64,000 nt of DNA from Geothrix sp. 21YS21S-2 (GCF_030846775.1 NZ_CP132910.1:2018001-2082000), one strand, 5' to 3'; shown: positions 1 through 64,000, numbered from the stretch's first letter. The notes: a model not told the origin generated them from the letters alone. Numbers and translations: made by a program.

Positions 1-1
1 A

Positions 2-1006
2 TCCCAGGCCGCCATGCGCGGGCTGAAGTGCATCATCGTCCAGGAGGTCTTCGACAGCCGTGGCGTGGGGCAGCCCGAGATCCTGGAGAAGAGCCGGGCC
101 TGCGAGGCCTACGGGGCCGAAGTGCAGCGCCTCTCCGTGGGGCCCGAGCTCTTCTTCCAGCTGCTGCTCACCCTCGAGACCACGGGCTTCTTCAACGCCA
201 GCCTCTACACCCCCTTCGGCATCAAGGGCGTGGAGACCCTGGGGGTCGAGGTGGCCGAACAGGTGCGGGCGCGCTACGGCCAGGATCCCGACGCCGTGGT
301 CATCACCCACGCGGGCGGCGGCAACCTCACGGGCACCGCCCGCGGGCTCATCGCGGCCGGGAGCACCGGCACCCGCGTCGTGGCCTGCTCCGTGGACCTG
401 GGCGGCCTGCACATGGCCTCCGACACGGACTTCAACCGCAAGTCCTTCACCACCGGCCACACGGGCTTCGGCGTGCCCTTCGCCACCTGGCCGGACCGGG
501 TGGACGTGCCCCGCAACGCGGCCCGCAGCCTGCGCTACATGGACGAGTACCAGCTGGTCACCCAGGGCGAGGTGTTCTACGTCACCGAACTCCTGGCCAA
601 GCTGGAGGGCCTGGAACGGGGCCCGGCGGGCAACACCAGCCTCACGGCGGCCGTGACCCTGGCCCGCGCCATGGACCGGGACCAGATCGTGGTGGTTCAG
701 GAGACGGAGTACACCGGCGCCGGCAAGCACCACAACCGCCAGCTCTCCTTCGCCCGGGAGAACGGCATCGAGGTGCGGGTGGGCGATCCCCGGGAGAACG
801 TCCCCGGCAGGGTGATCGTCATACCCGAGCGCCTGGAGCAGGTGCGGGGCAGCGTCCAGGACATGGACAAGCTGCGTCTGTCCTACCTGCGCAACGCCGC
901 CAAGGCCCATCCCATCCCGCTGTGGAGCGATGCGGACCGGGCCTTCCTCGCCGCCGACCTCAAGAAGGACCTCGACTGGGTGGCCCAGGCCGCCGCGACC
1001 CTCTGA
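2..1006 (+). CDS. ortB: 2-amino-4-oxopentanoate thiolase beta subunit (OrtB), C-terminal part
   Basis: The reading frame is open from base 2, so the N-terminus and its PLP lysine lie upstream of the window. The product looks like the PLP-dependent OrtB subunit (threonine-synthase fold), with a glycine-rich phosphate-binding loop GGGNLTGT about 100 residues into the visible part. OrtAB is known to cleave 2-amino-4-oxopentanoate with CoA into acetyl-CoA and D-alanine, the last step of oxidative ornithine degradation. The assignment rests on sequence resemblance and on oraS, oraE and orr following directly on the same strand, with oraS starting 17 bases after the stop. ortA and the 2,4-diaminopentanoate dehydrogenase gene (ord) are not in the window and are expected upstream. 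Confidence 0.87.
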   Translation, partial: SQAAMRGLKCIIVQEVFDSRGVGQPEILEKSRACEAYGAEVQRLSVGPELFFQLLLTLETTGFFNASLYTPFGIKGVETLGVEVAEQVRARYGQDPDAVVITHAGGGNLTGTARGLIAAGSTGTRVVACSVDLGGLHMASDTDFNRKSFTTGHTGFGVPFATWPDRVDVPRNAARSLRYMDEYQLVTQGEVFYVTELLAKLEGLERGPAGNTSLTAAVTLARAMDRDQIVVVQETEYTGAGKHHNRQLSFARENGIEVRVGDPRENVPGRVIVIPERLEQVRGSVQDMDKLRLSYLRNAAKAHPIPLWSDADRAFLAADLKKDLDWVAQAAATL

Positions 1007-1023
1007 ACCCAACGGAGAACCCC

Positions 1024-1398
1024 ATGACGGATGAAACCCAGGCCCGGAAAGACCGGTTCGCGCTCCGCCAGGCCGAACTGGCCCAGCTGAGCGACGCCCA
1101 GCTCAAGGAACGCTTCTGGCAGCTCTGCAACCAGGTGGTGGCACCCATCGTGGACCTCGCCCGCACCCACACCAGCCCGTCCATCGAGCGCTCCGTACTC
1201 CTGCGCATGGGCGTGGACAGCGTCAGCTCCCACGGCGTGGTGGACCGCATCTTCGAGGCGGGCCTGCTGCCCAAGGGCGCGGGCAACGTGCTCCTGAAGG
1301 TGGGTGAGCGGGAAGGCAAGGACGTGCGCGGCGCCGCCGCGGCCATCCTCGAGAACAAGGACGTCCTCAAGAACCTCTTCCAGAGCGTGAACGCATGA
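1024..1398 (+). CDS. oraS: D-ornithine 4,5-aminomutase small subunit OraS
   Basis: A 124-residue protein matching the usual size of OraS, the S component of adenosylcobalamin- and PLP-dependent D-ornithine 4,5-aminomutase. It contains the stretch RMGVDSVSSHGVVDR in its middle, typical of the family. The complex converts D-ornithine to 2,4-diaminopentanoate in the cytosol. The ATG at 1024 follows an AACGGAGAACCCC leader that supplies a ribosome-binding site. Its stop overlaps the oraE start by four bases (ATGA at 1395-1398), which points to translational coupling of the two subunits. Little else could give this small protein directly before oraE. Confidence 0.9.
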   Translation: MTDETQARKDRFALRQAELAQLSDAQLKERFWQLCNQVVAPIVDLARTHTSPSIERSVLLRMGVDSVSSHGVVDRIFEAGLLPKGAGNVLLKVGEREGKDVRGAAAAILENKDVLKNLFQSVNA

Positions 1399-3599
1399 GC
1401 GAGCATCTCGAACCCAACGTCAAGCTCGACATCGAGCACATCCTCGAGGGCCTGGAGGACTACCATCCCCCACGCAAGGGCTGGACCTGGCGCGACGTGC
1501 CCACCGAGGGCGTCAACATGGGCCCCTTCCACTTCCGGGACATGTCCAAGCCCCTGAAGAACTCCATCGGGCTCCCCGCCTCCAAGTACTTCGACCACAT
1601 CGACCCCCAGCCCTCCTGCGTGGTCACCACCGAGATCGCCTCCGGGCGCTTCGAGGACGACATCCGCCGCATGCGCATGGCGGCCTGGCACGGGGCGGAC
1701 CACATCATGGTCATCCGCACCACCGGCCAGAGCCACATCGACGGCCTGCTGGAAGGCACCCCCGAGGGCATCGGCGGGGTGCCCATCACCCGCAAGCAGA
1801 TCCGCGCCAGCCGCAAGGCCTGCGACCTCATCGAGGAGGAGGTGGGCCGGCCCATCAACTTCCATTCCTACGTCTCGGGCGTGGCGGGCCCCGAAGTGGC
1901 CGTGCTGTTCGCCGAGGAGGGCATCAACGGCGCCCACCAGGACCCCCAGTACAACGTCCTCTACCGCAACGTGAACATGTACCGCTCCTTCGTGGACGCC
2001 GCCGAGGCCAAGTCGGTCATGGCCGGCGCCGGCATCTTCCAGATCGACGGGGCCCACAACGCCAACGCCACCGCCAAGGCGGGCTGGCTGGTGATGCCCG
2101 AGCTCATGGTGCAGCACGGCATCAACTGCGCCTTCTCCGTGGCCGCGGGCATGGACCGGAGCCTCATCGGGCTGTCCACCGTGCCCCCCAACTCCCCCCC
2201 GGCCCCCAAGCTCTGGTTCGACCTGCCCTACGCCGTGGCCCTGCGCGACTTCTTCAGCGAGTACAAGATGCGGGCCCAGCAGAACACCCGCTACATCGAG
2301 GCCGACATCGAGGAGGCCGTGCGCACCCACACGGTGGACACCCTCATCTCCATGCTCACCCGCGCCGACATCCAGTCCACCATCACCCCGGACGAAGGCC
2401 GCAACGTGCCCTGGCACTACAACAACATCCGCGGCGTCCAGACCGTCAAGCAGACCTGGGCCGCCCTGGACGGCATCAAGGAGCTGCTGACCCTCAACCA
2501 CGACGGCCCCCTGGGCGGCATGGTGCGCGACCTCAAGGAGCGCGCCGTGGCCTTCCTGGAGGAGGTGGTGGAACAGGGCGGCTACTTCGCCGCCGTGGAG
2601 CAGGGCTTCTTCGTGGACTCCGCCAAGTACCCCGAGCGCAGCGGCGACGGCATCGCCCGCGACGGCAAGGGCGGCGTGGGCGCGGGCTCCCTGATCCCCC
2701 GGGACGCCGACTACTTCGCCCCCGTGTGCAGCCACTTCGGCCACAACCACGTGCCCGAAGGCCTGGACAAGCCCTGCGCCCCCATCCAGGGCTGCACCCT
2801 CTGCGTGCCCGGGAAGATCGTCTACATCGACGAGCTGGACCCCGAGGACTCCTGCGACCGCCGCCTGGAGAAGACCCTGCCCTACCGCAAGGGCGGCCTC
2901 ATCCGCCCCGAGGCCGAGTGGGCCGGGGACGGCACGGTGCTCATCCAGCTCTTCGTGCCCGAGAACGAGGACATCGCCCCGGTGTACGCCACCGAGATGG
3001 CCCGCAAGATGGGCCTCGCGGACCCCGAGGTGATCAACACCATGGTCCTGCACCCCTCCGAAGGCTGCTTCGTGGAGGTCAAGGGCAAGGTGGCCTTCGA
3101 CATCGAGAAGAGCACCCTGAAGATCCCCGAGAAGGAGATCATCCTCCCCGAGGAGGTCCTGCGCGCCGCCGTGAAGGCCACGGGCCTGCGCGTGGTGGCC
3201 GGCACCGTGGGCGAGGACGAGCACAGCGTGGGCCTTCGCGAGATCCTGGACATCAAGCACGGCGGCATCGAGAAGTACGGCGTCAAGTACACCTACCTGG
3301 GCACCTCGGTGCCCCTGGGCAAGCTGGTGGACGCGGCCATCGAGACCGGGGCCCAGGCCATCCTCATCTCCACGATCATCAGCCACAACGACGTGCACCG
3401 CGCCCAGATGCGCAAGCTGGCGGAACTCTGCCGGGAAAAGGGCATCCGGGACAGCGTGGTCCTGATCGCCGGGGGCACCCAGGTGAACCGGGACATGGCC
3501 GCCGAGACGGGCCTGGACGCCACCTTCGGGCGGGGCACCAAGGGCATCCACGTCGTCAACGCCATGGTCAAGGTCCTCCGGGCCCGGGGCGTGGTGTAG
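1395..3599 (+). CDS. oraE: D-ornithine 4,5-aminomutase large subunit OraE
   Basis: A 734-residue catalytic subunit of the B12/PLP-dependent aminomutase. An N-terminal TIM-barrel region is followed by a Rossmann-like cobalamin domain from about residue 590. That domain carries the base-off B12 motif DEHSVG (608-613), with His610 as the expected cobalt ligand, and Lys621 eleven residues later. In the Clostridium sticklandii enzyme the corresponding residues are His618 and Lys629, also eleven apart; that lysine forms the internal aldimine with PLP. Length and motif spacing therefore indicate a full, intact enzyme. The start overlaps the oraS stop, and the next gene begins one base after the TAG. 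Confidence 0.94.
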   Translation: MSEHLEPNVKLDIEHILEGLEDYHPPRKGWTWRDVPTEGVNMGPFHFRDMSKPLKNSIGLPASKYFDHIDPQPSCVVTTEIASGRFEDDIRRMRMAAWHGADHIMVIRTTGQSHIDGLLEGTPEGIGGVPITRKQIRASRKACDLIEEEVGRPINFHSYVSGVAGPEVAVLFAEEGINGAHQDPQYNVLYRNVNMYRSFVDAAEAKSVMAGAGIFQIDGAHNANATAKAGWLVMPELMVQHGINCAFSVAAGMDRSLIGLSTVPPNSPPAPKLWFDLPYAVALRDFFSEYKMRAQQNTRYIEADIEEAVRTHTVDTLISMLTRADIQSTITPDEGRNVPWHYNNIRGVQTVKQTWAALDGIKELLTLNHDGPLGGMVRDLKERAVAFLEEVVEQGGYFAAVEQGFFVDSAKYPERSGDGIARDGKGGVGAGSLIPRDADYFAPVCSHFGHNHVPEGLDKPCAPIQGCTLCVPGKIVYIDELDPEDSCDRRLEKTLPYRKGGLIRPEAEWAGDGTVLIQLFVPENEDIAPVYATEMARKMGLADPEVINTMVLHPSEGCFVEVKGKVAFDIEKSTLKIPEKEIILPEEVLRAAVKATGLRVVAGTVGEDEHSVGLREILDIKHGGIEKYGVKYTYLGTSVPLGKLVDAAIETGAQAILISTIISHNDVHRAQMRKLAELCREKGIRDSVVLIAGGTQVNRDMAAETGLDATFGRGTKGIHVVNAMVKVLRARGVV

Positions 3600-3600
3600 C

Positions 3601-4935
3601 GTGGACGGAATCCAGGTCCTGACCATCGAGGTGGGGAGCACGATCACGAAGGTGAACGGCTTCGCGCGGGATGGCCGGGACGGGTTCCGGCACCTGGCCC
3701 AGGGGTTCGCGCCCACCAGCGTGGCCCTGGGCGACGTGGGCATCGGCGTGCGGGAGGCCGTGGCCGACCTGGAGGGCCGCTTCGGCGGCCCCGCCGGGAC
3801 GCCCGAGACCTTCGTGAACAGCTCCGCCGCAGGGGGCCTGCGCATGACCGTGCACGGGCTCACGAAGGGCATGACCGCCCGCGCCGCCCAGGAGGCCTCC
3901 CTGGGCGCCGGGGCCATCGTCAAGCAGGTGACCGCGGGCCCCCTGGACGACTTCGACCTGGAGGAGCTCCGGGAGATCGCCCCGAACATGATCCTGCTCG
4001 CAGGGGGCGTGGACTACGGCGAGAAGGACATCGTGATGCGCAACGCCGAGCGCATCGCCGGCCTGGGCCTGAAGGTGCCGGTGGTCTACGCCGGCAACAT
4101 CGCGCTGCAGCGCCCCATCCGCAGGCTGTTCCAGGAGGCCGGCCTCGAGCTGCTCCTGGCCGACAACGTCTTCCCCGACGTGGACGTCCTCAACGTCCAG
4201 CCCCTGCGCGGCCAGATCCACGACCTCTTCAGCCGCCACATCGTCCACGCCCCGGGCATGGCCCCCTTCGCGGACCTCACCCGGTGGGGCATCCTGCCCA
4301 CCCCGGGCGCGGTGCTGCGGGGGGCCGAGCTGTTCGCGGAGAGCATGGGGGACTGCCTGGTCTTCGACGTGGGCGGGGCCACCACGGACGTGCACTCCGT
4401 CACCGACGGCAGCCTGGAGTTCGCCAGCCGGCTGGTGGACCCCGAGCCACGGGCCAAGCGCACCGTGGAGGGCGACCTGGGGGTCTACGTGAACGCCCAC
4501 CACATCGTGGACACCTTCGGCACCGAGGAGTGGCGCGCGCGCCTCCTGGACCTGCAGGCCCTGCCCGCCACGGAACGGGAGCGGGAGCTCACCCGGTGGC
4601 TCTGCGCCCGGGCCGTGGAGGTGGGCATCCGGCGCCACGCCGGGATCGTCTCGGACCTCTACACCCCCACCGGGCGCAAGCAGATCATCAAGGGCAAGGA
4701 CCTCACCTCCGTGAAGTGGGTGGTGGCCACCGGCGGCGCCCTCACCCGGGTCCCGGGGGGTTCGGAGTGCCTGCGGGCCGTCTGCACCGGTGCCGGCACC
4801 CACCTGCTGCCCCCCCCGGAGGCGCGCATCCTCATCGACCGCGACTACCTCTTCTCGGCCCTGGGCACCCTGGCCCAGGCCTACCCGGACGACGTGAGGA
4901 CCACCTTCCGCCGCTGGGCCGAATCGGAGCCCTGA
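3601..4935 (+). CDS. GlmL/MutL-like ASKHA ATPase, putative aminomutase reactivating factor
   Basis: A 444-residue protein of the GlmL/MutL family found beside B12-dependent mutases. It has the actin/Hsp70-like ATPase layout: an N-terminal phosphate loop (IEVGSTITK, residues 9-17) and a second motif FDVGGATTDVHS near Asp256. Family members are thought to remove damaged cobalamin from mutases, and the position between oraE and orr supports that role for ornithine aminomutase; it is inferred, not shown. The start is GTG at 3601, one base after the oraE stop, with the ribosome-binding site presumably inside the end of oraE. The stop overlaps the orr start by one base (TGATG). Confidence 0.85.
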   Translation: MDGIQVLTIEVGSTITKVNGFARDGRDGFRHLAQGFAPTSVALGDVGIGVREAVADLEGRFGGPAGTPETFVNSSAAGGLRMTVHGLTKGMTARAAQEASLGAGAIVKQVTAGPLDDFDLEELREIAPNMILLAGGVDYGEKDIVMRNAERIAGLGLKVPVVYAGNIALQRPIRRLFQEAGLELLLADNVFPDVDVLNVQPLRGQIHDLFSRHIVHAPGMAPFADLTRWGILPTPGAVLRGAELFAESMGDCLVFDVGGATTDVHSVTDGSLEFASRLVDPEPRAKRTVEGDLGVYVNAHHIVDTFGTEEWRARLLDLQALPATERERELTRWLCARAVEVGIRRHAGIVSDLYTPTGRKQIIKGKDLTSVKWVVATGGALTRVPGGSECLRAVCTGAGTHLLPPPEARILIDRDYLFSALGTLAQAYPDDVRTTFRRWAESEP

Positions 4936-6014
4936 TGTACTACCGGACCCCCCGCCTCGAGATCTACCCCGACCGCATCACGGCCAACGCCCGGTCCGTC
5001 ATCGCCCGCTGCCACGCCCACGGCGCCAAGGTGGCCTGCGTCACCAAGGTCACCTGCGCCCACCCCGCGGTGGTGCACGCCCTGGAGCTGGGGGGGGCCG
5101 ACCTCATCGCCGATTCCCGCATCTCCAACCTCATGTCCATGGCCAACACGGGCCAGGCCCTGCCCCTGATGCTCCTTCGCATCCCGGCGCCCTCGCGGGC
5201 CGCCGACGTGGTGCGCTGCGCGGACACCACCCTCAATTCCAGCGTGGAGACCATCCGGCTCCTCTCCGAGGCGGCCCAGTTCCTGAACGTGCACCACAAC
5301 ATCATCGTCATGGTGGACGTGGGCGACCTGCGGGAGGGCGTCTGGCCCGACCAGGCCATCCGCGTGGTGCGCGAGGCCAGCCGGCTGCCCAACATCAACG
5401 TGGCCGGGCTGGGCTGCAACCTGGCCTGCTACGGCGGGGTCATCCCGTCGGTGGAGAACATGAACGCCCTCATCGAGGTCCGCGACGCCTGCCGCCGGGC
5501 CACGGGCCTGGAGCTGGCCACCCTGTCCGGGGGCAACAGCGCCAGCCTCCCGCTCCTGGAATCCGGTCTCATGCCCAAGGAAATCAACCAGTTCCGCATC
5601 GGGGAAGCCATCGTCCTGGGCCGCAACGTCCTGGACCGCAGCCCCTGGACCGGCACCCGCCAGGACACGTTCCGCATGGTCGCCGAGGTGGTGGAGCTGG
5701 AGCGAAAGCCCTCGGTGCCCGTGGGCGACCGTGGCCAGGACGCCTTCGGCGGCTTCGAGGAGTTCACGGACCGGGGCGTGCGCCTGCGGGCCATCTGCAA
5801 CCTGGGCCGCCAGGACGTCACCGTGGACGGCATCGTGCCCGAGGACAAGGGGATCATCGTCCTGGGCGGCAGCAGCGACCACCTGGTGCTGGACGTGGAG
5901 GAGGCCGAAACGCCCGTGAAGCTGGGAATGGAGCTGGGATTTTCACCCAACTACAGTGCATTGCTGGCTTTATCAACCTCTCCCTACGTGCAGAAGGCCG
6001 TCATCAGGGGCTAG
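4935..6014 (+). CDS. orr: Ornithine racemase (Orr), PLP-dependent, alanine-racemase fold
   Basis: A 359-residue fold-type III PLP enzyme. The N-terminal motif VTKVTCAHP places the PLP lysine at residue 38; the canonical alanine racemase KANAYGHG motif is absent, which separates it from the alr gene next door. Orr interconverts L- and D-ornithine and feeds D-ornithine to OraSE. The reading frame is open far upstream, but the ATG at 4935 is chosen because it overlaps the previous stop by one base and starts exactly at the conserved N-terminus. The protein ends 18 bases before alr. Confidence 0.88.
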   Translation: MYYRTPRLEIYPDRITANARSVIARCHAHGAKVACVTKVTCAHPAVVHALELGGADLIADSRISNLMSMANTGQALPLMLLRIPAPSRAADVVRCADTTLNSSVETIRLLSEAAQFLNVHHNIIVMVDVGDLREGVWPDQAIRVVREASRLPNINVAGLGCNLACYGGVIPSVENMNALIEVRDACRRATGLELATLSGGNSASLPLLESGLMPKEINQFRIGEAIVLGRNVLDRSPWTGTRQDTFRMVAEVVELERKPSVPVGDRGQDAFGGFEEFTDRGVRLRAICNLGRQDVTVDGIVPEDKGIIVLGGSSDHLVLDVEEAETPVKLGMELGFSPNYSALLALSTSPYVQKAVIRG

Positions 6015-6032
6015 AATCAAGCAGGGGAACCC

Positions 6033-7169
6033 ATGCTCTACCAGACCCACGCCCGTGTGCATCTCGGGAACATCCGCAGGAACCTCGAGGGCATCCGCGC
6101 CCAGGTGGGCCCGGACCGCTTGGTCCTCATCGCCGTCAAGGCGAACGCCTACGGACACGGGGCTGTGGCGGTCTCGCGCATGGCCGAGGGCCTGGGCCTC
6201 GCCGACTGGCTGGGCGTGGCCACCGTCCCCGAAGGCCTGGAACTGCGGGAGGCCGGGCTCAGGCTGCCGATCCTCAAGTTCTCCCCCACGTTCCCGGAAG
6301 AGATGGCCGCGGCGGTGGCGGCGGACCTCACCCTGACCGTCTGCGAGCCGGAGAACATCCGCCTCCTTCAGGCCGCCGCCCGCGGCCTGGGGCGGCAGGC
6401 GCGGGTGCATCTCAAGATCGACACCGGCATGGGCCGCATCGGCGTGACGCCGGAAGAGGCGCCCGCCCTGGCGCTCTTCATCGAGCGCGACTGCCCGGAC
6501 CTGGTGCTGGAAGGGCTCATGACCCACCTGCCGGTGAGCGACGAGGAGGCCGGGATCCCCTACACCCGGGCCGAGATCGCCCTCTTCCGGGAGACCGCCT
6601 CGGCCCTGGCCGCCGCCATCGGGCGCATGCCGGGCCTGGTGCACTGCTCCAACTCCGGCGCGGTCCTGGGCCACGAGGAGGGCTGGCTCTCCATGGTGCG
6701 GCCCGGCGTCATGATCTACGGCCACTACCCGGACGCCACCACGCCGCGGACCATCCCCCTCCACCCCGGCATGTCCGTCGTCACCCGCCTCGCCTTCGTC
6801 AAGCAGGTCGCCGGCGGCACCGCCATCGGCTACGGCCGCACCTGGGTGGCCGAACGGGACACCTGGATCGGCACGATCCCCGCGGGCTACGCCGACGGCT
6901 TCAACCGCCTCTTCTCCAACCGCGGCCGGGTCCTGCTCCAGGGGCGCTCCTACCCCGTCGTCGGCCGCGTGTGCATGGACCAGTGCATGATCGACCTGGG
7001 CCCCGAGACCTCCGCCGCCCCGGGCGACGAGGTGGTGCTCATGGGCCGCAGCGGCCGCGAGGAGATCCCCGCCCAGGAGTGGGCGGACGTCCTCGGAACC
7101 ATCACCTACGAAGTCACCTGCCAGATCAACGCCCGCGTGGAGCGGGTCTTCGACCCGGAAACAGCCTGA
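6033..7169 (+). CDS. alr: Alanine racemase
   Basis: A 378-residue alanine racemase with both catalytic bases: Lys36 in VKANAYGHG and Tyr267 in IGYGRTW. The substrate-side motif MGRIGV and the late CMDQ motif are also present. In this operon the likely job is catabolic: OrtAB releases D-alanine, Alr turns it into L-alanine, and the aminotransferase 10 bases downstream yields pyruvate. It may also supply D-alanine for peptidoglycan; whether it is the only alr of the genome cannot be seen here. The ATG at 6033 follows CAGGGGAACCC. Confidence 0.93.
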   Translation: MLYQTHARVHLGNIRRNLEGIRAQVGPDRLVLIAVKANAYGHGAVAVSRMAEGLGLADWLGVATVPEGLELREAGLRLPILKFSPTFPEEMAAAVAADLTLTVCEPENIRLLQAAARGLGRQARVHLKIDTGMGRIGVTPEEAPALALFIERDCPDLVLEGLMTHLPVSDEEAGIPYTRAEIALFRETASALAAAIGRMPGLVHCSNSGAVLGHEEGWLSMVRPGVMIYGHYPDATTPRTIPLHPGMSVVTRLAFVKQVAGGTAIGYGRTWVAERDTWIGTIPAGYADGFNRLFSNRGRVLLQGRSYPVVGRVCMDQCMIDLGPETSAAPGDEVVLMGRSGREEIPAQEWADVLGTITYEVTCQINARVERVFDPETA

Positions 7170-7179
7170 GGGAGCAGCC

Positions 7180-8544
7180 ATGACCATGCAACTCAAGGAT
7201 CTCGGAAAAGCCGTGTTGGACACGGAATACGCGGTGCGCGGCCCCATCGTCGCCCGTGCCCAGGAGCTGGAGAAGCATGGCCGGGAGGTCATCTACTGCA
7301 ACATCGGAAACCCCCAGTCCCTGGGCCAGCGCCCCATCACCTACGTGCGCCAGCTCCTGGCCCTGTGCGAGTATCCCGAGCTGATCACGGCCGCCGCCGG
7401 CCTCTTCCCCGCCGACGTCCTGGAGACCGCCCAGGCCATCCTCAAGGGCTCCCGCCACGGCCTGGGGGCCTACAGCGAGAGCCGCGGCGTGCGCTTCATC
7501 CGCGAGGCCGTGGCCGAGTTCATCCAGGAGCGCGACGGGGCTGGGATCGACCCCGACCAGGTGTTTCTCACCGACGGCGCCAGCAAGGGCGTCCAGAGCA
7601 TCCTGAAGCTCCTCATCGCCGGGCCCGCCGACGGGATCATGATCCCCATTCCCCAGTACCCCCTCTACAGCGCCACCATCACCCTCTACGAGGGCCGCAT
7701 CGTGCCGTACGGCCTGGACGAGGCCGACCACTGGCGGCTCAACCCCGCCCTCCTGGAGGCCGCCCTGGCCAAGGCCCAGGCCGAGGGCACCCGGGTCAAG
7801 GCCATCTGCGTCATCAACCCGGGCAACCCCACCGGCGCGGTGCTGGACGAGGCGAACATCGCCATGGTCCTGGAGTTCGCCCGGAAGCACGGCCTTTCCG
7901 TCCTGGCCGACGAGGTCTACCAGGAGAACATCTACCTGGCCGGCGACAGGTTCGTCTCCTTCGCCAAGGTCCTCCAGGAACGGGGGATCCGGGACGTGTC
8001 GCTCTTCAGCTTCCACTCCTGCTCCAAGGGCTTCCAGGGCGAGTGCGGCGTGCGGGGCGGCTACTTCGAGTACCGCAACGTCCCCGAGGACGTGGCCGCC
8101 CAGATCCTCAAGCTCCAGTCGGTGAGCCTCTGCGCCAACCTGGCCGGCCAGGTGGCCACGTACGCCATGGTGCGCCCCCCCCGCCCCGGAACCCCCTCCT
8201 ACGCGCTCTACCAGCAGGAGCGCGGCGGCATCCTCGAGAGCATGAAGCAGCGCGCCGTCATCCTGGCCGAGGGCCTGAACCGCATCGAAGGCATCACCTG
8301 CAACGTCATCGCCGGCGCCATGTACGCCTTCCCCCGGGTCGCCCTGCCCCCCGGCGTCACCGACGACGCCTGGTGCATGGCGCTCCTGGAGGAGACCGGC
8401 ATCTGCGTGGTGCCCGGCTCCGGCTTCGGCCAGGCCGAGGGCACCGCCCACTTCCGCACCACCATCCTGCCCCCCACCGAGAAGATCCGCGCGGTGGTGG
8501 AGAAGCTGGCCGCCTTCCACCGGGCCTACAGCGCCCGGGTCTGA
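7180..8544 (+). CDS. Alanine aminotransferase (ALT/GPT-type, PLP-dependent class I/II)
   Basis: A 454-residue fold-type I aminotransferase. Motifs such as NIGNPQSLGQ near residue 46 and HSCSKGFQGECG with the PLP lysine Lys283 match the alanine aminotransferase branch (eukaryotic GPT-like) more closely than aspartate aminotransferases. The expected reaction is L-alanine plus 2-oxoglutarate to pyruvate plus glutamate, completing conversion of the ornithine carbon skeleton to acetyl-CoA and pyruvate. A GGGAGCAGCC leader precedes ATG 7180; a second in-frame ATG lies at 7186. It is the last gene of the operon. Substrate choice is inferred from resemblance and context. Confidence 0.86.
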   Translation: MTMQLKDLGKAVLDTEYAVRGPIVARAQELEKHGREVIYCNIGNPQSLGQRPITYVRQLLALCEYPELITAAAGLFPADVLETAQAILKGSRHGLGAYSESRGVRFIREAVAEFIQERDGAGIDPDQVFLTDGASKGVQSILKLLIAGPADGIMIPIPQYPLYSATITLYEGRIVPYGLDEADHWRLNPALLEAALAKAQAEGTRVKAICVINPGNPTGAVLDEANIAMVLEFARKHGLSVLADEVYQENIYLAGDRFVSFAKVLQERGIRDVSLFSFHSCSKGFQGECGVRGGYFEYRNVPEDVAAQILKLQSVSLCANLAGQVATYAMVRPPRPGTPSYALYQQERGGILESMKQRAVILAEGLNRIEGITCNVIAGAMYAFPRVALPPGVTDDAWCMALLEETGICVVPGSGFGQAEGTAHFRTTILPPTEKIRAVVEKLAAFHRAYSARV

Positions 8545-8602
8545 ACGGACGGCCGCCTGGATTTCACCTCCATTCCCTTGACAGGAAGCCGATAATTTAA
8601 GA

Positions 8603-8624
8603 GCCGGGGCCTTCCCGCCCCGGC
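8603..8624. terminator. GC-rich hairpin after the ornithine operon
   Basis: A perfect 8-bp inverted repeat, GCCGGGGC at 8603-8610 and GCCCCGGC at 8617-8624, with a 6-base loop. It sits 59 bases after the aminotransferase stop and 20 bases before the next start codon. There is no T-run behind it, so it may be a weak or Rho-assisted terminator, a processing/stability hairpin, or a leader structure of the small downstream gene. Confidence 0.45.
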
Positions 8625-8643
8625 GGCTTCAGGGAGGCAACCC

Positions 8644-8877
8644 ATGGCCTCGATTCCCGGAATCACCGGTACGACTGTTCCGCAAATCCCCACCCAGCCG
8701 TCCTTCAAGCTCCCTGGCGCGCCCACACCGGCCGAGCAACTGAAGGAAGCGACCGAATCGCTGGCGGATCTCCGCCTGGAGGCGGCCCAGGGCAACCTGC
8801 GGGCCGAAACGAAGCTCGCCCTTGAACAGGACCTGTTCGGGAAACCGGCCAAGTCGTCGATCAACCTGCTGGCATGA
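8644..8877 (+). CDS. Small hypothetical protein, 77 residues
   Basis: I do not recognise this protein. It is 77 residues, with a Pro/Thr-rich first third followed by a charged, probably helical segment (AEQLKEATESLADLRLEAA) and a C-terminal SSINLLA. There is no signal peptide or membrane segment. A good ribosome-binding site (GGGAGGCAACCC) precedes the ATG, which is the main reason to accept it. It could be transcribed from the ornithine operon by read-through or from its own promoter. Confidence 0.6.
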   Translation: MASIPGITGTTVPQIPTQPSFKLPGAPTPAEQLKEATESLADLRLEAAQGNLRAETKLALEQDLFGKPAKSSINLLA

Positions 8878-8910
8878 ACGGACGGGCCCTCACCGCCCCC
8901 CGTTCCCGCT

Positions 8911-9070
8911 TCCTTTTCATCCCTTTCATCCCCCGCATCCATTCATCCCCGTTCAGCAGGGCCAGCGAACGGATGGGTCGGCACGCGAAGGAATGCGTCG
9001 CGCCGACCCACACCCTGGCTGGCCCTGCTGGAACAGGGATAAATCGGATCAACAGGATAAAAAGGATGAA
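8911..9070. repeat. Long imperfect palindromic intergenic element, copy 1
   Basis: About 160 bases between two genes form one large imperfect inverted repeat. The outer left arm, rich in TTCATCC units (8911-8965), matches the reverse complement of the right arm, rich in GGATAA/GGATGAA units (9015-9070). Inside are AGCAGGGCCAGC/GCTGGCCCTGCT, then a perfect 9-bp pair TGGGTCGGC (8974-8982)/GCCGACCCA (9002-9010), then ACGC/GCGT. The element is non-coding: open frames through it are low-complexity on both strands. A related element lies at 27305-27460. Confidence 0.7.
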
Positions 9071-9075
9071 TGACC

Positions 9076-9106
9076 AAAAAGCGGGGACCCCCTGAAGGAT
9101 CCCCGC
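9076..9106 (-). terminator. Rho-independent terminator of the TonB receptor gene
   Basis: Read on the minus strand, GCGGGGATCC and GGTCCCCGC pair around a short loop (9081-9106, one mismatch) and are followed immediately by TTTTT (9080-9076). It lies 11 bases past the stop codon at 9117, the classic arrangement of an intrinsic terminator. Confidence 0.85.
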
Positions 9107-9116
9107 CATCCCAAAT

Positions 9117-12100
9117 CTAGAAAACGAACTTGAACCCGAAGGCGGCGGTCCGTGGCCCGTTGGCCTGGTAATTCAACCCGCGGTTGCCGAAGGTGCTGTT
9201 CTTGTAGGCGGCGCGCATGCGCACCGTGGTGCCCGGGAAGAGCGGGTTGCCGGTGATGGCCGCGGTGGAGTTCAGCTGGTTGTTGTAGTTGGAGCCGTAG
9301 TCGTAGTTGTTGAGCAGGTTGGAGATCGTCACGAACGGCTCGAGGATCATCCGGGGCGTGAACTTGATGGTGTGGGAGATGCGCAGGCCCATGTCCAGGT
9401 TCCAGTCGCCCACGCCCGTGCCGATCACGTAGTTCGGATGGGCCAGGGAGGCGGCGCCCATGTAGATGGGGTAGCCGGTGACGGGATCCGCATCGTTGTT
9501 GTAGCCGTTGTAGATGTCGTAGAACTTGCCGCTGTGCCAGGTCCCCAGCACGCCCACGTGGGTGCCGAAGTCGAAGTTGTAGGTGAAGGCGAAGGAACCC
9601 GAGAAGTGCTCGGTGCCCACGCTCGGGCGCTCGGGATTCGTCTTGTACGGATAGACGGCGCCCGCCCCGTAGAAGTCCGCGCTGCCGTTGTTGTCGAAGG
9701 ACCTGGAGGAGCCGCCGTAGGAGGAGCGCACGTCCTTGGCCACGAAGGTCATGATGCCCGTGAAGGCCGGCGACGTGTATGACCACTTCACCTGGAGCTG
9801 GTGGCTGCTGCTGGTCTGGTTGGACAGGAAGACGGTGTCGCCCATGTCGGCGACCCCGGGGGCCCAGGTGACGCCCTGGGCGGCGGGGGACCAGGCTTCG
9901 GGGGCGCTGCCGTCCGAGGCGAACTGGGAGGAGGCGTGCTTGGTCTTGCTGTGGATGTACTGCAGGTCCACGTTCTGGTGCTCGCCGATCCGGACGGTCA
10001 TGCCCAGGTTGAACGTATCCGTGGTGGGATACTCGAAGTCCGAGGCCATGAGCTGCTTGCCGGCCGTGCCGAAGGAGGCCTGGGTGAGCCAGCCGTCCAC
10101 GGTGTTGAGGAAGTAGTCCCGCAGCCCGTTGACGTTGTGGGTGTAGTTGTAGGGCGTGAGATCCGCGGGCAGCACCAGGGCGTGGCCGTTGACGTTGGTC
10201 AGCGTGGTTCCCTGGGAGAAGTTCGCCACGTTGACGGTGCCCGGCGCCGAGGCGCCGCTCGCGGTCAGCGCCGCCTGGTTGTTGAAGGTGGAACGGGAAA
10301 GTCCGTTGGCCCGGTCGTTCAGGGCCCGGCTGAACCCGGTGACGTTGTCGATGACGTTGGCGACGAAGCGCCCGTAGCCCAGCTTGAGGGTGAGGCTGTC
10401 ATCCCCGCGGGGCTTGTAGATGGCCTGGAGGCGGGGCGAGATGTAGGTCTTGTTGTCGGGGGGCGTGGTGCCGTGGAGGAGCATGGGGTTGGCTGAGCCG
10501 ATCTGGCTGTAGAGGCCCGCCCAGTTCTTCAGGAAGTCGAAGGAGGTGTCCTTGTCCGCCCGGATGCCCAGGTAGATGGAGAAGTTGGGCGTGAGGGTCC
10601 AGTCGTCCTGGGCGTAGAACCCGTACTGCTTGATCTTGTCGCCTTCCTGGACGCCCTTGGGCCGCATGATCAGGCCCACGACGTTGGTGTTGGCCGGAAC
10701 GTTGCCCCAGAGCTGCGGGCCGAAGGTGATGCCCGATTCGAAGAAGACGTAGGGGCCCGTCTCGGGGTAGAAGAGGGTCTGGTCCGCGTAGGTGTAGGCC
10801 TGGTAGTCGATGCCGGCCTTCAGGAAGTGGTCCCCGGTCTGGTAGGCCACGTCGTTGCGCCACTGGGTCCGCTTGATGCCGGTGTTCTGGATCGCGTTGG
10901 GGTCATGGCCGACGCGTCCGAGTTCCGTGGGCTGGAGGGGCAGCAGCGTGCTGTTGCGGGTGCGGATCTGCAGGTTGCCGACGCCGTCGCCCTGGCTGCC
11001 GGGCTGGATCAGGTTGGTGTAGTCGAAGTACACCAGGTTGCTTTCCCAGATCATGTTGGGTGTAAGGTTCGTCGTGACCTTCACGCCGTACCGGTTGGTC
11101 TTGTTCAGGCCGTTGCCCAGCATGGAGGGGTCGACGCGCCCGAAGACGGCCGTGGTGTGCGAGAAGGCCTGGTTGGGCGTCTCGTTCTTGTCGTAGCCGT
11201 AGGTGAAGGTGGCGTTCACGGTCTGGCTGGCGGACCAGTCCAGGCGGGCGTAGACGTTGGTCTCCTTCACTTCCGCCATGAGCCCGCCCAGGGACGGGTA
11301 GGCGGCCACGGCGTTGGTGGCGAAGGTGGTCGGCACCGCCTCCTCCTTCTTCCGCTCCACCGAGAACATGTAGAACAGCTTGTCCTTGATGATCGGCCCG
11401 GCCACCGTGGCGGAGATCGTCTGGCTGTTGTTGTCCTTCTTGGTGCCCTCGTCCGTGCTGCGGGCCCGCATGCTCTGGTTGGTGTACTGGCCGCTCACGA
11501 TGCCCGTGAAGGCGTTGGAGCCCGACTTGGACACCACGTTGAGGAACCCCGCGTTGGAGCGCCCGAACTCGGCCTTGTACTGGTTGGTCACCACCTGGAA
11601 CTCGCCGATGGCGTCCATGGGGATGGGGGAGACGTAGCCGCCCACGTCCGTGGAGTTGTTGTCGCCGCCGTCGATGTTGAAGTTCGTGCCGCGTCCCTGG
11701 CCCTCGCCCGTGGACATGTAGGTGCTGGTCTTCTTCGTGGGATCCACGTTGGAGCCGGCGATGAGCTGCACGCCAGGCGCCAGCACGGCCGCGGCCACCA
11801 CGTTCCGGGACAGGACCGGCAGGGACTCCAGGCGGTCCGCGGAGACGTTCACGCCCACTTCGGCGGAGTTGGTGTTGGCCTGGTCCACGGTGTCGGCGGT
11901 GGCCACCACGGTGACCGTGGCCGCCAGGGCCGGGGCCAGGGCGATGGAGGCATCCGTCTCCACGCCCAGCTGGCTGGTGCGGGTCACCGAGGAGGTGGAA
12001 TCCGCGCTCTTGAAGAGGATCCGGTAGTTCCCCAGGGGCACCGCCTGGAACCGGAAGGTGCCGTCCGCCGCGGTCACGGCCGTGCGGGTGTAGCCCGTGC

Positions 12101-12263
12101 CCTGGTTCAGGATCGTGATGGTCACGGCCCCCTTGGGGTTGCCCGTGGCCTTGTCGGTGACCCGGCCCTTGAAGGCCCCGAAGGTCTGCTGGGCCATCAG
12201 CACCCCGCCGGAGCACAGCCCCGCGACGATGGTGCAGAGAACCCTGGAACGGATGTTGCTCAT
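9117..12263 (-). CDS. TonB-dependent receptor, Oar-like
   Basis: A 1048-residue outer-membrane receptor. A signal peptide ending near MAQQ (residue 26) is followed by a carboxypeptidase-regulatory-like beta-sandwich (about 30-115), a plug domain (about 130-260, including DGGDNNSTDVGGY) and a long beta-barrel ending in the terminal phenylalanine used as the barrel-assembly signal. This is the Oar-type layout common in Acidobacteriota. No SusD-like partner or sugar enzyme is adjacent, so the ligand is unknown. The ATG is preceded by GGAGG at an 8-base spacing. The gene stands alone, with its own terminator and a long upstream region. Confidence 0.92.
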   Translation of the reverse strand: MSNIRSRVLCTIVAGLCSGGVLMAQQTFGAFKGRVTDKATGNPKGAVTITILNQGTGYTRTAVTAADGTFRFQAVPLGNYRILFKSADSTSSVTRTSQLGVETDASIALAPALAATVTVVATADTVDQANTNSAEVGVNVSADRLESLPVLSRNVVAAAVLAPGVQLIAGSNVDPTKKTSTYMSTGEGQGRGTNFNIDGGDNNSTDVGGYVSPIPMDAIGEFQVVTNQYKAEFGRSNAGFLNVVSKSGSNAFTGIVSGQYTNQSMRARSTDEGTKKDNNSQTISATVAGPIIKDKLFYMFSVERKKEEAVPTTFATNAVAAYPSLGGLMAEVKETNVYARLDWSASQTVNATFTYGYDKNETPNQAFSHTTAVFGRVDPSMLGNGLNKTNRYGVKVTTNLTPNMIWESNLVYFDYTNLIQPGSQGDGVGNLQIRTRNSTLLPLQPTELGRVGHDPNAIQNTGIKRTQWRNDVAYQTGDHFLKAGIDYQAYTYADQTLFYPETGPYVFFESGITFGPQLWGNVPANTNVVGLIMRPKGVQEGDKIKQYGFYAQDDWTLTPNFSIYLGIRADKDTSFDFLKNWAGLYSQIGSANPMLLHGTTPPDNKTYISPRLQAIYKPRGDDSLTLKLGYGRFVANVIDNVTGFSRALNDRANGLSRSTFNNQAALTASGASAPGTVNVANFSQGTTLTNVNGHALVLPADLTPYNYTHNVNGLRDYFLNTVDGWLTQASFGTAGKQLMASDFEYPTTDTFNLGMTVRIGEHQNVDLQYIHSKTKHASSQFASDGSAPEAWSPAAQGVTWAPGVADMGDTVFLSNQTSSSHQLQVKWSYTSPAFTGIMTFVAKDVRSSYGGSSRSFDNNGSADFYGAGAVYPYKTNPERPSVGTEHFSGSFAFTYNFDFGTHVGVLGTWHSGKFYDIYNGYNNDADPVTGYPIYMGAASLAHPNYVIGTGVGDWNLDMGLRISHTIKFTPRMILEPFVTISNLLNNYDYGSNYNNQLNSTAAITGNPLFPGTTVRMRAAYKNSTFGNRGLNYQANGPRTAAFGFKFVF

Positions 12264-12600
12264 GACGAAGTCCTCCCTCTGCGATTCGGCCGCCCCTGGG
12301 GGCGGCAGGATGGTTTTCGAGGTGCACCGAAGGAGCCCTGCCCATGGGCGGGATCCGTAGGGGGTGGAATTTCGGTGCTAATGGGGTGGTAATGAGTGGT
12401 GCACTATTAATCCCTTGGGCAGATGAAATTGCAAGGGAAAAAATGATCCCGTGATCGTTGATTATGCGGCCTCGCCCTCCGCCGGCCATTTCCCGTAAGT
12501 CGCCCCATACGTCGCACATACGATAACGGACATTCGGTTTTTGAAAATCCTCGCTATTCTCGGCAAACCCTTGAAAGTTGAACCATCCCCGGAGGCTGCC
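12264..12600. promoter_or_regulatory. Divergent intergenic region with candidate minus-strand promoter
   Basis: This gap of about 340 bases separates the TonB receptor from the divergent gene at 12601. On the minus strand TTGCAA (12434-12429) and TTAATA (12410-12405), 18 bases apart, make a plausible sigma-70 promoter. It would give a 5' leader of roughly 140 bases for the receptor. The 12390-12540 part is clearly AT-richer than its surroundings. No gene or RNA fold was recognised in the rest. Confidence 0.4.
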
Positions 12601-12945
12601 ATGAAACGTCTGCTGATCGCCCTCGTCCTCATCGCCGGAGCCGGCGTGGGCGGCTACTACGTCCGGACCGGCAGGCTTCCCTGGGCCGCCCCGTCGCCCG
12701 ACGAGACCCTGGTCGCCGCCCAGCGGGCGGCCTTCGACGTCGTGCGGGAACAATGGAAGCAGGCCGGCCGGGCCGGCACCTTCGGAATGGACACCGGCAC
12801 CATCACCGAGACCCCGCTCGTGAAACTGGAGCGCCTGGAGGCGGACCTGGCGGACCTCCTGCCCAGGCTCACCTCCCCCGAGGCCCGCAAGCAGGCCGGC
12901 CAGCTCCGCCAGGACATCGCCACCTTCAAGGCCGGCATGCGCTGA
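12601..12945 (+). CDS. Small membrane-anchored hypothetical protein, 114 residues
   Basis: Function not recognised. The first 20 residues form one hydrophobic segment (KRLLIALVLIAGAGVGGYY), a signal anchor or uncleaved signal. After it comes a hydrophilic, alpha-helical domain with charged heptad-like stretches (LERLEADLADLLPRL; SPEARKQAGQLRQDI). The frame extends upstream to a TTG at 12541, but the ATG at 12601 has a good ribosome-binding site (CCGGAGGCTGCC) and begins the hydrophobic segment. It may share transcription with the kinase gene 164 bases downstream. Confidence 0.65.
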   Translation: MKRLLIALVLIAGAGVGGYYVRTGRLPWAAPSPDETLVAAQRAAFDVVREQWKQAGRAGTFGMDTGTITETPLVKLERLEADLADLLPRLTSPEARKQAGQLRQDIATFKAGMR

Positions 12946-13109
12946 GGACCCTCCAAGTGCTGAACCATCAATAAAGGAGTTGCAGGGCGATAATTCCGTC
13001 CGTATATTTGTGGCCCGTCTGTGTGGTGGCCGCATGACTCCGCCCTTGGTCCTCCAGGATCTCGACCCGTACGGCCCGCTGCCCGAGGACGCGGCAGGAG
13101 GTTCCCCCC

Positions 13110-14807
13110 ATGGGTGACACGGCCGCGACCGCCGAACCCGGTTTCGAGGGGGCCGCGCAGGACCAGGAGGCCCGGCTCCGGGACCTGGGCTTCGAGGTCA
13201 TGCCGGAATGGCGGCCCCAGGGGCACCTGCGCCGCCTCGCCGTCACCGTCCGGCACTTCTCGGGCCTGCTCTTCGGCGGGTTGGCCTGGCAGTGGGCCGC
13301 CACTTCGGGCGGGGGACCGCGCCGGGCCCTGCTCTGGGCGGCGGCGCTCCCGGGGCGCTGGTTCGTGGACCGGGACCTGCGCGCCCTGCCCTTCCCCGTG
13401 CAGCTGCGCCGGCGCCTGGAGCGCCTGGGGCCCACCTACATCAAGCTGGGGCAGATCCTGAGCCTGCGCGAGGACCTGCTGCCCCGGCCCGTCACCGACG
13501 AGCTCAAGCACCTGCTCAACAACCTGCCCGTGGTGCCGCTGGACGCGATCCGGAGGATCATCGAGAAGGACCTGGGGCGGCCCGCGGGGGAGCTGTTCCG
13601 GTCCATCGACCCGGTGCCCATGGGCTCGGCCTCCATCGGCCAGATCCACCCCGCGGTGACCCTGGACGGCCGGCGGGTGCTCCTGAAGGTCGTCAAGCCC
13701 GGGATCCGCCAGACCCTGGAGCGGGACGCGCGGCTCCTGCGGATGCTGGGGGCCGTGGCCCAGGTGCTTCTGCCCCGCTACCAGCCCCGGCAGATCGTCG
13801 ACGAATTCTGCACCTACACCCTCCGCGAGGTGGACCTGCGCCTGGAGGCCGACAACGCGGAGATCTTCGCGGGGCACTTCGCGGACACGCCCGAGGTGGT
13901 GTTCCCCGGCATCCACCGCGCCTGGTGCGGGCGCAGCGTCCTGTGCATGGAATTCCTGGACGGGCTGAGCCCGGACTCGAAGGAGGCCCTGGAGCTCCCC
14001 GAGGAGGACCGGCGCCGGCTCACGGACCTGGGCGCCATGGCCATCATCCGCATGCTCTACCAGGACGGGTTCTTCCACGCGGACCTGCACCCGGGCAACC
14101 TCGTCATCCTGCCCGGGCCCAAGGTCGGGTTCATCGACCTGGGCATGGTGGGCCGCCTCGACGAGGACCTGCGCCGGTCCCTGATGTACTACTACTTCGC
14201 CCTGGTCATGGGCGACGGCGAGAACGCCGCGCGCCACCTCACCGCCATCGCCATCCCTGGGCCCGGGGCCGATCCCGCGGCCTTCCGCAGGGACGCCGCG
14301 GACATCGCCAACCGGTGGAAGCTCGCGGCCAATTTCAAGGACTTCTCCCTGGGCCAGCTCATCCTCCAGTCCCTGGCCCGGGGCGCCGAGCACCGCATGT
14401 ACTTCCCGGTGGAGCTGGTGCTGATGGTCAAGGCCCTGGTCACCTTCGAGGGCGTGGGCAACGTGCTGCTGCCGGGCTTCAACGTGGCGGAGGTGAGCCG
14501 CAAGCACATCCGGGGGCTCTTCCTCGAGCAGTTCAGCCCCCTGCGCCTGCTCAGCGAGGGCATGCGCGGGGTGCCCGAGATGGTGGACGCCATGATCAAG
14601 ATGCCGCTCCTCATCACGGACGGCCTCCGGGTGCTGGAGCGGCTCACCCGCCAGCCCCGGGAGCCCGCCTGGGCCTCCCTGGGGCCGGCCCTCTCCGCCA
14701 TCGCGTTCCTGGCCGCGGGCTCCGCGGCCCTGTGGTTCAGGTCCCCCTGGCCCGTGTGGACGGGCCTGCTCCTTTCCGCCTTCATCCTGGCCCTGCGCCG
14801 GAGGTGA
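13110..14807 (+). CDS. ABC1/UbiB/AarF-family atypical kinase
   Basis: A 565-residue UbiB-family protein. It has the family KxGQ motif (Lys112-Gln115 in YIKLGQILS), the Ala/Ser loop GSASIGQIHPA, a nucleotide-binding lysine in LLKVVKPG, and the catalytic/metal motifs HADLHPGN and DLGMVG. The C-terminus ends in two hydrophobic helices, as in membrane-associated UbiB. Family members support ubiquinone biosynthesis or other lipid handling through ATPase activity. Here the coupled neighbour is a wax-ester/triacylglycerol synthase-like gene, starting 3 bases after this stop, so a role in lipid extraction or storage is as likely as a quinone role. AGGAGG stands before ATG 13110. Confidence 0.88.
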   Translation: MGDTAATAEPGFEGAAQDQEARLRDLGFEVMPEWRPQGHLRRLAVTVRHFSGLLFGGLAWQWAATSGGGPRRALLWAAALPGRWFVDRDLRALPFPVQLRRRLERLGPTYIKLGQILSLREDLLPRPVTDELKHLLNNLPVVPLDAIRRIIEKDLGRPAGELFRSIDPVPMGSASIGQIHPAVTLDGRRVLLKVVKPGIRQTLERDARLLRMLGAVAQVLLPRYQPRQIVDEFCTYTLREVDLRLEADNAEIFAGHFADTPEVVFPGIHRAWCGRSVLCMEFLDGLSPDSKEALELPEEDRRRLTDLGAMAIIRMLYQDGFFHADLHPGNLVILPGPKVGFIDLGMVGRLDEDLRRSLMYYYFALVMGDGENAARHLTAIAIPGPGADPAAFRRDAADIANRWKLAANFKDFSLGQLILQSLARGAEHRMYFPVELVLMVKALVTFEGVGNVLLPGFNVAEVSRKHIRGLFLEQFSPLRLLSEGMRGVPEMVDAMIKMPLLITDGLRVLERLTRQPREPAWASLGPALSAIAFLAAGSAALWFRSPWPVWTGLLLSAFILALRRR

Positions 14808-14809
14808 GC

Positions 14810-16072
14810 ATGCGCGAACCCGTCGCCTCCAACGATGCCATCTGGCTTCAGGACTCGGCCTGCAACCGGATGGTGATCAACGCCGTGCTCCTCGCGGACC
14901 GCCTGGAGGCCGCGGACCTCCGGGCCACCTTCCGGAGGCGCATCCTCGAGGGCCCGGAGGCCCCGCGCTTCGAGCGGCTGCGGTGCCGGATCACGGGCGG
15001 GGGCCACCGGCAGTACTGGGAGCGGGACCCGGACTTCGACCTGGACCGCCACATCGTGGAGGACCGCGTGGCCCTGGAGAGCCAGGAGGCCTTCCAGGAT
15101 TATGTGGGCCACGAGGCTGGGCGCGAACTGGACGGGGCCCATCCCCGGTGGTCGATCCGGGTGATGGACGGCTACGAACCCGGGACCACGGCGCTGCTGG
15201 TGCGGGTCCACCACAGCATCGGGGACGGCGAGGCCCTCGTGTCCCTCCTCTTCGCCCTGGTGGACGAGCCCATCGACGGCAAGCCTCCGGCCAAGGTCCC
15301 GCCCGACCGGGGCGGCTTCCTGCGGGCCGCGGCGGTCCCGCTCGCGGCGCCGGGCATCCTCCTGCGCCGCCTGGCCTGGCACCCGGACCACAGCCCCATG
15401 CACGGCCCGGCGCTCTCGGGGCACAAGCACGTGGCCTGGACCCGGCCCATGGACCTGGCGGTGGTCAAGCGGGCCCGGCAGGCCATCGGGGCAACGGTCA
15501 ACGACGTGCTGATGGCCTCCGTCTCGGCGGCCTTCTCCCACTACCTGGAGGACCACGGCGACCCCCCGCCGTCCCGGTTCCTGGTATCCATGCCCATGAA
15601 CGTGCGGGCCCCGGGCGCGCCCCTCCTGTGCGACAACCACTTCGCCCCCGTGCCCCTGGAGCTGCCCGCCGGCCCCGGGGTCCGCGCCCGGCGGATCCTG
15701 GAGGTGAAGGCCAGCATGGACCGCGTGAAGGGTTCCGCGGTGCCCAGGGCCATCTACGGGCTGCAGCGGGCCGCCCTCGCGCTCCTGCCGGACCGCATGA
15801 GCAGGGGCCTCATCGACTTCCTGGCCAACAAATGCACCGCCGTGGTCACCAACGTCACCGGGCCCCGGGGCGAGGTGACCCTGGCCGGGAGCCGGGTCCG
15901 GTCCATGATCTTCTGGGTGCCCCAGCGCGCCCGCATCGGCATCGGGATCTCCATCCTCAGCTTCTCGGGCCGGGTGCAGGTGGGCATCATCGCCGACGAG
16001 GCCCTGGTGCCGGACCCTTCGGTCCTGGTGCGGGCCTTCGAGGAGGAGTTCGAGTCGCTCAGCAGCCTTTGA
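14810..16072 (+). CDS. Wax ester synthase/diacylglycerol acyltransferase (WS/DGAT) family protein
   Basis: A 420-residue protein with the acyltransferase active-site motif HHSIGDG (His134, His135, Asp139, Gly140), the HHxxxDG signature of the family. Later family landmarks are NDVLMASV and a C-terminal VTNVTGPRGE/IGISILSF region. Such enzymes join acyl-CoA to fatty alcohols or diacylglycerol. It is coupled to the UbiB-like gene, and its 3' end overlaps the convergent patatin-like gene by 14 bases. No signal peptide; the protein is likely membrane- or droplet-associated. Substrate is unknown. Confidence 0.87.
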   Translation: MREPVASNDAIWLQDSACNRMVINAVLLADRLEAADLRATFRRRILEGPEAPRFERLRCRITGGGHRQYWERDPDFDLDRHIVEDRVALESQEAFQDYVGHEAGRELDGAHPRWSIRVMDGYEPGTTALLVRVHHSIGDGEALVSLLFALVDEPIDGKPPAKVPPDRGGFLRAAAVPLAAPGILLRRLAWHPDHSPMHGPALSGHKHVAWTRPMDLAVVKRARQAIGATVNDVLMASVSAAFSHYLEDHGDPPPSRFLVSMPMNVRAPGAPLLCDNHFAPVPLELPAGPGVRARRILEVKASMDRVKGSAVPRAIYGLQRAALALLPDRMSRGLIDFLANKCTAVVTNVTGPRGEVTLAGSRVRSMIFWVPQRARIGIGISILSFSGRVQVGIIADEALVPDPSVLVRAFEEEFESLSSL

Positions 16073-17255
16073 GGCTCCCCTCCAGCGCGCGCAGGGCCTC
16101 ATCCAGCCGCAGGGCCACCCGGGGTGCCCGGCGGGGCTCCAGGCCGTCCCACACGCTGCGCCCGGCCTCGGCCAGCAGGTCCTCCCGCAATTCCAGCCCG
16201 TTGCGCGCGAAGACCGGCCCCAGGGCCTCCCGCCGCGTCCACAGGTCCAGGCGGGTCTGGTCGAAGCCGATCTCGCACACCTTGTGGCGGGAGTGCAGCC
16301 GGAACAGGTTGGTGAAGAGCCGGTGCTCCGTGGCCCGGGGCTGGAACATCACCAGGTCCGCGCCGGGGAACGCCTGGGCGGCCCGCTCCATGCCCAGGCC
16401 CACCCGCGAATGGATGAGGATCCGGAAGCTCTGGCCCAGCACCGCCGGCAGGCCCCCCTTCTGCACCGCCCGGCGCCCCAGGACCTCCCGGGCGTCCCGG
16501 GAGCCCGTGTCCATGGGCACCAGCGGGTTCACGCACAGCAGCAGGTCCGCGCCCTCCCGCAGGGCGACGGTGGAATGGACGGTCTTGAGCAGCACGCCGT
16601 CCACGCAGACCCGGCCTTCCACGTCCACGGGCTGGTAGAGGCCGGGGACGGCGCTGCTGGCCTGCACCGCCCGGGAGATCGGGACGTGGTCCAGCCCCTT
16701 GGACCCGAAGACCATGGCCGAGCCCGTCTCCAGGTCCGTGGCCACCACGAACAGCCTTCGGGGCAGCCTGCGGAAATCGTCGGTGCGCCCCCGCGCGGAA
16801 AAGAGCCGGTGGAGGTAGGCCTGGATGGGCTCGTTGTCGAACAGGCACACCGGGAGCGAGGCCCCGAGGCCCTCCAGGCCCCCCAGGAAGGAGGCGTCGC
16901 CGGTGAGCATCTGCCTGACCACGTCCGCCACCACCCAGGGCAGCTTCAGCCCCCGCCTGCGCAGCTCCCGCAGGGCGGGCCGGAAGAAGATGGAGGCGTC
17001 GAAGAGCCCGTCCTCCTCCGGTTCGGCCCGGATCCCCTGGACCATCTCGGCCACCGTGATCCCGTTGGCGAGGTGGGAGCCCACGAAGGCGCCGGCGCTG
17101 ACGCCGACGTAGACGTCCATGCGGTTGAGGTCGAGGCCCTGGACATAGGTCTCCAGGGCGCGGAGGGCGCCCACCTCGTAGACGCCCCCCAGCAGTCCCC
17201 CGGAAGCCAGGGCAAGGCCCACCTTCCGCGCTTTCGTGCGGCGGGGCGGGGCCAT
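16059..17255 (-). CDS. Patatin-like phospholipase/lipid hydrolase
   Basis: A 398-residue patatin-fold hydrolase. The oxyanion-hole glycine loop ASGGLLGG (17-24) is followed by the nucleophile elbow GVSAG with Ser53. The catalytic aspartate is expected in VDGVLL in the middle of the protein, a DG-V variant of the usual DG-G/A. Patatins hydrolyse phospholipids or neutral lipids, and some act on PHA. It is the last gene of a minus-strand operon with a phasin and PhaR and starts 7 bases after the phasin stop, so a storage-granule lipase role is a reasonable inference. There is no signal peptide. Confidence 0.85.
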   Translation of the reverse strand: MAPPRRTKARKVGLALASGGLLGGVYEVGALRALETYVQGLDLNRMDVYVGVSAGAFVGSHLANGITVAEMVQGIRAEPEEDGLFDASIFFRPALRELRRRGLKLPWVVADVVRQMLTGDASFLGGLEGLGASLPVCLFDNEPIQAYLHRLFSARGRTDDFRRLPRRLFVVATDLETGSAMVFGSKGLDHVPISRAVQASSAVPGLYQPVDVEGRVCVDGVLLKTVHSTVALREGADLLLCVNPLVPMDTGSRDAREVLGRRAVQKGGLPAVLGQSFRILIHSRVGLGMERAAQAFPGADLVMFQPRATEHRLFTNLFRLHSRHKVCEIGFDQTRLDLWTRREALGPVFARNGLELREDLLAEAGRSVWDGLEPRRAPRVALRLDEALRALEGSLKGC

Positions 17256-17262
17256 GGCCGGA

Positions 17263-17694
17263 TCAGGCGGTGGGGGCCTGGGCCTTGGCCTTGGGCCGTG
17301 CCTTGGCCTTGGGCTTGGGCTTCGGAGCGGCCTTGGGCGCGGCCTTGCTCACGTTCCGGGTGAGGGCTTCCACCCGGTGGGTGAGGTTGATGATCTCGCT
17401 GCGGGTGGGCACGCCCAGCCGCTGCATGGCGGCGGCGAGGCCGTCCTCGATGGGGGCGGCGACCCGCTCCAGGAGGCCCTTGGCGTCCTCCTTCAGGCCG
17501 TCGGTGCGTTCCTGCAGGCCCGCCATCCACTCCGCGTTGGTCTTCTTCTGCTCGCGGCCGCGCTTGACGAGCGCCTTGAAGATCCTACCGCCCTCCTCGC
17601 CGGCGAGATTGAACGCGCCCAGGCCCGCCAGCCAGATGTCGTTGGCGGTGCCCTTCAGGCCGGTGGGAGCTTGTGCCTTCTTCCTGGTAACCAT
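17263..17694 (-). CDS. Phasin-family PHA granule-associated protein (PhaF/PhaI-like)
   Basis: A 143-residue protein with the phasin-type N-terminal amphipathic region (DIWLAGLGAFNLAGEEG), a helical middle and a Lys/Ala/Pro-rich basic tail (KAAPKPKPKAKA) as in PhaF-type phasins that bind granules and DNA. The ATG at 17694 is preferred over the GTG at 17700 because the AAGGAG ribosome-binding site stands at a normal distance only from the ATG. It lies 42 bases downstream of PhaR. The tail repeat makes the base composition repetitive (17270-17345). Confidence 0.85.
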   Translation of the reverse strand: MVTRKKAQAPTGLKGTANDIWLAGLGAFNLAGEEGGRIFKALVKRGREQKKTNAEWMAGLQERTDGLKEDAKGLLERVAAPIEDGLAAAMQRLGVPTRSEIINLTHRVEALTRNVSKAAPKAAPKPKPKAKARPKAKAQAPTA

Positions 17695-17736
17695 ACCCAC
17701 TCTCCTTTCATCCGGCGCAAGGGCCGGCGGTTTGGG

Positions 17737-18186
17737 TCAGCTGGGTCGTCTCCGTTTCGTGCGGCGCCCGGCGCGGGCCTCCAGATCGGCCAGGGCGGCC
17801 TCCAGTTCGGCCAGGCGCTGGCGGAGCCGGGTGATGTCCTCCCGTGCCCCGCTCACGGCCTGGATCCGGTCCACGGAGGTTCGGAGCATGCGGTCCACCT
17901 TGGCCTGGACCTGCCCGAACCCCTCCGCCAGGGCCTGGTTCCCCCGGCGGATGATCTGGTGGAGGAGGTCCCCGGAGAGGAGGGCGTGCCCGCCCCGCTG
18001 GTCCTCGTAGATGCTCTGGGCGAGGGTCTGGGCGGTGACGTCCTCCCCGGTGGCGCTGTCGGCCACCTGGAGCTCCTGGCCGGCCCGGATCCAGGCGGAA
18101 AGCTCCTCCAGGGAGACGTAGCGGCTCTCCTCGGTGTCGTAGAGCTTCCGGCTGGTGCCGCCGTACCGTTTGATGAGGCGGATCAT
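17737..18186 (-). CDS. phaR: PHA synthesis repressor PhaR
   Basis: A 149-residue PhaR-type regulator. The N-terminal PHA-accumulation DNA-binding domain shows IKRYGGTSRKLYDTEESRYV (residues 5-24), close to the family signature, with the central accumulation-regulator region next and a C-terminal coiled coil. PhaR is known to bind PHB granules and repress phasin genes. A phasin gene follows immediately, so autoregulation of the operon by granule state is inferred. The start ATG at 18186 overlaps the upstream ATPase stop by one base; a GTG at 18189 is the alternative. No PHA synthase gene is visible in the window. Confidence 0.9.
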   Translation of the reverse strand: MIRLIKRYGGTSRKLYDTEESRYVSLEELSAWIRAGQELQVADSATGEDVTAQTLAQSIYEDQRGGHALLSGDLLHQIIRRGNQALAEGFGQVQAKVDRMLRTSVDRIQAVSGAREDITRLRQRLAELEAALADLEARAGRRTKRRRPS

Positions 18187-19241
18187 CACGACCCCTTACC
18201 GTACGCCCCAAATATACCGCATTGCGGCAAAAAAGCCCGGTTCTCCGCCAGCTTTCCGTAGAGCCGTTCCAGGGACGGCAGATCCGCCGGGGGCGAGGGT
18301 TCCAGGGCCACGGGGAGGATCCGGCGCTCGCCGGGGAAAAGCCGCTGCAGGAGGGCCAGGCCCCGCCGGTCCCGGTCCGCCAGGTGGCGCAGCAGGACCA
18401 CCCCCTCCCCCGCCCCGGGGCCCGGATCCGGGGTCACGGGGTTCACCAGGATGGGCCCGAGGTGGTGTCCGGCCTCCTCCAGCCTGCGCAGGAAGAACAT
18501 GGCGTCGGGCACCCGCTCGGAGCCCGGCCCCGTCACCAGGAGGAACCGGGTCTCGGGAGCCCGGAGCAGCTCCCCCACCTCCCGGGCGCGGCTCCGGAAA
18601 CCCTCGAACAGCGGCGCGAAGGCCCGGATGAACTCCACCACGTCCAGCAGGAAGCGCCGCCCGACGATCCGGTCCGAAAGGCCCAGGGCCGTCCGTCCCG
18701 CGATGCGCAGGGGCAGGCTCCCGTGGCCCGGGTCGTCCCACCAGGGGTCCAGGGCGAAACGGATGGCCTTGCTGTCCACCAGGTCCATCATCCGCTGGGG
18801 GGCCTGGAGGAAGTCCAGGGCCTGGCGGGTGGGGGGCGTGTCCAGGATGATCCGGTCGTAGCGGCGGGAGGCCCGCATCTCGAAGAGCCGCTCCATGGCC
18901 ATGTATTCCAGGATGCCCGCCAGGTGGCCGGCCATGTCCTGGTAGAAGCGGTTGGCGAGGATCCGCCTTGCGGCCATGGAGTCCGGAGCGTAGGCGCGGA
19001 CCAGCCGATCGAAGGTCCGCCGGGCGTCCAGCAGGGCCGCGTCCAGGCCCGCCACCACCGGCACCGGGTCGTCCCGGGCGGCGTCGCCCACCCCCAGGGC
19101 GTCCTTGAGGCGCAGGGACGGGTCGAAGGTCATGACCAGGGTGCGCAGCCCCTCCCGGGCCGACCCCAGGGCCAGGGCCGCGGCCAGGGTGGTCTTCCCC
19201 ACGCCGCCCGCCCCCACCACCACCGTCAGCTCCCCGCTCAC
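18186..19241 (-). CDS. ArsA/Get3-like ATPase, subunit B
   Basis: A 351-residue SIMIBI-class P-loop ATPase of the ArsA/Get3 (anion-transporting ATPase) family. The P-loop is GAGGVGKTT (residues 10-18), in which the signature lysine of the deviant Walker A motif is replaced by Ala11. Switch-like motifs follow at TFDPSLRLKDALG and ILDTPPTR. It begins with GTG at 19241, overlapping the stop of subunit A by four bases (GTGA), and its own stop overlaps the PhaR start. The order of the two ATPases resembles the paired ArsA-like genes of actinobacteria and myxobacteria. Cargo is unknown; arsenite export is unlikely since no ars gene is nearby. Confidence 0.88.
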   Translation of the reverse strand: MSGELTVVVGAGGVGKTTLAAALALGSAREGLRTLVMTFDPSLRLKDALGVGDAARDDPVPVVAGLDAALLDARRTFDRLVRAYAPDSMAARRILANRFYQDMAGHLAGILEYMAMERLFEMRASRRYDRIILDTPPTRQALDFLQAPQRMMDLVDSKAIRFALDPWWDDPGHGSLPLRIAGRTALGLSDRIVGRRFLLDVVEFIRAFAPLFEGFRSRAREVGELLRAPETRFLLVTGPGSERVPDAMFFLRRLEEAGHHLGPILVNPVTPDPGPGAGEGVVLLRHLADRDRRGLALLQRLFPGERRILPVALEPSPPADLPSLERLYGKLAENRAFLPQCGIFGAYGKGS

Positions 19242-20074
19242 CGGTCCACCTCCAGGAAGACGGAGGCCAGGCGCTCCACGAGCTCGGGCCCCCGGTCCAG
19301 GGCCAGCATGGGCAGTTCCAGCAGGGGCCCGTCCCAGGCCGCGGCCAACCGGGCCAGTTCCGCCTCGTGGAGGCGCCGGCGGGCCTTCCAGAGCCCCTGG
19401 GCCGCCCCCCGGGGCAGCCGCGGGAAGAGCATGTTGGCCACCACCAGTTCCGGACGCATCGGGAGCCGCTCGATGAGTTCCAGGGTCTCCTGCACCGGCA
19501 TCTCCTCGGCCAGGGTGGCCAGCGTCACGCCGCAGCGGTTCGGATCGGCCAGGAACCCCGCCAGTTCGGCCGCCATCGCTCCCAGCTGCCCCCCCCGGAC
19601 GGCCCCGGCCAGCAGCCCGGGCGCCGCCAGCAGCGCGGCGCTGTGACCGGTTGCCGGCGCGTCCACGACCACGATGTCCGCCCCCTCCAGGCTCCGGTAC
19701 GCGTGGCCCAGCAGCGCCGTCTCCTTCAGGCCCGGCGCCCCTTCGATGAACGTGTGGAAGGCCGGGCTCTCCGTGACCAGCTTCGCCAGGTAGCCGATGG
19801 GGACCTTCTCCCGCACCAGCGCCTCGATCACGGCCTCCGGCTGCAGGTTCTGGATGCGCAGGCCCCGGCCCGCCTCCACCACCCGGCCTCCGGAGGGCTC
19901 CGTGCCCAGGGCCTGGTGGAGGCTCTCCCGGGGATCCACCTCCAGGAGGAGCACGCGGAGCCCGCGCAGGGACAGGAGCCGGCCCAGCAAAGCGGAAAGG
20001 GTGGTCTTGCCGGTGCCGCCCTTGCCGGTGACGACGATCAACTGGCGTTCGGCGAGCCGATCCAGGGCTGGCAT
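19238..20074 (-). CDS. ArsA/Get3-like ATPase, subunit A
   Basis: A 278-residue ArsA/Get3-like ATPase with an intact deviant Walker A, GKGGTGKTT (17-25), signature lysine Lys18, and a switch motif VVDAPATGHS. It is shorter than the partner and lacks an obvious membrane segment. It is the first gene of the five-gene operon that continues with subunit B, PhaR, the phasin and the patatin. Get3 proteins bind hydrophobic helices, so delivery of granule or membrane proteins is a possible role here (inference). The ATG at 20074 has only a weak ribosome-binding site. Confidence 0.88.
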   Translation of the reverse strand: MPALDRLAERQLIVVTGKGGTGKTTLSALLGRLLSLRGLRVLLLEVDPRESLHQALGTEPSGGRVVEAGRGLRIQNLQPEAVIEALVREKVPIGYLAKLVTESPAFHTFIEGAPGLKETALLGHAYRSLEGADIVVVDAPATGHSAALLAAPGLLAGAVRGGQLGAMAAELAGFLADPNRCGVTLATLAEEMPVQETLELIERLPMRPELVVANMLFPRLPRGAAQGLWKARRRLHEAELARLAAAWDGPLLELPMLALDRGPELVERLASVFLEVDR

Positions 20075-20376
20075 GGGGAGGGGACTCCGGCTGGGGGGCG
20101 ATTCGACGCGTCAACCTACCACCGGAGGGGCAAGGGGTTGAAGGCAAATTTTCGGGTCCGGGGCGACCTTCCGGGCCCAGGATCCGGGGAGCCCGGGGGA
20201 CCTCCGGAGCATGGCCGACCACCTGGCAAGCAAGCGGCAAATGGCGCTATCCAGGAGGTTTCTGCCCGTGGTGGAAACCCGCCGACTATGGTAGCTTTTT
20301 GCAAAATCCATCATCCCACCCCTGCCACCCTCCGGGAAAACCCTCCAGGTCTTCCCCGCCTCTGCAAGGAGTGACC
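20075..20376. other. Divergent intergenic region
   Basis: Just over 300 bases between the divergent ATPase operon and the Cys-rich protein gene. A TATGGT (20287-20292) could be a -10 box for the plus-strand gene, but I see no matching -35. An AAATTTT patch (about 20147) is the AT-rich part on the ATPase side. No gene, RNA fold or strong repeat was recognised. Confidence 0.35.
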
Positions 20377-20820
20377 ATGAACGCAATACGATCCCTCGTC
20401 CTCTGCGGTTCGGTCCTGCTGGCTTCCGCCGCGTTCGCCCATGCTGCGCCCAAGGGCCAGCCCGCCAAGGAAGCCGCGCGGGCGGATGTCCTGTACACCT
20501 GCGCCTGCGGCCCGGACTGCCACTGCACGTCGGCCTCCATCAAGCCCGGGAACTGCACCTGCGGCAAGCCCCTGAAGGGGGGCCACGTGGTCAAGGTGGA
20601 GGGATCGACCGCCCTCGTCTGCATGTGCGGCGAGAAATGCAAATGCAGGATCGACGCCAAGGACGCCACGAAATGCGGTTGCGGCCAGGCCCTCAAGTCC
20701 GTCGAGCTCAAGGGCACGGGCCTGTACTTCTGCAACTGCGGCGGCTCCTGCGCCTGCAACACGCTGTCGGCCGAACCCGGCACCTGCGGCTGCGGCATGG
20801 CCCTGAAGCGGGCCAACTAG
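20377..20820 (+). CDS. Secreted Cys-rich protein with three CxCGxxCxC repeats
   Basis: A 147-residue protein with a typical signal peptide (MNAIRSLVLCGSVLLASAAFA, cleavage near AHA-AP). The mature part holds three copies of one exact pattern, C-x-C-G-x2-C-x-C-x9-C-x-C-G, at residues 42-63, 82-103 and 119-140: 18 cysteines in all. Each copy is followed by a short (K/Q/M)xLK linker. I know no named family for it; the CxC pairs suggest zinc, copper or cluster binding, or a disulfide-rich fold. AAGGAG precedes the ATG at 20377. The sensor-kinase gene starts 36 bases later on the same strand, and a multicopper oxidase lies beyond, so a link to metal stress is possible. Confidence 0.85.
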   Translation: MNAIRSLVLCGSVLLASAAFAHAAPKGQPAKEAARADVLYTCACGPDCHCTSASIKPGNCTCGKPLKGGHVVKVEGSTALVCMCGEKCKCRIDAKDATKCGCGQALKSVELKGTGLYFCNCGGSCACNTLSAEPGTCGCGMALKRAN

Positions 20821-20856
20821 GCCGCCCGGAGCAGGAAACGTCCCGAAAGGCAGGCG

Positions 20857-23748
20857 ATGCAACAGCCGGCAGGCGAGGCTTCAATCCAACCGTCCGAATG
20901 GGCCCCGGGCCCGGGCAACCCCCTGGTGGCCTTCGTCCTGGACCAGCGATGGAAACTCGGCCTTGGCGGTGCGGTCGTGGCCGGCCTCTACCTGACGAGC
21001 CGGTCCAGCTATCTGCTCTTCCACACCCTGGCCGAGATGTTCAGCGTGGTGGTGGCCTGCTCGATCTTCAGCATCGCGTGGAATGCCCGGAAATACATCC
21101 GGAACGGCTTCCTCCTGTTCGTCGGCATCGCCTACTTCTCCCTGGGTCTCCTCGACCTGCTCCACACCATCGGGTATACCGGGATGCCCACCTTCCCCGG
21201 GCACCCCTTCGCCGCGAACCAGCTCTGGGTCGCGGCCCGGCTCATCGAGAGCCTCTCCCTCCTGCTCGGCTTCGCCTACCTGACCACGGGGCGCCGGCCC
21301 AACCCGGCGCTCACGCTCAGCGCCTTCATGGCCGTGACGGCCCTGGTGATCGCCGCCATCTTCCTGTGGCGCGTCTTCCCCGCCTGCTTCGTGGCGGGCC
21401 AGGGCCAGACCCGGTTCAAGATCCTCAGCGAATACGCCATCATCTCGGTCCTCGCCGTGGACGCCGCCCTCCTGGTCCGCAACCGGGAGCGGTTCCACCG
21501 CAGCATCTACCTGACCCTCCTGGCCGCGACGGTGCTGGCGATCCTCACCGAGGTGATGTTCACCCTCTACGTGAGCAACTACGGCCTCGCCAACCGGGTG
21601 GGCCACTACTTCAAGGTGTTCACCTACTACCTGACCTACCTGGCCATCGTGCAGCACGGCGTGGAGCAGCCCTACGAGATGGTCTTCCGGGAACTGGCGG
21701 ACGCCAACGGGCGGCTGAAGGCCGAGGTTCGCGCCCACCAGGCCACGGAAGGCCGCTTCCAGCGCACCTTCGACGAGTCGCCCATCGGCACGGCCATCGT
21801 GGATCCCGGCGGCCGGTTCCTCAAGGTCAACGACGCCCTGTGCCGCTTCCTGGGCTACTCCGAGCAGGAACTTCTGGCCATGGGCTACCTGGACGTCACC
21901 CATCCCGGCGATCGCCCCGTGGACCTCGCCCAGGTGGCCCGGCTGGCCTCGGGCGAACTGGAGCGCTATGAGGTGGAGAAACGCTACCTCCGCAAGGACG
22001 GCTCCGTAGCGTGGGGCCACCTGAACCTGAAGATGCTCCAGGATGGCGCCGAGGGCCCGAGGTACATGCTCCCCATGATCCTGGACGTGACGGCCCGCAG
22101 GCACCTCGAGGAGCGCCTCGAATACAAGGTCGCGGAACGGACGGCGGCCCTGGACCAGGCCAACCGCCTGCTCCGGGTGATCTCCGCGTGCAACGAGGCG
22201 CTGGTGCGGGCCACGGACGAGAAGGAACTGGTGCTGGAGATCTGCCGCATCGCCGTGTCCATCGGTGGCTACACCAAGGCCTGCCTGCGGTACGTCGATG
22301 CGCCGGGCGACATCGACACCGGCCTGCCGGGCCGGTGCCTCCACACCGGCGAACGCTGCCTGGGCGGGCAGGCCTGCCTGGACTCCGAACCCGTCCTCCT
22401 GCGGGAGCAGGCGAAGGGGTCTGCCCGGTACGCCCTCGGATTCCCCCTGCGCTTCGGCGACCGGACCGGCGCCGTCCTGGAGATCTTCTCCCCGGCGGCA
22501 GGGCGGTTCAAGGCCGTCGAGACCGACATGCTCGGCAAGCTCGCGAACGATCTGGCCTCCGGGATCCTCACCATCCGTTCCCGGGCGGAGCGGGACCGCG
22601 CCCGCCAGGAACTGGAGGACCGGACCCGGATGCTCCGGGCCCTGGCGTCGGAGCTTGTGCAGTCCGACAACCGCGAGCGGCGCCGCCTTGCGAAGGTCCT
22701 CCACGACCACCTGCAGCAGATCCTGGTGGCCGCCAAGTGGCGCGCCGGGGCCCTGGCCGCCGGTCCGAAGGGGGAGGGATTCCTTGAATCCTGCCGCCAG
22801 CTGGAGGACCTGATGGACGAAGCCATCCAGTCGTCCCGCGACCTCGCGGCGGAATTGAGCCCGGCGGTCCTCCACGAGAAGGGGCTCGCCCAGGCCCTCG
22901 CCTGGCTAGGCAAGCGCATGAAGGAACGCCATGCCCTGGACGTGGATCTCGAAATGGACGAGGACCTCCATCCCCTTCCGCCCCACCTCACGGAATTCTT
23001 CTTCGACGCCATCCGCGAGCTGCTGTTCAACGTGATCAAGCACGCCCGGGTGGCCCGGGCCCGGATCCGGGTCCGGCAGTCGGCCACGCACTTCGAGGCC
23101 ACCGTCGAGGACGCGGGCGCCGGCTTCGACGTGGAGCTGGCGAAGACGGCGCGCAGCGGCACCGGCCTGGGCCTCTTCAGCATCCAGGAGCGCCTGACCC
23201 ACCTGGGCGGATGGATGCTGATCGAGAGCGCTCCCGGCCAGGGGAGCCAGTTCCACCTCATGGTGCCCCTGGAGGAACCCCTGGCCGGGGCGCAGGAACC
23301 CGAAGCCGCCTCCCGCCGGGACGCCGGGGCCCGGCCGCCGCGCCCCTCCCAACCGGCGGTCCCGGTGGACACCCGCATCCGCCTCCTGATCGTGGATGAC
23401 CACCAGGTGGTCAGGCAGGGGCTTTCCAGCCTCCTCGGAGGCCGGCGCCACATCCACGTCGTCGGCGAGGCCAGCGACGGCTTCGAGGGCCTCCGGCTCG
23501 CCCGGCAGCACCACCCGGAGGTGGTGCTGATGGACATCAACATGCCGGGCATCAACGGCATCGAGACCACGCGGCTCCTCCAGGCCGAACTGCCTGGCAT
23601 CTGCGTCATCGGGCTCTCCATGCACCAGGATCCCGACATCACCCGGGAGATGCTGGAGGCCGGGGCCCGGGGGTTCGTCTCCAAGAGCGATCCCGTCGAC
23701 ACCATCCTCGCCGCCATCCAGGACTGCCGTACCCGGAGGAACGGCTGA
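20857..23748 (+). CDS. Hybrid sensor histidine kinase (MASE3-like, PAS, GAF, HisKA_3, receiver)
   Basis: A 963-residue membrane protein. About eight hydrophobic helices (residues 30-275) resemble the MASE3 sensor domain. A PAS domain (about 300-425), a GAF-like domain (about 450-590) and a NarL-type kinase core follow, with the phospho-accepting His616 in VLHDHLQQ. The ATPase has NVIKHAR (N box) and GTGLGLFSIQERL. The C-terminus is a receiver domain with phospho-acceptor Asp893 in LMDINMPG and no output domain. A further response regulator or phosphotransfer partner must exist elsewhere. Its position 36 bases behind the Cys-rich protein suggests joint expression. Confidence 0.88.
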   Translation: MQQPAGEASIQPSEWAPGPGNPLVAFVLDQRWKLGLGGAVVAGLYLTSRSSYLLFHTLAEMFSVVVACSIFSIAWNARKYIRNGFLLFVGIAYFSLGLLDLLHTIGYTGMPTFPGHPFAANQLWVAARLIESLSLLLGFAYLTTGRRPNPALTLSAFMAVTALVIAAIFLWRVFPACFVAGQGQTRFKILSEYAIISVLAVDAALLVRNRERFHRSIYLTLLAATVLAILTEVMFTLYVSNYGLANRVGHYFKVFTYYLTYLAIVQHGVEQPYEMVFRELADANGRLKAEVRAHQATEGRFQRTFDESPIGTAIVDPGGRFLKVNDALCRFLGYSEQELLAMGYLDVTHPGDRPVDLAQVARLASGELERYEVEKRYLRKDGSVAWGHLNLKMLQDGAEGPRYMLPMILDVTARRHLEERLEYKVAERTAALDQANRLLRVISACNEALVRATDEKELVLEICRIAVSIGGYTKACLRYVDAPGDIDTGLPGRCLHTGERCLGGQACLDSEPVLLREQAKGSARYALGFPLRFGDRTGAVLEIFSPAAGRFKAVETDMLGKLANDLASGILTIRSRAERDRARQELEDRTRMLRALASELVQSDNRERRRLAKVLHDHLQQILVAAKWRAGALAAGPKGEGFLESCRQLEDLMDEAIQSSRDLAAELSPAVLHEKGLAQALAWLGKRMKERHALDVDLEMDEDLHPLPPHLTEFFFDAIRELLFNVIKHARVARARIRVRQSATHFEATVEDAGAGFDVELAKTARSGTGLGLFSIQERLTHLGGWMLIESAPGQGSQFHLMVPLEEPLAGAQEPEAASRRDAGARPPRPSQPAVPVDTRIRLLIVDDHQVVRQGLSSLLGGRRHIHVVGEASDGFEGLRLARQHHPEVVLMDINMPGINGIETTRLLQAELPGICVIGLSMHQDPDITREMLEAGARGFVSKSDPVDTILAAIQDCRTRRNG

Positions 23749-23757
23749 CCCCACGGA

Positions 23758-23785
23758 AAGGGAGCCGGATCGCTCCGGCCCCCTT
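23758..23785. terminator. Bidirectional hairpin between convergent genes
   Basis: AAGGG-A-GCCGGA and TCCGGC-C-CCCTT pair around a TCGC tetraloop, giving an 11-bp stem with one mismatch. It lies 9 bases past the kinase stop and 10 bases before the 3' end of the oppositely oriented oxidase gene. Only a short T-run (TTT, minus strand) flanks it. Confidence 0.65.
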
Positions 23786-23795
23786 CCCTCCTTCG

Positions 23796-25553
23796 TCAGA
23801 AGACGACCTCGAAGGGCCTCATCATGTCGTTCTCCTCATGCTCGAGGATATGGCAGTGATAGACGTAGGAGCCCAGGGAGCGCTTCCGGAAGTCCAGGTC
23901 CAGGGCGGAGGTGTAGGGCACGTCGAAGGTGCCGCGGATGCGCGTGACGAACCCCGGATAGGCCTTCACCGTGTCCTTGAAGCCCAGCTCCTCCGGTTCC
24001 GGAGCCTGGGCGGGGCCCGTGAGGAAATGGCGGATGTCCGGCTTCTGGGAGGGCTGCCTTCCTCCGGCCAGGTAGCTGTCCCAGGCGGCCTTGTAGGCGT
24101 CCGCATCGAAGGGCTGGCGGTTCAGCACCTGGAAGGCGATGAGGTGCACGTGCATGGGGTGGGCGTCCCCCGTCAGGTTGATCCACTCCCAGGTCTCCGT
24201 GGTGCCCACCTTGATGAAATCGGTGGTCGGATCCATGGAGCCGTAGCCGTTGAACTTCATGTCCACAGGCGTGCCGGTGGCGGGGTCTTCGGTCTCCTCG
24301 CCGACCATTTCCCGCGCCCCGAGGCCGCGGGTGGGCACCAGCCTGGGCACCTTGGGGAGCTTCAGGTGGGCCGCGGGCACGGTGGCATCGGGGCCGGCCA
24401 GGGGCTTGTCCACGACGATGCGCATCAGTTCGGGGATCTCCATCATGCCGCCGTCGGGATAGGGCGCGGGCGCATCGTTCGTGACGGTGATGCGGGCGCC
24501 CTGGCGGAGACGTGAGAAGTCGATGATCACGTCGAACCGTTCGCCGGGCGCGATGAGCAGGGAGGTCTTGCGGACGGGGGCCGGCAGGAGACCTTGTTCG
24601 GATCCGATGACGTGGAAGGCCAGCGGGGAGCCGTCGTGGTCGAAGCCCAGGTTGAAGAAGCGCGCCTGGGACCCGTTCAGCAGCCGGAGCCGGTACCGCC
24701 GGGGCTCCACGTTGAGCCGGGGATATGCCTTGCCGTTGATGACCGGCGTGTCGCCGAAGAATTCGGGCACCCAGACGGGATGGAGGGCGTTGTTGCCCTG
24801 GGTGGGGTAGTACAGCGTGCCGTCGGGGTTGAAGATCTTGTCCTGGAGGACGATGGGGAGGTGGTAGGCCCCCGAGGGCACCTTCTGGCCGTTGATGGCC
24901 GTTCCGGTGTCGACCTTGTCGAAGATCAGGTAGGCGGCGGCCAGGCCCAGGTAGGGATTGAACCGGGTGGCACCCATGGCGTGGTCGTGGTACCACAGGA
25001 GCGTGGCGGGCTGCTCATTGGTGTACATGAACGTATCCGAGACGAAGGCCGCGCCCTTCTGGCCCGTGGACGTCCACCACTGCTCGGGCGTCCCGTCGAA
25101 CCGCGCGGCGGTCTTGCCGCCGTGCAGGTGGGGGATGGCCCGGCCCGTGGGCAGGTCCGCCCCCATGATCGTGGGATCGATGGAATCCCGGAGGGGGAAG
25201 GTGGCGGGGTCGTTGGGCAGCTTGTTGATCCACTTCACGATCACCGGACGGTCCCGCTGGGCCACGATGGTGGGCCCCAGGTAGACCCCGGGCTGGCCGC
25301 CGAGGCCGTAGGTCCACACCGTGGCCTTCCCCAGCTCCGAATGGAACTGGTGCTTGTGCTCGGTCATGGCGATTTCGTAGTAGTCGGCCAGGGCCGGGAG
25401 GCCGGCCTTGTGCACGGGGGTGGCCACCGGGGGGACGGGGAGGAGGTCCACGTATTTGGTCAGCGCCGGGCTGACGCCGGGGGATTGGGCCGCGAGGGTG
25501 GAGACGGCGAAGGCGGCGAGCCCCGCCAGCCTCCGGACGAGGACGGATCGCAT
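23796..25553 (-). CDS. Multicopper oxidase, CotA/bilirubin-oxidase-like
   Basis: A 585-residue secreted oxidase with a signal peptide (RRLAGLAAFAVSTLAAQ). The copper-ligand motifs are HLHGG, WYHDHAMG, HPMHVHLIAF and YHCHILEHEENDMM; the last holds the type-1 Cys, flanking His residues and a Met axial ligand. This is the CotA-type three-cupredoxin layout, which oxidises phenols, bilirubin or metal ions with O2. The frame extends upstream, but the ATG at 25553 is chosen for its GGAGG site and the signal peptide. It is monocistronic and converges on the sensor kinase. Substrate unknown; copper or manganese handling are options. Confidence 0.9.
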   Translation of the reverse strand: MRSVLVRRLAGLAAFAVSTLAAQSPGVSPALTKYVDLLPVPPVATPVHKAGLPALADYYEIAMTEHKHQFHSELGKATVWTYGLGGQPGVYLGPTIVAQRDRPVIVKWINKLPNDPATFPLRDSIDPTIMGADLPTGRAIPHLHGGKTAARFDGTPEQWWTSTGQKGAAFVSDTFMYTNEQPATLLWYHDHAMGATRFNPYLGLAAAYLIFDKVDTGTAINGQKVPSGAYHLPIVLQDKIFNPDGTLYYPTQGNNALHPVWVPEFFGDTPVINGKAYPRLNVEPRRYRLRLLNGSQARFFNLGFDHDGSPLAFHVIGSEQGLLPAPVRKTSLLIAPGERFDVIIDFSRLRQGARITVTNDAPAPYPDGGMMEIPELMRIVVDKPLAGPDATVPAAHLKLPKVPRLVPTRGLGAREMVGEETEDPATGTPVDMKFNGYGSMDPTTDFIKVGTTETWEWINLTGDAHPMHVHLIAFQVLNRQPFDADAYKAAWDSYLAGGRQPSQKPDIRHFLTGPAQAPEPEELGFKDTVKAYPGFVTRIRGTFDVPYTSALDLDFRKRSLGSYVYHCHILEHEENDMMRPFEVVF

Positions 25554-25721
25554 CGGGAACCTCCAGGGGAGAGGGGTGGGCCCCTGGCGGACGCCCTTGA
25601 CGGGAGCCGGGGCCGGAGGCGGGCTGGGCATTGAAGACGCCCTCAGGATAGGGGCCGCGCCACCGTCCCGGTATGGGTGGTACCCCCCATATCCCCCAGG
25701 AATTCCATGTAGTTCCTCGAC

Positions 25722-26645
25722 CTAGGCGTCCTGGGAGGCGCCGGTCCCGAACCGCCGCCGGTACTCGCCCGGGGACAGCCCCATCAGCCGCAGGAAGATC
25801 TTCCGGAACGCGCCCGGGTCCTCGTAGCCCACCCGCCAGGCGATCTCGTCCACGCCGAGGCCCGGCCGCTCCAGCAGCTCGCGGGCCCTGCCCACCCGGA
25901 GGTGCTGCAGGTATTCCGTCGGTCTCAACCCGGTGGCCCGCTTGAAGCGGCGCTGGAAGGTGCGCTCCCCCAGGCGGGCCGCCCCCGCCATGGCCGGCAC
26001 GTCCACCTTGCCGCCGCCGTGCGCCTGCAGCCAGGCCTGGGCCCTCAGAATGGCCGGGTCCCCGTGGGTGAGGACCGGGGCGAAGGTGCTGTAGAAGCGC
26101 TGCTCCCGGCCCCCGGGGTCCACCAGGAGCTGGCGCGCGGTGGCGAGCATGGCCTCGGGGCCCAGGAAGCGGGTCACCAGCCGCAGGCCCAGGTCCACCC
26201 AGGCCATCAGGCCTCCGGCCGTCATGAGGTCGCCGTCGTCGATGACGAGGCGGTCGGTGTCCAGGAGGACGGCCGGGAACCGCTCGGCGAAACGGGCCCT
26301 CAGGCCCCAGTGGGTCGTGGCGGGGCGGCCGGCCAGGAGCCCCGTCTCGGCCAGCAGCATGGCGCCCATGCACACCGAGCACAGGAGGGTCCCCTCCCGG
26401 TGGCGGGCCGTCAGCCATGCCGGACGTTTGGGATCGGAAGCCGGCTCGCCCCCCAGGGCCGGGGGCAGGACCAGGGCCGTAAGGGGCGCGTCCAGCGCCG
26501 GCAGACCCGCCAGGACGGCCACGTCCAGCCCCGCGCCGCCCCGCAGCTTGTGGAGCCGGGAGGCCTCCTCCAGCAGATCCCTCAGGCCCAGCACCGCCGA
26601 GGCCTGGGCGCCGGGATAGTCCAGAATGCCGATGCGGGTCGCCAT
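25722..26645 (-). CDS. GlxA-type AraC-family regulator with DJ-1/PfpI domain
   Basis: A 307-residue protein. Residues 1-190 form a class I glutamine amidotransferase-like (DJ-1/PfpI) domain; the elbow is CSVCMGAMLLAE. Residues 205-300 are an AraC helix-turn-helix pair (GERTFQRRFKRATGLRP; DEIAWRVGYEDPGAFRKIF). Such regulators usually control a divergent small-molecule hydrolase, and here an isochorismatase-like gene is divergent with 102 bases between them. No strong ribosome-binding site precedes the ATG. The inducer is unknown. Confidence 0.88.
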   Translation of the reverse strand: MATRIGILDYPGAQASAVLGLRDLLEEASRLHKLRGGAGLDVAVLAGLPALDAPLTALVLPPALGGEPASDPKRPAWLTARHREGTLLCSVCMGAMLLAETGLLAGRPATTHWGLRARFAERFPAVLLDTDRLVIDDGDLMTAGGLMAWVDLGLRLVTRFLGPEAMLATARQLLVDPGGREQRFYSTFAPVLTHGDPAILRAQAWLQAHGGGKVDVPAMAGAARLGERTFQRRFKRATGLRPTEYLQHLRVGRARELLERPGLGVDEIAWRVGYEDPGAFRKIFLRLMGLSPGEYRRRFGTGASQDA

Positions 26646-26747
26646 GATCTGTCAGTTATAGCCCGAAGATTGTCATTTCCGCCACTCCATCGTTCAACCC
26701 CCGCGTCCTACCTTGGACCTACGGCGCGCCCGCCCAAGGAGACACCC

Positions 26748-27236
26748 ATGAACAAGGCCCTGCTGGTCATCGACGTCCAGAACGACTACTTCCCCGGAGG
26801 GGCCTATCCCCTCTGGAACGCGGAGGCCGCCCTGGACAACGTGGTGGAAGCCATCGCCAAGGCCACGTCGGAAGGCATCCCCGTCATCCTCATCCAGCAC
26901 ATCGCCGAGGGCCCGGCCCCCTTCTTCAACGAAGGCACGCCCGGGGTCCGGATCCATCCCAGGATCCTCGCCGCCGCGCCGCAGGCGCCGGTGGTGGTGA
27001 AGCACCACGCCGACGCGTTCCACCAGACCACGCTGGAGCGCACGCTGCGGGACCTCGGCGTCACCGAGCTGGTGGTGGCGGGCATGATGACCCAGAACTG
27101 CGTCACCCACACCGCCATCTCCCGGGCCGCGGAGCCCTACCAGGTGACCGTCCTGGGGGACTGCTGCGCGACGGCGAGCCAGCTGCTGCACCTCGTGGCC
27201 CTGAAGGCGCTTTCGATCCGGGTCAAGGTTTCCTAG
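26748..27236 (+). CDS. Isochorismatase-family cysteine hydrolase
   Basis: A 162-residue isochorismatase-fold hydrolase with the expected triad Asp9 (VIDVQNDY), Lys85 (VVVKHH) and Cys118 (TQNCVTHT), and the cis-peptide-like MMTQ motif before the cysteine. The presence of the Cys nucleophile points to amidase or nicotinamidase-type chemistry, not isochorismate hydrolysis. The frame is open upstream; ATG 26748 is preferred for AAGGAGACACCC. It is divergent from the GlxA-type regulator, which probably controls it. Confidence 0.88.
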   Translation: MNKALLVIDVQNDYFPGGAYPLWNAEAALDNVVEAIAKATSEGIPVILIQHIAEGPAPFFNEGTPGVRIHPRILAAAPQAPVVVKHHADAFHQTTLERTLRDLGVTELVVAGMMTQNCVTHTAISRAAEPYQVTVLGDCCATASQLLHLVALKALSIRVKVS

Positions 27237-27304
27237 TCGCGCAAATCCAGAACCAGCCTTGCTCCCAACGCCCCAACCACCGGCTGCGCCAGGTAAGTTA
27301 GGTT

Positions 27305-27460
27305 TTGGTATTTCAGCTTTTATCCCTTTCCATCCTCGGCAAAACCCGTGTCTGGATGATCCCGAGGCGAAGACCGGAACCAAGCCCAGGCATTCCCGAC
27401 CCACCCCGGCGGTATCCAGCCGGGGATGGACGGGTATAAAAGCAGATAAAAAGAAAGATA
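27305..27460. repeat. Imperfect palindromic intergenic element, copy 2
   Basis: A second long imperfect inverted repeat, in the 267-base gap after the hydrolase gene. The left arm TTTTATCCCTTTCCATCCTC (27318-27337) matches the reverse complement of the right arm around GGATGGACGGGTATAAAAG (27424-27442). An inner hairpin CCCCGGC (27404-27410)/GCCGGGG (27419-27425) has an 8-base loop. The arms share the TTTATCC/GGATAAA flavour of the copy at 8911-9070, but the core differs. No coding potential. Confidence 0.6.
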
Positions 27461-27503
27461 CGCTTTCCAGGCTGCTTCTCCCAGGTACCCGGGAAACCTT
27501 CGG

Positions 27504-27683
27504 CTAGTCCCGGGGGGCGGGCTGGACCCCGGGGAAATGGGCGCCCAGGCACTTCTCGCAGATGGCGTGGCGGTAGCCGCCCAGCTTCAGCCCCCTCCGG
27601 TCGGAGCGCCAGACCTGGCCCATGCGGATGAAGCCGCACCATGCGCAGCGCGTCGGGGGCGTCTTGTCGCGGAAATCCACCAT
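27504..27683 (-). CDS. Small zinc-ribbon-like protein with two CxxC pairs
   Basis: A 59-residue protein with C13-x2-C16 and C42-x2-C45, a probable zinc-binding knuckle fold, and many basic residues between them. I cannot assign a function. The ATG at 27683 has GGGAGG at 8 bases; an upstream in-frame ATG at 27689 is too close to that site. It begins 35 bases after the YidC-like gene on the same strand and is probably co-transcribed with it. Confidence 0.65.
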   Translation of the reverse strand: MVDFRDKTPPTRCAWCGFIRMGQVWRSDRRGLKLGGYRHAICEKCLGAHFPGVQPAPRD

Positions 27684-27718
27684 GACCATGTCCTCCCTGC
27701 AGGATACGGAAGTATCGG

Positions 27719-29026
27719 TCAACGTGATTGCATGTCAATCGCAACAACCGGCCCGGACCGGTAGGTTCGGGTCACCCACCAGGTCTGGATCAGGCCCACC
27801 CCATTGAAGACCAGGTAGTAGAGGTTCAGCCCCGCGGGCAGGCTCGCGAACATGAAGAGCATCATCACGGGCAGGACCACCAGCATCATGCGGCGCTGGG
27901 CCGGGTCGCCGGCGGGCGGGGCCGCGGCCTGCTGGGCGAACATGCCCACGCAGAGCAGGATGGGCAGGACATAGGTGGGATCCTTCGCCGACAGGTCCCG
28001 GATCCAGAACATCCACGGCGCGTTCCGCAGCTCGAAGACGTTGCCCAGCATGCTGTAGAGCGCCAGGAAGACGGGCATCTGGATTAGGGCGGCGAGGCAG
28101 CCGCCCATGGGGTTGTGGCCGTTCTGCTTGTAGAAGGCCATGACCTCCTGCTGCTGCTCCGCCCTGGAGCCGCCGGCGTCCTTCCGGCGGGCCTGGAGGG
28201 CCTTCACGTGGGGCTCCAGGTCCCGGGTCCGCAGCGCCTGCACGACGGACTTCGTGTTCAGGGGCCAGAGCAGCAGGCGCAGCAGCGCCGAGAACGCCAC
28301 GAGGGTCCACCCCCAGTTCGGGAGCGCGGCGTGGATCAGGGTCAGGCCCAGGTACAGCGCCCTCCCCAGGGGCCCGAAGAAGCCGTAGTCCAGCACCTGG
28401 GTGAAGGGCTTCCCGAACGCCCCCAGGGCGGATTCCTGCCTGGGCCCCAGGTAGAGGCGCCCGGCGCCCCCCGGGGGCAGGAGGTACCCGCCGGGCCCGC
28501 GCTGGGGCGGCGAGGCCAGGTGCCAGATGGCCGCGAAGGGCCCGGCGTCCATGCCCAGGCGCGGCGCGGCCGGCGGCAGTTCCTTGCGCCGGGCCCCCAG
28601 GAACCCGAAGAACGGCTCCTTAACAATGTCGGCCCAGGCCACGGCGTGGATGCGCCGGTCCTCCAGGGTGAAGACCCGGCCCGCGGCCTGGGCGGGCAGG
28701 AGGTCCAGCGGGACGGTGGAAGCCACCAGTTCCAGCACGTGGCCCTGGGCGGGCAGGAGGTAGACCACCCGCGCGCCGCCGGCCCCGGTGAACGTGACCT
28801 CCCGGCCCCGGGGCGTGTCCGCGACCGCGGGCTCGCCCGCGAAGGTCCCGGCGGCGGCGCCCGGGCCCGGCCCCTGGAAGAACCGGGCGTGGTCCGCCCT
28901 CCATTCCACCTGTTCGATGGCCGCGTCGCGGTTCCGCCAGGTGATCCGGAGTTCCGCGTTCTCGAGGGTCAGGGTGTCCCCCGCCAGGAGCGGCAGGGCG
29001 AGGAGGAGGGAGAGGAGGATTCTCAA
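27719..29026 (-). CDS. YidC/Oxa1-family membrane insertase, short form
   Basis: About 435 residues. An N-terminal hydrophobic segment (LRILLSLLLALPLLAG) is followed by a reduced periplasmic beta-domain of about 200 residues and the conserved YidC core: LRLLLWPLNTKSVVQ, a charged cytoplasmic hairpin, then hydrophobic helices including NPMGGCLAALIQMPVFLALY. YidC inserts proteins into the inner membrane. The usual Gram-negative protein is some 100 residues longer, and rnpA, rpmH and mnmE are absent here, so this looks like a second, specialised copy. No ATG is available near the start: TTG at 29026 is chosen because it opens the signal segment; TTG at 29056 is the alternative. Confidence 0.83.
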   Translation of the reverse strand: MRILLSLLLALPLLAGDTLTLENAELRITWRNRDAAIEQVEWRADHARFFQGPGPGAAAGTFAGEPAVADTPRGREVTFTGAGGARVVYLLPAQGHVLELVASTVPLDLLPAQAAGRVFTLEDRRIHAVAWADIVKEPFFGFLGARRKELPPAAPRLGMDAGPFAAIWHLASPPQRGPGGYLLPPGGAGRLYLGPRQESALGAFGKPFTQVLDYGFFGPLGRALYLGLTLIHAALPNWGWTLVAFSALLRLLLWPLNTKSVVQALRTRDLEPHVKALQARRKDAGGSRAEQQQEVMAFYKQNGHNPMGGCLAALIQMPVFLALYSMLGNVFELRNAPWMFWIRDLSAKDPTYVLPILLCVGMFAQQAAAPPAGDPAQRRMMLVVLPVMMLFMFASLPAGLNLYYLVFNGVGLIQTWWVTRTYRSGPVVAIDMQSR

Positions 29027-29150
29027 GGGGCGTCCCGGGGAAAGGTGATGGCCCAAGCCTAGTCATGCCCCGCCCGCCCCGCGGGGGATTGCGACGAACA
29101 CCCCTCCCCACGGGATGGAACCCCTCCCTGGCGCGACGGACCTGCCCCCG

Positions 29151-29522
29151 TCACGGCCCGCCACCGCCACGAAGCGAGGATCCGGTCCCGGAGCGCAAGA
29201 GGGGTTCAGACTTCGGGTGGGTGTTGTTCCCAATCAACGATGCGTAACCCTTGATCCTACCAAAATGTTTACTATTTCCGGTGACAAGGGTCAGGCCATG
29301 CTTATGCGCGGTGGCGCCAATCATGCCGTCTTCGGCTTCGATCGGGGTTCCCTCTTTTCGGAGTCGTGCTTCGATCAAACCCCAGTCCATCGCTTCCTCC
29401 CGTCCCAACGGGATGATGGTGATGGGCCTCAGAAACGCTTCAGCCTTTTCCATGTCCTTCGTTGGGTGGTCGGATTTCTGTAATTGCATAATCAATATCG
29501 CTGCGAAATCCGCAAGAGGATG
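29151..29522 (-). pseudogene. Degenerate VapC-like PIN-domain toxin remnant
   Basis: The minus-strand frame carries the C-terminal two thirds of a VapC PIN domain: KSDHPTKDMEKAEAFLRP, then RLRKEGTPIEAEDGMIGATA and LTLVTGNSKHFGRIKG, with the late acidic residues in place. The N-terminal part with the first catalytic aspartate (LLDTN-type start) is missing, the AELxYG motif has decayed to AAILIMQ, and the C-terminus runs into unrelated sequence. An ATG at 29489 could still make a 112-residue product, but without the active-site N-terminus. No vapB is seen. The patch is AT-richer than its neighbours, suggesting acquired DNA. Confidence 0.65.
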
Positions 29523-29581
29523 GCGTTCAGGCCTCCCGGCTGGAATGTCCATCCCTGCGGAAGGTTCGTCCCCGCCCGGGC

Positions 29582-30334
29582 TCACATGGCCCGGAAACGG
29601 TGCTGGAAGGCAGCGCTCACCGGCAGCAGCTCGTCCCGGCCCCTGAGCTTCAGGCGCAGCCGGCCCAGTTCGTCCCGCCTGGCATATTCGATGGCCGGGG
29701 CCCGCACGATGACCGAGCGGTGCACCTGCCAGAACTGGTCGGGATCCAGGCCCTCCAGCAGGTCCTTCAGAGGGACCCTGATGAGGGCTGTCTCCTCCCG
29801 GGTTGCCACCCGGGTGTACTTCTCGTCGGCCTGGAAGTAGATGACGTCCCCGATGGGGAAGAGCTTGACCGTGTCGCCGGCGCCCGCGGTGATCCACTGC
29901 AGGCGCCTTCCGCCCTCCCGCTGGCGGGTGATGAGCCGCTCCAGCAGCTCGTCCATGGACGGAGGCGGCGCGTCCCGCTCCAGGCGCCCGCGGACCCGCT
30001 CCACCGCCTGGGCCAGGCGCTCGCGCAGGACGGGCTTCAGGACATAGTCCACGGCCCCGGCGTCGAAGGCCGCGACGGCATATTCGTCGTAGGCCGTGAG
30101 GAAGACCACGTGGGCCCGCGCCCCCACCTCCCGGGCCACGGCCAGGCCGTTCAGCCCGGGCATGCGGATGTCCAGGAAGAGCACCTGGGGCCGGTGCTCC
30201 TCCAGCGCCTCCAGGGCCGCGAGGCCGTCCCCGCACACGGCGACCAGCTCCAGTTCCGGCCACGCCTCCCGCAGCAGCCCCGCCAGTTCCAGGCGCTGGG
30301 GTTCCTCGTCCTCCGCGATGAGGCCCCGGATCAT
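29582..30334 (-). CDS. LytTR-family response regulator (system 1)
   Basis: A 250-residue regulator. The receiver domain (1-120) has the acidic pocket AEDEE, the phospho-acceptor Asp in LFLDIRMPG and Lys in LKPV. After a linker, a LytTR DNA-binding domain (about 145-250) shows VIYFQADEKYT and FWQVHRSVIV. Its ATG at 30334 overlaps the kinase stop by four bases (ATGA), so the two are translationally coupled. Target genes are not evident; the regulator faces the decayed vapC and the YidC-like gene. Confidence 0.9.
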   Translation of the reverse strand: MIRGLIAEDEEPQRLELAGLLREAWPELELVAVCGDGLAALEALEEHRPQVLFLDIRMPGLNGLAVAREVGARAHVVFLTAYDEYAVAAFDAGAVDYVLKPVLRERLAQAVERVRGRLERDAPPPSMDELLERLITRQREGGRRLQWITAGAGDTVKLFPIGDVIYFQADEKYTRVATREETALIRVPLKDLLEGLDPDQFWQVHRSVIVRAPAIEYARRDELGRLRLKLRGRDELLPVSAAFQHRFRAM

Positions 30335-31230
30335 GCCGCCCGCCTTTCCGGGAGCCGGATGGTGGCCGTCACGCCCCCCGAGGCCCCGCCCTGGAGCTCC
30401 AGGGAGGCCTCGGCGCCGTAGAGCGTCGCCAGGTGTTCCCGGATGTTGGCCAGCCCCACGCCAGAGCCCAGCCCCGGCGCCAGGCCCAGGCCGTCGTCCG
30501 CCACCACCACCCGCACCCGGCCCGGTTCCGGCCGGTCCGCCCGCAGTTCCACCCGCCCCGGCCCCGGCCGGGACTCCAGGCCGTGCTTGATGGCGTTCTC
30601 CACCAGGGAGATGAGCATGAGGGCGGGGAACGTGGTCTGGGCCAGCTCCGGCGGCAGGTCCACCCCGTAGGACAGGCGGTCGCCCATCCGCACCTTCATG
30701 ACCTTCAGGTAGCTCTCGCAGATGGCGAACTGCCCCTCGAGGGTGCTCACCGCGCCCCCGTCGTCCGGGCGGAGCCTCGGGATGGCCGCCCGCAGGTAGC
30801 CCACCAGGGCGTCGATGGTGGCCTCCGCCCGCTTCGGATCCTGGCGCACCAGGGACCGCACCGAAGCCAGGGTGTTGAAGAGGAAATGCGGCTCCACCTG
30901 GGCCTGCAGCACCGTGAGGCGCAGCTCGGCCCGCTGCCGGGCCCGGCGGGCCTCGTCCATCTCCCGCCGCTGCCGGCCCCGCGCCAGGTGGCGCCGCCGG
31001 TTGATGCTCGACCGCAGGGCGAACCCCCCGCCGATGAGGAGGTAGTTCAGCAGCAGCAGCCCGCCCAGCGCCCACCGCCCCGACCCCAGCAGGAAGCTGA
31101 CCCCCACCACCAGGCTGATGCCCAGCCCGAAGGAGCTGTAAAGCATGGACCGCGCCAGGAGCCAGGACCAGTTGAAGACGGGGAGGTCCTGGTACGTCGG
31201 CAGCGCGCGTTCGCTTGGAGTCTCGGGCAT
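30331..31230 (-). CDS. LytS-like sensor histidine kinase (system 1)
   Basis: A 299-residue kinase of the His_kinase (LytS/YehU) type: two or three N-terminal hydrophobic helices (about 25-80), a short coiled coil, the phospho-acceptor motif EPHFLFNTL and a compact ATPase with LVENAIKHGL and GVGLANIREHL. There is no extracellular sensor domain, so the signal is likely sensed in the membrane. The frame opens with TTG at 31248, but the ATG at 31230 is the simpler start; neither has a strong ribosome-binding site. It is coupled to the regulator downstream. Confidence 0.88.
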   Translation of the reverse strand: MPETPSERALPTYQDLPVFNWSWLLARSMLYSSFGLGISLVVGVSFLLGSGRWALGGLLLLNYLLIGGGFALRSSINRRRHLARGRQRREMDEARRARQRAELRLTVLQAQVEPHFLFNTLASVRSLVRQDPKRAEATIDALVGYLRAAIPRLRPDDGGAVSTLEGQFAICESYLKVMKVRMGDRLSYGVDLPPELAQTTFPALMLISLVENAIKHGLESRPGPGRVELRADRPEPGRVRVVVADDGLGLAPGLGSGVGLANIREHLATLYGAEASLELQGGASGGVTATIRLPERRAA

Positions 31231-31252
31231 TCCAGCATTGTCAGGCAACCGG

Positions 31253-31897
31253 TCAGGTTTGTCCCCCCCGGAATCCGGCCCGGGCCCGGACGCAGTGCGC
31301 CTCCCCGTAGCCCGGAAAGGAGCGGCTTTGCAGGTCCAGGACCTGGAACCCCGCGTCCCGCAGGAGGGCCTCGACCTCGGGCGGCTCGTAGAGCCGGAAC
31401 CCGAAGCGGTGCCCCGCCCACTGCTCCAGGTTGGCCTTGGCGTCGAAGCACAGGAGGAGGACCCCGCCCTCCGCCAGGACCCGCCGGCATTCGGCCAGGG
31501 CCAAGGCGGGCGAGGGCCAGAAGTAGAGGGCGTTCACGCTCACCAGCCGGGAGAAGCCCGAATCGCCGAAGGGGATGGCCTCGACGGACCCCTGGGCGAG
31601 CTCGCAGCGCCCCTCCCGGAGAAAGGAGCGAAGCCGCTTCGAGGCCACGCGGACCATCGCCTCCGACAGGTCGAGGCCCGCAACCCGGGCCTGGCGGTCC
31701 CGGTCCAGCACCTCGAACAGCAGGTCCCCGCTCCCGAAGCCGATCTCCAGCAACCGGTCGCCCGGGCCCATCCCGAGCAGGTCCAGGGCCCAGGCGTTCA
31801 CGGACCGGGTGTGGCTCCGGAGCCAGCGGGCCATGACGAGGCGGCCGAACAGGCCGGAAGGGTGGGCAAGCTGGTGGGCCAAAAAGCGGGTGAACAT
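31253..31897 (-). CDS. SAM-dependent class I methyltransferase
   Basis: A 214-residue methyltransferase with the SAM-binding motif I LLEIGFGSGD, motif II acidic residue in AGLDLSEAM and a later RRVLAEGGVLLL strand, as in the Methyltransf_11/UbiE-like group. Its 3' end lies 22 bases upstream of the LytS-like gene, in the same orientation. Substrate unknown. ATG 31897 is preferred over GTG at 31906 because a GGTGGAGG tract precedes it. Confidence 0.82.
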   Translation of the reverse strand: MFTRFLAHQLAHPSGLFGRLVMARWLRSHTRSVNAWALDLLGMGPGDRLLEIGFGSGDLLFEVLDRDRQARVAGLDLSEAMVRVASKRLRSFLREGRCELAQGSVEAIPFGDSGFSRLVSVNALYFWPSPALALAECRRVLAEGGVLLLCFDAKANLEQWAGHRFGFRLYEPPEVEALLRDAGFQVLDLQSRSFPGYGEAHCVRARAGFRGGQT

Positions 31898-31944
31898 CCC
31901 CTCCACCCTATCCGCACTTCGTGGTCCCGGTCCGGAGCCCGGCT

Positions 31945-32145
31945 ATGAAAACCAACCGTCCGAGCCTCACCTGGTGTTTGGTCGAGACTGCCTATGGCCT
32001 GCCGGTGGAGATCGGCTCGCGCCCGATCCCCCAGAAATACGTGGGTCGCCATGAGCAGCTGCCCTTCTGGAAGGAACGGGGGGGCTTCCAGCTGGCGGCG
32101 CCACTCATGGCGGAAGCCGTCGAGATCAAGCGCGCCTACAACTGA
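31945..32145 (+). CDS. Small hypothetical protein, 66 residues
   Basis: Not recognised. A 66-residue soluble protein with conserved-looking features (WCLVETAYGLPVEIGSRPIP; LPFWKERGGFQLAAP) and no signal or membrane segment. The ATG at 31945 has GGAG 8 bases upstream. It is divergent from the methyltransferase and about 200 bases ahead of the Spy-like gene. The amino-acid mix is unlike that of the antisense frames here, which supports a real gene. Confidence 0.5.
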   Translation: MKTNRPSLTWCLVETAYGLPVEIGSRPIPQKYVGRHEQLPFWKERGGFQLAAPLMAEAVEIKRAYN

Positions 32146-32342
32146 GTCAAGGCCTGCAGGGCAGGACCACCTCCGTCCCGTGCCGAAGGAATTCCGGAAA
32201 ACAATCCGCATGTCATTCGACCCCCGCTTCGTGTCGTTCGATCCCTCCCCGGTGCATCCCGACCGTCCCGGACAGCCCTCCCGGCCAAAGGCGCCTCCAA
32301 TGCTGTGGACGGGGCAAGGTTCCCCGGACCCTGGAGGCAACC

Positions 32343-32813
32343 ATGAAGACATCCATCCGAACCCTCATCCTCTGCGCCGGCGCCTTCGCCCTGATGGCCC
32401 TGCCCGCCCTGGCCCAGGGCGGACCGGGGTCCTGCCGGCGCGGCGGCGTCTGCGCGAACCTCCCGGGCGTCACGGAAGCCCAGAAGACGGCCTTCGCCGC
32501 CCTGGAGGCCAAGCACCGGCCCGACATGGAAGCCAAGAGGAAGGCCGTCCGGGAGGCCCACGACGCCCTCCGGCAGGCCATGGCCAAGCCCGGCGCCGAC
32601 CTCAAGGCCCTCTTCGACAAGGAGAGCCAGGCCCGCTTCGCCCTCCTGGAAGCGCGCCAGGCCAACCGCATGGAAATGGAGAAGCTCCTCACCCCCGAGC
32701 AGAAGGCCCAGTGGGAAAAGCGCTGGAGCGAAGGCCCCGGCATGGGCAGGGGCATGGGTCACGGCAGGGGCATGGGCCGCGGCAATGGTGCCTGTCCCCA
32801 GGGCATGCGCTGA
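32343..32813 (+). CDS. Spy/CpxP-like periplasmic protein with Met/Gly/Arg-rich tail
   Basis: A 156-residue secreted protein: signal peptide to about residue 24, then an all-helical domain with the LTxxQ-type motifs of the Spy/CpxP family (a variant at VTEAQ, 43-47, and LTPEQ, 116-120). The last 25 residues are rich in Met, Gly, Arg and His (GMGRGMGHGRGMGRG), a likely copper- or silver-binding tail. Spy-like proteins act as periplasmic chaperones or metal sensors. A GGAGGCAACC site precedes the ATG, and the sensor-kinase gene follows after 16 bases. Confidence 0.8.
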   Translation: MKTSIRTLILCAGAFALMALPALAQGGPGSCRRGGVCANLPGVTEAQKTAFAALEAKHRPDMEAKRKAVREAHDALRQAMAKPGADLKALFDKESQARFALLEARQANRMEMEKLLTPEQKAQWEKRWSEGPGMGRGMGHGRGMGRGNGACPQGMR

Positions 32814-32829
32814 ACTAGACTGATTCATC

Positions 32830-33927
32830 ATGCAGGCTGAGCACCTTTTCAGGACCACCGTCCACAGGATCCGGCGCCCCCTCACCTGGGGCGCCATCCT
32901 TGTGTTCGGCCTTCTCTGGAACCTCACCCGGTGGGCCCTGGGGCCCGGGAGCCTCCCGCTGGACGGGGAGGCCCTGGCGCCCTTCGCCTGGGGCTTCTTC
33001 TTCCTGGTGCTCTCCCCCCTGCCCTGGCAGTGGACCGGCACCGCGGACGCCGTGGCCGGGCCGTTCCGGGGTCTCCTCCAGGCCATCCCCTTCAACGCGG
33101 CCTGCGCCTTCCTCCTTCTGGTGCTGCTCGGCGCCGGCGCCCCGCCCATGGGCCCGCGCGGAATGGGCCGGGGCATGATGGGCCGGGGCGGCATGGGCAT
33201 GCACGGGTCCATGGGGGGGGCCCTGCCGCCCAGGCTCCTGATCCTGGCGGCGGCCTACCTCTGCTTCGCCGTCCTCCTCGGGGGCGTCCTGGCCCAGATG
33301 GAACGGGCCGAACGCAGCGAGGACCGGGCCGTGAAGGCCGCCGCCCAGGCCCGCCTGAAGGCCCTGCAGAACCAGATGAATCCCCACGTGCTCTTCAACG
33401 CCATCAGCGGCGTGGCCGAGATGGTCCGGGAGGACCCCGCCGGCGCCGAGAAGGTGCTGGTGGACCTGGCCGGCCTGCTGCGCCACCTTCTGGACCTGGG
33501 CGACCGCGCCTCCCTGGCCCTGGCCCAGGAACGGAAGGTGGTGGAGCAGTACCTGGCCCTGGAGCAGCTCCGCCTGGGCAGGCGCCTCCAGGTCCGGTGG
33601 TCCTGGGATCCGGGTCTGGACGCCCGCGAAGTGCCGCCCCTCCTCCTCCAGCCCCTGGTGGAGAACGCCGTCAGGCACGGCATCGGCCCCGAGCGCGCCG
33701 GAGGCGAGCTCCACATCAGCCTGCGCCCCTGGGGCCGCGGACTGGAGCTGGAAGTGGCCAACACCGGCCGGCCCCCGGGCGAAGGCGCGCCGGACAGCAT
33801 CGGCCTGCGCAACCTCAGGGAGCGTCTAGCCCTGCTGGGAGCCGATCCCGCCACCTCCTTCCGGCTCTGGCGGGAAGGCGAGTGGACCCGGGCTGTCATC
33901 CAGCTGCCGGGAGGGGACCGTGCCTGA
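32830..33927 (+). CDS. LytS-like sensor histidine kinase with Met-rich periplasmic loop (system 2)
   Basis: A 365-residue kinase with four predicted membrane helices (about 18-36, 48-66, 82-101, 131-152). The loop between helices 3 and 4 (residues 105-130) is packed with Met and Gly (MGPRGMGRGMMGRGGMGMHG) and, with the kinase domain cytosolic, should face the periplasm. The phospho-acceptor motif is NPHVLFNAI with His186; the ATPase shows LVENAVRHGI and IGLRNLRERL. The loop resembles the tail of the Spy-like protein encoded just upstream. The regulator gene overlaps the 3' end by eight bases. Confidence 0.87.
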   Translation: MQAEHLFRTTVHRIRRPLTWGAILVFGLLWNLTRWALGPGSLPLDGEALAPFAWGFFFLVLSPLPWQWTGTADAVAGPFRGLLQAIPFNAACAFLLLVLLGAGAPPMGPRGMGRGMMGRGGMGMHGSMGGALPPRLLILAAAYLCFAVLLGGVLAQMERAERSEDRAVKAAAQARLKALQNQMNPHVLFNAISGVAEMVREDPAGAEKVLVDLAGLLRHLLDLGDRASLALAQERKVVEQYLALEQLRLGRRLQVRWSWDPGLDAREVPPLLLQPLVENAVRHGIGPERAGGELHISLRPWGRGLELEVANTGRPPGEGAPDSIGLRNLRERLALLGADPATSFRLWREGEWTRAVIQLPGGDRA

Positions 33928-34633
33928 ACCGCTCCGCATCGTCGTGGCCGAGGACGAGCCCTACAACCTCAAGCGCCTGGTCCGGCTGCTGAAGGACCAG
34001 GGCTGCCAGGTCGTGGCGGAACTGGAGGACGGCCTCGCCGTCATGGAATGGCTGGAAGCCGGCGGCACGGCGGATGCCCTGTTCCTGGACGTGCAGATGC
34101 CCGGCCTCACCGGCCTGGAGGTCATGGCCGAAATCCAGGCAGGCCTGCCCGTGGTGCTGGTCACCGCCTTCGCCGAGCACGCCGTGAAGGCCTTCGAGCA
34201 CGCCGCCCTGGACTACCTCCTGAAGCCCGTCACGGAGGAACGGCTGGCCCTGACCCTCGAGCGCCTGAGGACCGCCCGCCCCCCGAAGCCCCCCTCCGCG
34301 GGCCCCTTCCGCTACCCCGTGAAGGCCGGCGAAGGCCTGGTCCTCCTGGAGCTGGCCCGGACCTCCCATTTCGAGTTCAAGGACGGGGCCGTGTGGGCCC
34401 ACGCCGGGGGCGAGTGGCGCACCCTCTGGAAGACCCTGGCCGAGGCCGAACAGGCCCTGGAGGGCCGCGGCCTGATCCGCGGGCACCGCCACCTCCTCCT
34501 GCGCCCCGAGGCGATCCTGGGGGCGAGGAACCTGGATTCGGGGCGCATGCAGGTCAAGCTCGCGGGGGGACTGGACGTGGAGATCAGCCGGGGGGCGGCG
34601 CCGGCGCTGAAGAAACGGCTGGGCCTGCCCTAG
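33920..34633 (+). CDS. LytTR-family response regulator (system 2)
   Basis: A 237-residue regulator with a receiver domain (acidic pocket AEDEP, phospho-acceptor in LFLDVQMPG, LKPV) and a C-terminal LytTR DNA-binding domain (about 125-235) with RGHRHLLLRPEAI. The start is GTG at 33920 with GAGGGGA just upstream, inside the kinase gene. With the Spy-like protein and the kinase it forms a three-gene unit. It converges on the long beta-glucan operon, with 33 bases between the stops. Confidence 0.88.
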   Translation: MPEPLRIVVAEDEPYNLKRLVRLLKDQGCQVVAELEDGLAVMEWLEAGGTADALFLDVQMPGLTGLEVMAEIQAGLPVVLVTAFAEHAVKAFEHAALDYLLKPVTEERLALTLERLRTARPPKPPSAGPFRYPVKAGEGLVLLELARTSHFEFKDGAVWAHAGGEWRTLWKTLAEAEQALEGRGLIRGHRHLLLRPEAILGARNLDSGRMQVKLAGGLDVEISRGAAPALKKRLGLP

Positions 34634-34666
34634 GCCCGGAACCGGGGTCGAGCACGGCCATGAGAA

Positions 34667-37600
34667 TCACACTCCCAGCACGACCTCGATGCGTTCCACT
34701 TCCCCGGTCCGGTCGAAGAGGGCCCGGCTCGTGGAAAGGTCGAGGGACAGCCCGGGGAAGCTCCGGAAGGAACCATCGGCCAGGAGGATCCGCAAGGACG
34801 GCGTTCCGGCGCGTTGGGCCACCACGGGGACCTGGCAGAGCGTATAGGCCAGGCAGCCTGCGGGCAGACCCAAGGTGCGGGACCGGCCCTCCAGATCGAA
34901 ATACCGGAAGACCGCGGGGCGAGTCAGGAATTCCCCCTCCGGCATCCACGCGGGGTGGAAGACGATGCGCCCCGCCTCCACCTGCACCCCCAGGTCGCCG
35001 AAGCGGGACAGGAAGTCCTCCTTCACCTGGCCGGTCATGCCGGGCTGCTGCGCCCCGCCCTGGGCCGGAGTGTGGGAGTAGGGGTCGATGGGGATCGCGC
35101 CCACCTGGGCGGGGCTCCGGTGCACGCCCAGGCCTTCCCGGATCTCCCGGCAGTGGCGCTGGAGGCGGGGGAAGGCGGGATCGTCCGGGGACGTGGCGCG
35201 CCGGGCCTCGTCGGCGGCCAGGAGGAGCTTGGCCACCATGTGCCAGTAGACGCAGCCCAGGCCCTCGTACTTGTAGAAGGTTCCGGACCTGCCGGTGAAG
35301 GACTGGTGGTCGAAGACCGTCTCGTAGAGGGCCAGCACCTCCTCGCGGCCGGGACCGTCCCAGGCCAGGGCGCCCAGGGCCGCCTCCAGTTCGCGCCGGC
35401 TGCGGAAGCCGGCGTTGAAGTGCACCCTGCCCTTCACGTCCCGGGCCACGATGGCGGTGTCGCCGGCCTCAAGCAGGGCCCCCAGCAGGGGGATCCGGGC
35501 GGGAGCGTCCGGGGGGAGGATGTTCTTCTCCAGGAAGCGCGGCAGCTCGCGGTCGGGATAGAGCAGGTAGCTGTCCACGTCCTCCCGGCGCAGGGGACTG
35601 CGGCGCAGGGCGTCCAGGAGGCCGGCGGCCTCGTCCGGCGACAGCACCCCGGCGCCCAGGGCGGCCACCTGCCCTTCGAGCATCGGCTGCAGGCGCCGGA
35701 TGGCGATGCCGTCCACCTCCAGCCGCATGAGGTTGTAGGCGTGGTAGAGGCCGTCGTCCCTGCGGTTGGCGCGGATGGCGTGGTCGAGGTGGCCCAGGGC
35801 CGCCGCGAAGAAGGACCGCAGGCGCGCGGCTGAAACCGGGGCGAGGAGGCCGGAGCGTCCGCGGGCGTAGAGGCCTTCCCGGTAGTCCGAGGCGGCGCGG
35901 CCCAGGGCGTCCAGCATGCGCCTGCGGCCGGGGACGGTGTCGGCCGCCTCCGGGGTGGTCCCTTCCAGGGCCGTGGCGACGCCGTCGAACCACCCCGCCA
36001 CCTCCAGGGCCACCGGGGCGTCGCCGGCCAGGAGTCCGCCGCAGAAGGCCAGGAACCGGCGCAGGTGGCACAGGGTGACCATGGAGACGCCGTAGCCCAC
36101 CAGGGCGTTGTTGGCGTCGTTCCACTCGGGCCGCTGGGTGTTCATCCAGATGCCGGCGCCGGGGATGAGGTTGGAAAGCTTGGCCAGGGCCACCACCAGC
36201 AGCTTTTCGGCCAGGCCCGCCCGCACCGGGCCGTCCGGCCCCGCCAGGAGCTGCCCGTCGGCGCCCAGGGCCCCGGCCCGGGCCAGGATGCGGCGGTGGG
36301 CCGCCGCGTCGAAGTCGATGGTCCGGTGGGGGTCGGCCAGCAGGTCCTCGTAGGGCTTGATGCGGTAGGGCACGTCGAGGTACCCGAAGACCCGCTTGTG
36401 CAGCAGCGGGGACAGGGCGCCGGGGAAGGTGCGCTCGGAGGCCTCCAGGAGCCGCAGGAGGTAGACCACCTGGTGGTCCCCCCAGTAGCCGATGAAGGAC
36501 CAGGGATCGTGGGGGTCGTGGGTCTCCCACTCGAAGCCCTCCCGCAGGACGCGGTAGGGATTGTGCCCGTCGGCGGTGGAGCCGGCCAGGAACTTGGCGA
36601 TCATGGCCTCCAGGAAGGTGGGGTAGCTGAAGGCCAGCGCCTCCCAGTTCTGGAAGATGTCCCGCCAGTTGCCCTGGTAGTTGTAGAGCTGGGAGCCGCC
36701 GGGCTCGCGCACCTGGATGGAGAAGATGTTCCAGGGGCGGCTGGGGTCCCCGTGGCGGCGGCTGAAGGTCAGCGGCAGGTACTCCCGGCCCAGGCGTTCC
36801 AGGTCGGGGTCCCCGCAGGCCTCCAGGGCCGCGAGGAAGTCCCGGCGCCCGGGAGCCTCCTCCAGGGCTGCCAGGACGTCCTGATTGCGCGCGGCCACCT
36901 CGCGGTTGGACGCGGCCAGGAAGCGCCGGAAGTCGTCCCGGGGGATGCGGGTGCCCAGCCCGGGCATCCCGCCCCGCATGATGTTGAACAGGGTGTTGGA
37001 GAAGTGGCGGCTGGCGCTGCGCTCGTCCTCGCCGGCCTGGAGCCCGTCGGCGCCGGCCACCCGGCGCAGGAGGCCCTCGGTGCCGCGCTCCACGTCCTCC
37101 AGGAGCTGCGCGCGCAGGTCCCCGCCCCCGGCCAGGAGTGCCTCCAGGGCCACCACCGCCGGTGCGTCCAGGGCCAGGTCGGCCACCACGAACCACTCGC
37201 GGCAGGTCCCGGGCTCGAGGGCCAGGGCGGCGTTCACCAGGTAGGCGCCGCGGCGCCCGCACACGTCCGTCTCCTCCACGAGGGCTTCCCCCCTGCGGAA
37301 GGCGGCGAGCTGGACGGTGGAGAGGAGCCGCACCGGGGCTTCCAGCCCCAGGCTCCAGGCGGTGTTCACCCGCAGGGCCTCGCTGGGTTCGGGGCGGTCG
37401 GCGGGGATGGAGCTCAGGCGGAAGAGGGCCAGGCCCGTTCCGGGCAGGAGCTCGGTGCGCTTGTAGCCGTCCACCAAAGTGCTGAACTCCAACTGGAAGC
37501 GCCAGCCGATCTGCGCGGGCAGGACGTTCTGGATTCCGTCCAGGATGTCGGCCTCAACCCGCGCGGAGCCGAGGTTCACCAGTTCGGACCGGCGCACGAA

Positions 37601-38059
37601 GCCGAAGCGGTGGCTGGTCATCCAGCACACCCGGAAGGCCAGGCCCAGGTCCTCGTTGGTCTCCTCGAAGACGATGCGGTCGCCGTGGACGCTCTTGAGC
37701 AGGTCGCGGCGGATGCGGTAGAGGCCCTGGTGGCGGTCGGAGAACGGCTCCCACAGGCAGGTGCGCCCGTCCCGCGCCACCCGCACGACGGTCTTGCTTC
37801 CGGTGTGCTCCAGGCTGTCGTGGATGCGGTCGTCGGCGTGGTAGGGGAACAGGGCGTGGTCCGGATCGCGCCGGCCGGCGGTGAGCGCGCCGTTGCTGGA
37901 CACGAACAGCCAGTGGTCGGAATCGCTCACCACGCTCATGAAGAACGGGGGCATCCCGTCCAGGCCGGAGACGCGGAACCAGCGCCCGCCGTCAAGGTCC
38001 ACGATGCCGCCGCCCACTTCCGGGGCCGCGGGCTGAAGGGGGACGCAGGCGCCGGTCAT
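34667..38059 (-). CDS. Large cytosolic carbohydrate-active protein, possible clan GH-Q beta-glucan phosphorylase
   Basis: An 1130-residue protein without signal peptide, so cytosolic. It has a beta-sandwich-like N-terminal half (GGRWFRVSGLDGMPPFF) and a helical-barrel-like part with YNYQGNWRDIFQNWEAL, DPHDPWSFIGYWGDHQ and NTQRPEWNDANNALVGYG. The PEWND motif (Asp648) recalls the catalytic Asp motif of inverting phosphorylases of clan GH-Q (GH94/GH149/GH161). GH149 and GH161 act on beta-1,3-oligoglucans and are of similar length, and the gene closes a beta-glucan operon; both points support a phosphorylase. I cannot confirm the family by search. The start ATG overlaps the GH17 stop by four bases. 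Confidence 0.55.
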   Translation of the reverse strand: MTGACVPLQPAAPEVGGGIVDLDGGRWFRVSGLDGMPPFFMSVVSDSDHWLFVSSNGALTAGRRDPDHALFPYHADDRIHDSLEHTGSKTVVRVARDGRTCLWEPFSDRHQGLYRIRRDLLKSVHGDRIVFEETNEDLGLAFRVCWMTSHRFGFVRRSELVNLGSARVEADILDGIQNVLPAQIGWRFQLEFSTLVDGYKRTELLPGTGLALFRLSSIPADRPEPSEALRVNTAWSLGLEAPVRLLSTVQLAAFRRGEALVEETDVCGRRGAYLVNAALALEPGTCREWFVVADLALDAPAVVALEALLAGGGDLRAQLLEDVERGTEGLLRRVAGADGLQAGEDERSASRHFSNTLFNIMRGGMPGLGTRIPRDDFRRFLAASNREVAARNQDVLAALEEAPGRRDFLAALEACGDPDLERLGREYLPLTFSRRHGDPSRPWNIFSIQVREPGGSQLYNYQGNWRDIFQNWEALAFSYPTFLEAMIAKFLAGSTADGHNPYRVLREGFEWETHDPHDPWSFIGYWGDHQVVYLLRLLEASERTFPGALSPLLHKRVFGYLDVPYRIKPYEDLLADPHRTIDFDAAAHRRILARAGALGADGQLLAGPDGPVRAGLAEKLLVVALAKLSNLIPGAGIWMNTQRPEWNDANNALVGYGVSMVTLCHLRRFLAFCGGLLAGDAPVALEVAGWFDGVATALEGTTPEAADTVPGRRRMLDALGRAASDYREGLYARGRSGLLAPVSAARLRSFFAAALGHLDHAIRANRRDDGLYHAYNLMRLEVDGIAIRRLQPMLEGQVAALGAGVLSPDEAAGLLDALRRSPLRREDVDSYLLYPDRELPRFLEKNILPPDAPARIPLLGALLEAGDTAIVARDVKGRVHFNAGFRSRRELEAALGALAWDGPGREEVLALYETVFDHQSFTGRSGTFYKYEGLGCVYWHMVAKLLLAADEARRATSPDDPAFPRLQRHCREIREGLGVHRSPAQVGAIPIDPYSHTPAQGGAQQPGMTGQVKEDFLSRFGDLGVQVEAGRIVFHPAWMPEGEFLTRPAVFRYFDLEGRSRTLGLPAGCLAYTLCQVPVVAQRAGTPSLRILLADGSFRSFPGLSLDLSTSRALFDRTGEVERIEVVLGV

Positions 38060-39027
38060 GGCCGCTCCCCGTAGCTCGGCGAGGTGGGCCCCGCGGGGCG
38101 CAGCTCGGGGAACCAGCCCAGGACCGCCGGCTTGGCCTTGCGGTCCACCGAGAACAGGCCCCAGTGGCCTTCCGTCCCCGCGCCCTTCCAGGGCTCGTCG
38201 AAGGCCTCGAAGATGAAGGTGGTCACGCCCATGGACTTCGCCCAGGCGCTCATCTCCTCGAAGTAGCGCTTCTGCTTGGCCTCGCTGCCGGCCCTGGGCG
38301 CGTGCTGCGGGCCCTGGGTGAAGGTGGCCCAGCCCACCTCCCCGAAGACGATGGTCTTCCCGGGATGGACGCGCCGCACTTCCGCGAACTTCTCCAGGGT
38401 CGTGGCGAAGGCCTCGTCGATGTCCTGGTTCCCCCACAGGGGGTAGCTGTGCAGGGTGATGAAGTCCAGGTGCTCCGCCAGGCGGTTGCCGGCCTTGGCC
38501 CAGTACAGGAAGTCGTCCGCCACGGTGACCCGGCAGGCCACCCCGGCCTTCACGCGCTTCACGAAGGCGATCACCACCGGTTCGGTGAGCTTGTGGTCCG
38601 ACCAGTCCACCAGGGCCTCGTTGCCCACGCTCACGGCCACGACGACGTCCTTGTAGGCGTTGGCCAGCCGGATGCCCTCGGCGACCTGGCGCTCGTTCTC
38701 GGGGGCCTTGCCGGGCTTGCCGCTGAGCCACATGCCCAGCATGACCCGCAGGCCCAGCTTGTGGGCCCGGATGGCCTCCAGCACGTCGGCGGCGTGGCGG
38801 TCGGAGCCGTAGAGGCGGATGACCTTCCACCTGCGGTCGAGGATGCGCAGGTCCTCCAGGACCTGGGCGGGGGAGGGATAGAGACCCTTGTCGGGATCCT
38901 GGCCTTCCCGGTATCCGGAATAGCACACCGCGTTCCCCCACCAGGCCTGGCGGGCCAGGTCGGGTTCGGCGGCGCACAGGCGCGCGGATAGGGCGAGGCA
39001 CAGACAGAGGAAATAACGCATTCGCAT
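38056..39027 (-). CDS. GH17 beta-1,3-glucanase/glucosidase-type enzyme
   Basis: A 323-residue secreted GH17 enzyme. After a signal peptide (to about residue 20) the (beta/alpha)8 barrel shows VIRLYGSD, the acid/base Glu137 in SVGNEAL and the nucleophile Glu230 in VFGEVGW, the two GH17 signature sites. GH17 enzymes cut beta-1,3-glucans. A periplasmic site of action is likely because there is no lipobox. It sits one base after the symporter stop and overlaps the next gene, so all three are coupled. ATG 39027 and ATG 39021 are both possible starts. Confidence 0.92.
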   Translation of the reverse strand: MRMRYFLCLCLALSARLCAAEPDLARQAWWGNAVCYSGYREGQDPDKGLYPSPAQVLEDLRILDRRWKVIRLYGSDRHAADVLEAIRAHKLGLRVMLGMWLSGKPGKAPENERQVAEGIRLANAYKDVVVAVSVGNEALVDWSDHKLTEPVVIAFVKRVKAGVACRVTVADDFLYWAKAGNRLAEHLDFITLHSYPLWGNQDIDEAFATTLEKFAEVRRVHPGKTIVFGEVGWATFTQGPQHAPRAGSEAKQKRYFEEMSAWAKSMGVTTFIFEAFDEPWKGAGTEGHWGLFSVDRKAKPAVLGWFPELRPAGPTSPSYGERP

Positions 39028-39028
39028 C

Positions 39029-40486
39029 TCAGGCTTGGGGCTTGCGGTCCTTGAGGTCCTTCTCGATCCGGACCATCATCCGGTCGTCGAGGGGGTAGAG
39101 CTTCATGAGCAGGGCGGAAACGATCAGCAGCGCCCCGGGGAAGAGGCTCATGGAGAGCCGGATGCCCACCAGGGAGCGGGCCGTCTGGTCCACGTTGGCC
39201 ACGTATCCGAACCAGGTGAGGAGGATGCCCGTGATCCACGCGCCCACGGCCAGGCCGATCTTCGTGCCGAAGATGGCCGAGGCGAAGACGAGTCCGGTGT
39301 TGCGCCGGCCCGAGCGCCATTCCGCGTCGTCGGCGGTGTCGGCGAACATGGCCCACAGCAGGGGGGAGTTGAACCCGATCACGAAGCTGGAAAGAATCTG
39401 GAGGGCGAACATCAGGGCGACGTCCCCGGGCCCGGCGAACCAGAACCCCAGGACGATCGCGCCGCCCAGGCCGATGGCCGCCATGAAGATGACCTTCTTG
39501 TCGAACCTCCGGGCCACGGGCGGGGCCAGCATCACCGCGGCCAGGAAGGCCAGGGCGTTGCTCACCAGGAAGGGCCCCAGCAAATCGTTGCGGTGCACGT
39601 AGTACTTGAAGTAGTAGGCCGAGACCGAGCCTTTGAGGACGAACGCGCTGATCATGGCCACGGCCACCACGATCATCACCACGAAGGCGCGGCTGCCCAT
39701 GAGGGCCTTGAAGTCCCCCTTGAGGTCCGCGGCCTGGTCGGCCGGGGGCGCCACCCGCTCGCGGGTGGCCAGGAAGCACAGCGCGAACAGCGCCACCGCG
39801 ATGACCCCGTAGAGGGCCATGGTCAGCTGCCATCCCTTGGCCAGATCGGCCGGCAGGGCCAGGAATTCCTTGGAGAGGAACCAGCGGATCCATTCGCCGG
39901 GGTGGGCCAGCAGGCTGTGCTGGGCCCGAAGGGCGGGCGCCATTCCGAACCACTGGGCGAGGCTGGGGGTGCAGTACTGCACCAGCACCGCCACCGAGAA
40001 GGCGCCCACGAACCGGAACGAGGCCAGGGAGGTGCGCTCCTTGCTGTTGGGCGTCATCACCCCCATGAGCGCGCTGTAGGGGATGTTCACGGCCGTGTAG
40101 AGAAGCATCAGGAGGCAGTAGGTGACGTAGGCGTACACCACCTTGGCGCCGTGCCCCATGGCGGGCGTGGTGAACGTCAGCACCCCCGCGGCCGCCAGGG
40201 GCAGGCCGAACCAGACCAGGTAGGGGCGGAAGTGCCCCCACCGGGTGCGGGTCCGGTCCGCGATGGTGCCCATGATGGGATCGGCGATGGCGTCCAGCAC
40301 CCGGGTCACCAGCATCATGGTGCCCACCGTCCCGGCCGGGATGCCGAAGACGTCGGTGTAGAAGAAGATGATGAAGAACTCGAAGGTCTTCCAGTAGAAG
40401 TTGGAGCCTGCGTCGCCGAGGGCGTAGCCGGCCTTCTCGGCGAATCCGAGGCGGCCGGCTTCTTCGGTCTGGGGGGTCGTGGTCAC
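39029..40486 (-). CDS. GPH-family sugar:cation symporter
   Basis: A 485-residue, 12-helix transporter of the glycoside-pentoside-hexuronide family (MelB-like). The N-terminal YALGDAGSNFYW, the DAIADPIMGTIADRTRTRWG cation/sugar motif and the internal loop ERTSLASFRFVGAF are typical. It should import oligoglucosides released outside or in the periplasm. The start is GTG at 40486 with CGGAG upstream. It lies 13 bases after the small barrel protein and one base before GH17. Confidence 0.9.
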   Translation of the reverse strand: MTTTPQTEEAGRLGFAEKAGYALGDAGSNFYWKTFEFFIIFFYTDVFGIPAGTVGTMMLVTRVLDAIADPIMGTIADRTRTRWGHFRPYLVWFGLPLAAAGVLTFTTPAMGHGAKVVYAYVTYCLLMLLYTAVNIPYSALMGVMTPNSKERTSLASFRFVGAFSVAVLVQYCTPSLAQWFGMAPALRAQHSLLAHPGEWIRWFLSKEFLALPADLAKGWQLTMALYGVIAVALFALCFLATRERVAPPADQAADLKGDFKALMGSRAFVVMIVVAVAMISAFVLKGSVSAYYFKYYVHRNDLLGPFLVSNALAFLAAVMLAPPVARRFDKKVIFMAAIGLGGAIVLGFWFAGPGDVALMFALQILSSFVIGFNSPLLWAMFADTADDAEWRSGRRNTGLVFASAIFGTKIGLAVGAWITGILLTWFGYVANVDQTARSLVGIRLSMSLFPGALLIVSALLMKLYPLDDRMMVRIEKDLKDRKPQA

Positions 40487-40499
40487 GAGGACTCCGGAA

Positions 40500-41087
40500 T
40501 CAGAACTGGTAGCGGGCGCCGAGCTGCAGCCAGGCGGGGTTGATGGCCCCCTGGCGGATCAGGACGTCGTTGCGCTGGCGTCCGGCGAGTTCCGTGGCCT
40601 GGAGGAGGGCCTCCAGGGTGACCCGGGGCGTAAGGGCGTATTCCGCCCCCACGCGCAGGCCGCCCTTGAGCCCCTTGCAGTCGTGGAACGGGAAATGGTG
40701 CTCGGCGTCGAAGATGGACTGGCTCTCGTCGCCCTTGAACTTCGCGGTGTAGCTGTTCAGCGACAGCCCGAAGATCCCCCGCAGCTTCGGGGTGCCGGTG
40801 TCGAAGAGGATGTCCCCGGAGAGCTGGGCCAGGGTCAGGGACGTCGTGAGGCCGTTCTTCGCCTTGCCGGGCATCGTCCCCAGGTTCAGGGAGACCCGGG
40901 CCGGAATGTCGGTCCTGGCCAGGGTGGTCTCCCAGCCCGCGTTGATCATGAAGCCGGTGGTGCTGTTCACGGCCTTCTTGTAGCTGTCGAGCCCCAGGAT
41001 CAGGCCGCCGCCGGCGGAGAAGCCGGGGTGGCCGGCGGCCAGGGGAAGCGCCAGGAGGCCCATCAGGATGGTGCGGAGGTGGTTCAT
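40500..41087 (-). CDS. Small outer-membrane beta-barrel-like protein
   Basis: A 195-residue protein with a signal peptide (MNHLRTILMGLLALPLAAG), alternating polar/apolar strands throughout and a terminal ARYQF, the Phe-ended barrel-assembly signal. Function unknown; an accessory porin or structural partner of the receptor is possible. ATG 41087 has GGAG at 6 bases, replacing a longer TTG-initiated frame. It begins 12 bases after the TonB receptor stop, inside the beta-glucan operon. Confidence 0.75.
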   Translation of the reverse strand: MNHLRTILMGLLALPLAAGHPGFSAGGGLILGLDSYKKAVNSTTGFMINAGWETTLARTDIPARVSLNLGTMPGKAKNGLTTSLTLAQLSGDILFDTGTPKLRGIFGLSLNSYTAKFKGDESQSIFDAEHHFPFHDCKGLKGGLRVGAEYALTPRVTLEALLQATELAGRQRNDVLIRQGAINPAWLQLGARYQF

Positions 41088-41099
41088 GGCATTCTCCAA

Positions 41100-44000
41100 T
41101 TAGAACTTGAGCCCGATGCTGAAATCGCCGACCTTCCGCCCGCCGTAGCCCTGGTTGTAGTCGCCGTACTTGGCGCCCAGGTCCCCGGGGGTCTGGCCGT
41201 AGAAGCGGTTCCCGTTGAACAGGGCCATGGGGCTGCCCGCGGCCACGTTGTTGGTGGCGCTGGGGGAATCCCCCGTGAAGTAGCCGTAGACGTTGGTCAT
41301 GACGAAGTGGTTGAAGATGTTGTCGATCGACACGAAGCCTATCAGGCGGACCTTGCCCAGGCCCAGGGGGATGTCCCACTGGACCTTCGCGCCGACCTGG
41401 TAGTAGTCCACGCCGGTCTTGAAGGCGCCCATGTCCCCGTAGTAGGTCGGGAAGAAGGTCTGCCAGTTCGCGGTGCGCTGGTCCACGTCGATCACGCGCT
41501 CGCCGTTGATGGACCCGGGCAGCTGCAGGGCGGAGAAGCCCGACAGGGTCCGGTAGTCGGTCCAGCCCTGGGCCTGGATGACCCCGCCGGTCCAGGCGTC
41601 GGCCTTCACGGAGAAGGACACGTTGCCCTTGCCCACGGGGTGGGCGTAGGTCAGGAACACGTGGGCGATCTGGTTGCGGCTGAGCAGGCCCTTGCCCACG
41701 GCGCGCTCCTGCTGCTCGGGGGTCAGCAGCTTCTCCCGCAGGTTCTTGTAGTTGTAGTAGTCCAGGTCGTTGGTGCCCGTGGACTGGTCGTAGGTGTAGG
41801 ACCCGATCAGGCTCCAGCGGGAGCTGAGCTGCTTCTGGAAGGCGATCTCCAGGCCGGTGTAGACCCGGTCGAACCTGGAGTTGAGCCAGGAGGTCTTCTG
41901 CTTCCACATGCGCAGGGGATCGTTGGGGTCCGGGCTGGTCATGTGGACCATGGAATCCATGCCGTAGTCATGGATGGAACTGACGATGTTGTCCTTGTAC
42001 ACGCGCCGGATGACGTTGGCCTTGAAGTAGCCGGACTCGTAGTTGCGCTGGTAGCCCACGCTGAACTCGTAGGCGTAGGGGGCGCGCAGCCCCTTGGCGA
42101 GGTAGGTCTGCCGCGCGTCCAGCATGTCGTAGGCGGGGCCGTAGTTCCTGGGGTCGATGAGCGTGTCGTAGTCCACGAAGCGCACGCCGTTCATGTTCTG
42201 GCCGGTGTACGTGTAGCCGTTGTGCGTGCCGGTGGGGGCGTCGCCCAGGGCGCCGTTGGTGTCGAAGCCGGGCTGGCCCCCGTCCAGGTTCGCGCCGTTC
42301 CACAGGTGGACGGTTCGCACTTCCCAGGCGTTGCCGCGGAAGTTGTTGGCCACCGCGTCCGAATAGGCCGAGGCCAGCTTGGCGGCCGACAGCGACCAGA
42401 TCTCCCGGTTGTTGCCGTCGGGGTTGAACTTCAGGAGCAGGCGCGGCTCGAACACGCTCATGTCGTCCAGGCGGTTGCCGCCCTGGTCCTGCATTGTGAG
42501 CTTGTTGTACCGCGCGCCGGCCATGACGTTCAGGAAGCTGTTGACGGTCCAGTTGTCGTTCACGTAGACCGAGGTGGTCCGGTTCTTGGAGTCGCCCGGG
42601 TTGTCGTAGAACTTCTCCATGTGGGCGCTGGGGCCGCGGATGGCCTCCCAGTGGAGGAAGGGGGCCTGGGTCCCGAGGCCGTTGGGCATGTTCGCCCAGG
42701 CGTTCCAGCCGTTGGCCACCGGGTTCTCGCCGGGGCCGACCTGGAGGATCTCGGTGGGGTCCGAGCCCGCTTCGCCGCGATGGAAGGTGGGATAGAGGTA
42801 CTTGCCCGTGGCGGAATCGCGGTACCAGCCGCCCGTGAACACGCCCCGGTTGCCGTACTTGGACCGGCCGAAATTGTAGAGCGTGGCCACGCTCTCGGCG
42901 CCCATGTCGATGTCGTGGCTGCCCAGGTAGGCCTGAAGCGTCTTGACGTTGATCGACCACGTGCTGTTGCCCTTCTTGAGGGGGCTGATGTCGTAGGTGG
43001 ACATGTTGGTGAGCAGCGGGCCGTAGTCGTAGCTGTCGGGGCTTCCCAGCCAGGAGTGCGGGCCGCTCTCGCCCCGCAGGACCATGGCGGGATCAGGGCT
43101 GGCGAAGTACCCGGAGACCGACACGCCGGGGTTGGGGTTCTTGACGTCGTTGAAGGTGTTGGCCGCGTAGGTGGTGCGGGCCTCGATGGACCAGTTGGGG
43201 GCCAGCATGCCGTTCCAGCCGAGGGTCCAGGCCTTGGTCTCGGTGACCATGTCGCCGATGCCGCGCATGATGTTGCCTTCCCATGGATCGGTGTTCCGCT
43301 GGCCCTGGACGCCGCCCTGCGTGGTCTTCTCCGTGAGGAAGGTGGCGCTGAGGGAGTGGTTGGTGGTGAGGAGGCCCGTCAGCTTGCCTTCGAACTTCTG
43401 GAACCTGATCGAGGAGCTCAGCTTGGTTCCGGCGTCCTCGGCGGTGTTGCCGTAGTTGCCGCCGGGACCGGTGTTGACGACGTTGTCCACGTTCGCATTG
43501 AGGCCGAAGGTGGACATGGGGCGCAGCAGGCTCTGCACCTGGCTCCAGGGGATGTTGGGCTGGCCGGCCTTGACGCCCACCACGGTGTAGCCCAGCAGGC
43601 CCGAGGTGGCCTGGCTGGGGGTGACCCGGGTGCCGAGGGTGAACCAGAGGCGGTCCTTGATGAGGGGCCCGCTGAAGGTGAAGTCGGTGGTGTGGGTCAG
43701 GTCCTCGCGCAGGAGGTTGGAGTTGTTGTTGGCGTTGGTGAGCGGGAAGTCCGCGGCCATGGAGGCCCGGCTCATGTTGGCCCGCAGCGTGCCCTCGAAG
43801 GTGTTGGAGCCGGTCTTCGTGACGATGTTCACCTGGCCGCCGCTGACGAGGCCGTTCCTTGCGTTCAGGCCCGAGGTCACCACCTGCACGTCCTCGATGC
43901 TGTCGGGCAGGGGCGCGTAGAGGGACGAGTAGGTGCCCGTGTCGTCCTTCACGTTGATGCCGTCGATGCTGTAGAGGATCTGGTTCATGTCCGAGCCGCG

Positions 44001-44525
44001 CACCCGGGCATCCTTGCCGTAGCCGGTCACGCCCGGGGCGATGTTGGTGATGGAGTCGAAGCCCTGCATGGAGACGGGCATCTTGAGCAGCTGGTCGGCG
44101 GAATAGTTGACCGCGATCTTGTCGCTGGTCTTGGCCTCCGCGGCCGAGGAGGTGGCCACCACCTCCACGACGGCCGAGGCCGCCTGGACCGCCTTCAGGG
44201 AGAAGTTGAGGGTCTGGTTGGAGCCCAGGCCCACCCGGACGTTGGTGGCGGTGCGGCCGATCATGCCGGTGGCGCTCACCTTGACGGTGTAGTTGCCAAC
44301 GGGCAGGAGGAGGGCGTGGTACTCGCCCTTGGCGTCCGTCGTGAACACCTTGGTCTGGAACAGGGCCGGGCTTTCCAGGGCGACCCGGGCGCCCCGGAGG
44401 GGCTTGCCCGCGGCATCGGTGAGGATGCCGCTCAGGGCGCCGGTGGTGGTCTGGGCCATCAGGCCCGCGCCCCCGGTGAGCATCACCGCGACGCTGGAGC
44501 GAAACAGCAAATTGCGCATGGTCAT
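41100..44525 (-). CDS. TonB-dependent receptor, Oar-like, of the beta-glucan operon
   Basis: An 1141-residue receptor: signal peptide ending near MAQTT, a carboxypeptidase-regulatory-like domain (about 27-115), a plug with RGSDMNQILYSIDGINV (about 130-250) and a large barrel ending in GLKF. It is a different sequence from the receptor at 9117, though of the same Oar architecture. There is no SusD, so the repeat-bearing lipoprotein of the operon may play the glycan-capture role. Ribosome-binding site GGAG 6 bases before ATG 44525. Likely ligand: beta-1,3/1,6-gluco-oligosaccharides (from context only). Confidence 0.92.
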   Translation of the reverse strand: MTMRNLLFRSSVAVMLTGGAGLMAQTTTGALSGILTDAAGKPLRGARVALESPALFQTKVFTTDAKGEYHALLLPVGNYTVKVSATGMIGRTATNVRVGLGSNQTLNFSLKAVQAASAVVEVVATSSAAEAKTSDKIAVNYSADQLLKMPVSMQGFDSITNIAPGVTGYGKDARVRGSDMNQILYSIDGINVKDDTGTYSSLYAPLPDSIEDVQVVTSGLNARNGLVSGGQVNIVTKTGSNTFEGTLRANMSRASMAADFPLTNANNNSNLLREDLTHTTDFTFSGPLIKDRLWFTLGTRVTPSQATSGLLGYTVVGVKAGQPNIPWSQVQSLLRPMSTFGLNANVDNVVNTGPGGNYGNTAEDAGTKLSSSIRFQKFEGKLTGLLTTNHSLSATFLTEKTTQGGVQGQRNTDPWEGNIMRGIGDMVTETKAWTLGWNGMLAPNWSIEARTTYAANTFNDVKNPNPGVSVSGYFASPDPAMVLRGESGPHSWLGSPDSYDYGPLLTNMSTYDISPLKKGNSTWSINVKTLQAYLGSHDIDMGAESVATLYNFGRSKYGNRGVFTGGWYRDSATGKYLYPTFHRGEAGSDPTEILQVGPGENPVANGWNAWANMPNGLGTQAPFLHWEAIRGPSAHMEKFYDNPGDSKNRTTSVYVNDNWTVNSFLNVMAGARYNKLTMQDQGGNRLDDMSVFEPRLLLKFNPDGNNREIWSLSAAKLASAYSDAVANNFRGNAWEVRTVHLWNGANLDGGQPGFDTNGALGDAPTGTHNGYTYTGQNMNGVRFVDYDTLIDPRNYGPAYDMLDARQTYLAKGLRAPYAYEFSVGYQRNYESGYFKANVIRRVYKDNIVSSIHDYGMDSMVHMTSPDPNDPLRMWKQKTSWLNSRFDRVYTGLEIAFQKQLSSRWSLIGSYTYDQSTGTNDLDYYNYKNLREKLLTPEQQERAVGKGLLSRNQIAHVFLTYAHPVGKGNVSFSVKADAWTGGVIQAQGWTDYRTLSGFSALQLPGSINGERVIDVDQRTANWQTFFPTYYGDMGAFKTGVDYYQVGAKVQWDIPLGLGKVRLIGFVSIDNIFNHFVMTNVYGYFTGDSPSATNNVAAGSPMALFNGNRFYGQTPGDLGAKYGDYNQGYGGRKVGDFSIGLKF

Positions 44526-44552
44526 CTGAGTCTCCGCGATTCTCTGGGGGGC

Positions 44553-45320
44553 CTAGAAATGGAACACATAGGCGACTTCGGCGTGGGGCACAATCCGGTT
44601 GCGGGTGGCCAGCGCGTCCATGGGCCAGGAGGCGCCGGAGGCCGAGCGGCGCCCCGGCGCGCCCGTGTCGTAGGCCGAAGCCGTGCCCACGTAGTGGTGG
44701 TATTCCATGGCCGTGTAGCTCAGGAGCACGACATTGAACTCCACGCTGGAGTCCTTGTCGGCCCTCCAGGTCACGCCGGCGTAGGGGGAGGGCACGTACT
44801 TGGCCTTCCGTTCCGAGGCCAGGTAGAAGTCCCGCCAGGCCTTGGCGCCCGAGGCCACGTCCCAGGGGGCGCTCTGGGCGTCGCCCACGTACTGGTGCTT
44901 GAAGCTGCCGCCGAACTGCAGCCCCGCCTGCCAGCGCCAGGCGGCGTTCAGCGGCTGGCTGTACGAGGCCCGGACGGTGAGCCCCGCGAACTCGTTGCGC
45001 TTGGACTCCACCGCCTTGGCGGGGTTCATGGGCAGCAGGGCCGGGTCCAGCCGTGAGTCGTCCGGCGTGGTGAAGTAGTCGTCGCCGGTCTTGTAGATGT
45101 AGCCGAGCTCCAGGCCGACGATGCCGCGGCCCACGCCGTAGCCCACGTTGAAGCCCAGGCCGCTGTAGGGCGCGCGCAGGTGATCCTTCTGGCTGCCGGC
45201 CACGGCGAGCCGGAACTTGAAGCTCTTGGAGAAGCCGGTATCCTCGGCGCGCAAGGGGGCCAGCGCGCCGCAGAGGCACAGGGCCAAACCCCCGCGAACC
45301 AGGTTATTTGCTCCAGTCAT
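44553..45320 (-). CDS. Outer-membrane beta-barrel-like protein
   Basis: A 255-residue protein with signal peptide (LALCLCGALAPLRA) and a strand-rich body rich in Tyr and Gly (GLGFNVGYGVGRG; LGYIYKTGDDYFTT), ending in AYVFHF. I cannot name the family. The ATG at 45320 follows GGAGGACGTC; the longer in-frame extension is ignored. It lies between the surface lipoprotein and the receptor, 27 bases ahead of the latter, and is an expected part of the uptake machinery. Confidence 0.75.
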   Translation of the reverse strand: MTGANNLVRGGLALCLCGALAPLRAEDTGFSKSFKFRLAVAGSQKDHLRAPYSGLGFNVGYGVGRGIVGLELGYIYKTGDDYFTTPDDSRLDPALLPMNPAKAVESKRNEFAGLTVRASYSQPLNAAWRWQAGLQFGGSFKHQYVGDAQSAPWDVASGAKAWRDFYLASERKAKYVPSPYAGVTWRADKDSSVEFNVVLLSYTAMEYHHYVGTASAYDTGAPGRRSASGASWPMDALATRNRIVPHAEVAYVFHF

Positions 45321-45366
45321 GACGTCCTCCGAATGGGGAAATGTCCTTGAATGTCTTGGCAAAGGG

Positions 45367-48300
45367 TCAGGGCAGGAAGGCCAGGTCGTCGAGGTAGGTG
45401 ACGGCGCCGGTGCCGGCGGAACCGAAGCCGGGGAAGATCGAGACCTTGTCGTAGGTCTTCGTCACGTCGAAGAGCCCCGTGAAATTGAAGGTGAGGGTCT
45501 CCCAGGCGTTGGCCAGGGTGGTGGTCGCCTGCTTCTCGCAGGAGATCGTGCCGTTGCCCTGGTCCTCGACCTTGAGGAGCACCGGGGTGCCCGCGGCCGG
45601 GGAGTACACCCGCAGGGTGAACGTGTTGAGTCCGGCGGCGGAGAAGGGGATCCGGCCGATGGAGAAGTTGGCTCCGGTGGAGACGGTCACGCCGGCCCAG
45701 GTCTGGGCGCCGGCGATCTTGGTGACCTTCACGGCCTGGTTGGCGCCGCCCGCGGGATCCGGGGCGACGGAGGCGCCTTCGTCGCCGCCGAAGCCGGCGA
45801 GGACGTAGGTGACCAGGAAGTTGTCGAAGCTGACCGGCCCCTCGAAGGCGTCGAAGGTGACGTCGTCGAAGTAGTAGGTCTTGCCGGTGCCGGCGTTGCC
45901 GAAATCGAAGAAGATCGAGATCTTGTTGTAGACGGTGCCGGCGTTCAGCGCGGCGGTGCCGCTGGACGGATTGGCGTAGTCGAACACCAGGGTCTCCCAG
46001 GCGTTGGCCACGGTGGTGGTGGCGTCGGTCTCGCAGGAGAGGGTGCCGTCACTTGCGTTCTCGACCTTCAGCTTGACCTTGACGCCCGCGTCGGGGGAGT
46101 AGGTGCGCACCAGGAGGCGGGTGGACCCGTGGCCCAGGGGGATGCGGGAGACGGCCAGGTTGGAGGCGCCCAGGGCGAAGGTGGCCCCTGCCCAGGTCTG
46201 CGCGCCGGCGGCCTTGACGACCTTGACGGCCTTGTTGGAGCTGACGGCGGGGTCGGTGGCCACCGAGGCGTCCTCGGAGCCGCCGAAGCCGGCCAGGGTG
46301 TATGCGATGGCGGGGTCGTCGAAGGTGATCGTGGTGAAGTGGTCGAAGGCCACGTCATCGAAGTAGTAGGTCTTCTCGGCGGTCAGGGCGGTGCCGCCGG
46401 CGCCATACATGAAGTTGAAGAAGATCGACGCCTTGTCGTAGGTCTTGGTGAAGTCCAGGGCGGCGGTGCCGCTGGCGGGGGTGGCGAAGTCGAAGGTGAG
46501 GGTCTCCCAGGCGTTGGCGACCGTTGTGTTCACCTCGGCCTCGCAGCTGATGGTGCCGTTGGCGTGATCCTCGACCTTGAGGCGAACCGGGGTGCCGGCG
46601 TCGGGGGAATAGACCCGGACCGTGATGCGGGTGTGGGCGGCGTCGAAGGGGATCCCGTGCAGGAAGCCCAGGGTGCCGTTGGCCGAAAGGGTGGTCCCGC
46701 CCCAGAACTGGGCGGAGGTGGGCTTGACGACCTTGGCGACCTTGTTGGCCGCGGTGACGGGATCGGCCGCCATGGCCGAGGTCACGCCTCCGAAGTCCGT
46801 GAAGCCGTAGGCCACGTTGCCAGCGTCGAAGGTGACCAGGGGCAGGTCCATCTGGCGCATGATGATCCGGGTGTCGAAATCCTGGCTCCGGGTGGCGGCC
46901 ACGGCGCCCGCGTTGCCCGCGGCGTCGGCATAGGTTCCGGCCGGGACGTTCACCGTGATGGTGCCGGCGGTGGTGGCGGGCGGGGTCACGGTGAGGGTGT
47001 AGGTGGTGCCGTTGACCTTGGTGAGGGTGCCGGCGGTGCCTCCGGTGGTGGTGATGGACGACGCCAGGAAGCTGGTGCCCACATCCTCGCTGAAGGTGAA
47101 GGTGAAGGTGACGGGGCCGTAGGCCACGGGCGCCGCGGCGTCGTCGGTGATGGCGAGGGTCGGCGCCACGGTGTCGATGAAGGGGGAGTTGTGGAAGTAG
47201 ACGTTGTCCACGTAGACGGTGCCCGTGCCCGAGGGGGTGGCGCCGATGAACAGGAGCTGGGCCAGGTGCTTGCGGCTGGCCAGGTTGCCGAAGTTGGCGA
47301 GGGGGATGTCCAGGCCCACCCACTGCTTGGTGGCGCTGAGGGCCGGGGTGGTGGTGGCGTTCACGGCCACTTCGGACTCCGAGTCGTCGCCGCCGGCATA
47401 GATGGTGTTGGCGCCGAAGTCCACCAGCTTGACGTGGAAGTCGGTGATGTCGGGGGTCCACACGTCCACGTGGAGGTAGGTCATGCCGGTGGCGTCGACG
47501 GTGTTGCCGGCGGCGTAGAACTCCACCCCCACGTAGGCGAGGCTGGTGTACTTCTTCACGTCGTCACCGCCGACGGTGAGGCTGGTGAGGTTCGGTCCGG
47601 CGTTGCCGTTGGACCAGCTGGTGCCCCAGGTGTCCACGGCGATGTTGGTGTAGGCCTTGGACAGCAGGGAGATGACCTTGGAGGGGTCCACGGTGGGACG
47701 GGGCGGGGCCACGGTGGGCACGATCGGGGTGATGACGGTGACGGTGCCGGAACCGGGCACGGCCAGGCCGCCCAGGGTGGCGGTGATCTCCGACGTGCCC
47801 AGGGTCAGGCCCGAGACCAGGCCGGTGCCGTCCACGGTGGCCACGGCGGTGGTGGCCGAGGCCAGGTCGAACCAGCGCAGGCTCGCGTTGCTCACGGTCA
47901 CGGCGGGGGTGGCGTAGGTGATGGCGCCGGTCAGGCCCAGGGACCTGGACTTGGAGATCTCGACGCTGGTGGGGGCCCAGGCGATGGTGGCGCCGGTGGG
48001 GGCGGCCAGCTCGGCCGCGGGCAGGTTCTCGTAGCGGATGTCGTCGATCCAGATGCTGTAGGCGCCCTCGTCGGCCCCTTCGGCGAAGTGGAAGAGCCCG
48101 GTGGTGGCGGTGAGCTTGGCCTTGTTGGGCAGCGGAATGATCTGCTTGACCCAGTCCGTGGTGAGGGGGATGTTGGCCACTTCGGCGGCCCAGTCGGAGT
48201 TGCCGCCGTCGTTGCCCAGGCCCGCGACGTTCAGGGTCGCGGCCTTGCTGGCCTTGACCCAGAAGGTGACGGCGTTGTACAGGGAGAGGTTCTGGGCCGC

Positions 48301-48822
48301 GCCGGCCTTGAGGGCGCCGCCCGTGTAGCCCGAGGCGGGCACGTCGATGCGCAGGGAGGCCGCGCCGGCGTGCTTCTCGGCGGCATCGGCCGCCAGGGAA
48401 TTGGCGGACCCGCCGAAGGGAACGAAGGTCACGTTCTTGGGGTAGGCGTCCGTGAACACCGGGTAGAAGGCCGGCGCCACGTCGATCACGGCGTCGGCGC
48501 TCTTGTCGCCGATGACCGCCGAGACGACGCTGGTGCCCGCGCCCACCGCCGTGATCCGGCCGGAGGCGCTTATGGAGGCCACGGTGGGGGCGGCGGCCAC
48601 GAAGGCGGCCCCTGAGGTCACCGTCGCCGTGGAGCCGTCGCTGTAGTGGGCGGTCACCCCAAGCTGGGCGGTCTCCCCGGGGAACAGGGCCACGTGCGTC
48701 GGGGCCACGGAGAGGTAGGTGAGGTCACGGCCCCCCTTGTTGGAGCTGGAGCAGGCCAGCAGCCAGATCAGGGGCATCAACGCCAGCAGCGCGAAGCTAG
48801 CCCGGAGTCGTGGGGTGAACAT
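45367..48822 (-). CDS. Surface glycan-binding-type lipoprotein with Ig-like domains and three CBM-like repeats
   Basis: A 1151-residue lipoprotein: lipobox LLAC with Cys24, a Big_2-type Ig domain (about 35-110), a carbohydrate-binding-like sandwich (about 130-270), a second Ig-like domain (about 275-370), another binding-like region (about 385-545), an Ig-like linker and three tandem repeats at residues 660-829, 830-995 and 996-1151. Repeats share RVYSPDAGTPVxLKVED, SCE, NAWETLxF and TYYFDDVxFD. There is no catalytic motif. As first gene of the operon it is likely to hold beta-glucan at the cell surface. AAAGGAGATATC precedes ATG 48822. Confidence 0.8.
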   Translation of the reverse strand: MFTPRLRASFALLALMPLIWLLACSSSNKGGRDLTYLSVAPTHVALFPGETAQLGVTAHYSDGSTATVTSGAAFVAAAPTVASISASGRITAVGAGTSVVSAVIGDKSADAVIDVAPAFYPVFTDAYPKNVTFVPFGGSANSLAADAAEKHAGAASLRIDVPASGYTGGALKAGAAQNLSLYNAVTFWVKASKAATLNVAGLGNDGGNSDWAAEVANIPLTTDWVKQIIPLPNKAKLTATTGLFHFAEGADEGAYSIWIDDIRYENLPAAELAAPTGATIAWAPTSVEISKSRSLGLTGAITYATPAVTVSNASLRWFDLASATTAVATVDGTGLVSGLTLGTSEITATLGGLAVPGSGTVTVITPIVPTVAPPRPTVDPSKVISLLSKAYTNIAVDTWGTSWSNGNAGPNLTSLTVGGDDVKKYTSLAYVGVEFYAAGNTVDATGMTYLHVDVWTPDITDFHVKLVDFGANTIYAGGDDSESEVAVNATTTPALSATKQWVGLDIPLANFGNLASRKHLAQLLFIGATPSGTGTVYVDNVYFHNSPFIDTVAPTLAITDDAAAPVAYGPVTFTFTFSEDVGTSFLASSITTTGGTAGTLTKVNGTTYTLTVTPPATTAGTITVNVPAGTYADAAGNAGAVAATRSQDFDTRIIMRQMDLPLVTFDAGNVAYGFTDFGGVTSAMAADPVTAANKVAKVVKPTSAQFWGGTTLSANGTLGFLHGIPFDAAHTRITVRVYSPDAGTPVRLKVEDHANGTISCEAEVNTTVANAWETLTFDFATPASGTAALDFTKTYDKASIFFNFMYGAGGTALTAEKTYYFDDVAFDHFTTITFDDPAIAYTLAGFGGSEDASVATDPAVSSNKAVKVVKAAGAQTWAGATFALGASNLAVSRIPLGHGSTRLLVRTYSPDAGVKVKLKVENASDGTLSCETDATTTVANAWETLVFDYANPSSGTAALNAGTVYNKISIFFDFGNAGTGKTYYFDDVTFDAFEGPVSFDNFLVTYVLAGFGGDEGASVAPDPAGGANQAVKVTKIAGAQTWAGVTVSTGANFSIGRIPFSAAGLNTFTLRVYSPAAGTPVLLKVEDQGNGTISCEKQATTTLANAWETLTFNFTGLFDVTKTYDKVSIFPGFGSAGTGAVTYLDDLAFLP
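45370..46845 (-). repeat. Three tandem ~160-codon repeats within the surface lipoprotein gene
   Basis: Copies span 46336-46845 (170 codons), 45838-46335 (166) and 45370-45837 (156). All three share AxxFGG near the start, the AQxWxG motif, a sugar-binding-domain-like core and the final YxDDxxF strand. Copies 1 and 2 are closest in their second halves; copy 3 is shortened in its last third. Confidence 0.85.
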
Positions 48823-49095
48823 GATATCTCCTTTTTTTAGAAGAATTAAGTGCGTCAAGACAGACATGGAGGGAGGTCCCCCCGTGGCGGGTGCAGGACC
48901 CGAGCACGGGAACCGGAAGTGCAGACCAACTCAAAGAGGACTCGAGAAGGTTGCGTTATAAAAAATCATAAGTAAATGGTCTTTTTTTATTTTTCGAGAT
49001 AAGCTTTCGGAAACCTGCACAGCCCCCGTTTGCCGTTGGATTCTGGGCTTTGCCGGCCCTTTCCCCACACCCGCCGAGGCAAGAAAGGACATCCG
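48823..49095. promoter_or_regulatory. AT-rich divergent promoter region of the beta-glucan locus
   Basis: A 273-base gap between the divergent operon and its regulator. The stretch 48950-49000 is strikingly AT-rich, with TATAAC on the minus strand (48959-48954) as a possible -10 box for the operon; no good -35 is visible, as expected for an activated promoter. The regulator of the adjacent gene probably binds here. The minus-strand leader would be about 130 bases long. Confidence 0.5.
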
Positions 49096-50274
49096 ATGGC
49101 CAGGATCCGCCACATTGCCCTCCTCGTTCCCGCCTCCGGCGGCTACAGCCGGGGCATCTGCCGGGGCGTGGCCACCTACGCCCTGGAGCAGGAGGACTGG
49201 CTGATCTTCCCGTACGAGCGGGCGGAGTTCATGAAACTCCCCCACTGGCTCAAGAAGGGCCACATCGACGGCATCATCGGCTTCATCTCCACCCCCGACC
49301 TGGGCCGGCAGATGAAATCCCTCGGGGTGCCCATCGTGGACGTGCAGGGGGAGGGCAACTGCCCCGACTACCCCTGGATCGACACGGATCCCGGCGTCGT
49401 GGCCAGCCTGGCCGACGACTTCTTCGCCAAGGCCGGCTTCAACAACTTCGCCTACTGCGGCTACCCCGGCGTGTTCTTCTCCGACCGCCGCTCCGAGGCC
49501 TTCACGGCCCTGGTGCGGGACCGGGGGCTGAACCCCCACGTGTACGAGCCGCCACCCAAGGTCTCCAATGCCATCCGCCAGCAGTTCCGCGAGATGCGCG
49601 GCCTCGAATACGAGCCGAACCTGGCGGCCTGGCTGGTTCGCCTGCCCAAGCCCGTGGCCATCCTGGCCTGCAACGACACCCGGGGCCAGCAGCTCATCAC
49701 CGCCTGCAGGGACCTGGGCATCTCCATGCCCGGGGACGTATCCGTCATGGGCGTGGACAACGACGAGATCCTCTGCCGCCTCTGCCGGCCCACCCTCACC
49801 AGCATCGCCCCGGACACGGAGGGCATCGGCCAGCTGGCGGGCCGGCTCCTCTCCAGCATCCTGGACGGCGACAAGGTGGAGGCCCGGCTGTACAAGCAGC
49901 CGCCCCTCCGGGTCGTGGAACGCGGCTCCACGGATGTGACCACCGCCGAGAACCCCCTGGTGCTCGCCGCCTCCCGCGTGATCCGGGACCGCGCCTGCCG
50001 GGGCATCTCGGTGGAGCAGGTGTGCGAACTGGCCGGGTGCTCCCGGTCCACCCTCGACAGCCTGTTCCGGAGGAACCTGGGCCGCTCCATCGCGGGCGAA
50101 ATGGTGCGGGTGCGCCTGGGCAATGCCATGCGCCTCCTGGAGAACACCCCCTCCACCCTGGAGGAGATCGCCGAGGCCTGCGGCTTCCAGTCGGCCACCT
50201 ACTTCTGCCGGTTCTTCAAGCGGGAGAGCGGGACCACCCCCACCCAGTACCGGGCCGCCCACGCCCCGCGCTGA
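49096..50274 (+). CDS. XylR-like regulator: LacI-type sugar-sensing domain plus AraC HTH
   Basis: A 392-residue regulator. Residues 1-280 resemble a periplasmic-binding-protein fold (ALLVPASGGYSRGICRGV; ILACNDTRGQQLI; VSVMGVDNDEILC) and residues 290-392 an AraC helix-turn-helix pair (SVEQVCELAGCSRSTLDSLF; IAEACGFQSATYFCRFFKR). This is the XylR arrangement, usually a sugar-activated activator. It stands between the divergent operon and the plus-strand hydrolases and is the obvious switch for both. The start at 49096 follows AAAGGACATCCG. Confidence 0.9.
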   Translation: MARIRHIALLVPASGGYSRGICRGVATYALEQEDWLIFPYERAEFMKLPHWLKKGHIDGIIGFISTPDLGRQMKSLGVPIVDVQGEGNCPDYPWIDTDPGVVASLADDFFAKAGFNNFAYCGYPGVFFSDRRSEAFTALVRDRGLNPHVYEPPPKVSNAIRQQFREMRGLEYEPNLAAWLVRLPKPVAILACNDTRGQQLITACRDLGISMPGDVSVMGVDNDEILCRLCRPTLTSIAPDTEGIGQLAGRLLSSILDGDKVEARLYKQPPLRVVERGSTDVTTAENPLVLAASRVIRDRACRGISVEQVCELAGCSRSTLDSLFRRNLGRSIAGEMVRVRLGNAMRLLENTPSTLEEIAEACGFQSATYFCRFFKRESGTTPTQYRAAHAPR

Positions 50275-50389
50275 CCCGCCACGGAAAATGAACACCCGTT
50301 ACGAAATAAGACTATAGGATAACCCTCTTTCGCTTGGCACTCTGGTTCCGATTCCCCGCCAGTCCTGTCCCTCGCATGGAGCTCCCCCC

Positions 50390-51232
50390 ATGAAGATCCC
50401 CGCCGCCCTGCCCTTCGCCCTCGCGACCCTCCTGCTGGGCTGCGGCGGAGGCTCGTCCTCCAACGACCACCCAAACCCCAACCCCTCCGGCTCCTGGGTG
50501 CTCAGCTGGAGCGACGAGTTCGGCGGGGCCGACGGAAGCGCCCCCGACGCCGCCAAGTGGGGCTTCGACCTGGGCGGCGGCGGCTGGGGCAACAACGAGC
50601 TGGAGACCTACACCAGCCGCGCCGTGAACGCGCAGATCCAGGGCGGCGACCTGGTGATCACCGCCCAGCCCGAGAGCTACACCGGCACCGACGGCATCAC
50701 CCGGAACTACACCTCCGCCCGGCTCAAGACCCAGGGCCTGTTCTCCCAGACCGGCGGCCGCTTCGAGGCGCGCATCAAGGCCCCCACGGGCCAGGGCATC
50801 TGGCCCGCCTTCTGGATGCTGGGCACCGACGTGTCCTCCAGCGGCTGGCCCAACTGCGGCGAGATCGACATCATGGAGGCCGTGGGCAGCCAGCCTTCGA
50901 CGGCCTGGAGCACCCTGCACGGCCCCGGCTATTCCGGCGCCAACGGCCTTTCCGCCAGCAAGTCCCTAGCTTCCGGCAAACTGTCGGACGACTACCACAT
51001 CTATGCCCTGGAATGGGAAGGCACCGAGATCCGCTTCTACCTGGACGGCGTGCTCTTCTCCACCCGCTCCGCCGCCAACCTCCCCACCGGCGGCCTGTGG
51101 GTCTTCGACCACCCGTTCTTCATCATCCTGAACGTCGCCGTGGGCGGCAACTGGCCCGGGAGCCCCACCGGCTCCACCCCCTGGCCCCAGAAGATGTACG
51201 TGGACTACGTGCGGGTCTACCGCCGCTCCTAG
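50390..51232 (+). CDS. GH16 endo-beta-1,3-glucanase (laminarinase-type) lipoprotein
   Basis: A 280-residue lipoprotein (lipobox LLGC, Cys18; Gly/Ser linker) with a GH16 jelly-roll domain. The active-site strand is GEIDIMEAVG: nucleophile Glu158, helper Asp160 and acid/base Glu163. The extra Met in EIDIME is the laminarinase-type beta-bulge form. It probably acts on the cell surface. A weak promoter may lie at TGAACA (50289-50294) and TATAGG (50313-50318). The next hydrolase gene starts 8 bases after the TAG. Confidence 0.93.
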   Translation: MKIPAALPFALATLLLGCGGGSSSNDHPNPNPSGSWVLSWSDEFGGADGSAPDAAKWGFDLGGGGWGNNELETYTSRAVNAQIQGGDLVITAQPESYTGTDGITRNYTSARLKTQGLFSQTGGRFEARIKAPTGQGIWPAFWMLGTDVSSSGWPNCGEIDIMEAVGSQPSTAWSTLHGPGYSGANGLSASKSLASGKLSDDYHIYALEWEGTEIRFYLDGVLFSTRSAANLPTGGLWVFDHPFFIILNVAVGGNWPGSPTGSTPWPQKMYVDYVRVYRRS

Positions 51233-51240
51233 GAGGCACC

Positions 51241-52833
51241 ATGCGACGGCTGCTGCTCGGCCTTGCCCTGGCCTATCCCTGCGCCGCCGGCGGCCTGGAA
51301 CTCAAGGACGGCTGGTACCACCTGGACGGCCACCGGTTCCTGGTGAACGCCATCGGCTACGAGACCGGGGCCCGCCCCGGCGAGGCCCCCTACGAAGCCC
51401 GCGGCCGGGACCTGGAGCAGGTGCGCCGGGACCTGGCGGTCATCAAGGCCGCGGGCTTCAACGGCATCCGCACCTGGTCCCAGATGAGCGAGGCCGAGCT
51501 CAAGGTGGTGCAGGCCTCGGGCCTCAAGCTCGTCTACGGCATCTGGCTCAAGCCCGACGAGGATTTCGCCGACCCCGCCGTGGTCGCCCGGGACCTGGAG
51601 CTCATCCGCGCGACCCTGGCCTACACGCGGAACTACGACTGCGTGATCACGTACCTGATAATGAACGAGCCCATGCCCGAGCACATCCGCAAGGTGGGCG
51701 CGAAGGCCACGCGGGACCTGTGGACCCGCGCCGTGGGCCTCATCCACGAGCTCCACCCCGGCATCCCCGTGACCATTTCGGGCAATTCGGCCATCACGGA
51801 GTGGGTGGACATGGCGCTGTTCGACGTGCGCGGCCGCAACGCCTACGACTACAAGGACAGCGCCAACTACACGCACGGCTTCGCCGAGGCCCAGCGCATG
51901 CTTTCGGGCACCGACGGCAAGCCCGCGCTGCTCACGGAATTCGGCCGGTCCGTGTCCCGCAAGGGCGAGGGCCTCTACGGCGGCAATACCCTTCGCCAGC
52001 AGGCCGACGCCATGACCCAGTACTACCGCGACTTCCTCGACGCCGGCGGCACGGGCCTGTGCCCCTTCTACTACGCCGACGGCTGGTGGAAGGCCGGCAA
52101 CCCCGCGGTGCACGACGACGAGGCCGAGGAGTGGTTCGGCTTTCTCGGCTTCGCCTCCCTCAAGGACACCACGGGCCACCCCCGCCCCGCCTGGCACGCC
52201 CTGGCCCAGTACAACCAGGCCCTGGTGGCCTCCCCGAAGAACCACGCCTTCTACCGGAACCGCGTGCCCCTGGAGGCCCACTGTCAGCCCGGCGTGAGGC
52301 GCCTGCGGGTGGTCTTCCGGGACCGGGTTCTCCTGGAGGCGGTGCCCGACGCCCGGGGCCTCGCCACCGGGGAGCTGGACTTCCCCGGCGAGGGCCTCAC
52401 CGACCGCGAGCTGGTGGTGGAGGCCCTGGACGCCGCGGGCTGCGTGGTGAAGTGGGAGACCTTCGTGGTGCTCACCGGCAAGGACCCCATCGAGTGGCCG
52501 CGGCTGGAACTCACTGCCGGCGCGGCGGGACTGGAGGGCGAAGCGGCCGTGCCCGTGACGTTCCGCCTGGGGGCCACGGGTCCCTTCAAGGTGGACGGCG
52601 ACCTGCGCTACGCCTTCTCCGCCCACAAGGGCTGGGAGCCCGCCGAGACCCGCACCCGCCGCATCCTTCCCGGAACGCCCGTGGACGACGCGTTCCGGCC
52701 GTTCGCGGGCTGCCCCGTGCTGGCGGTCTACGGCGGCGTGGACCTGCGCTTCGGCAAGTTCGTGAAGACCGTCACTGCCCGCCGGTTCCTGTACCCCGGG
52801 ACCTGGGCCGATCCCCTGCGGGTCCGGGAATGA
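51241..52833 (+). CDS. Secreted TIM-barrel glycoside hydrolase (GH5/GH2-like)
   Basis: A 530-residue enzyme: signal peptide (MRRLLLGLALAYPCAAG), then a clan GH-A barrel with acid/base Glu143 in IMNEPMPE and probable nucleophile Glu233 in LLTEFGRS, and a beta-sandwich-like C-terminal part (about 340-530). The motif set is like GH5 or the GH2 barrel, but I cannot place it in a family. The context (GH16 before, GH30 after, overlapping by four bases) suggests it acts on beta-glucan fragments. GGAGGCACC precedes the ATG. Confidence 0.75.
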   Translation: MRRLLLGLALAYPCAAGGLELKDGWYHLDGHRFLVNAIGYETGARPGEAPYEARGRDLEQVRRDLAVIKAAGFNGIRTWSQMSEAELKVVQASGLKLVYGIWLKPDEDFADPAVVARDLELIRATLAYTRNYDCVITYLIMNEPMPEHIRKVGAKATRDLWTRAVGLIHELHPGIPVTISGNSAITEWVDMALFDVRGRNAYDYKDSANYTHGFAEAQRMLSGTDGKPALLTEFGRSVSRKGEGLYGGNTLRQQADAMTQYYRDFLDAGGTGLCPFYYADGWWKAGNPAVHDDEAEEWFGFLGFASLKDTTGHPRPAWHALAQYNQALVASPKNHAFYRNRVPLEAHCQPGVRRLRVVFRDRVLLEAVPDARGLATGELDFPGEGLTDRELVVEALDAAGCVVKWETFVVLTGKDPIEWPRLELTAGAAGLEGEAAVPVTFRLGATGPFKVDGDLRYAFSAHKGWEPAETRTRRILPGTPVDDAFRPFAGCPVLAVYGGVDLRFGKFVKTVTARRFLYPGTWADPLRVRE

Positions 52834-54377
52834 TCCCGGAGGCCCTCCTCCTGCTGGCCCTGGCGGCCCCGCCCGCCCCCTTCGTCCAGTCCAGCGCCGC
52901 CGGGGACCGCCTCCGGGAGCTGCCGGCGCCCAGGTTCCGCAAGGGCGCGCCCGCGCGGGGCCCCCTTCTGACCGTGCATCCCGGCGATGCGCGGCAGACC
53001 CTCGAAGGCATCGGTGGCGCCCTCACCGAGAGCTCCGCCTGCGTCCTGGCCCGGCTCCCGAAGGCCAGGCGGGACGAGGTCCTCGACCTCTTCTTCGGCC
53101 CGGGCGGCGCGGCCTTCACGCTGGCCCGGATCCCCGTGGGCGCCTGCGACTTCTCCGTGGAGGGGCGGTTCTCCTACGACGACGTGGCCGGAGACGTCGC
53201 CCTCGCCCACTTCTCCATCGCCCCCGACACCCGGGGTTTCAAGGGCGCCCTCGACCCCGCCTACGCCCTGCTGCCCCTGGTGAAGGACGCCCTGGCCCGG
53301 GAGCCCGCCCTGAAGCTCGTCGCCAGCCCCTGGACCGCACCTGCCTGGATGAAGGACAACCAGGACTGGTACGGCGCCGGCCGCGGCGGCACCCTCCTGC
53401 CCCGCCACCACGACACCTTCGCGCGCTACATGGTGCGCTACCTCCAGGCCTACCGGGACGCGGGCGTGTCCATCTGGGCCGTGACCCCCGAGAACGAGCC
53501 CATGGGCAACGGGGGCCAGTGGGAGAGCATGGAATTCACGCCCGCGGCCATGGCGCAATATGTGGGCGGCCACCTGGGCCCGCGGCTCCGGGAGGCCGGC
53601 CTGGGCGCCGTGAAGATCATCCAGTTCGACCACAACCGCGACGCCAACGCCCTGGCCTTTTCCGAAGCGATCATGGCCGACCCCGCCGCTGCGCCCTTCG
53701 TGTGGGGCACCGGGGTCCACTGGTACGAGCGCACCGGCCCCGGCGGCAGCGCGGTCCTGGAGACCCTGCGTTCGCGCTGGCCCGCCCTGCCCCTCCTGCA
53801 CACCGAAGGCTGTGTGGACGCCATCAGCCTGAAGGAGAACGCCCCCGGCGGAACCTTCCTGGGCTGGCGCAACGACGCCTGGTGGTGGCGCCCCGGCGCC
53901 GCCGACTGGGGCTGGCGCTGGGCCCCCGAAGCCGAGCGCGGCGACCACCCGCTCTACGCCCCCGTCCACCGCTACGCCCGGGAGCTGCTGGAGGGCCTCA
54001 ACCACGGCCTGGCAGGGTGGATCGACTGGAACATCGTCCTGGACCGCCAGGGCGGCCCCAACCACGTGGGCAACTTCTGCGCCGCCCCCGTGATGGTGGA
54101 CACCGCCACCGGCGACGCCTACCTCACCCCCCTGCACGCCGTGCTGGCCCACTTCAGCCGCTACCTGCGCCCCGGGGACCGCATCGTGCGGGTGACGGCC
54201 CGGAACCCCGGCGCCCTCCTGGCCACCGCCGCCCGGAGCCGCGACGGCCGGCACCTGGCCGTCATCGCCTTCAATCCGTCCGATCGTCCGATCACCTACA
54301 CCCTCCAGGTGGGCGGATCCCGCGCGGCGGTCGCCATCCCGGCCAACAGCCTCCAGTCCATTCGGATCCCAATCTAA
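52830..54377 (+). CDS. GH30 glucanase (beta-1,6-glucanase/glucosylceramidase-type)
   Basis: A 515-residue secreted GH30 enzyme. After a short signal peptide the N-terminal GIGGALTESSA motif, the acid/base Glu223 in TPENEPMG and the nucleophile Glu326 in HTEGC are in place, with a C-terminal beta-sandwich (about 430-515). GH30_3 members cut beta-1,6-glucan and help debranch laminarin or fungal walls; subfamily is not resolved here. The start ATG overlaps the previous stop (ATGA, 52830-52833). It is the last hydrolase of the plus-strand unit; no terminator is obvious. Confidence 0.9.
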   Translation: MIPEALLLLALAAPPAPFVQSSAAGDRLRELPAPRFRKGAPARGPLLTVHPGDARQTLEGIGGALTESSACVLARLPKARRDEVLDLFFGPGGAAFTLARIPVGACDFSVEGRFSYDDVAGDVALAHFSIAPDTRGFKGALDPAYALLPLVKDALAREPALKLVASPWTAPAWMKDNQDWYGAGRGGTLLPRHHDTFARYMVRYLQAYRDAGVSIWAVTPENEPMGNGGQWESMEFTPAAMAQYVGGHLGPRLREAGLGAVKIIQFDHNRDANALAFSEAIMADPAAAPFVWGTGVHWYERTGPGGSAVLETLRSRWPALPLLHTEGCVDAISLKENAPGGTFLGWRNDAWWWRPGAADWGWRWAPEAERGDHPLYAPVHRYARELLEGLNHGLAGWIDWNIVLDRQGGPNHVGNFCAAPVMVDTATGDAYLTPLHAVLAHFSRYLRPGDRIVRVTARNPGALLATAARSRDGRHLAVIAFNPSDRPITYTLQVGGSRAAVAIPANSLQSIRIPI

Positions 54378-54541
54378 TTGAAGGTAGGAAGGAAGGCGCC
54401 GGGAACGGCAGAAGAAGGCGTGTTCAATCCTGGATCCCATTTCAGGCAACTGGGCCCTCCTGTCGTTCGACATGCCATGAGCCGTTCTGTGGCACCTCGG
54501 TGCGCGAGGTCGCTACACTTCGCCCAGGAGGTCTTCGGCCG

Positions 54542-55390
54542 GTGCGCATCGCCAACCCCATCTATGATGTGGTATTCAATTACCTGCTCGATGACGAGAA
54601 GGTCGCCCGGCTCGTGCTTTCTGCCCTCTTGGGCAAAGAGGTGCTTGAGTTGCAGTTCCGCCCAACCGAAGTGCACCATGAGGCGGCCAAGCCGGATGGC
54701 ACCCAGCTCCTGGTCCTGCGCCTGGATTTCGCGGCCGCCGTGCGCCTGGAGGACGGCGGCCGCAAGCTGGTCCTGATCGAGATCCAGAAGGCCCGCAGCG
54801 CCTGGGACGTGCAGCGCTTCCGGCGCTACCTTGGCTCCAACTATGCCAGTCCGGAGAACGTCTACATCGACCCGGGCGGGAAGAAGCAGGCGCTGCCGAT
54901 CGTTACAATCTACTTCCTGGGTGAGGGCCTGGAATGCGTGGACGTGCCGGTGCTCAAGATCAACAGGCACTATCTGGACGTGGCCACGGGCGACGAAGTG
55001 CGCATCACGGACCCGTTCGTGGAGGCACTCACCCACGATGCGATCGTCGTTCAGATCAATCGCCTCAAGAACCGCCGGCGCACGGAACTGGAGCGGCTGC
55101 TGGAGGTGTTCGACCAGGGCCTGGCCTCCCGTTCGGATCCCCACGTGCTGGACATCCTGGAAGAGAATTTCCCGGAGCACCACCGGGAAGTGTTGCGCCG
55201 GCTCATGCGGGCCGGCGCCGAACAGGACGTCCGTGACAGGATGGACGTGGAGGATGACATGCTCACAGCCTTTCAGGAGCAGGCGAGGGAGTCTTCAGAC
55301 CTGCGTCAGGCCCTGTTGGAGAAGGATCAGGCCCTCGTCATGAAGGACCGCCTGATCGCCGATCTGGCCAGGCGTCTATCAAGCACTTGA
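54542..55390 (+). CDS. Rpn/PD-(D/E)XK nuclease family transposase-like protein
   Basis: A 282-residue protein of the PDDEXK_2/Rpn type. The nuclease core shows Asp62 (LRLDFAAAV), then Glu80-Ile-Gln82 in VLIEIQKA, the D...ExQ signature, followed by WDVQRFRRYLGSNY. The C-terminus is a charged helical region (LRQALLEKDQALVMKDR). Rpn proteins are recombination-promoting nucleases; many copies are scattered and mobile. GTG 54542 is the likely start, with AGGAGG about 10 bases upstream; the frame is open much further upstream inside GH30. No terminal repeats were seen. Confidence 0.8.
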   Translation: MRIANPIYDVVFNYLLDDEKVARLVLSALLGKEVLELQFRPTEVHHEAAKPDGTQLLVLRLDFAAAVRLEDGGRKLVLIEIQKARSAWDVQRFRRYLGSNYASPENVYIDPGGKKQALPIVTIYFLGEGLECVDVPVLKINRHYLDVATGDEVRITDPFVEALTHDAIVVQINRLKNRRRTELERLLEVFDQGLASRSDPHVLDILEENFPEHHREVLRRLMRAGAEQDVRDRMDVEDDMLTAFQEQARESSDLRQALLEKDQALVMKDRLIADLARRLSST

Positions 55391-55508
55391 TTGACGGGTA
55401 GAGCAGGGCATCTGCCCGGTTTGGAGAGGCATGCCAGGGACTGCTCATGGACGCATGCACCAACTCCGGCCAGATGGAGATCCCGGTCAAGTTGATTGCC
55501 GGATGCAG

Positions 55509-55688
55509 CTATTTCAAGACGGCCGTGAGCTTCTTCCGGTCTTCTGCGGTGAAGTAGGAGCAGCAGCCCTTCTTGGCCGCCGGAACCAGGCCCAGTTCAA
55601 GAATGGCCTTCTTGACCTTGGCGTCGGAGACGCCCAGTTCCTTGGCCATGGCGCCGGCGGTGAAGAGGGTCGGGGTTTCGGTGGGCAT
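55509..55688 (-). CDS. Small HTH-like protein, 59 residues
   Basis: A 59-residue protein with a winged-helix-like N-terminal stretch (FTAGAMAKELGVSDAKVKKAI), a Lys-rich second half and a Cys-Cys pair (KGCCSYF). I do not recognise a named family, but the pattern (sensing helix, then AEDRKKL) resembles small MerR- or DeoR-like modules. ATG 55688 has AGGAGG at a good distance. It is solitary, between the Rpn gene and the HPF-like gene. Confidence 0.6.
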   Translation of the reverse strand: MPTETPTLFTAGAMAKELGVSDAKVKKAILELGLVPAAKKGCCSYFTAEDRKKLTAVLK

Positions 55689-55751
55689 GGCGCCTCCTGG
55701 CAATGGGGTGGATATGCCATTCTAGCGAGGCGGCGCCATTGCGCCCCGGCA

Positions 55752-56099
55752 TCATTCGTAGGCGGCCAGGGGCCAGGAAACGCCCCTCCCCTTGGCCTGG
55801 GACAGGCGCCCGAAGGCGCGGGCCGTGGCCCGGCAGGCGCGGTGGATCGCCAGGTCCACCGCGGCGTAGTAGTCCGAGGCGGCGGCGGTCACCACGACAA
55901 AGGCCCGGTGCGGAAGGGCGATCTGGATGGAACAGACCTTGTCCACCCCGCCCCGGGGTCCGTTGGCATCCGCGATGCGCACCACCGCGCCTTCAAGGCG
56001 GTCCTCCCAGTGCTCGAGGGCCGTGCCCAGGCGCGTGACCGCGTGCTGGTGCAAGGCATCGCCAGCGTTGAAACCGAGGGCCTTCATCAGGATCTTCAT
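55752..56099 (-). CDS. Ribosome hibernation factor-like (HPF/RaiA, short form)
   Basis: A 115-residue protein with the sigma-54-modulation/HPF fold pattern: an N-terminal strand, an alpha-helix (ALHQHAVTRLGTALEHWEDRL), then strands (VCSIQIALPHRAFVVVTA) and a second helix (YYAAVDLAIHRACRATARAF). It lacks the C-terminal dimerisation domain of long HPF, so it is the short type or an HPF-like relative. GGGGAGTGATC precedes ATG 56099. Divergent from the NhaR-type gene. Confidence 0.72.
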   Translation of the reverse strand: MKILMKALGFNAGDALHQHAVTRLGTALEHWEDRLEGAVVRIADANGPRGGVDKVCSIQIALPHRAFVVVTAAASDYYAAVDLAIHRACRATARAFGRLSQAKGRGVSWPLAAYE

Positions 56100-56179
56100 G
56101 GATCACTCCCCGCACGACGCGTGCACCTACAGGATGGGAGCAAATGAAGATATGTTTTATATATTGTTATTATCCATCC

Positions 56180-56196
56180 CATCCATTTAATGGATG
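56180..56196. promoter_or_regulatory. Palindrome upstream of the NhaR-type gene
   Basis: CATCCAT-TTA-ATGGATG is a perfect 7-bp inverted repeat in the AT-rich divergent region between the HPF-like and NhaR-type genes. It contains a T-N11-A spacing as in LysR-type operators. It would suit autoregulation. An alternative start codon (ATG 56194) lies inside it, one reason to prefer ATG 56209. Confidence 0.5.
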
Positions 56197-56208
56197 TATC
56201 CTTCTGGC

Positions 56209-57108
56209 ATGGAATGGCTCAACTACCATCATCTGCTCTATTTCTGGACAGCCGCCAAGGAAGGGTCCATCACTTCCGCATCCAGGACCCTGAACCTCTC
56301 CCAGCCGGCGCTCAGCACCCAGATCCGCCAGCTGGAAGCGAGCCTGGGGGAAAAGCTCTTCGAGAAATCCGGCCGGGGCCTGAGGCTCACGTCCGCCGGG
56401 CAGACGGCATTCCGGTACGCGGAGGAGATCTTTTCCCTGGGACGGGAATTCCAGCACCAGCTCAAGGGGCACCCCACGGGCCGGGCCCTCCAGCTGGTGG
56501 CCGGCATCTCGGACGTGCTCCCCAAGCTGATGGTGCACCGCCTCCTGCGCCCCGCCCTGGAGCTCGGGGAGCCCCTGCGGCTCGCCTGCCGCGAGGCGCC
56601 CCTGCCCAGGCTCCTGGACGCCCTCCAGACCCACGAGATCGACATCGTCCTCTCCGACGCGCCCTGCACGCCCCGCAGCGGAGCGAAGGCCTACAACCAC
56701 CTCCTGGGCGAATCCGGCGTGGAGCTCTTCGGCACCCCGGCCCTGGCGGAACGCCACCCGGGCCCGTTCCCGGGCGGTCTGAACGGTGCGCCCCTCCTCC
56801 TCCCCTCGCCGGGCAACGCGCTGCGCCGGTCCCTGGACGCCTGGTTCGAGCGGAACGGCGTCGTGCCGGTGATCGTGGGCGAGTTCGACGACACCGCCCT
56901 GCTGGAGACCTTCGGCGCCGAAGGCCTGGGTTTCTTCGCCGCGCCCGCGGCCATCAGCGGGGAGGTGGCGCGGACCTACGGCGTTCGGTCCCTGGGCAGT
57001 CTGGACGGGGTCAGGGAACGCACCTACGCCGTCTCGGCGGAGCGCAAGCTGGTCCATCCGGCCGTGCTCGCCATCCTCAGGGCCGCCAAGGAGGAGATCT
57101 TCCCGTGA
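56209..57108 (+). CDS. NhaR-type LysR-family transcriptional regulator
   Basis: A 299-residue LysR-type regulator. The N-terminal winged HTH (LNYHHLLYFWTAAKEGSITSAS...SQPALSTQ in two parts) and the effector domain with DVLPKLMVHRLL, KAYNHLLGESGV and LLLPSPGNALRRSL match NhaR, an activator of a sodium-proton antiporter gene in enteric bacteria. Here no nhaA is adjacent, so the target is unknown. ATG 56194 is possible, but 56209 begins at the conserved N-terminus; neither has a strong ribosome-binding site. Convergent with the cyclase-family gene, 57 bases apart. Confidence 0.83.
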   Translation: MEWLNYHHLLYFWTAAKEGSITSASRTLNLSQPALSTQIRQLEASLGEKLFEKSGRGLRLTSAGQTAFRYAEEIFSLGREFQHQLKGHPTGRALQLVAGISDVLPKLMVHRLLRPALELGEPLRLACREAPLPRLLDALQTHEIDIVLSDAPCTPRSGAKAYNHLLGESGVELFGTPALAERHPGPFPGGLNGAPLLLPSPGNALRRSLDAWFERNGVVPVIVGEFDDTALLETFGAEGLGFFAAPAAISGEVARTYGVRSLGSLDGVRERTYAVSAERKLVHPAVLAILRAAKEEIFP

Positions 57109-57165
57109 AGCGGGCGCGGCCCCGGACGTTTCCGGCGGGGCCGTGATCCCGTTGCGGGTGGAAGG

Positions 57166-58098
57166 CTACATGGCCCCGTAGGGATACATGCGCTGGGGCT
57201 GGGGGATGATGTCGTCCTCGTCGATCTCCGCGACGGCGCGGACCATCGACCCGTCGCCCATGTGCCAGCGGATGGGCAGGGCGATGAAGCGGAAGCGCTT
57301 GCCCACGACCTTCTCCAGGTCGCCGCCGAGGTTCTCCACGCCGACGATGCCGTTGCCGAGCATCAGCTTGTGGCAGGGCTCCCAGGTGCCGTAGCAGCCG
57401 ACGGCTTCCAGCTTGCCGAACTTCCTGTTGTACTTCTCGATGCCGTGGACGTGGATGTAGACGTCCTTGTCGAACTCGGCGTAGGCCTCGATGCCGTAGC
57501 GCTCGATGAACTCCTCCGTGATCGGCTTGCCGGTGTAGCCTTCCAGCTTCATGCGGGTGCCGTTGTTGCCCATGGACGTGTGCAGGGGGTGGTCCAGCGC
57601 CTGCTGGTCCATGGCCACGCACTTGACCTGGTGCTGCACGAACCACTCGCCCGCCTCGATGCCGCAGCCCAGGGCGTAGTGGTAGTACTCCTTGCTGTCG
57701 TCCCATTTCAGGTGCATCCCGGTGCGCAGACAGACGACCATGCCCTTGAGCTCGTCCGGCTTCATGCCGGCCCGGGCCACGGCCTCGTCCAGGTCCTTGG
57801 CGGTGATCAGCTGCCAGTAGTCCGTGCGCACGTCGAGGCAAACCGCATCACCCATGTAGGCGTCCACCGGCAGCTCGTGGGTGTACAGCGCGCGGCGCCC
57901 GTCGAACATGCGCTCCATGACGTGGCGGGGGGCATCGCAGTGGGTGCCCGTGTGCATGGTGATCTTCAGGGTCTGGGTGAGCACGCCGCCCTTGGCCAGG
58001 CTGTGCATCGGGGCGATCTCGGGCTTGGAGAAGTAGGGCCACAAGGGCATATCGCCGTAGAACGGGTGGCTCAGGTCGACAATGACGTTCTTCCCCAT
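57166..58098 (-). CDS. Cyclase/kynurenine-formamidase-fold metal hydrolase
   Basis: A 310-residue protein of the cyclase family (PF04199) with the metal motif HTGTHCDAPRH (His49, His53, Asp55, His59), as in kynurenine formamidase-type enzymes. A further HMGDGSM and late acidic residues are present. The substrate is unknown; kynurenine or other formamides or cyclic esters are options. GGAGGTCCCCC precedes ATG 58098. A strongly AT-rich promoter region with a palindrome (58253-58270) lies upstream. Confidence 0.85.
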   Translation of the reverse strand: MGKNVIVDLSHPFYGDMPLWPYFSKPEIAPMHSLAKGGVLTQTLKITMHTGTHCDAPRHVMERMFDGRRALYTHELPVDAYMGDAVCLDVRTDYWQLITAKDLDEAVARAGMKPDELKGMVVCLRTGMHLKWDDSKEYYHYALGCGIEAGEWFVQHQVKCVAMDQQALDHPLHTSMGNNGTRMKLEGYTGKPITEEFIERYGIEAYAEFDKDVYIHVHGIEKYNRKFGKLEAVGCYGTWEPCHKLMLGNGIVGVENLGGDLEKVVGKRFRFIALPIRWHMGDGSMVRAVAEIDEDDIIPQPQRMYPYGAM

Positions 58099-58252
58099 GG
58101 GGGACCTCCGCTTGGATGGGTTGGAATGGAAATTGGAATCCAGGCCCTGGGCCGCTTGGACCTGGCAATGGACCTGTCCGGGGTGAGGCCGGAGAGCTAG
58201 TTCGGACTGTCTTATTCATCATTCGTGCCACATTGCGATTTAATGTAATCTT

Positions 58253-58270
58253 TAATTATTTCAATAATTA
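58253..58270. promoter_or_regulatory. AT-rich palindrome upstream of the cyclase gene
   Basis: T-AATTATT-TC-AATAATT-A is an 18-base near-perfect palindrome in the AT-rich patch 58240-58275, about 155 bases upstream of the cyclase start. It has the T-N11-A spacing of LysR-type sites and could be bound by the NhaR-type regulator encoded on the other side of the cyclase gene. Confidence 0.45.
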
Positions 58271-58338
58271 CAAATTAAGCTGCCGGGCGCCACACCCGCG
58301 GCCCCGAGGCCAAACTGCACAGTTGCAAAGGTCATATG

Positions 58339-58556
58339 TCAAGGTGTTCCACACCGGGCCTCCGCCAGCACCTGGACCAGGTGGAAGACGCGCACGGATT
58401 CCCCTGCTTCCGTGCCGCGGACATCTTCGAACGTCCGGGCGCCGATCCTCACGGTCAGGCCGCAGGGGGCGAAGCTGAAGCTGCCCGCGGAGCCGCCCAC
58501 CGGCTTGGCATTCCATTCGGGCGCACGGCGGGGGCCCCATCCCGGCGATCAGGGGT
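58339..58556 (-). other. Open frame without clear start in the 58099-58649 gap
   Basis: In the 550-base gap before the YchF-like gene a minus-strand frame from about 58556 to the TGA at 58339-58341 reads like protein ([35 protein letters not shown]). It has no ATG and no ribosome-binding site; a GTG start would give about 53 residues. It may be a decayed gene fragment. The rest of the gap (58271-58338, 58557-58649) holds nothing I recognise. Confidence 0.3.
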
Positions 58557-58649
58557 TACAATCGGCTGATCGGATCAGGTTCCAGGAATCGGGATGGCAG
58601 GAAGTCCGTCATCGCCGCAGCGCTCGTTCAGTCCTTTTCGAGGCATGCC

Positions 58650-59702
58650 ATGAAGGTTGGATTGGTCGGATTCCCAGGCAGCGGCAAGACCACCGTGTTC
58701 AACGCCCTCACGGGACTCTCCGCCGAGACCGGCTTCAGCGCGGCCCGCGGCAAGACCAACCTGGGGACCGTGAAGGTCCCCGACGACCGGGTCGCGGCCC
58801 TGGCGGGCCTCTACCACCCCAAGAAGACCACCCTGGCCGAGATCACCTTCTGCGATGTGGCCGCGGCCTCCGCGGGCGGCCACGGCCAGAGCCTGGACGA
58901 GGCGACGCTGCGGGCCATGCGCGAGGTGGACGCCCTGTGCCAGGTGGTCCGCGGCTTCACGGGCGCCGCGGGCGAGGCTCCCGATCCCCTCGCGGAGGCC
59001 AAGGGCCTCGAGGACGAGATGAACCTGGCCGACCTCATCCTCATCGAGAAGCGCCTGGAGCGGCTCGCCAAGGAGAAGGCGAAGACCGGCGAGGGCGATC
59101 TCCTGGGCACCCTCAAGGCCGCCCTGGAGGCCGGCGTTCCCCTGCGCAAGGTGGAAGGCATCACCGCCGAAGCCTGGGCGACGCTGGCGGGGTACCGCTT
59201 CCTGACCCAGAAGCCCCTGCTCCTCGTCCTGAACGTCTCCGAGGAGGAGGCCGCCGCTCCCGCCCCCGGGGACCTGGAGCGCCACACCCGCGAGGCGGGC
59301 CTGGGCCTGGTGGTCCTGGCCGGCCTGATCGAGATGGACATCGCCCAGATGTCGCCCGAGGACCAGAAGGAGTTCGTGGCGTCCCTGGGCCTGGCCGAAC
59401 CGGCCATCGCGCGGTTCATCCGCGGGGCCTACGCCCTCCTGGACCTCATCAGCTTCCTCACCGCCGGCGAGGACGAGTGCCGCGCCTGGCCCATCCACCG
59501 CGGCCTCACGGCCCCCAAGGCCGCCGGCAAGATCCACTCCGACATCGAGCGCGGCTTCATCCGCGCGGAAGTGACCCGCTGGGACGACCTGGTCCGCCTG
59601 AAGAGCGAAGCCAAGTGCCGCGAGGCCGGCAAGCTCCGCAGCGAGGGCAAGGAGTACGTGGTGCACGACGGCGACGTGATCAATTTCCGCTTCAACGTCT
59701 GA
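58650..59702 (+). CDS. YchF-like P-loop NTPase (divergent DUF933/TGS protein)
   Basis: A 350-residue protein with the YchF layout: P-loop GFPGSGKTT (7-15), [10 protein letters not shown] switch region, a coiled-coil insertion ([18 protein letters not shown]), NVSEEEA nucleotide-base motif and a C-terminal TGS-like domain ([10 protein letters not shown] ... [14 protein letters not shown]). The usual YchF P-loop has NVGKS; here it is GSGKT, and the DxAG switch is altered ([10 protein letters not shown]). It may be a distinct paralog with an RNA or ribosome role. ATG 58650 follows a weak ribosome-binding site. Confidence 0.82.
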
Positions 59703-59725
59703 GCGATTGGCCAGGTCAAAGGCTT

Positions 59726-59744
59726 GGTCAACGATGCGTTGACC
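59726..59744. promoter_or_regulatory. Inverted repeat in the gap before the hypothetical gene
   Basis: GGTCAAC (59726-59732) and GTTGACC (59738-59744) form a perfect 7-bp inverted repeat with a 5-base spacer, 24 bases after the YchF-like stop. It could be a terminator stem without T-run, or an operator for the downstream gene. Confidence 0.4.
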
Positions 59745-59849
59745 GGGTGCCACCATGGGCCATCGGAGTTCCGGCATGCTCCTGCAACTACCCCCACCCG
59801 CGGCGGAGGTCCTCCAGGTACGGCCTGAACTGATGCGTGAGGAGTGACC

Positions 59850-60746
59850 ATGGTGCCGTCTTCGCTTCTGGTTCTGGCGCTGCTGGGCCAGACGCCTGCG
59901 CCCCCCCACCCCGGCCTGGCGACAGAGGTCTCGATGGAGGGCCGGATGATCGTCCTCCAGGGCATGCCGGCAACGGTCGCGGACGCCCGGTCTCGCCAGC
60001 GCGCGATCAGCAGACAGAACGTGAATGCAATCAAGGAGTTGGAGCGGGATCTGCTGGATCTGTACCGGGCCAACGGGCCCAGGACTCCCCTTCCTTCGAC
60101 CCTGTCGGTTCCGCTCGGGCGGGGAGAGGATGCCCGGACCCTGCTGGGCATCATCGCCGACGGCTCCTATGCGTCCCTGCGGCGGACCTGCCTGGGAATC
60201 TGGAACGGCATGCGCGAGGGGCTGGTGGCCAGTGGCCTGGCCGAACCCGAACGGACAGCGCCAGGTACCGCCGCGACCCAGCCTGACCCCGAAACCGTCC
60301 GGAAGGTGAAGGAGGTCGTGGGCCAGAACCGGCGCTACTTCACGACTGCCACGAAACTGAGCGCCGCCAGGACGGACGAGGCGTTCGATCCGGGCCCGAG
60401 CCTGAGCGAACAGGCGCTTACCCCAGATCAGGCCAGGGTTTTCGCCGCCCAGGTCAGGGCAACCCGAGCCAGCCAGGAGACCCTTCGCGCCGCGAACGCG
60501 GCCGCGCCAGACCTTCAGGTTGCCTGGCAACCCCTCGTGGACCACCAGAACGCCCGCGCCATGCAACTGGTGGAACTCGAGCGCAGGGCCCCGAACCTGG
60601 AACACCCGGACCTGCTGATGTTGCGCCGGAGGGCCAAGATGGCCCTGTTGGAGCGCTTTCGCGCCGACCTGTGGATGAGCGAGGTCGTCTGGGCGCATCT
60701 GGCCTCTGCGCCCGCGCCGGCGCCCCTGCAACCGATCCTGCGGTGA
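59850..60746 (+). CDS. Secreted hypothetical protein, 298 residues
   Basis: Not recognised. The N-terminus is a signal peptide (SSLLVLALLGQTPAP); the rest is mainly helical and charged, with a stretch of about 60 residues (EVVGQNRRYFTTATKLSAAR) and a C-terminal helix-rich part ending LQPILR. GGAG lies 5 bases before ATG 59850; a GTG at 59844 is the alternative. It is convergent with the kinase gene, and I see no catalytic motif. Confidence 0.68.
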   Translation: MVPSSLLVLALLGQTPAPPHPGLATEVSMEGRMIVLQGMPATVADARSRQRAISRQNVNAIKELERDLLDLYRANGPRTPLPSTLSVPLGRGEDARTLLGIIADGSYASLRRTCLGIWNGMREGLVASGLAEPERTAPGTAATQPDPETVRKVKEVVGQNRRYFTTATKLSAARTDEAFDPGPSLSEQALTPDQARVFAAQVRATRASQETLRAANAAAPDLQVAWQPLVDHQNARAMQLVELERRAPNLEHPDLLMLRRRAKMALLERFRADLWMSEVVWAHLASAPAPAPLQPILR

Positions 60747-60790
60747 CGCGGGCCACGCGGATCTCCCCAGGCGAACGGCTTTCCATCCAT

Positions 60791-60808
60791 ACGCCCGGGC
60801 CCGGGCGT
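60791..60808. terminator. GC palindrome between convergent genes
   Basis: ACGCCCGGGCCCGGGCGT is a perfect 18-base palindrome (hairpin stem ACGCCC/GGGCGT). It lies 44 bases past the hypothetical gene stop and touches the stop codon of the convergent kinase. No T-run follows, so a terminator role is uncertain. Confidence 0.4.
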
Positions 60809-62433
60809 CAGTCGGGAAGCTCCAGCCGGGCCGTGAAACCCGCTTCCTCCCTGCCGAAGGCCAGTCCCCACCCCTCCTGCCTCGCCACCTGGGCCAGGAC
60901 CAGCAGGCCCATGCCCTCTCCCGTCCGGGGAGCCGGACCGGCCGGAGCCCGTCTGCGCAGGCCCTCCAGGATGGCCGGATCCATCCCGTCGCCTTCGTCC
61001 GAAACCTCCACCCGGACCCTGCCCTCCAGCCGGGAGGCCTTCACCACCACGCGGCCGCGGCCATGCACCAGGGCGTTCTCCACCAGGGTGTCCAGCGCGG
61101 CCCGAAGGACGCTGGCGCTGCACCGCAGGGTGACCTCGCCTCCGTAGACCTCCAGCGGGCGGCTCCGCTCTTCGAAGGCGGGGGTCAGGTCCTCGTCCAG
61201 CTGTTCGAAGAAGGCCGCGTCCACCCGGTCCTGGACCCGCCCCGAGTAGCGGGAGCGCATCTCCTCCAGCCCGCCCTCGATGGTGCGCACCAGGTGGTCC
61301 ACCTCGCCGCGGATCTCCAGGAGGCGGGCCTCCTGGGTCTCCCGGGGCAGGTCGAGGTTGAGGGCGGTGTCGCAGCGGAGCTTGAGCACGGCCAGGGGGG
61401 TCTTGAGGCTGTGGGTCAGGGACGCGAGGCGGTCGGCGAGGAGGCGCTCCCGGCTGCGGGCGAAGAGCACGAGGGCCACCGCGAGGCCGCTGGCGGCGAC
61501 GACGAGGGCGTACGAGGTCCAGGCCATGAGCCGGCGAAGGGTGTAGGCCTTCCAGAAGGTTCGGTAGGCCTCCGGGGACATCTGGAGCACCACGTGCCAC
61601 ATCCCTCCGAAGGAATGGCTCAGTTCCTTGTCCACCCGGAAGGGGGCCGTGTCCGGGCACGCATACTGCAGCCGTTCCGGGGAATCGCCCGGGCAGTGCC
61701 GCCGGAAGCTGGAAATGCTGCGGGGCCTCTCCAGGTCGGCGGCGTTCTGGAACCCCGACACCACCCCGAACCGGTAGGGCGCGCCGGGCTTGAGGGTGCC
61801 CTGGAGCCACCGCTCCACCTCGGGGCTGCCGGGAACCCAGATCTTGATGAGGCACCATTTGCCATAGAAGGCGACGATGGAGCAGCGTTTCCTGCTCTGG
61901 GGGTCCAGGGTCCCCACCAGCCACCACGCGCCGAGGTCGACGGAGCGGGCCCTGCGGCTGGCGGCGGGGCTGGAGTAGGGCTCGATGGGGGCCAGTTCCA
62001 GGGCCCTGCGGGCCCAGTCCGCCGGCTCCCGGGATTCCTCGGGGTTCACCGGCGCGCGCAGGCGGTCGCCGTCCCGGAGCCAGACCCGTCCTGAATCCGA
62101 ATCCACCACGGCCGTGACCAGGGCCTCCCGGGCCAGCCAGGTCCTGAGCGCGGGTTCGGTCCCGGTGGTGAAATCGGGAAACCGCAGGGTCCAGTGCTCC
62201 CATTCCTGGGTGAGCCTGGCGGCCTGGGTGTGCGTGGCGGCGAACCACTGGTTGAGGGTCAGGTCCTTCCAGTCGGTGAGCCACCATCCCGGGAGGAAGG
62301 CCAGCATGGCGCAGATGGCGGCCCAGGCCACCACCAGGGGCCACACGGCCGCGCGCGGCCCCGGGAGGATCCGCAGGGCCGCGCGAAGGCGCCGGGTGCC
62401 AGGTCGTGGCCTGGCGATCGGGACGAGGGGCAT
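60808..62433 (-). CDS. Orphan sensor histidine kinase
   Basis: A 541-residue kinase with two membrane helices (about 28-50 and 303-325) flanking a large periplasmic domain of about 250 residues without recognised fold. The H-box is LTHSLKTPLA with His341; the ATPase domain ends with LVENALVHGRG, DEGDGMDP and GEGMGLLVL, all conventional. It starts 10 bases after the thioredoxin-like gene and is co-transcribed with it. No response regulator is adjacent. Confidence 0.85.
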   Translation of the reverse strand: MPLVPIARPRPGTRRLRAALRILPGPRAAVWPLVVAWAAICAMLAFLPGWWLTDWKDLTLNQWFAATHTQAARLTQEWEHWTLRFPDFTTGTEPALRTWLAREALVTAVVDSDSGRVWLRDGDRLRAPVNPEESREPADWARRALELAPIEPYSSPAASRRARSVDLGAWWLVGTLDPQSRKRCSIVAFYGKWCLIKIWVPGSPEVERWLQGTLKPGAPYRFGVVSGFQNAADLERPRSISSFRRHCPGDSPERLQYACPDTAPFRVDKELSHSFGGMWHVVLQMSPEAYRTFWKAYTLRRLMAWTSYALVVAASGLAVALVLFARSRERLLADRLASLTHSLKTPLAVLKLRCDTALNLDLPRETQEARLLEIRGEVDHLVRTIEGGLEEMRSRYSGRVQDRVDAAFFEQLDEDLTPAFEERSRPLEVYGGEVTLRCSASVLRAALDTLVENALVHGRGRVVVKASRLEGRVRVEVSDEGDGMDPAILEGLRRRAPAGPAPRTGEGMGLLVLAQVARQEGWGLAFGREEAGFTARLELPD

Positions 62434-62443
62434 GGAAGGAACC

Positions 62444-63580
62444 CTACTTCGTCTTGAGAAGCTTGCCTAGGGTCTTGTCCAGCTCTTCGCCCCGCAGGCC
62501 CTCGTTGACGGTGATGATCTTCCCGTCGGGGCCCACCAGGATCACGTGGGGGATGCCCCGCACCTGGAAGAGGTTCATGAGGGCCTCCCGCTCCTTGCCT
62601 TCGGGGAAGGCGTGGTGCCAGGGCATGGGGGTCGCGGCGTTCTTGCGGAACGCCGCGATGTCACCGGCCTTCTTGTCGCTGGAGACGCTGAGGATCTCGA
62701 GGCCGGCGGGATGGTACTTGGCGTAGGCCTTGTGCACGAAGGGCAGTTCGCCCTTGCAGGGGCCGCACCAGGTGGCCCAGAAATCCAGGATCCAGTACTT
62801 GCCCTTGAAGCTGGCGGGAGTCAGCACGGTCCCGGGCTTGCCCAGCTCGGCGACCTTGAAGGCGGGCATGGGATTGCCGGCCTTGGGCGCGACCTTGTCC
62901 TCCACCTCCGCCTTGGCGATCCACGCGTTCCATTTGGCGATGGCGGGCGAGCCGGGCTCGAAGGCCTGGAGGCGGGCCAGGCCGCTGCGCACCTCCGGGA
63001 TCATCCGGGGCCGGGAGTGCAGTTCGATGGCGCCCTCCAGGGCCATGAGCCTGACCGCGCGGGTGGGGTGCTTCTCGAAGACCTGGTCATAGAAGGCGAA
63101 GGCCTTGGCCGCGGCGGCGGCCTCGGTCTGCTTGGCGAAGCCCCCGCCGCTGGCGTGCCAGGCGATCCAGCCCAGGAACTGGGGATCCACCTCCGCCACC
63201 AGGTCCAGGGCGGGGGAATCGGGCGTGATCTGCCCGGCCAGTTCCAGCATGGAACTCTGGCTCACGGTGGAACTGAAGTTGGCCAGGGCCTCGGGCAGCT
63301 TTCCGGCCTCGGCCGCCAGGGACCGGAGCATGAAGTAGCGGGCCTGGAGCAGGAGCTGGCGGACGCCGGGGCGGGTCTCGTGGGCGATCATCACGGAGAT
63401 GCCCTCGGGCGTTCCCTCCAGGGACAGGTGGATCTTGCCGGCCTTGGCTTCCTTGAGCTGGCTGGGGTAGTTCTTGACGATGGCGGCGTACTTGGCGACC
63501 AGGGCCCGGGTGTCTTCGCCGGGGGCCTGGGCGATGAGCATGGCGGGCAGGAGGGCTGCTGCGGAGAGACGGAGGAGCAT
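62444..63580 (-). CDS. TlpA-like thioredoxin-domain protein
   Basis: A 378-residue secreted protein. The signal peptide (LLRLSAAALLPAMLIAQA) is followed by a helical N-terminal domain (about 30-230) and a C-terminal TlpA/AhpC-TSA-type domain with the redox pair Cys272-Gly-Pro-Cys275 in WATWCGPCKGE and a cis-proline region GIPHVILV. It may reduce or oxidise periplasmic protein thiols. The longer upstream frame is ignored because the ATG at 63580 begins the signal peptide. It lies between a TonB receptor and the kinase, all in the same direction. Confidence 0.85.
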   Translation of the reverse strand: MLLRLSAAALLPAMLIAQAPGEDTRALVAKYAAIVKNYPSQLKEAKAGKIHLSLEGTPEGISVMIAHETRPGVRQLLLQARYFMLRSLAAEAGKLPEALANFSSTVSQSSMLELAGQITPDSPALDLVAEVDPQFLGWIAWHASGGGFAKQTEAAAAAKAFAFYDQVFEKHPTRAVRLMALEGAIELHSRPRMIPEVRSGLARLQAFEPGSPAIAKWNAWIAKAEVEDKVAPKAGNPMPAFKVAELGKPGTVLTPASFKGKYWILDFWATWCGPCKGELPFVHKAYAKYHPAGLEILSVSSDKKAGDIAAFRKNAATPMPWHHAFPEGKEREALMNLFQVRGIPHVILVGPDGKIITVNEGLRGEELDKTLGKLLKTK

Positions 63581-63645
63581 GAAGGAACTCACTTTCAGGT
63601 TGGCCCGCCCGGGATTTCCGGGCAGGCCGTGGGACGAATGGATGG

Positions 63646-64000
63646 CTAGAAGCGGAACCCGACGCGCACCTGGATCTTGCGGGGGGCGGTGTAGTCGCCG
63701 GTTTGGCCATCCGCAAGGATGGAGGGGTTGTTGGTGGGGTTCGGCGCGTTGTAGGGCACGGGTCTGAGGTTCGGATTGGTGTACCAATCCGGGTAGACGG
63801 TGGCAATGGTCGGATCGTAGGGCTTGAAGACCTGGGTGCCGTCCGTGAGCGCCGTGCTGTAGTTCACGAACATGGGCTGCATGTGGTTGAAGACGTTCAG
63901 CACGTCCAGGGCGGTGAAGAAGGTGATCTTCTTGTAGAGCTCGATTTCGTAGCCCACGTGCAGGTCAAACCCGAACTGTTCCGGCCACCAGGTGGGGGAG
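63646..64000 (-). CDS. TonB-dependent receptor, C-terminal part
   Basis: Cut by the right window edge. The visible 117 codons show end-of-barrel strands (FGFDLHVGYEIELYKK; ALDVLNVFNHMQP) and end in VRVGFRF with the terminal Phe. This is the C-terminus of a third Oar- or TBDR-type receptor. The stop lies 65 bases upstream of the thioredoxin-like gene, so the three genes may be one operon. Ligand unknown. Confidence 0.8.
   Translation of the reverse strand, partial: SPTWWPEQFGFDLHVGYEIELYKKITFFTALDVLNVFNHMQPMFVNYSTALTDGTQVFKPYDPTIATVYPDWYTNPNLRPVPYNAPNPTNNPSILADGQTGDYTAPRKIQVRVGFRF

Follow-up and report, generated by a model that had tools for sequence, protein, structure and literature searches.

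A probable branched beta-1,3-glucan utilisation locus of a Holophagaceae acidobacterium with an Oar-type TonB-dependent receptor and two small barrel proteins

The laminarin PULs of Formosa sp. Hel1_33_131 lie beside TonB receptors and SusD-like proteins (PMC6246565). One of them encodes GH149, GH17A, GH30 and an MFS-GH17B fusion; the FORMB_24720-24740 cluster is induced by laminarin, and its enzymes have been assayed. FbGH30 is an exo-beta-1,6-glucosidase that cleaves the beta-1,6 side chains, FbGH17A an endo-beta-1,3-glucanase and FbGH17B an exo-beta-1,3-glucosidase (PMC6246565). Sugar loci with a TonB receptor and no SusD are already known as well, namely the CUT loci of Xanthomonas (PMC1790865) and the GH149 'Type II' clusters of Alteromonadales (PMC5827456). 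In a survey of Acidobacteriota, TonB barrels and receptors were among the most represented outer-membrane proteins (PMC11495043). Members of this phylum are abundant in soils, and their SusD-free import of polysaccharide fragments has been little studied. No description of Oar-type or SusD-less sugar loci of Acidobacteriota, or of the three-gene cassette reported below, was found in the open-licence literature searched, which does not prove that they are undescribed.

The window, a stretch of 64,000 nucleotides with a GC content of 69%, comes from positions 2,018,001-2,082,000 of the 5.25-Mb genome of Geothrix sp. 21YS21S-2, a single contig; the host was taken as a member of the Holophagaceae, Acidobacteriota. 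The 11 genes that the initial annotation had listed for a SusD-less beta-glucan locus were all found by ORF calling, codon-position GC and translation, each with a coding-type GC3 pattern (Table 1). Pfam and NCBIfam identified the receptor with CarboxypepD_reg, Plug and OMP_b-brl_4 domains, the MFS_2/GPH transporter, GH17, the XylR-like PBP-AraC protein, GH16 and GH30. The genes form two divergent transcription units flanking about 48.9 kb. The minus-strand unit runs from the lipoprotein through barrel1, receptor, barrel2, GPH symporter and GH17 to GH149, and the plus-strand unit consists of the regulator, GH16, the clan GH-A enzyme and GH30. Overlaps of 4 bases, an operon-type spacing, join GH17 to GH149 and the clan GH-A gene to GH30, and 12 bases separate the receptor and barrel2 genes. 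The large enzyme placed at 34667 is present and, having no signal peptide, is predicted to be cytosolic, but its ORF (34667-39001) was an over-extended frame that ran past the true GH149 start into GH17; the gene occupies 34667-38059.

Table 1. Features of the locus, with positions counted from the first nucleotide of the window
Feature	Position	Strand	Characteristics
GH149 beta-1,3-glucan phosphorylase	34667..38059	-	1130 aa; without signal peptide, predicted cytosolic
GH17 beta-1,3-glucanase/glucosidase	38056..39027	-	signal peptide; PF00332; PDB 6fcg, 4wtp; NE and GEVGW motifs
GPH-family (MFS_2) inner-membrane symporter	39029..40486	-	PF13347, 323 bits; TIGR00792, 386 bits
Barrel2, small outer-membrane barrel	40500..41087	-	third cassette gene; weak PF13505 family relative
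Oar-type TonB-dependent receptor	41100..44525	-	CarboxypepD_reg, plug, barrel (OMP_b-brl_4)
Barrel1, small outer-membrane barrel	44553..45320	-	first cassette gene; weak PF13505 family relative
Predicted surface lipoprotein	45367..48867	-	lipobox LLAC at residue 36; first gene of minus-strand operon
Operator-like element	48931..48987	+	TCAAAGAGGACT-N33-ATGGTCTTTTTT; between the divergent units
XylR-like regulator	49096..50274	+	periplasmic-binding-protein sensor fused to AraC HTH; PF13377, PF12833, PF22177
GH16 laminarinase-type lipoprotein	50390..51232	+	PF00722; LLGC lipobox; EIDIME catalytic motif
Clan GH-A enzyme, predicted secreted	51241..52833	+	NEP and TEFG catalytic motifs
GH30, predicted secreted	52830..54377	+	PF02055; PDB matches; nearest GBA-type GH30 and Formosa GH30

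The gene order was conserved in three genomes of the same genus (G001, G002 and G003) and in Geothrix sp. SG200, so the locus is more than a chance grouping. A PF06580 histidine kinase/LytTR pair adjoins it at 32830-34633; no homologue occurred in the stretches fetched beyond GH149 from G001, G002 and Geothrix SG200, and the pair was provisionally kept apart from the locus. SusD (PF07980) gave no match in the whole 5.25-Mb genome, with a positive Bacteroides control, which bears out the SusD-less character claimed at the outset. In the strict sense of PULDB, with a susCD-like pair, the locus is not a PUL, since the genome has no PF07980 and the receptor matched no SusC model. In the broad sense it is one: genes for binding, import and degradation of one glycan and for regulation stand together in conserved synteny.

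The large enzyme was assigned to GH149 by the NCBIfam equivalog NF058639 (1424 bits against a cut-off of 1150) and by a match of 1071 bits to PDB 6hq6, and it carries an EWND motif at residues 646-649. These matches suggest phosphorolysis of beta-1,3-oligoglucosides. Its reading as a novel cytosolic enzyme, after Pfam had stayed blank on the over-long ORF, was dropped in view of the NCBIfam and PDB results. Catalytic motifs were found in the GH17, GH30, GH149, clan GH-A and GH16 proteins. The family profile of the clan GH-A enzyme matched PDB 9fz9 (2e-49), the GH158 structures 9oro and 6pal and the GH72 structure 2w62, and the enzyme has relatives among Bacteroidota laminarin loci; its predicted structure had a pLDDT of 55.

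A GH149-seeded scan of named genomes returned 80 loci, mostly from Bacteroidota, many of them with GH17, GH16, GH30, lipoprotein and MFS-type genes as neighbours. Among them was a locus of Formosa Hel1_33_131 (L067). Identity to its proteins was 46% for GH149, 40% for GH16, 29% for GH17, 40% over 495 aa for GH30, 28% for the lipoprotein modules and 23% for the GPH symporter against the MFS part of the MFS-GH17 fusion, while the clan GH-A enzyme matched weakly. The matched GH17, GH30 and MFS-GH17 genes have the same order as FORMB_24720-24740, and it is by this synteny, not by accession, that they were equated with those tags and with FbGH30. Because of the GH149 equivalog, the homologues in a characterised Formosa laminarin PUL and the catalytic motifs, a beta-1,3-glucan with beta-1,6 branches, similar to laminarin or to fungal wall glucan, is the best-supported substrate. 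The beta-1,3/1,6-glucan predicted in the initial annotation agrees with this. In one related genome (G033) GH149 and GPH were present at a locus from which the barrel1-Oar-barrel2 cassette was absent; the use of GH149 is therefore not strictly dependent on the cassette.

The receptor has the N-terminal CarboxypepD_reg extension, plug and barrel of the Oar-type architecture, as had been proposed. The scores were 60 bits for PF13620, 46 bits for PF25183 and 23.8 bits for Plug, the last marginally below the cut-off of 23.9, and a TonB-box-like VEVVA was found at residue 120. The genome also encodes ExbD. Sequence searches found no PDB relative of the receptor, barrel1 or barrel2. The barrel2 protein of the window scored 27.4 bits with PF13505 (cut-off 28.7); at E <= 0.1 this model matched 9 of 10 members of the barrel2 family and 4 of 12 of the barrel1 family. 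The relationship between the two families is weak (37% probability by hhalign). For barrel1 a structure of 8 strands was predicted at low confidence (pLDDT 42).

Small barrel genes flanked many receptor relatives in related genomes, often without the other genes of the locus. Family profiles of barrel1 and barrel2 (A1 and A2) were then searched independently. In a sample of the phylum, barrel1 was detected in 11 of 247 genomes (10 of family f1 and one MAG from another family), a count that may miss some, as scoring covered ten candidates in each genome. Barrel2 lay directly 3' of the listed Oar match in 26 of the 30 best matches among relatives, and barrel1 adjoined an Oar ORF in all 28 matches in the fetched loci. 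These loci held 25 full cassettes, every one in the order barrel1-Oar-barrel2, which remained constant among paralogues of about 30% identity. The loci L122-L136 had been fetched with barrel1 as the only query, so the Oar adjacency there is not an effect of selection. Distances between cassettes, computed pairwise, were correlated among barrel1, Oar and barrel2 (r = 0.76-0.78, each orthologue group being represented by one cassette; 0/2000 permutations). Such co-divergence is expected from joint inheritance of one unit, and joint duplication without physical contact would suffice for it. The initial annotation had listed the two barrel proteins, the invariable partners of the receptor, without giving them weight.

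The genes beside the cassettes differed from locus to locus. By Pfam they were GH92 and ROK (L125), GH36, GalT, a sodium symporter and GH42 (L126), GH20 and GH2 (L127), two GH127 and an L-arabinose isomerase, AraA (L129), GH35, a NagB-type protein and an APH-type kinase (L133), GH42-like, ROK, SIS and GH20 (L099), GH2 (L096), and SIS, PfkB and a class-II aldolase (L136); a gene set resembling the last adjoins the source-genome locus L103. By reading, asparaginase (L134), thioredoxin-like genes (L101, in the source genome) and pilus-type genes (L106 and L123) were recognised, and these neighbours indicate that the cassette is not sugar-specific. It would thus be a general import unit, often but not always placed at sugar loci. 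A wider proposal, put forward tentatively and with somewhat less than even confidence, is that Holophagaceae employ the cassette as a modular, swappable import unit, much as Bacteroidota employ SusC/SusD, at loci for beta-glucan, mannan-type glycans, galactosides, arabinan and amino sugars, and that its two small, probably 8-stranded barrels are obligatory for the receptor; this would be a three-barrel TonB-dependent glycan importer not previously described. With its three conserved genes and its ties to named sugars, the cassette offers a direct genetic handle on uptake, and its gene signature a way to find unannotated sugar loci in Holophagaceae.

The lipoprotein consists of Big domains, two divergent N-terminal CBM-like domains and three C-terminal repeats of about 165 aa (52-56% identical). 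Its residues from about 120 to 560 align with the full length of proteins of about 470 aa that are encoded immediately before GH16 in Bacteroidota laminarin loci. A SusD-like gene shares the stretch with such a homologue at L010, L042, L048, L055, L058 and L061; these six loci are a minimum, because the SusD seed came from one subfamily. A gene of about 1050 aa upstream of the Bacteroidota lipoprotein was considered as SusC and rejected, as it encodes a GH2-like/clan GH-A enzyme or has no Pfam match. The three same-genus genomes that carry the locus also encode full-length relatives of the lipoprotein, and two genomes of Geothrix type encode partial ones. Every full-length copy among the 60 relatives coincided with the beta-glucan locus, and the other Oar cassettes lacked the lipoprotein.

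The initial annotation had seen an Oar-type receptor and a CBM-repeat lipoprotein in place of SusC/SusD. The receptor type and the lack of SusD stand, but the lipoprotein as a substitute for SusD was rejected: among the relatives compared it is confined to beta-glucan loci and absent from other Oar cassettes, and in Bacteroidota its homologues occur alongside SusD. It is best read as a glucan-binding surface lipoprotein. The functional counterparts of SusD, if there are any, are likely to be the two small barrels.

The intergenic blocks TCAAAGARGACT and ATGGTCTTTTTT were conserved in relatives down to Geothrix SG200, and the paired blocks occur as a single copy in the source genome. The XylR-like protein may use this element as its operator. 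Taken together, the genes probably serve the utilisation of branched beta-1,3-glucan by a Holophagaceae acidobacterium. The CBM-repeat lipoprotein and GH16 would hold and cut the polymer at the cell surface, and the oligosaccharides would cross the outer membrane through the Oar-type TonB-dependent receptor and the two dedicated small barrels. GH30 would remove the beta-1,6 branches, and GH17 and the clan GH-A enzyme may shorten the chains in the periplasm. Short beta-1,3-glucans would then enter the cytosol by the GPH symporter and be phosphorolysed by GH149 to glucose 1-phosphate. The XylR-like PBP-AraC regulator would sense a product and, by way of the 48.9-kb element, control the two divergent units.

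The role of the barrels admits other readings. They could be passive porins, or assembly or stability factors co-duplicated with Oar, with Oar alone importing as the receptors of Xanthomonas CUT loci do. Sugar import by TonB receptors without SusD in those loci (PMC1790865), the naming of the TonB receptor alone in GH149 Type II clusters (PMC5827456) and several Oar genes of the source genome without flanking barrels make this a possible, if less likely, alternative. The gene order fixed across paralogues of about 30% identity, the co-divergence of all three genes and the invariant charged and aromatic residues retained in the barrel1 family speak instead for dedicated partners. It is unlikely that the lipoprotein takes the functional place of SusD, acting as lid or recruiter for Oar, with the barrels as unrelated porins. 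Its first place in the operon, predicted surface location and carbohydrate-binding-type domains would fit such a role, but barrels accompany Oar at many loci to which the lipoprotein does not extend, and the coexistence of its homologues with SusD in laminarin PULs argues in the same direction.

Another beta-linked glucan, mixed-linkage or cellulosic, is an improbable target. The GH16 and GH17 families include beta-1,3-1,4-glucanases, one of which (PDB 1aq0) was matched weakly by the GH17 protein, and the family of the clan GH-A enzyme is unassigned; GH149, however, is a beta-1,3-glucan phosphorylase family, and matches to laminarin PULs were obtained for GH30 and the remaining enzymes. Export by Oar would follow the precedent of the name-giving Myxococcus protein, which is required for secretion of the PopC protease (PMC6434023). 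At the present locus this is very improbable, as Oar shares its operon with a sugar symporter of the inner membrane and a cytosolic phosphorylase, and paralogous cassettes adjoin sugar kinases, isomerases and symporters.

Compared with the Formosa laminarin PUL, the locus is alike in GH149, GH30, GH16, GH17, GPH/MFS and the lipoprotein modules, and weakly in the clan GH-A enzyme. It has barrel1-Oar-barrel2 where Formosa has SusD-like proteins and TonB receptors, and GPH and GH17, fused in MFS-GH17B, are here encoded by two neighbouring genes (PMC6246565). With its GH149, TonB-dependent receptor without SusD, GH16, GH17 and MFS_2 transporter it shares these genes with the Type II clusters of Alteromonadales. 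The regulators of those clusters are a PF06580 histidine kinase and a COG3279 regulator, that of the present locus is a XylR-like AraC protein, and an Oar extension and flanking barrels, both present here, were not described for them (PMC5827456). The Xanthomonas CUT loci share the TonB receptor, inner-membrane sugar transporter, enzyme, regulator and absence of SusD, but their receptor was not described with two partner barrels and the sux locus targets sucrose (PMC1790865). Myxococcus xanthus Oar shares the architecture of the transporter, whereas its reported role is in PopC secretion, without a beta-glucan operon (PMC6434023). SusC/SusD of Bacteroidota fills the same functional slot, TonB-dependent import of oligosaccharides beside surface-binding lipoproteins and enzymes. 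Its partner protein is an alpha-helical lipoprotein lid, in contrast to the small barrels found here beside a receptor that matched no SusC model; like the Oar-type receptor, SusC has an N-terminal CarboxypepD-type domain.

Some barrel-Oar cassettes recur with an asparaginase gene as a neighbour (L130, L132, L134 and L135). The window contains a second Oar-type receptor gene, which has no barrel gene on either side, and ends in an incomplete Oar-like stretch. The ATGGTCTTTTTT block, one half of the operator-like element between the divergent units, recurs upstream of GH16 as a weak copy with 2 mismatches.

Positions of additional features in the window and in fetched loci
Sequence	Position	Strand	Feature
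Window	9117-12263	-	Oar-type receptor gene, 187 bits
Window	32830-34633		PF06580 histidine kinase and LytTR response regulator
Window	50304-50315	-	ATGGTCTTTTTT block copy
Window	63646-63957	-	Oar-like stretch
L116 (G033)	3765-19220		GH149 locus
L122 (Geothrix SG200)	1028-2767		Second lipoprotein-like gene

The locus of the relative G033 comprises GH149, GPH, an XylR-like regulator, a lipoprotein-like gene and GH81, with no barrel-Oar cassette within it; an in-frame TAG is present inside the lipoprotein-like region. In Geothrix SG200 the clan GH-A gene is separated from GH30 by the second lipoprotein-like gene, which is missing from the window locus. GH149 with 56% identity was also present on contigs labelled as Brockarchaeota and Demequina MAGs (L002 and L005), which were probably mis-binned or acquired the gene by transfer.

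The histidine kinase/LytTR pair immediately adjoins GH149 in the window. In the stretches fetched from the same-genus genomes G001 and G002 and from Geothrix SG200, GH149 has no homologue of this pair as a neighbour. The regulator types of the pair match those of the SusD-less GH149 Type II clusters of Alteromonadales (PMC5827456).
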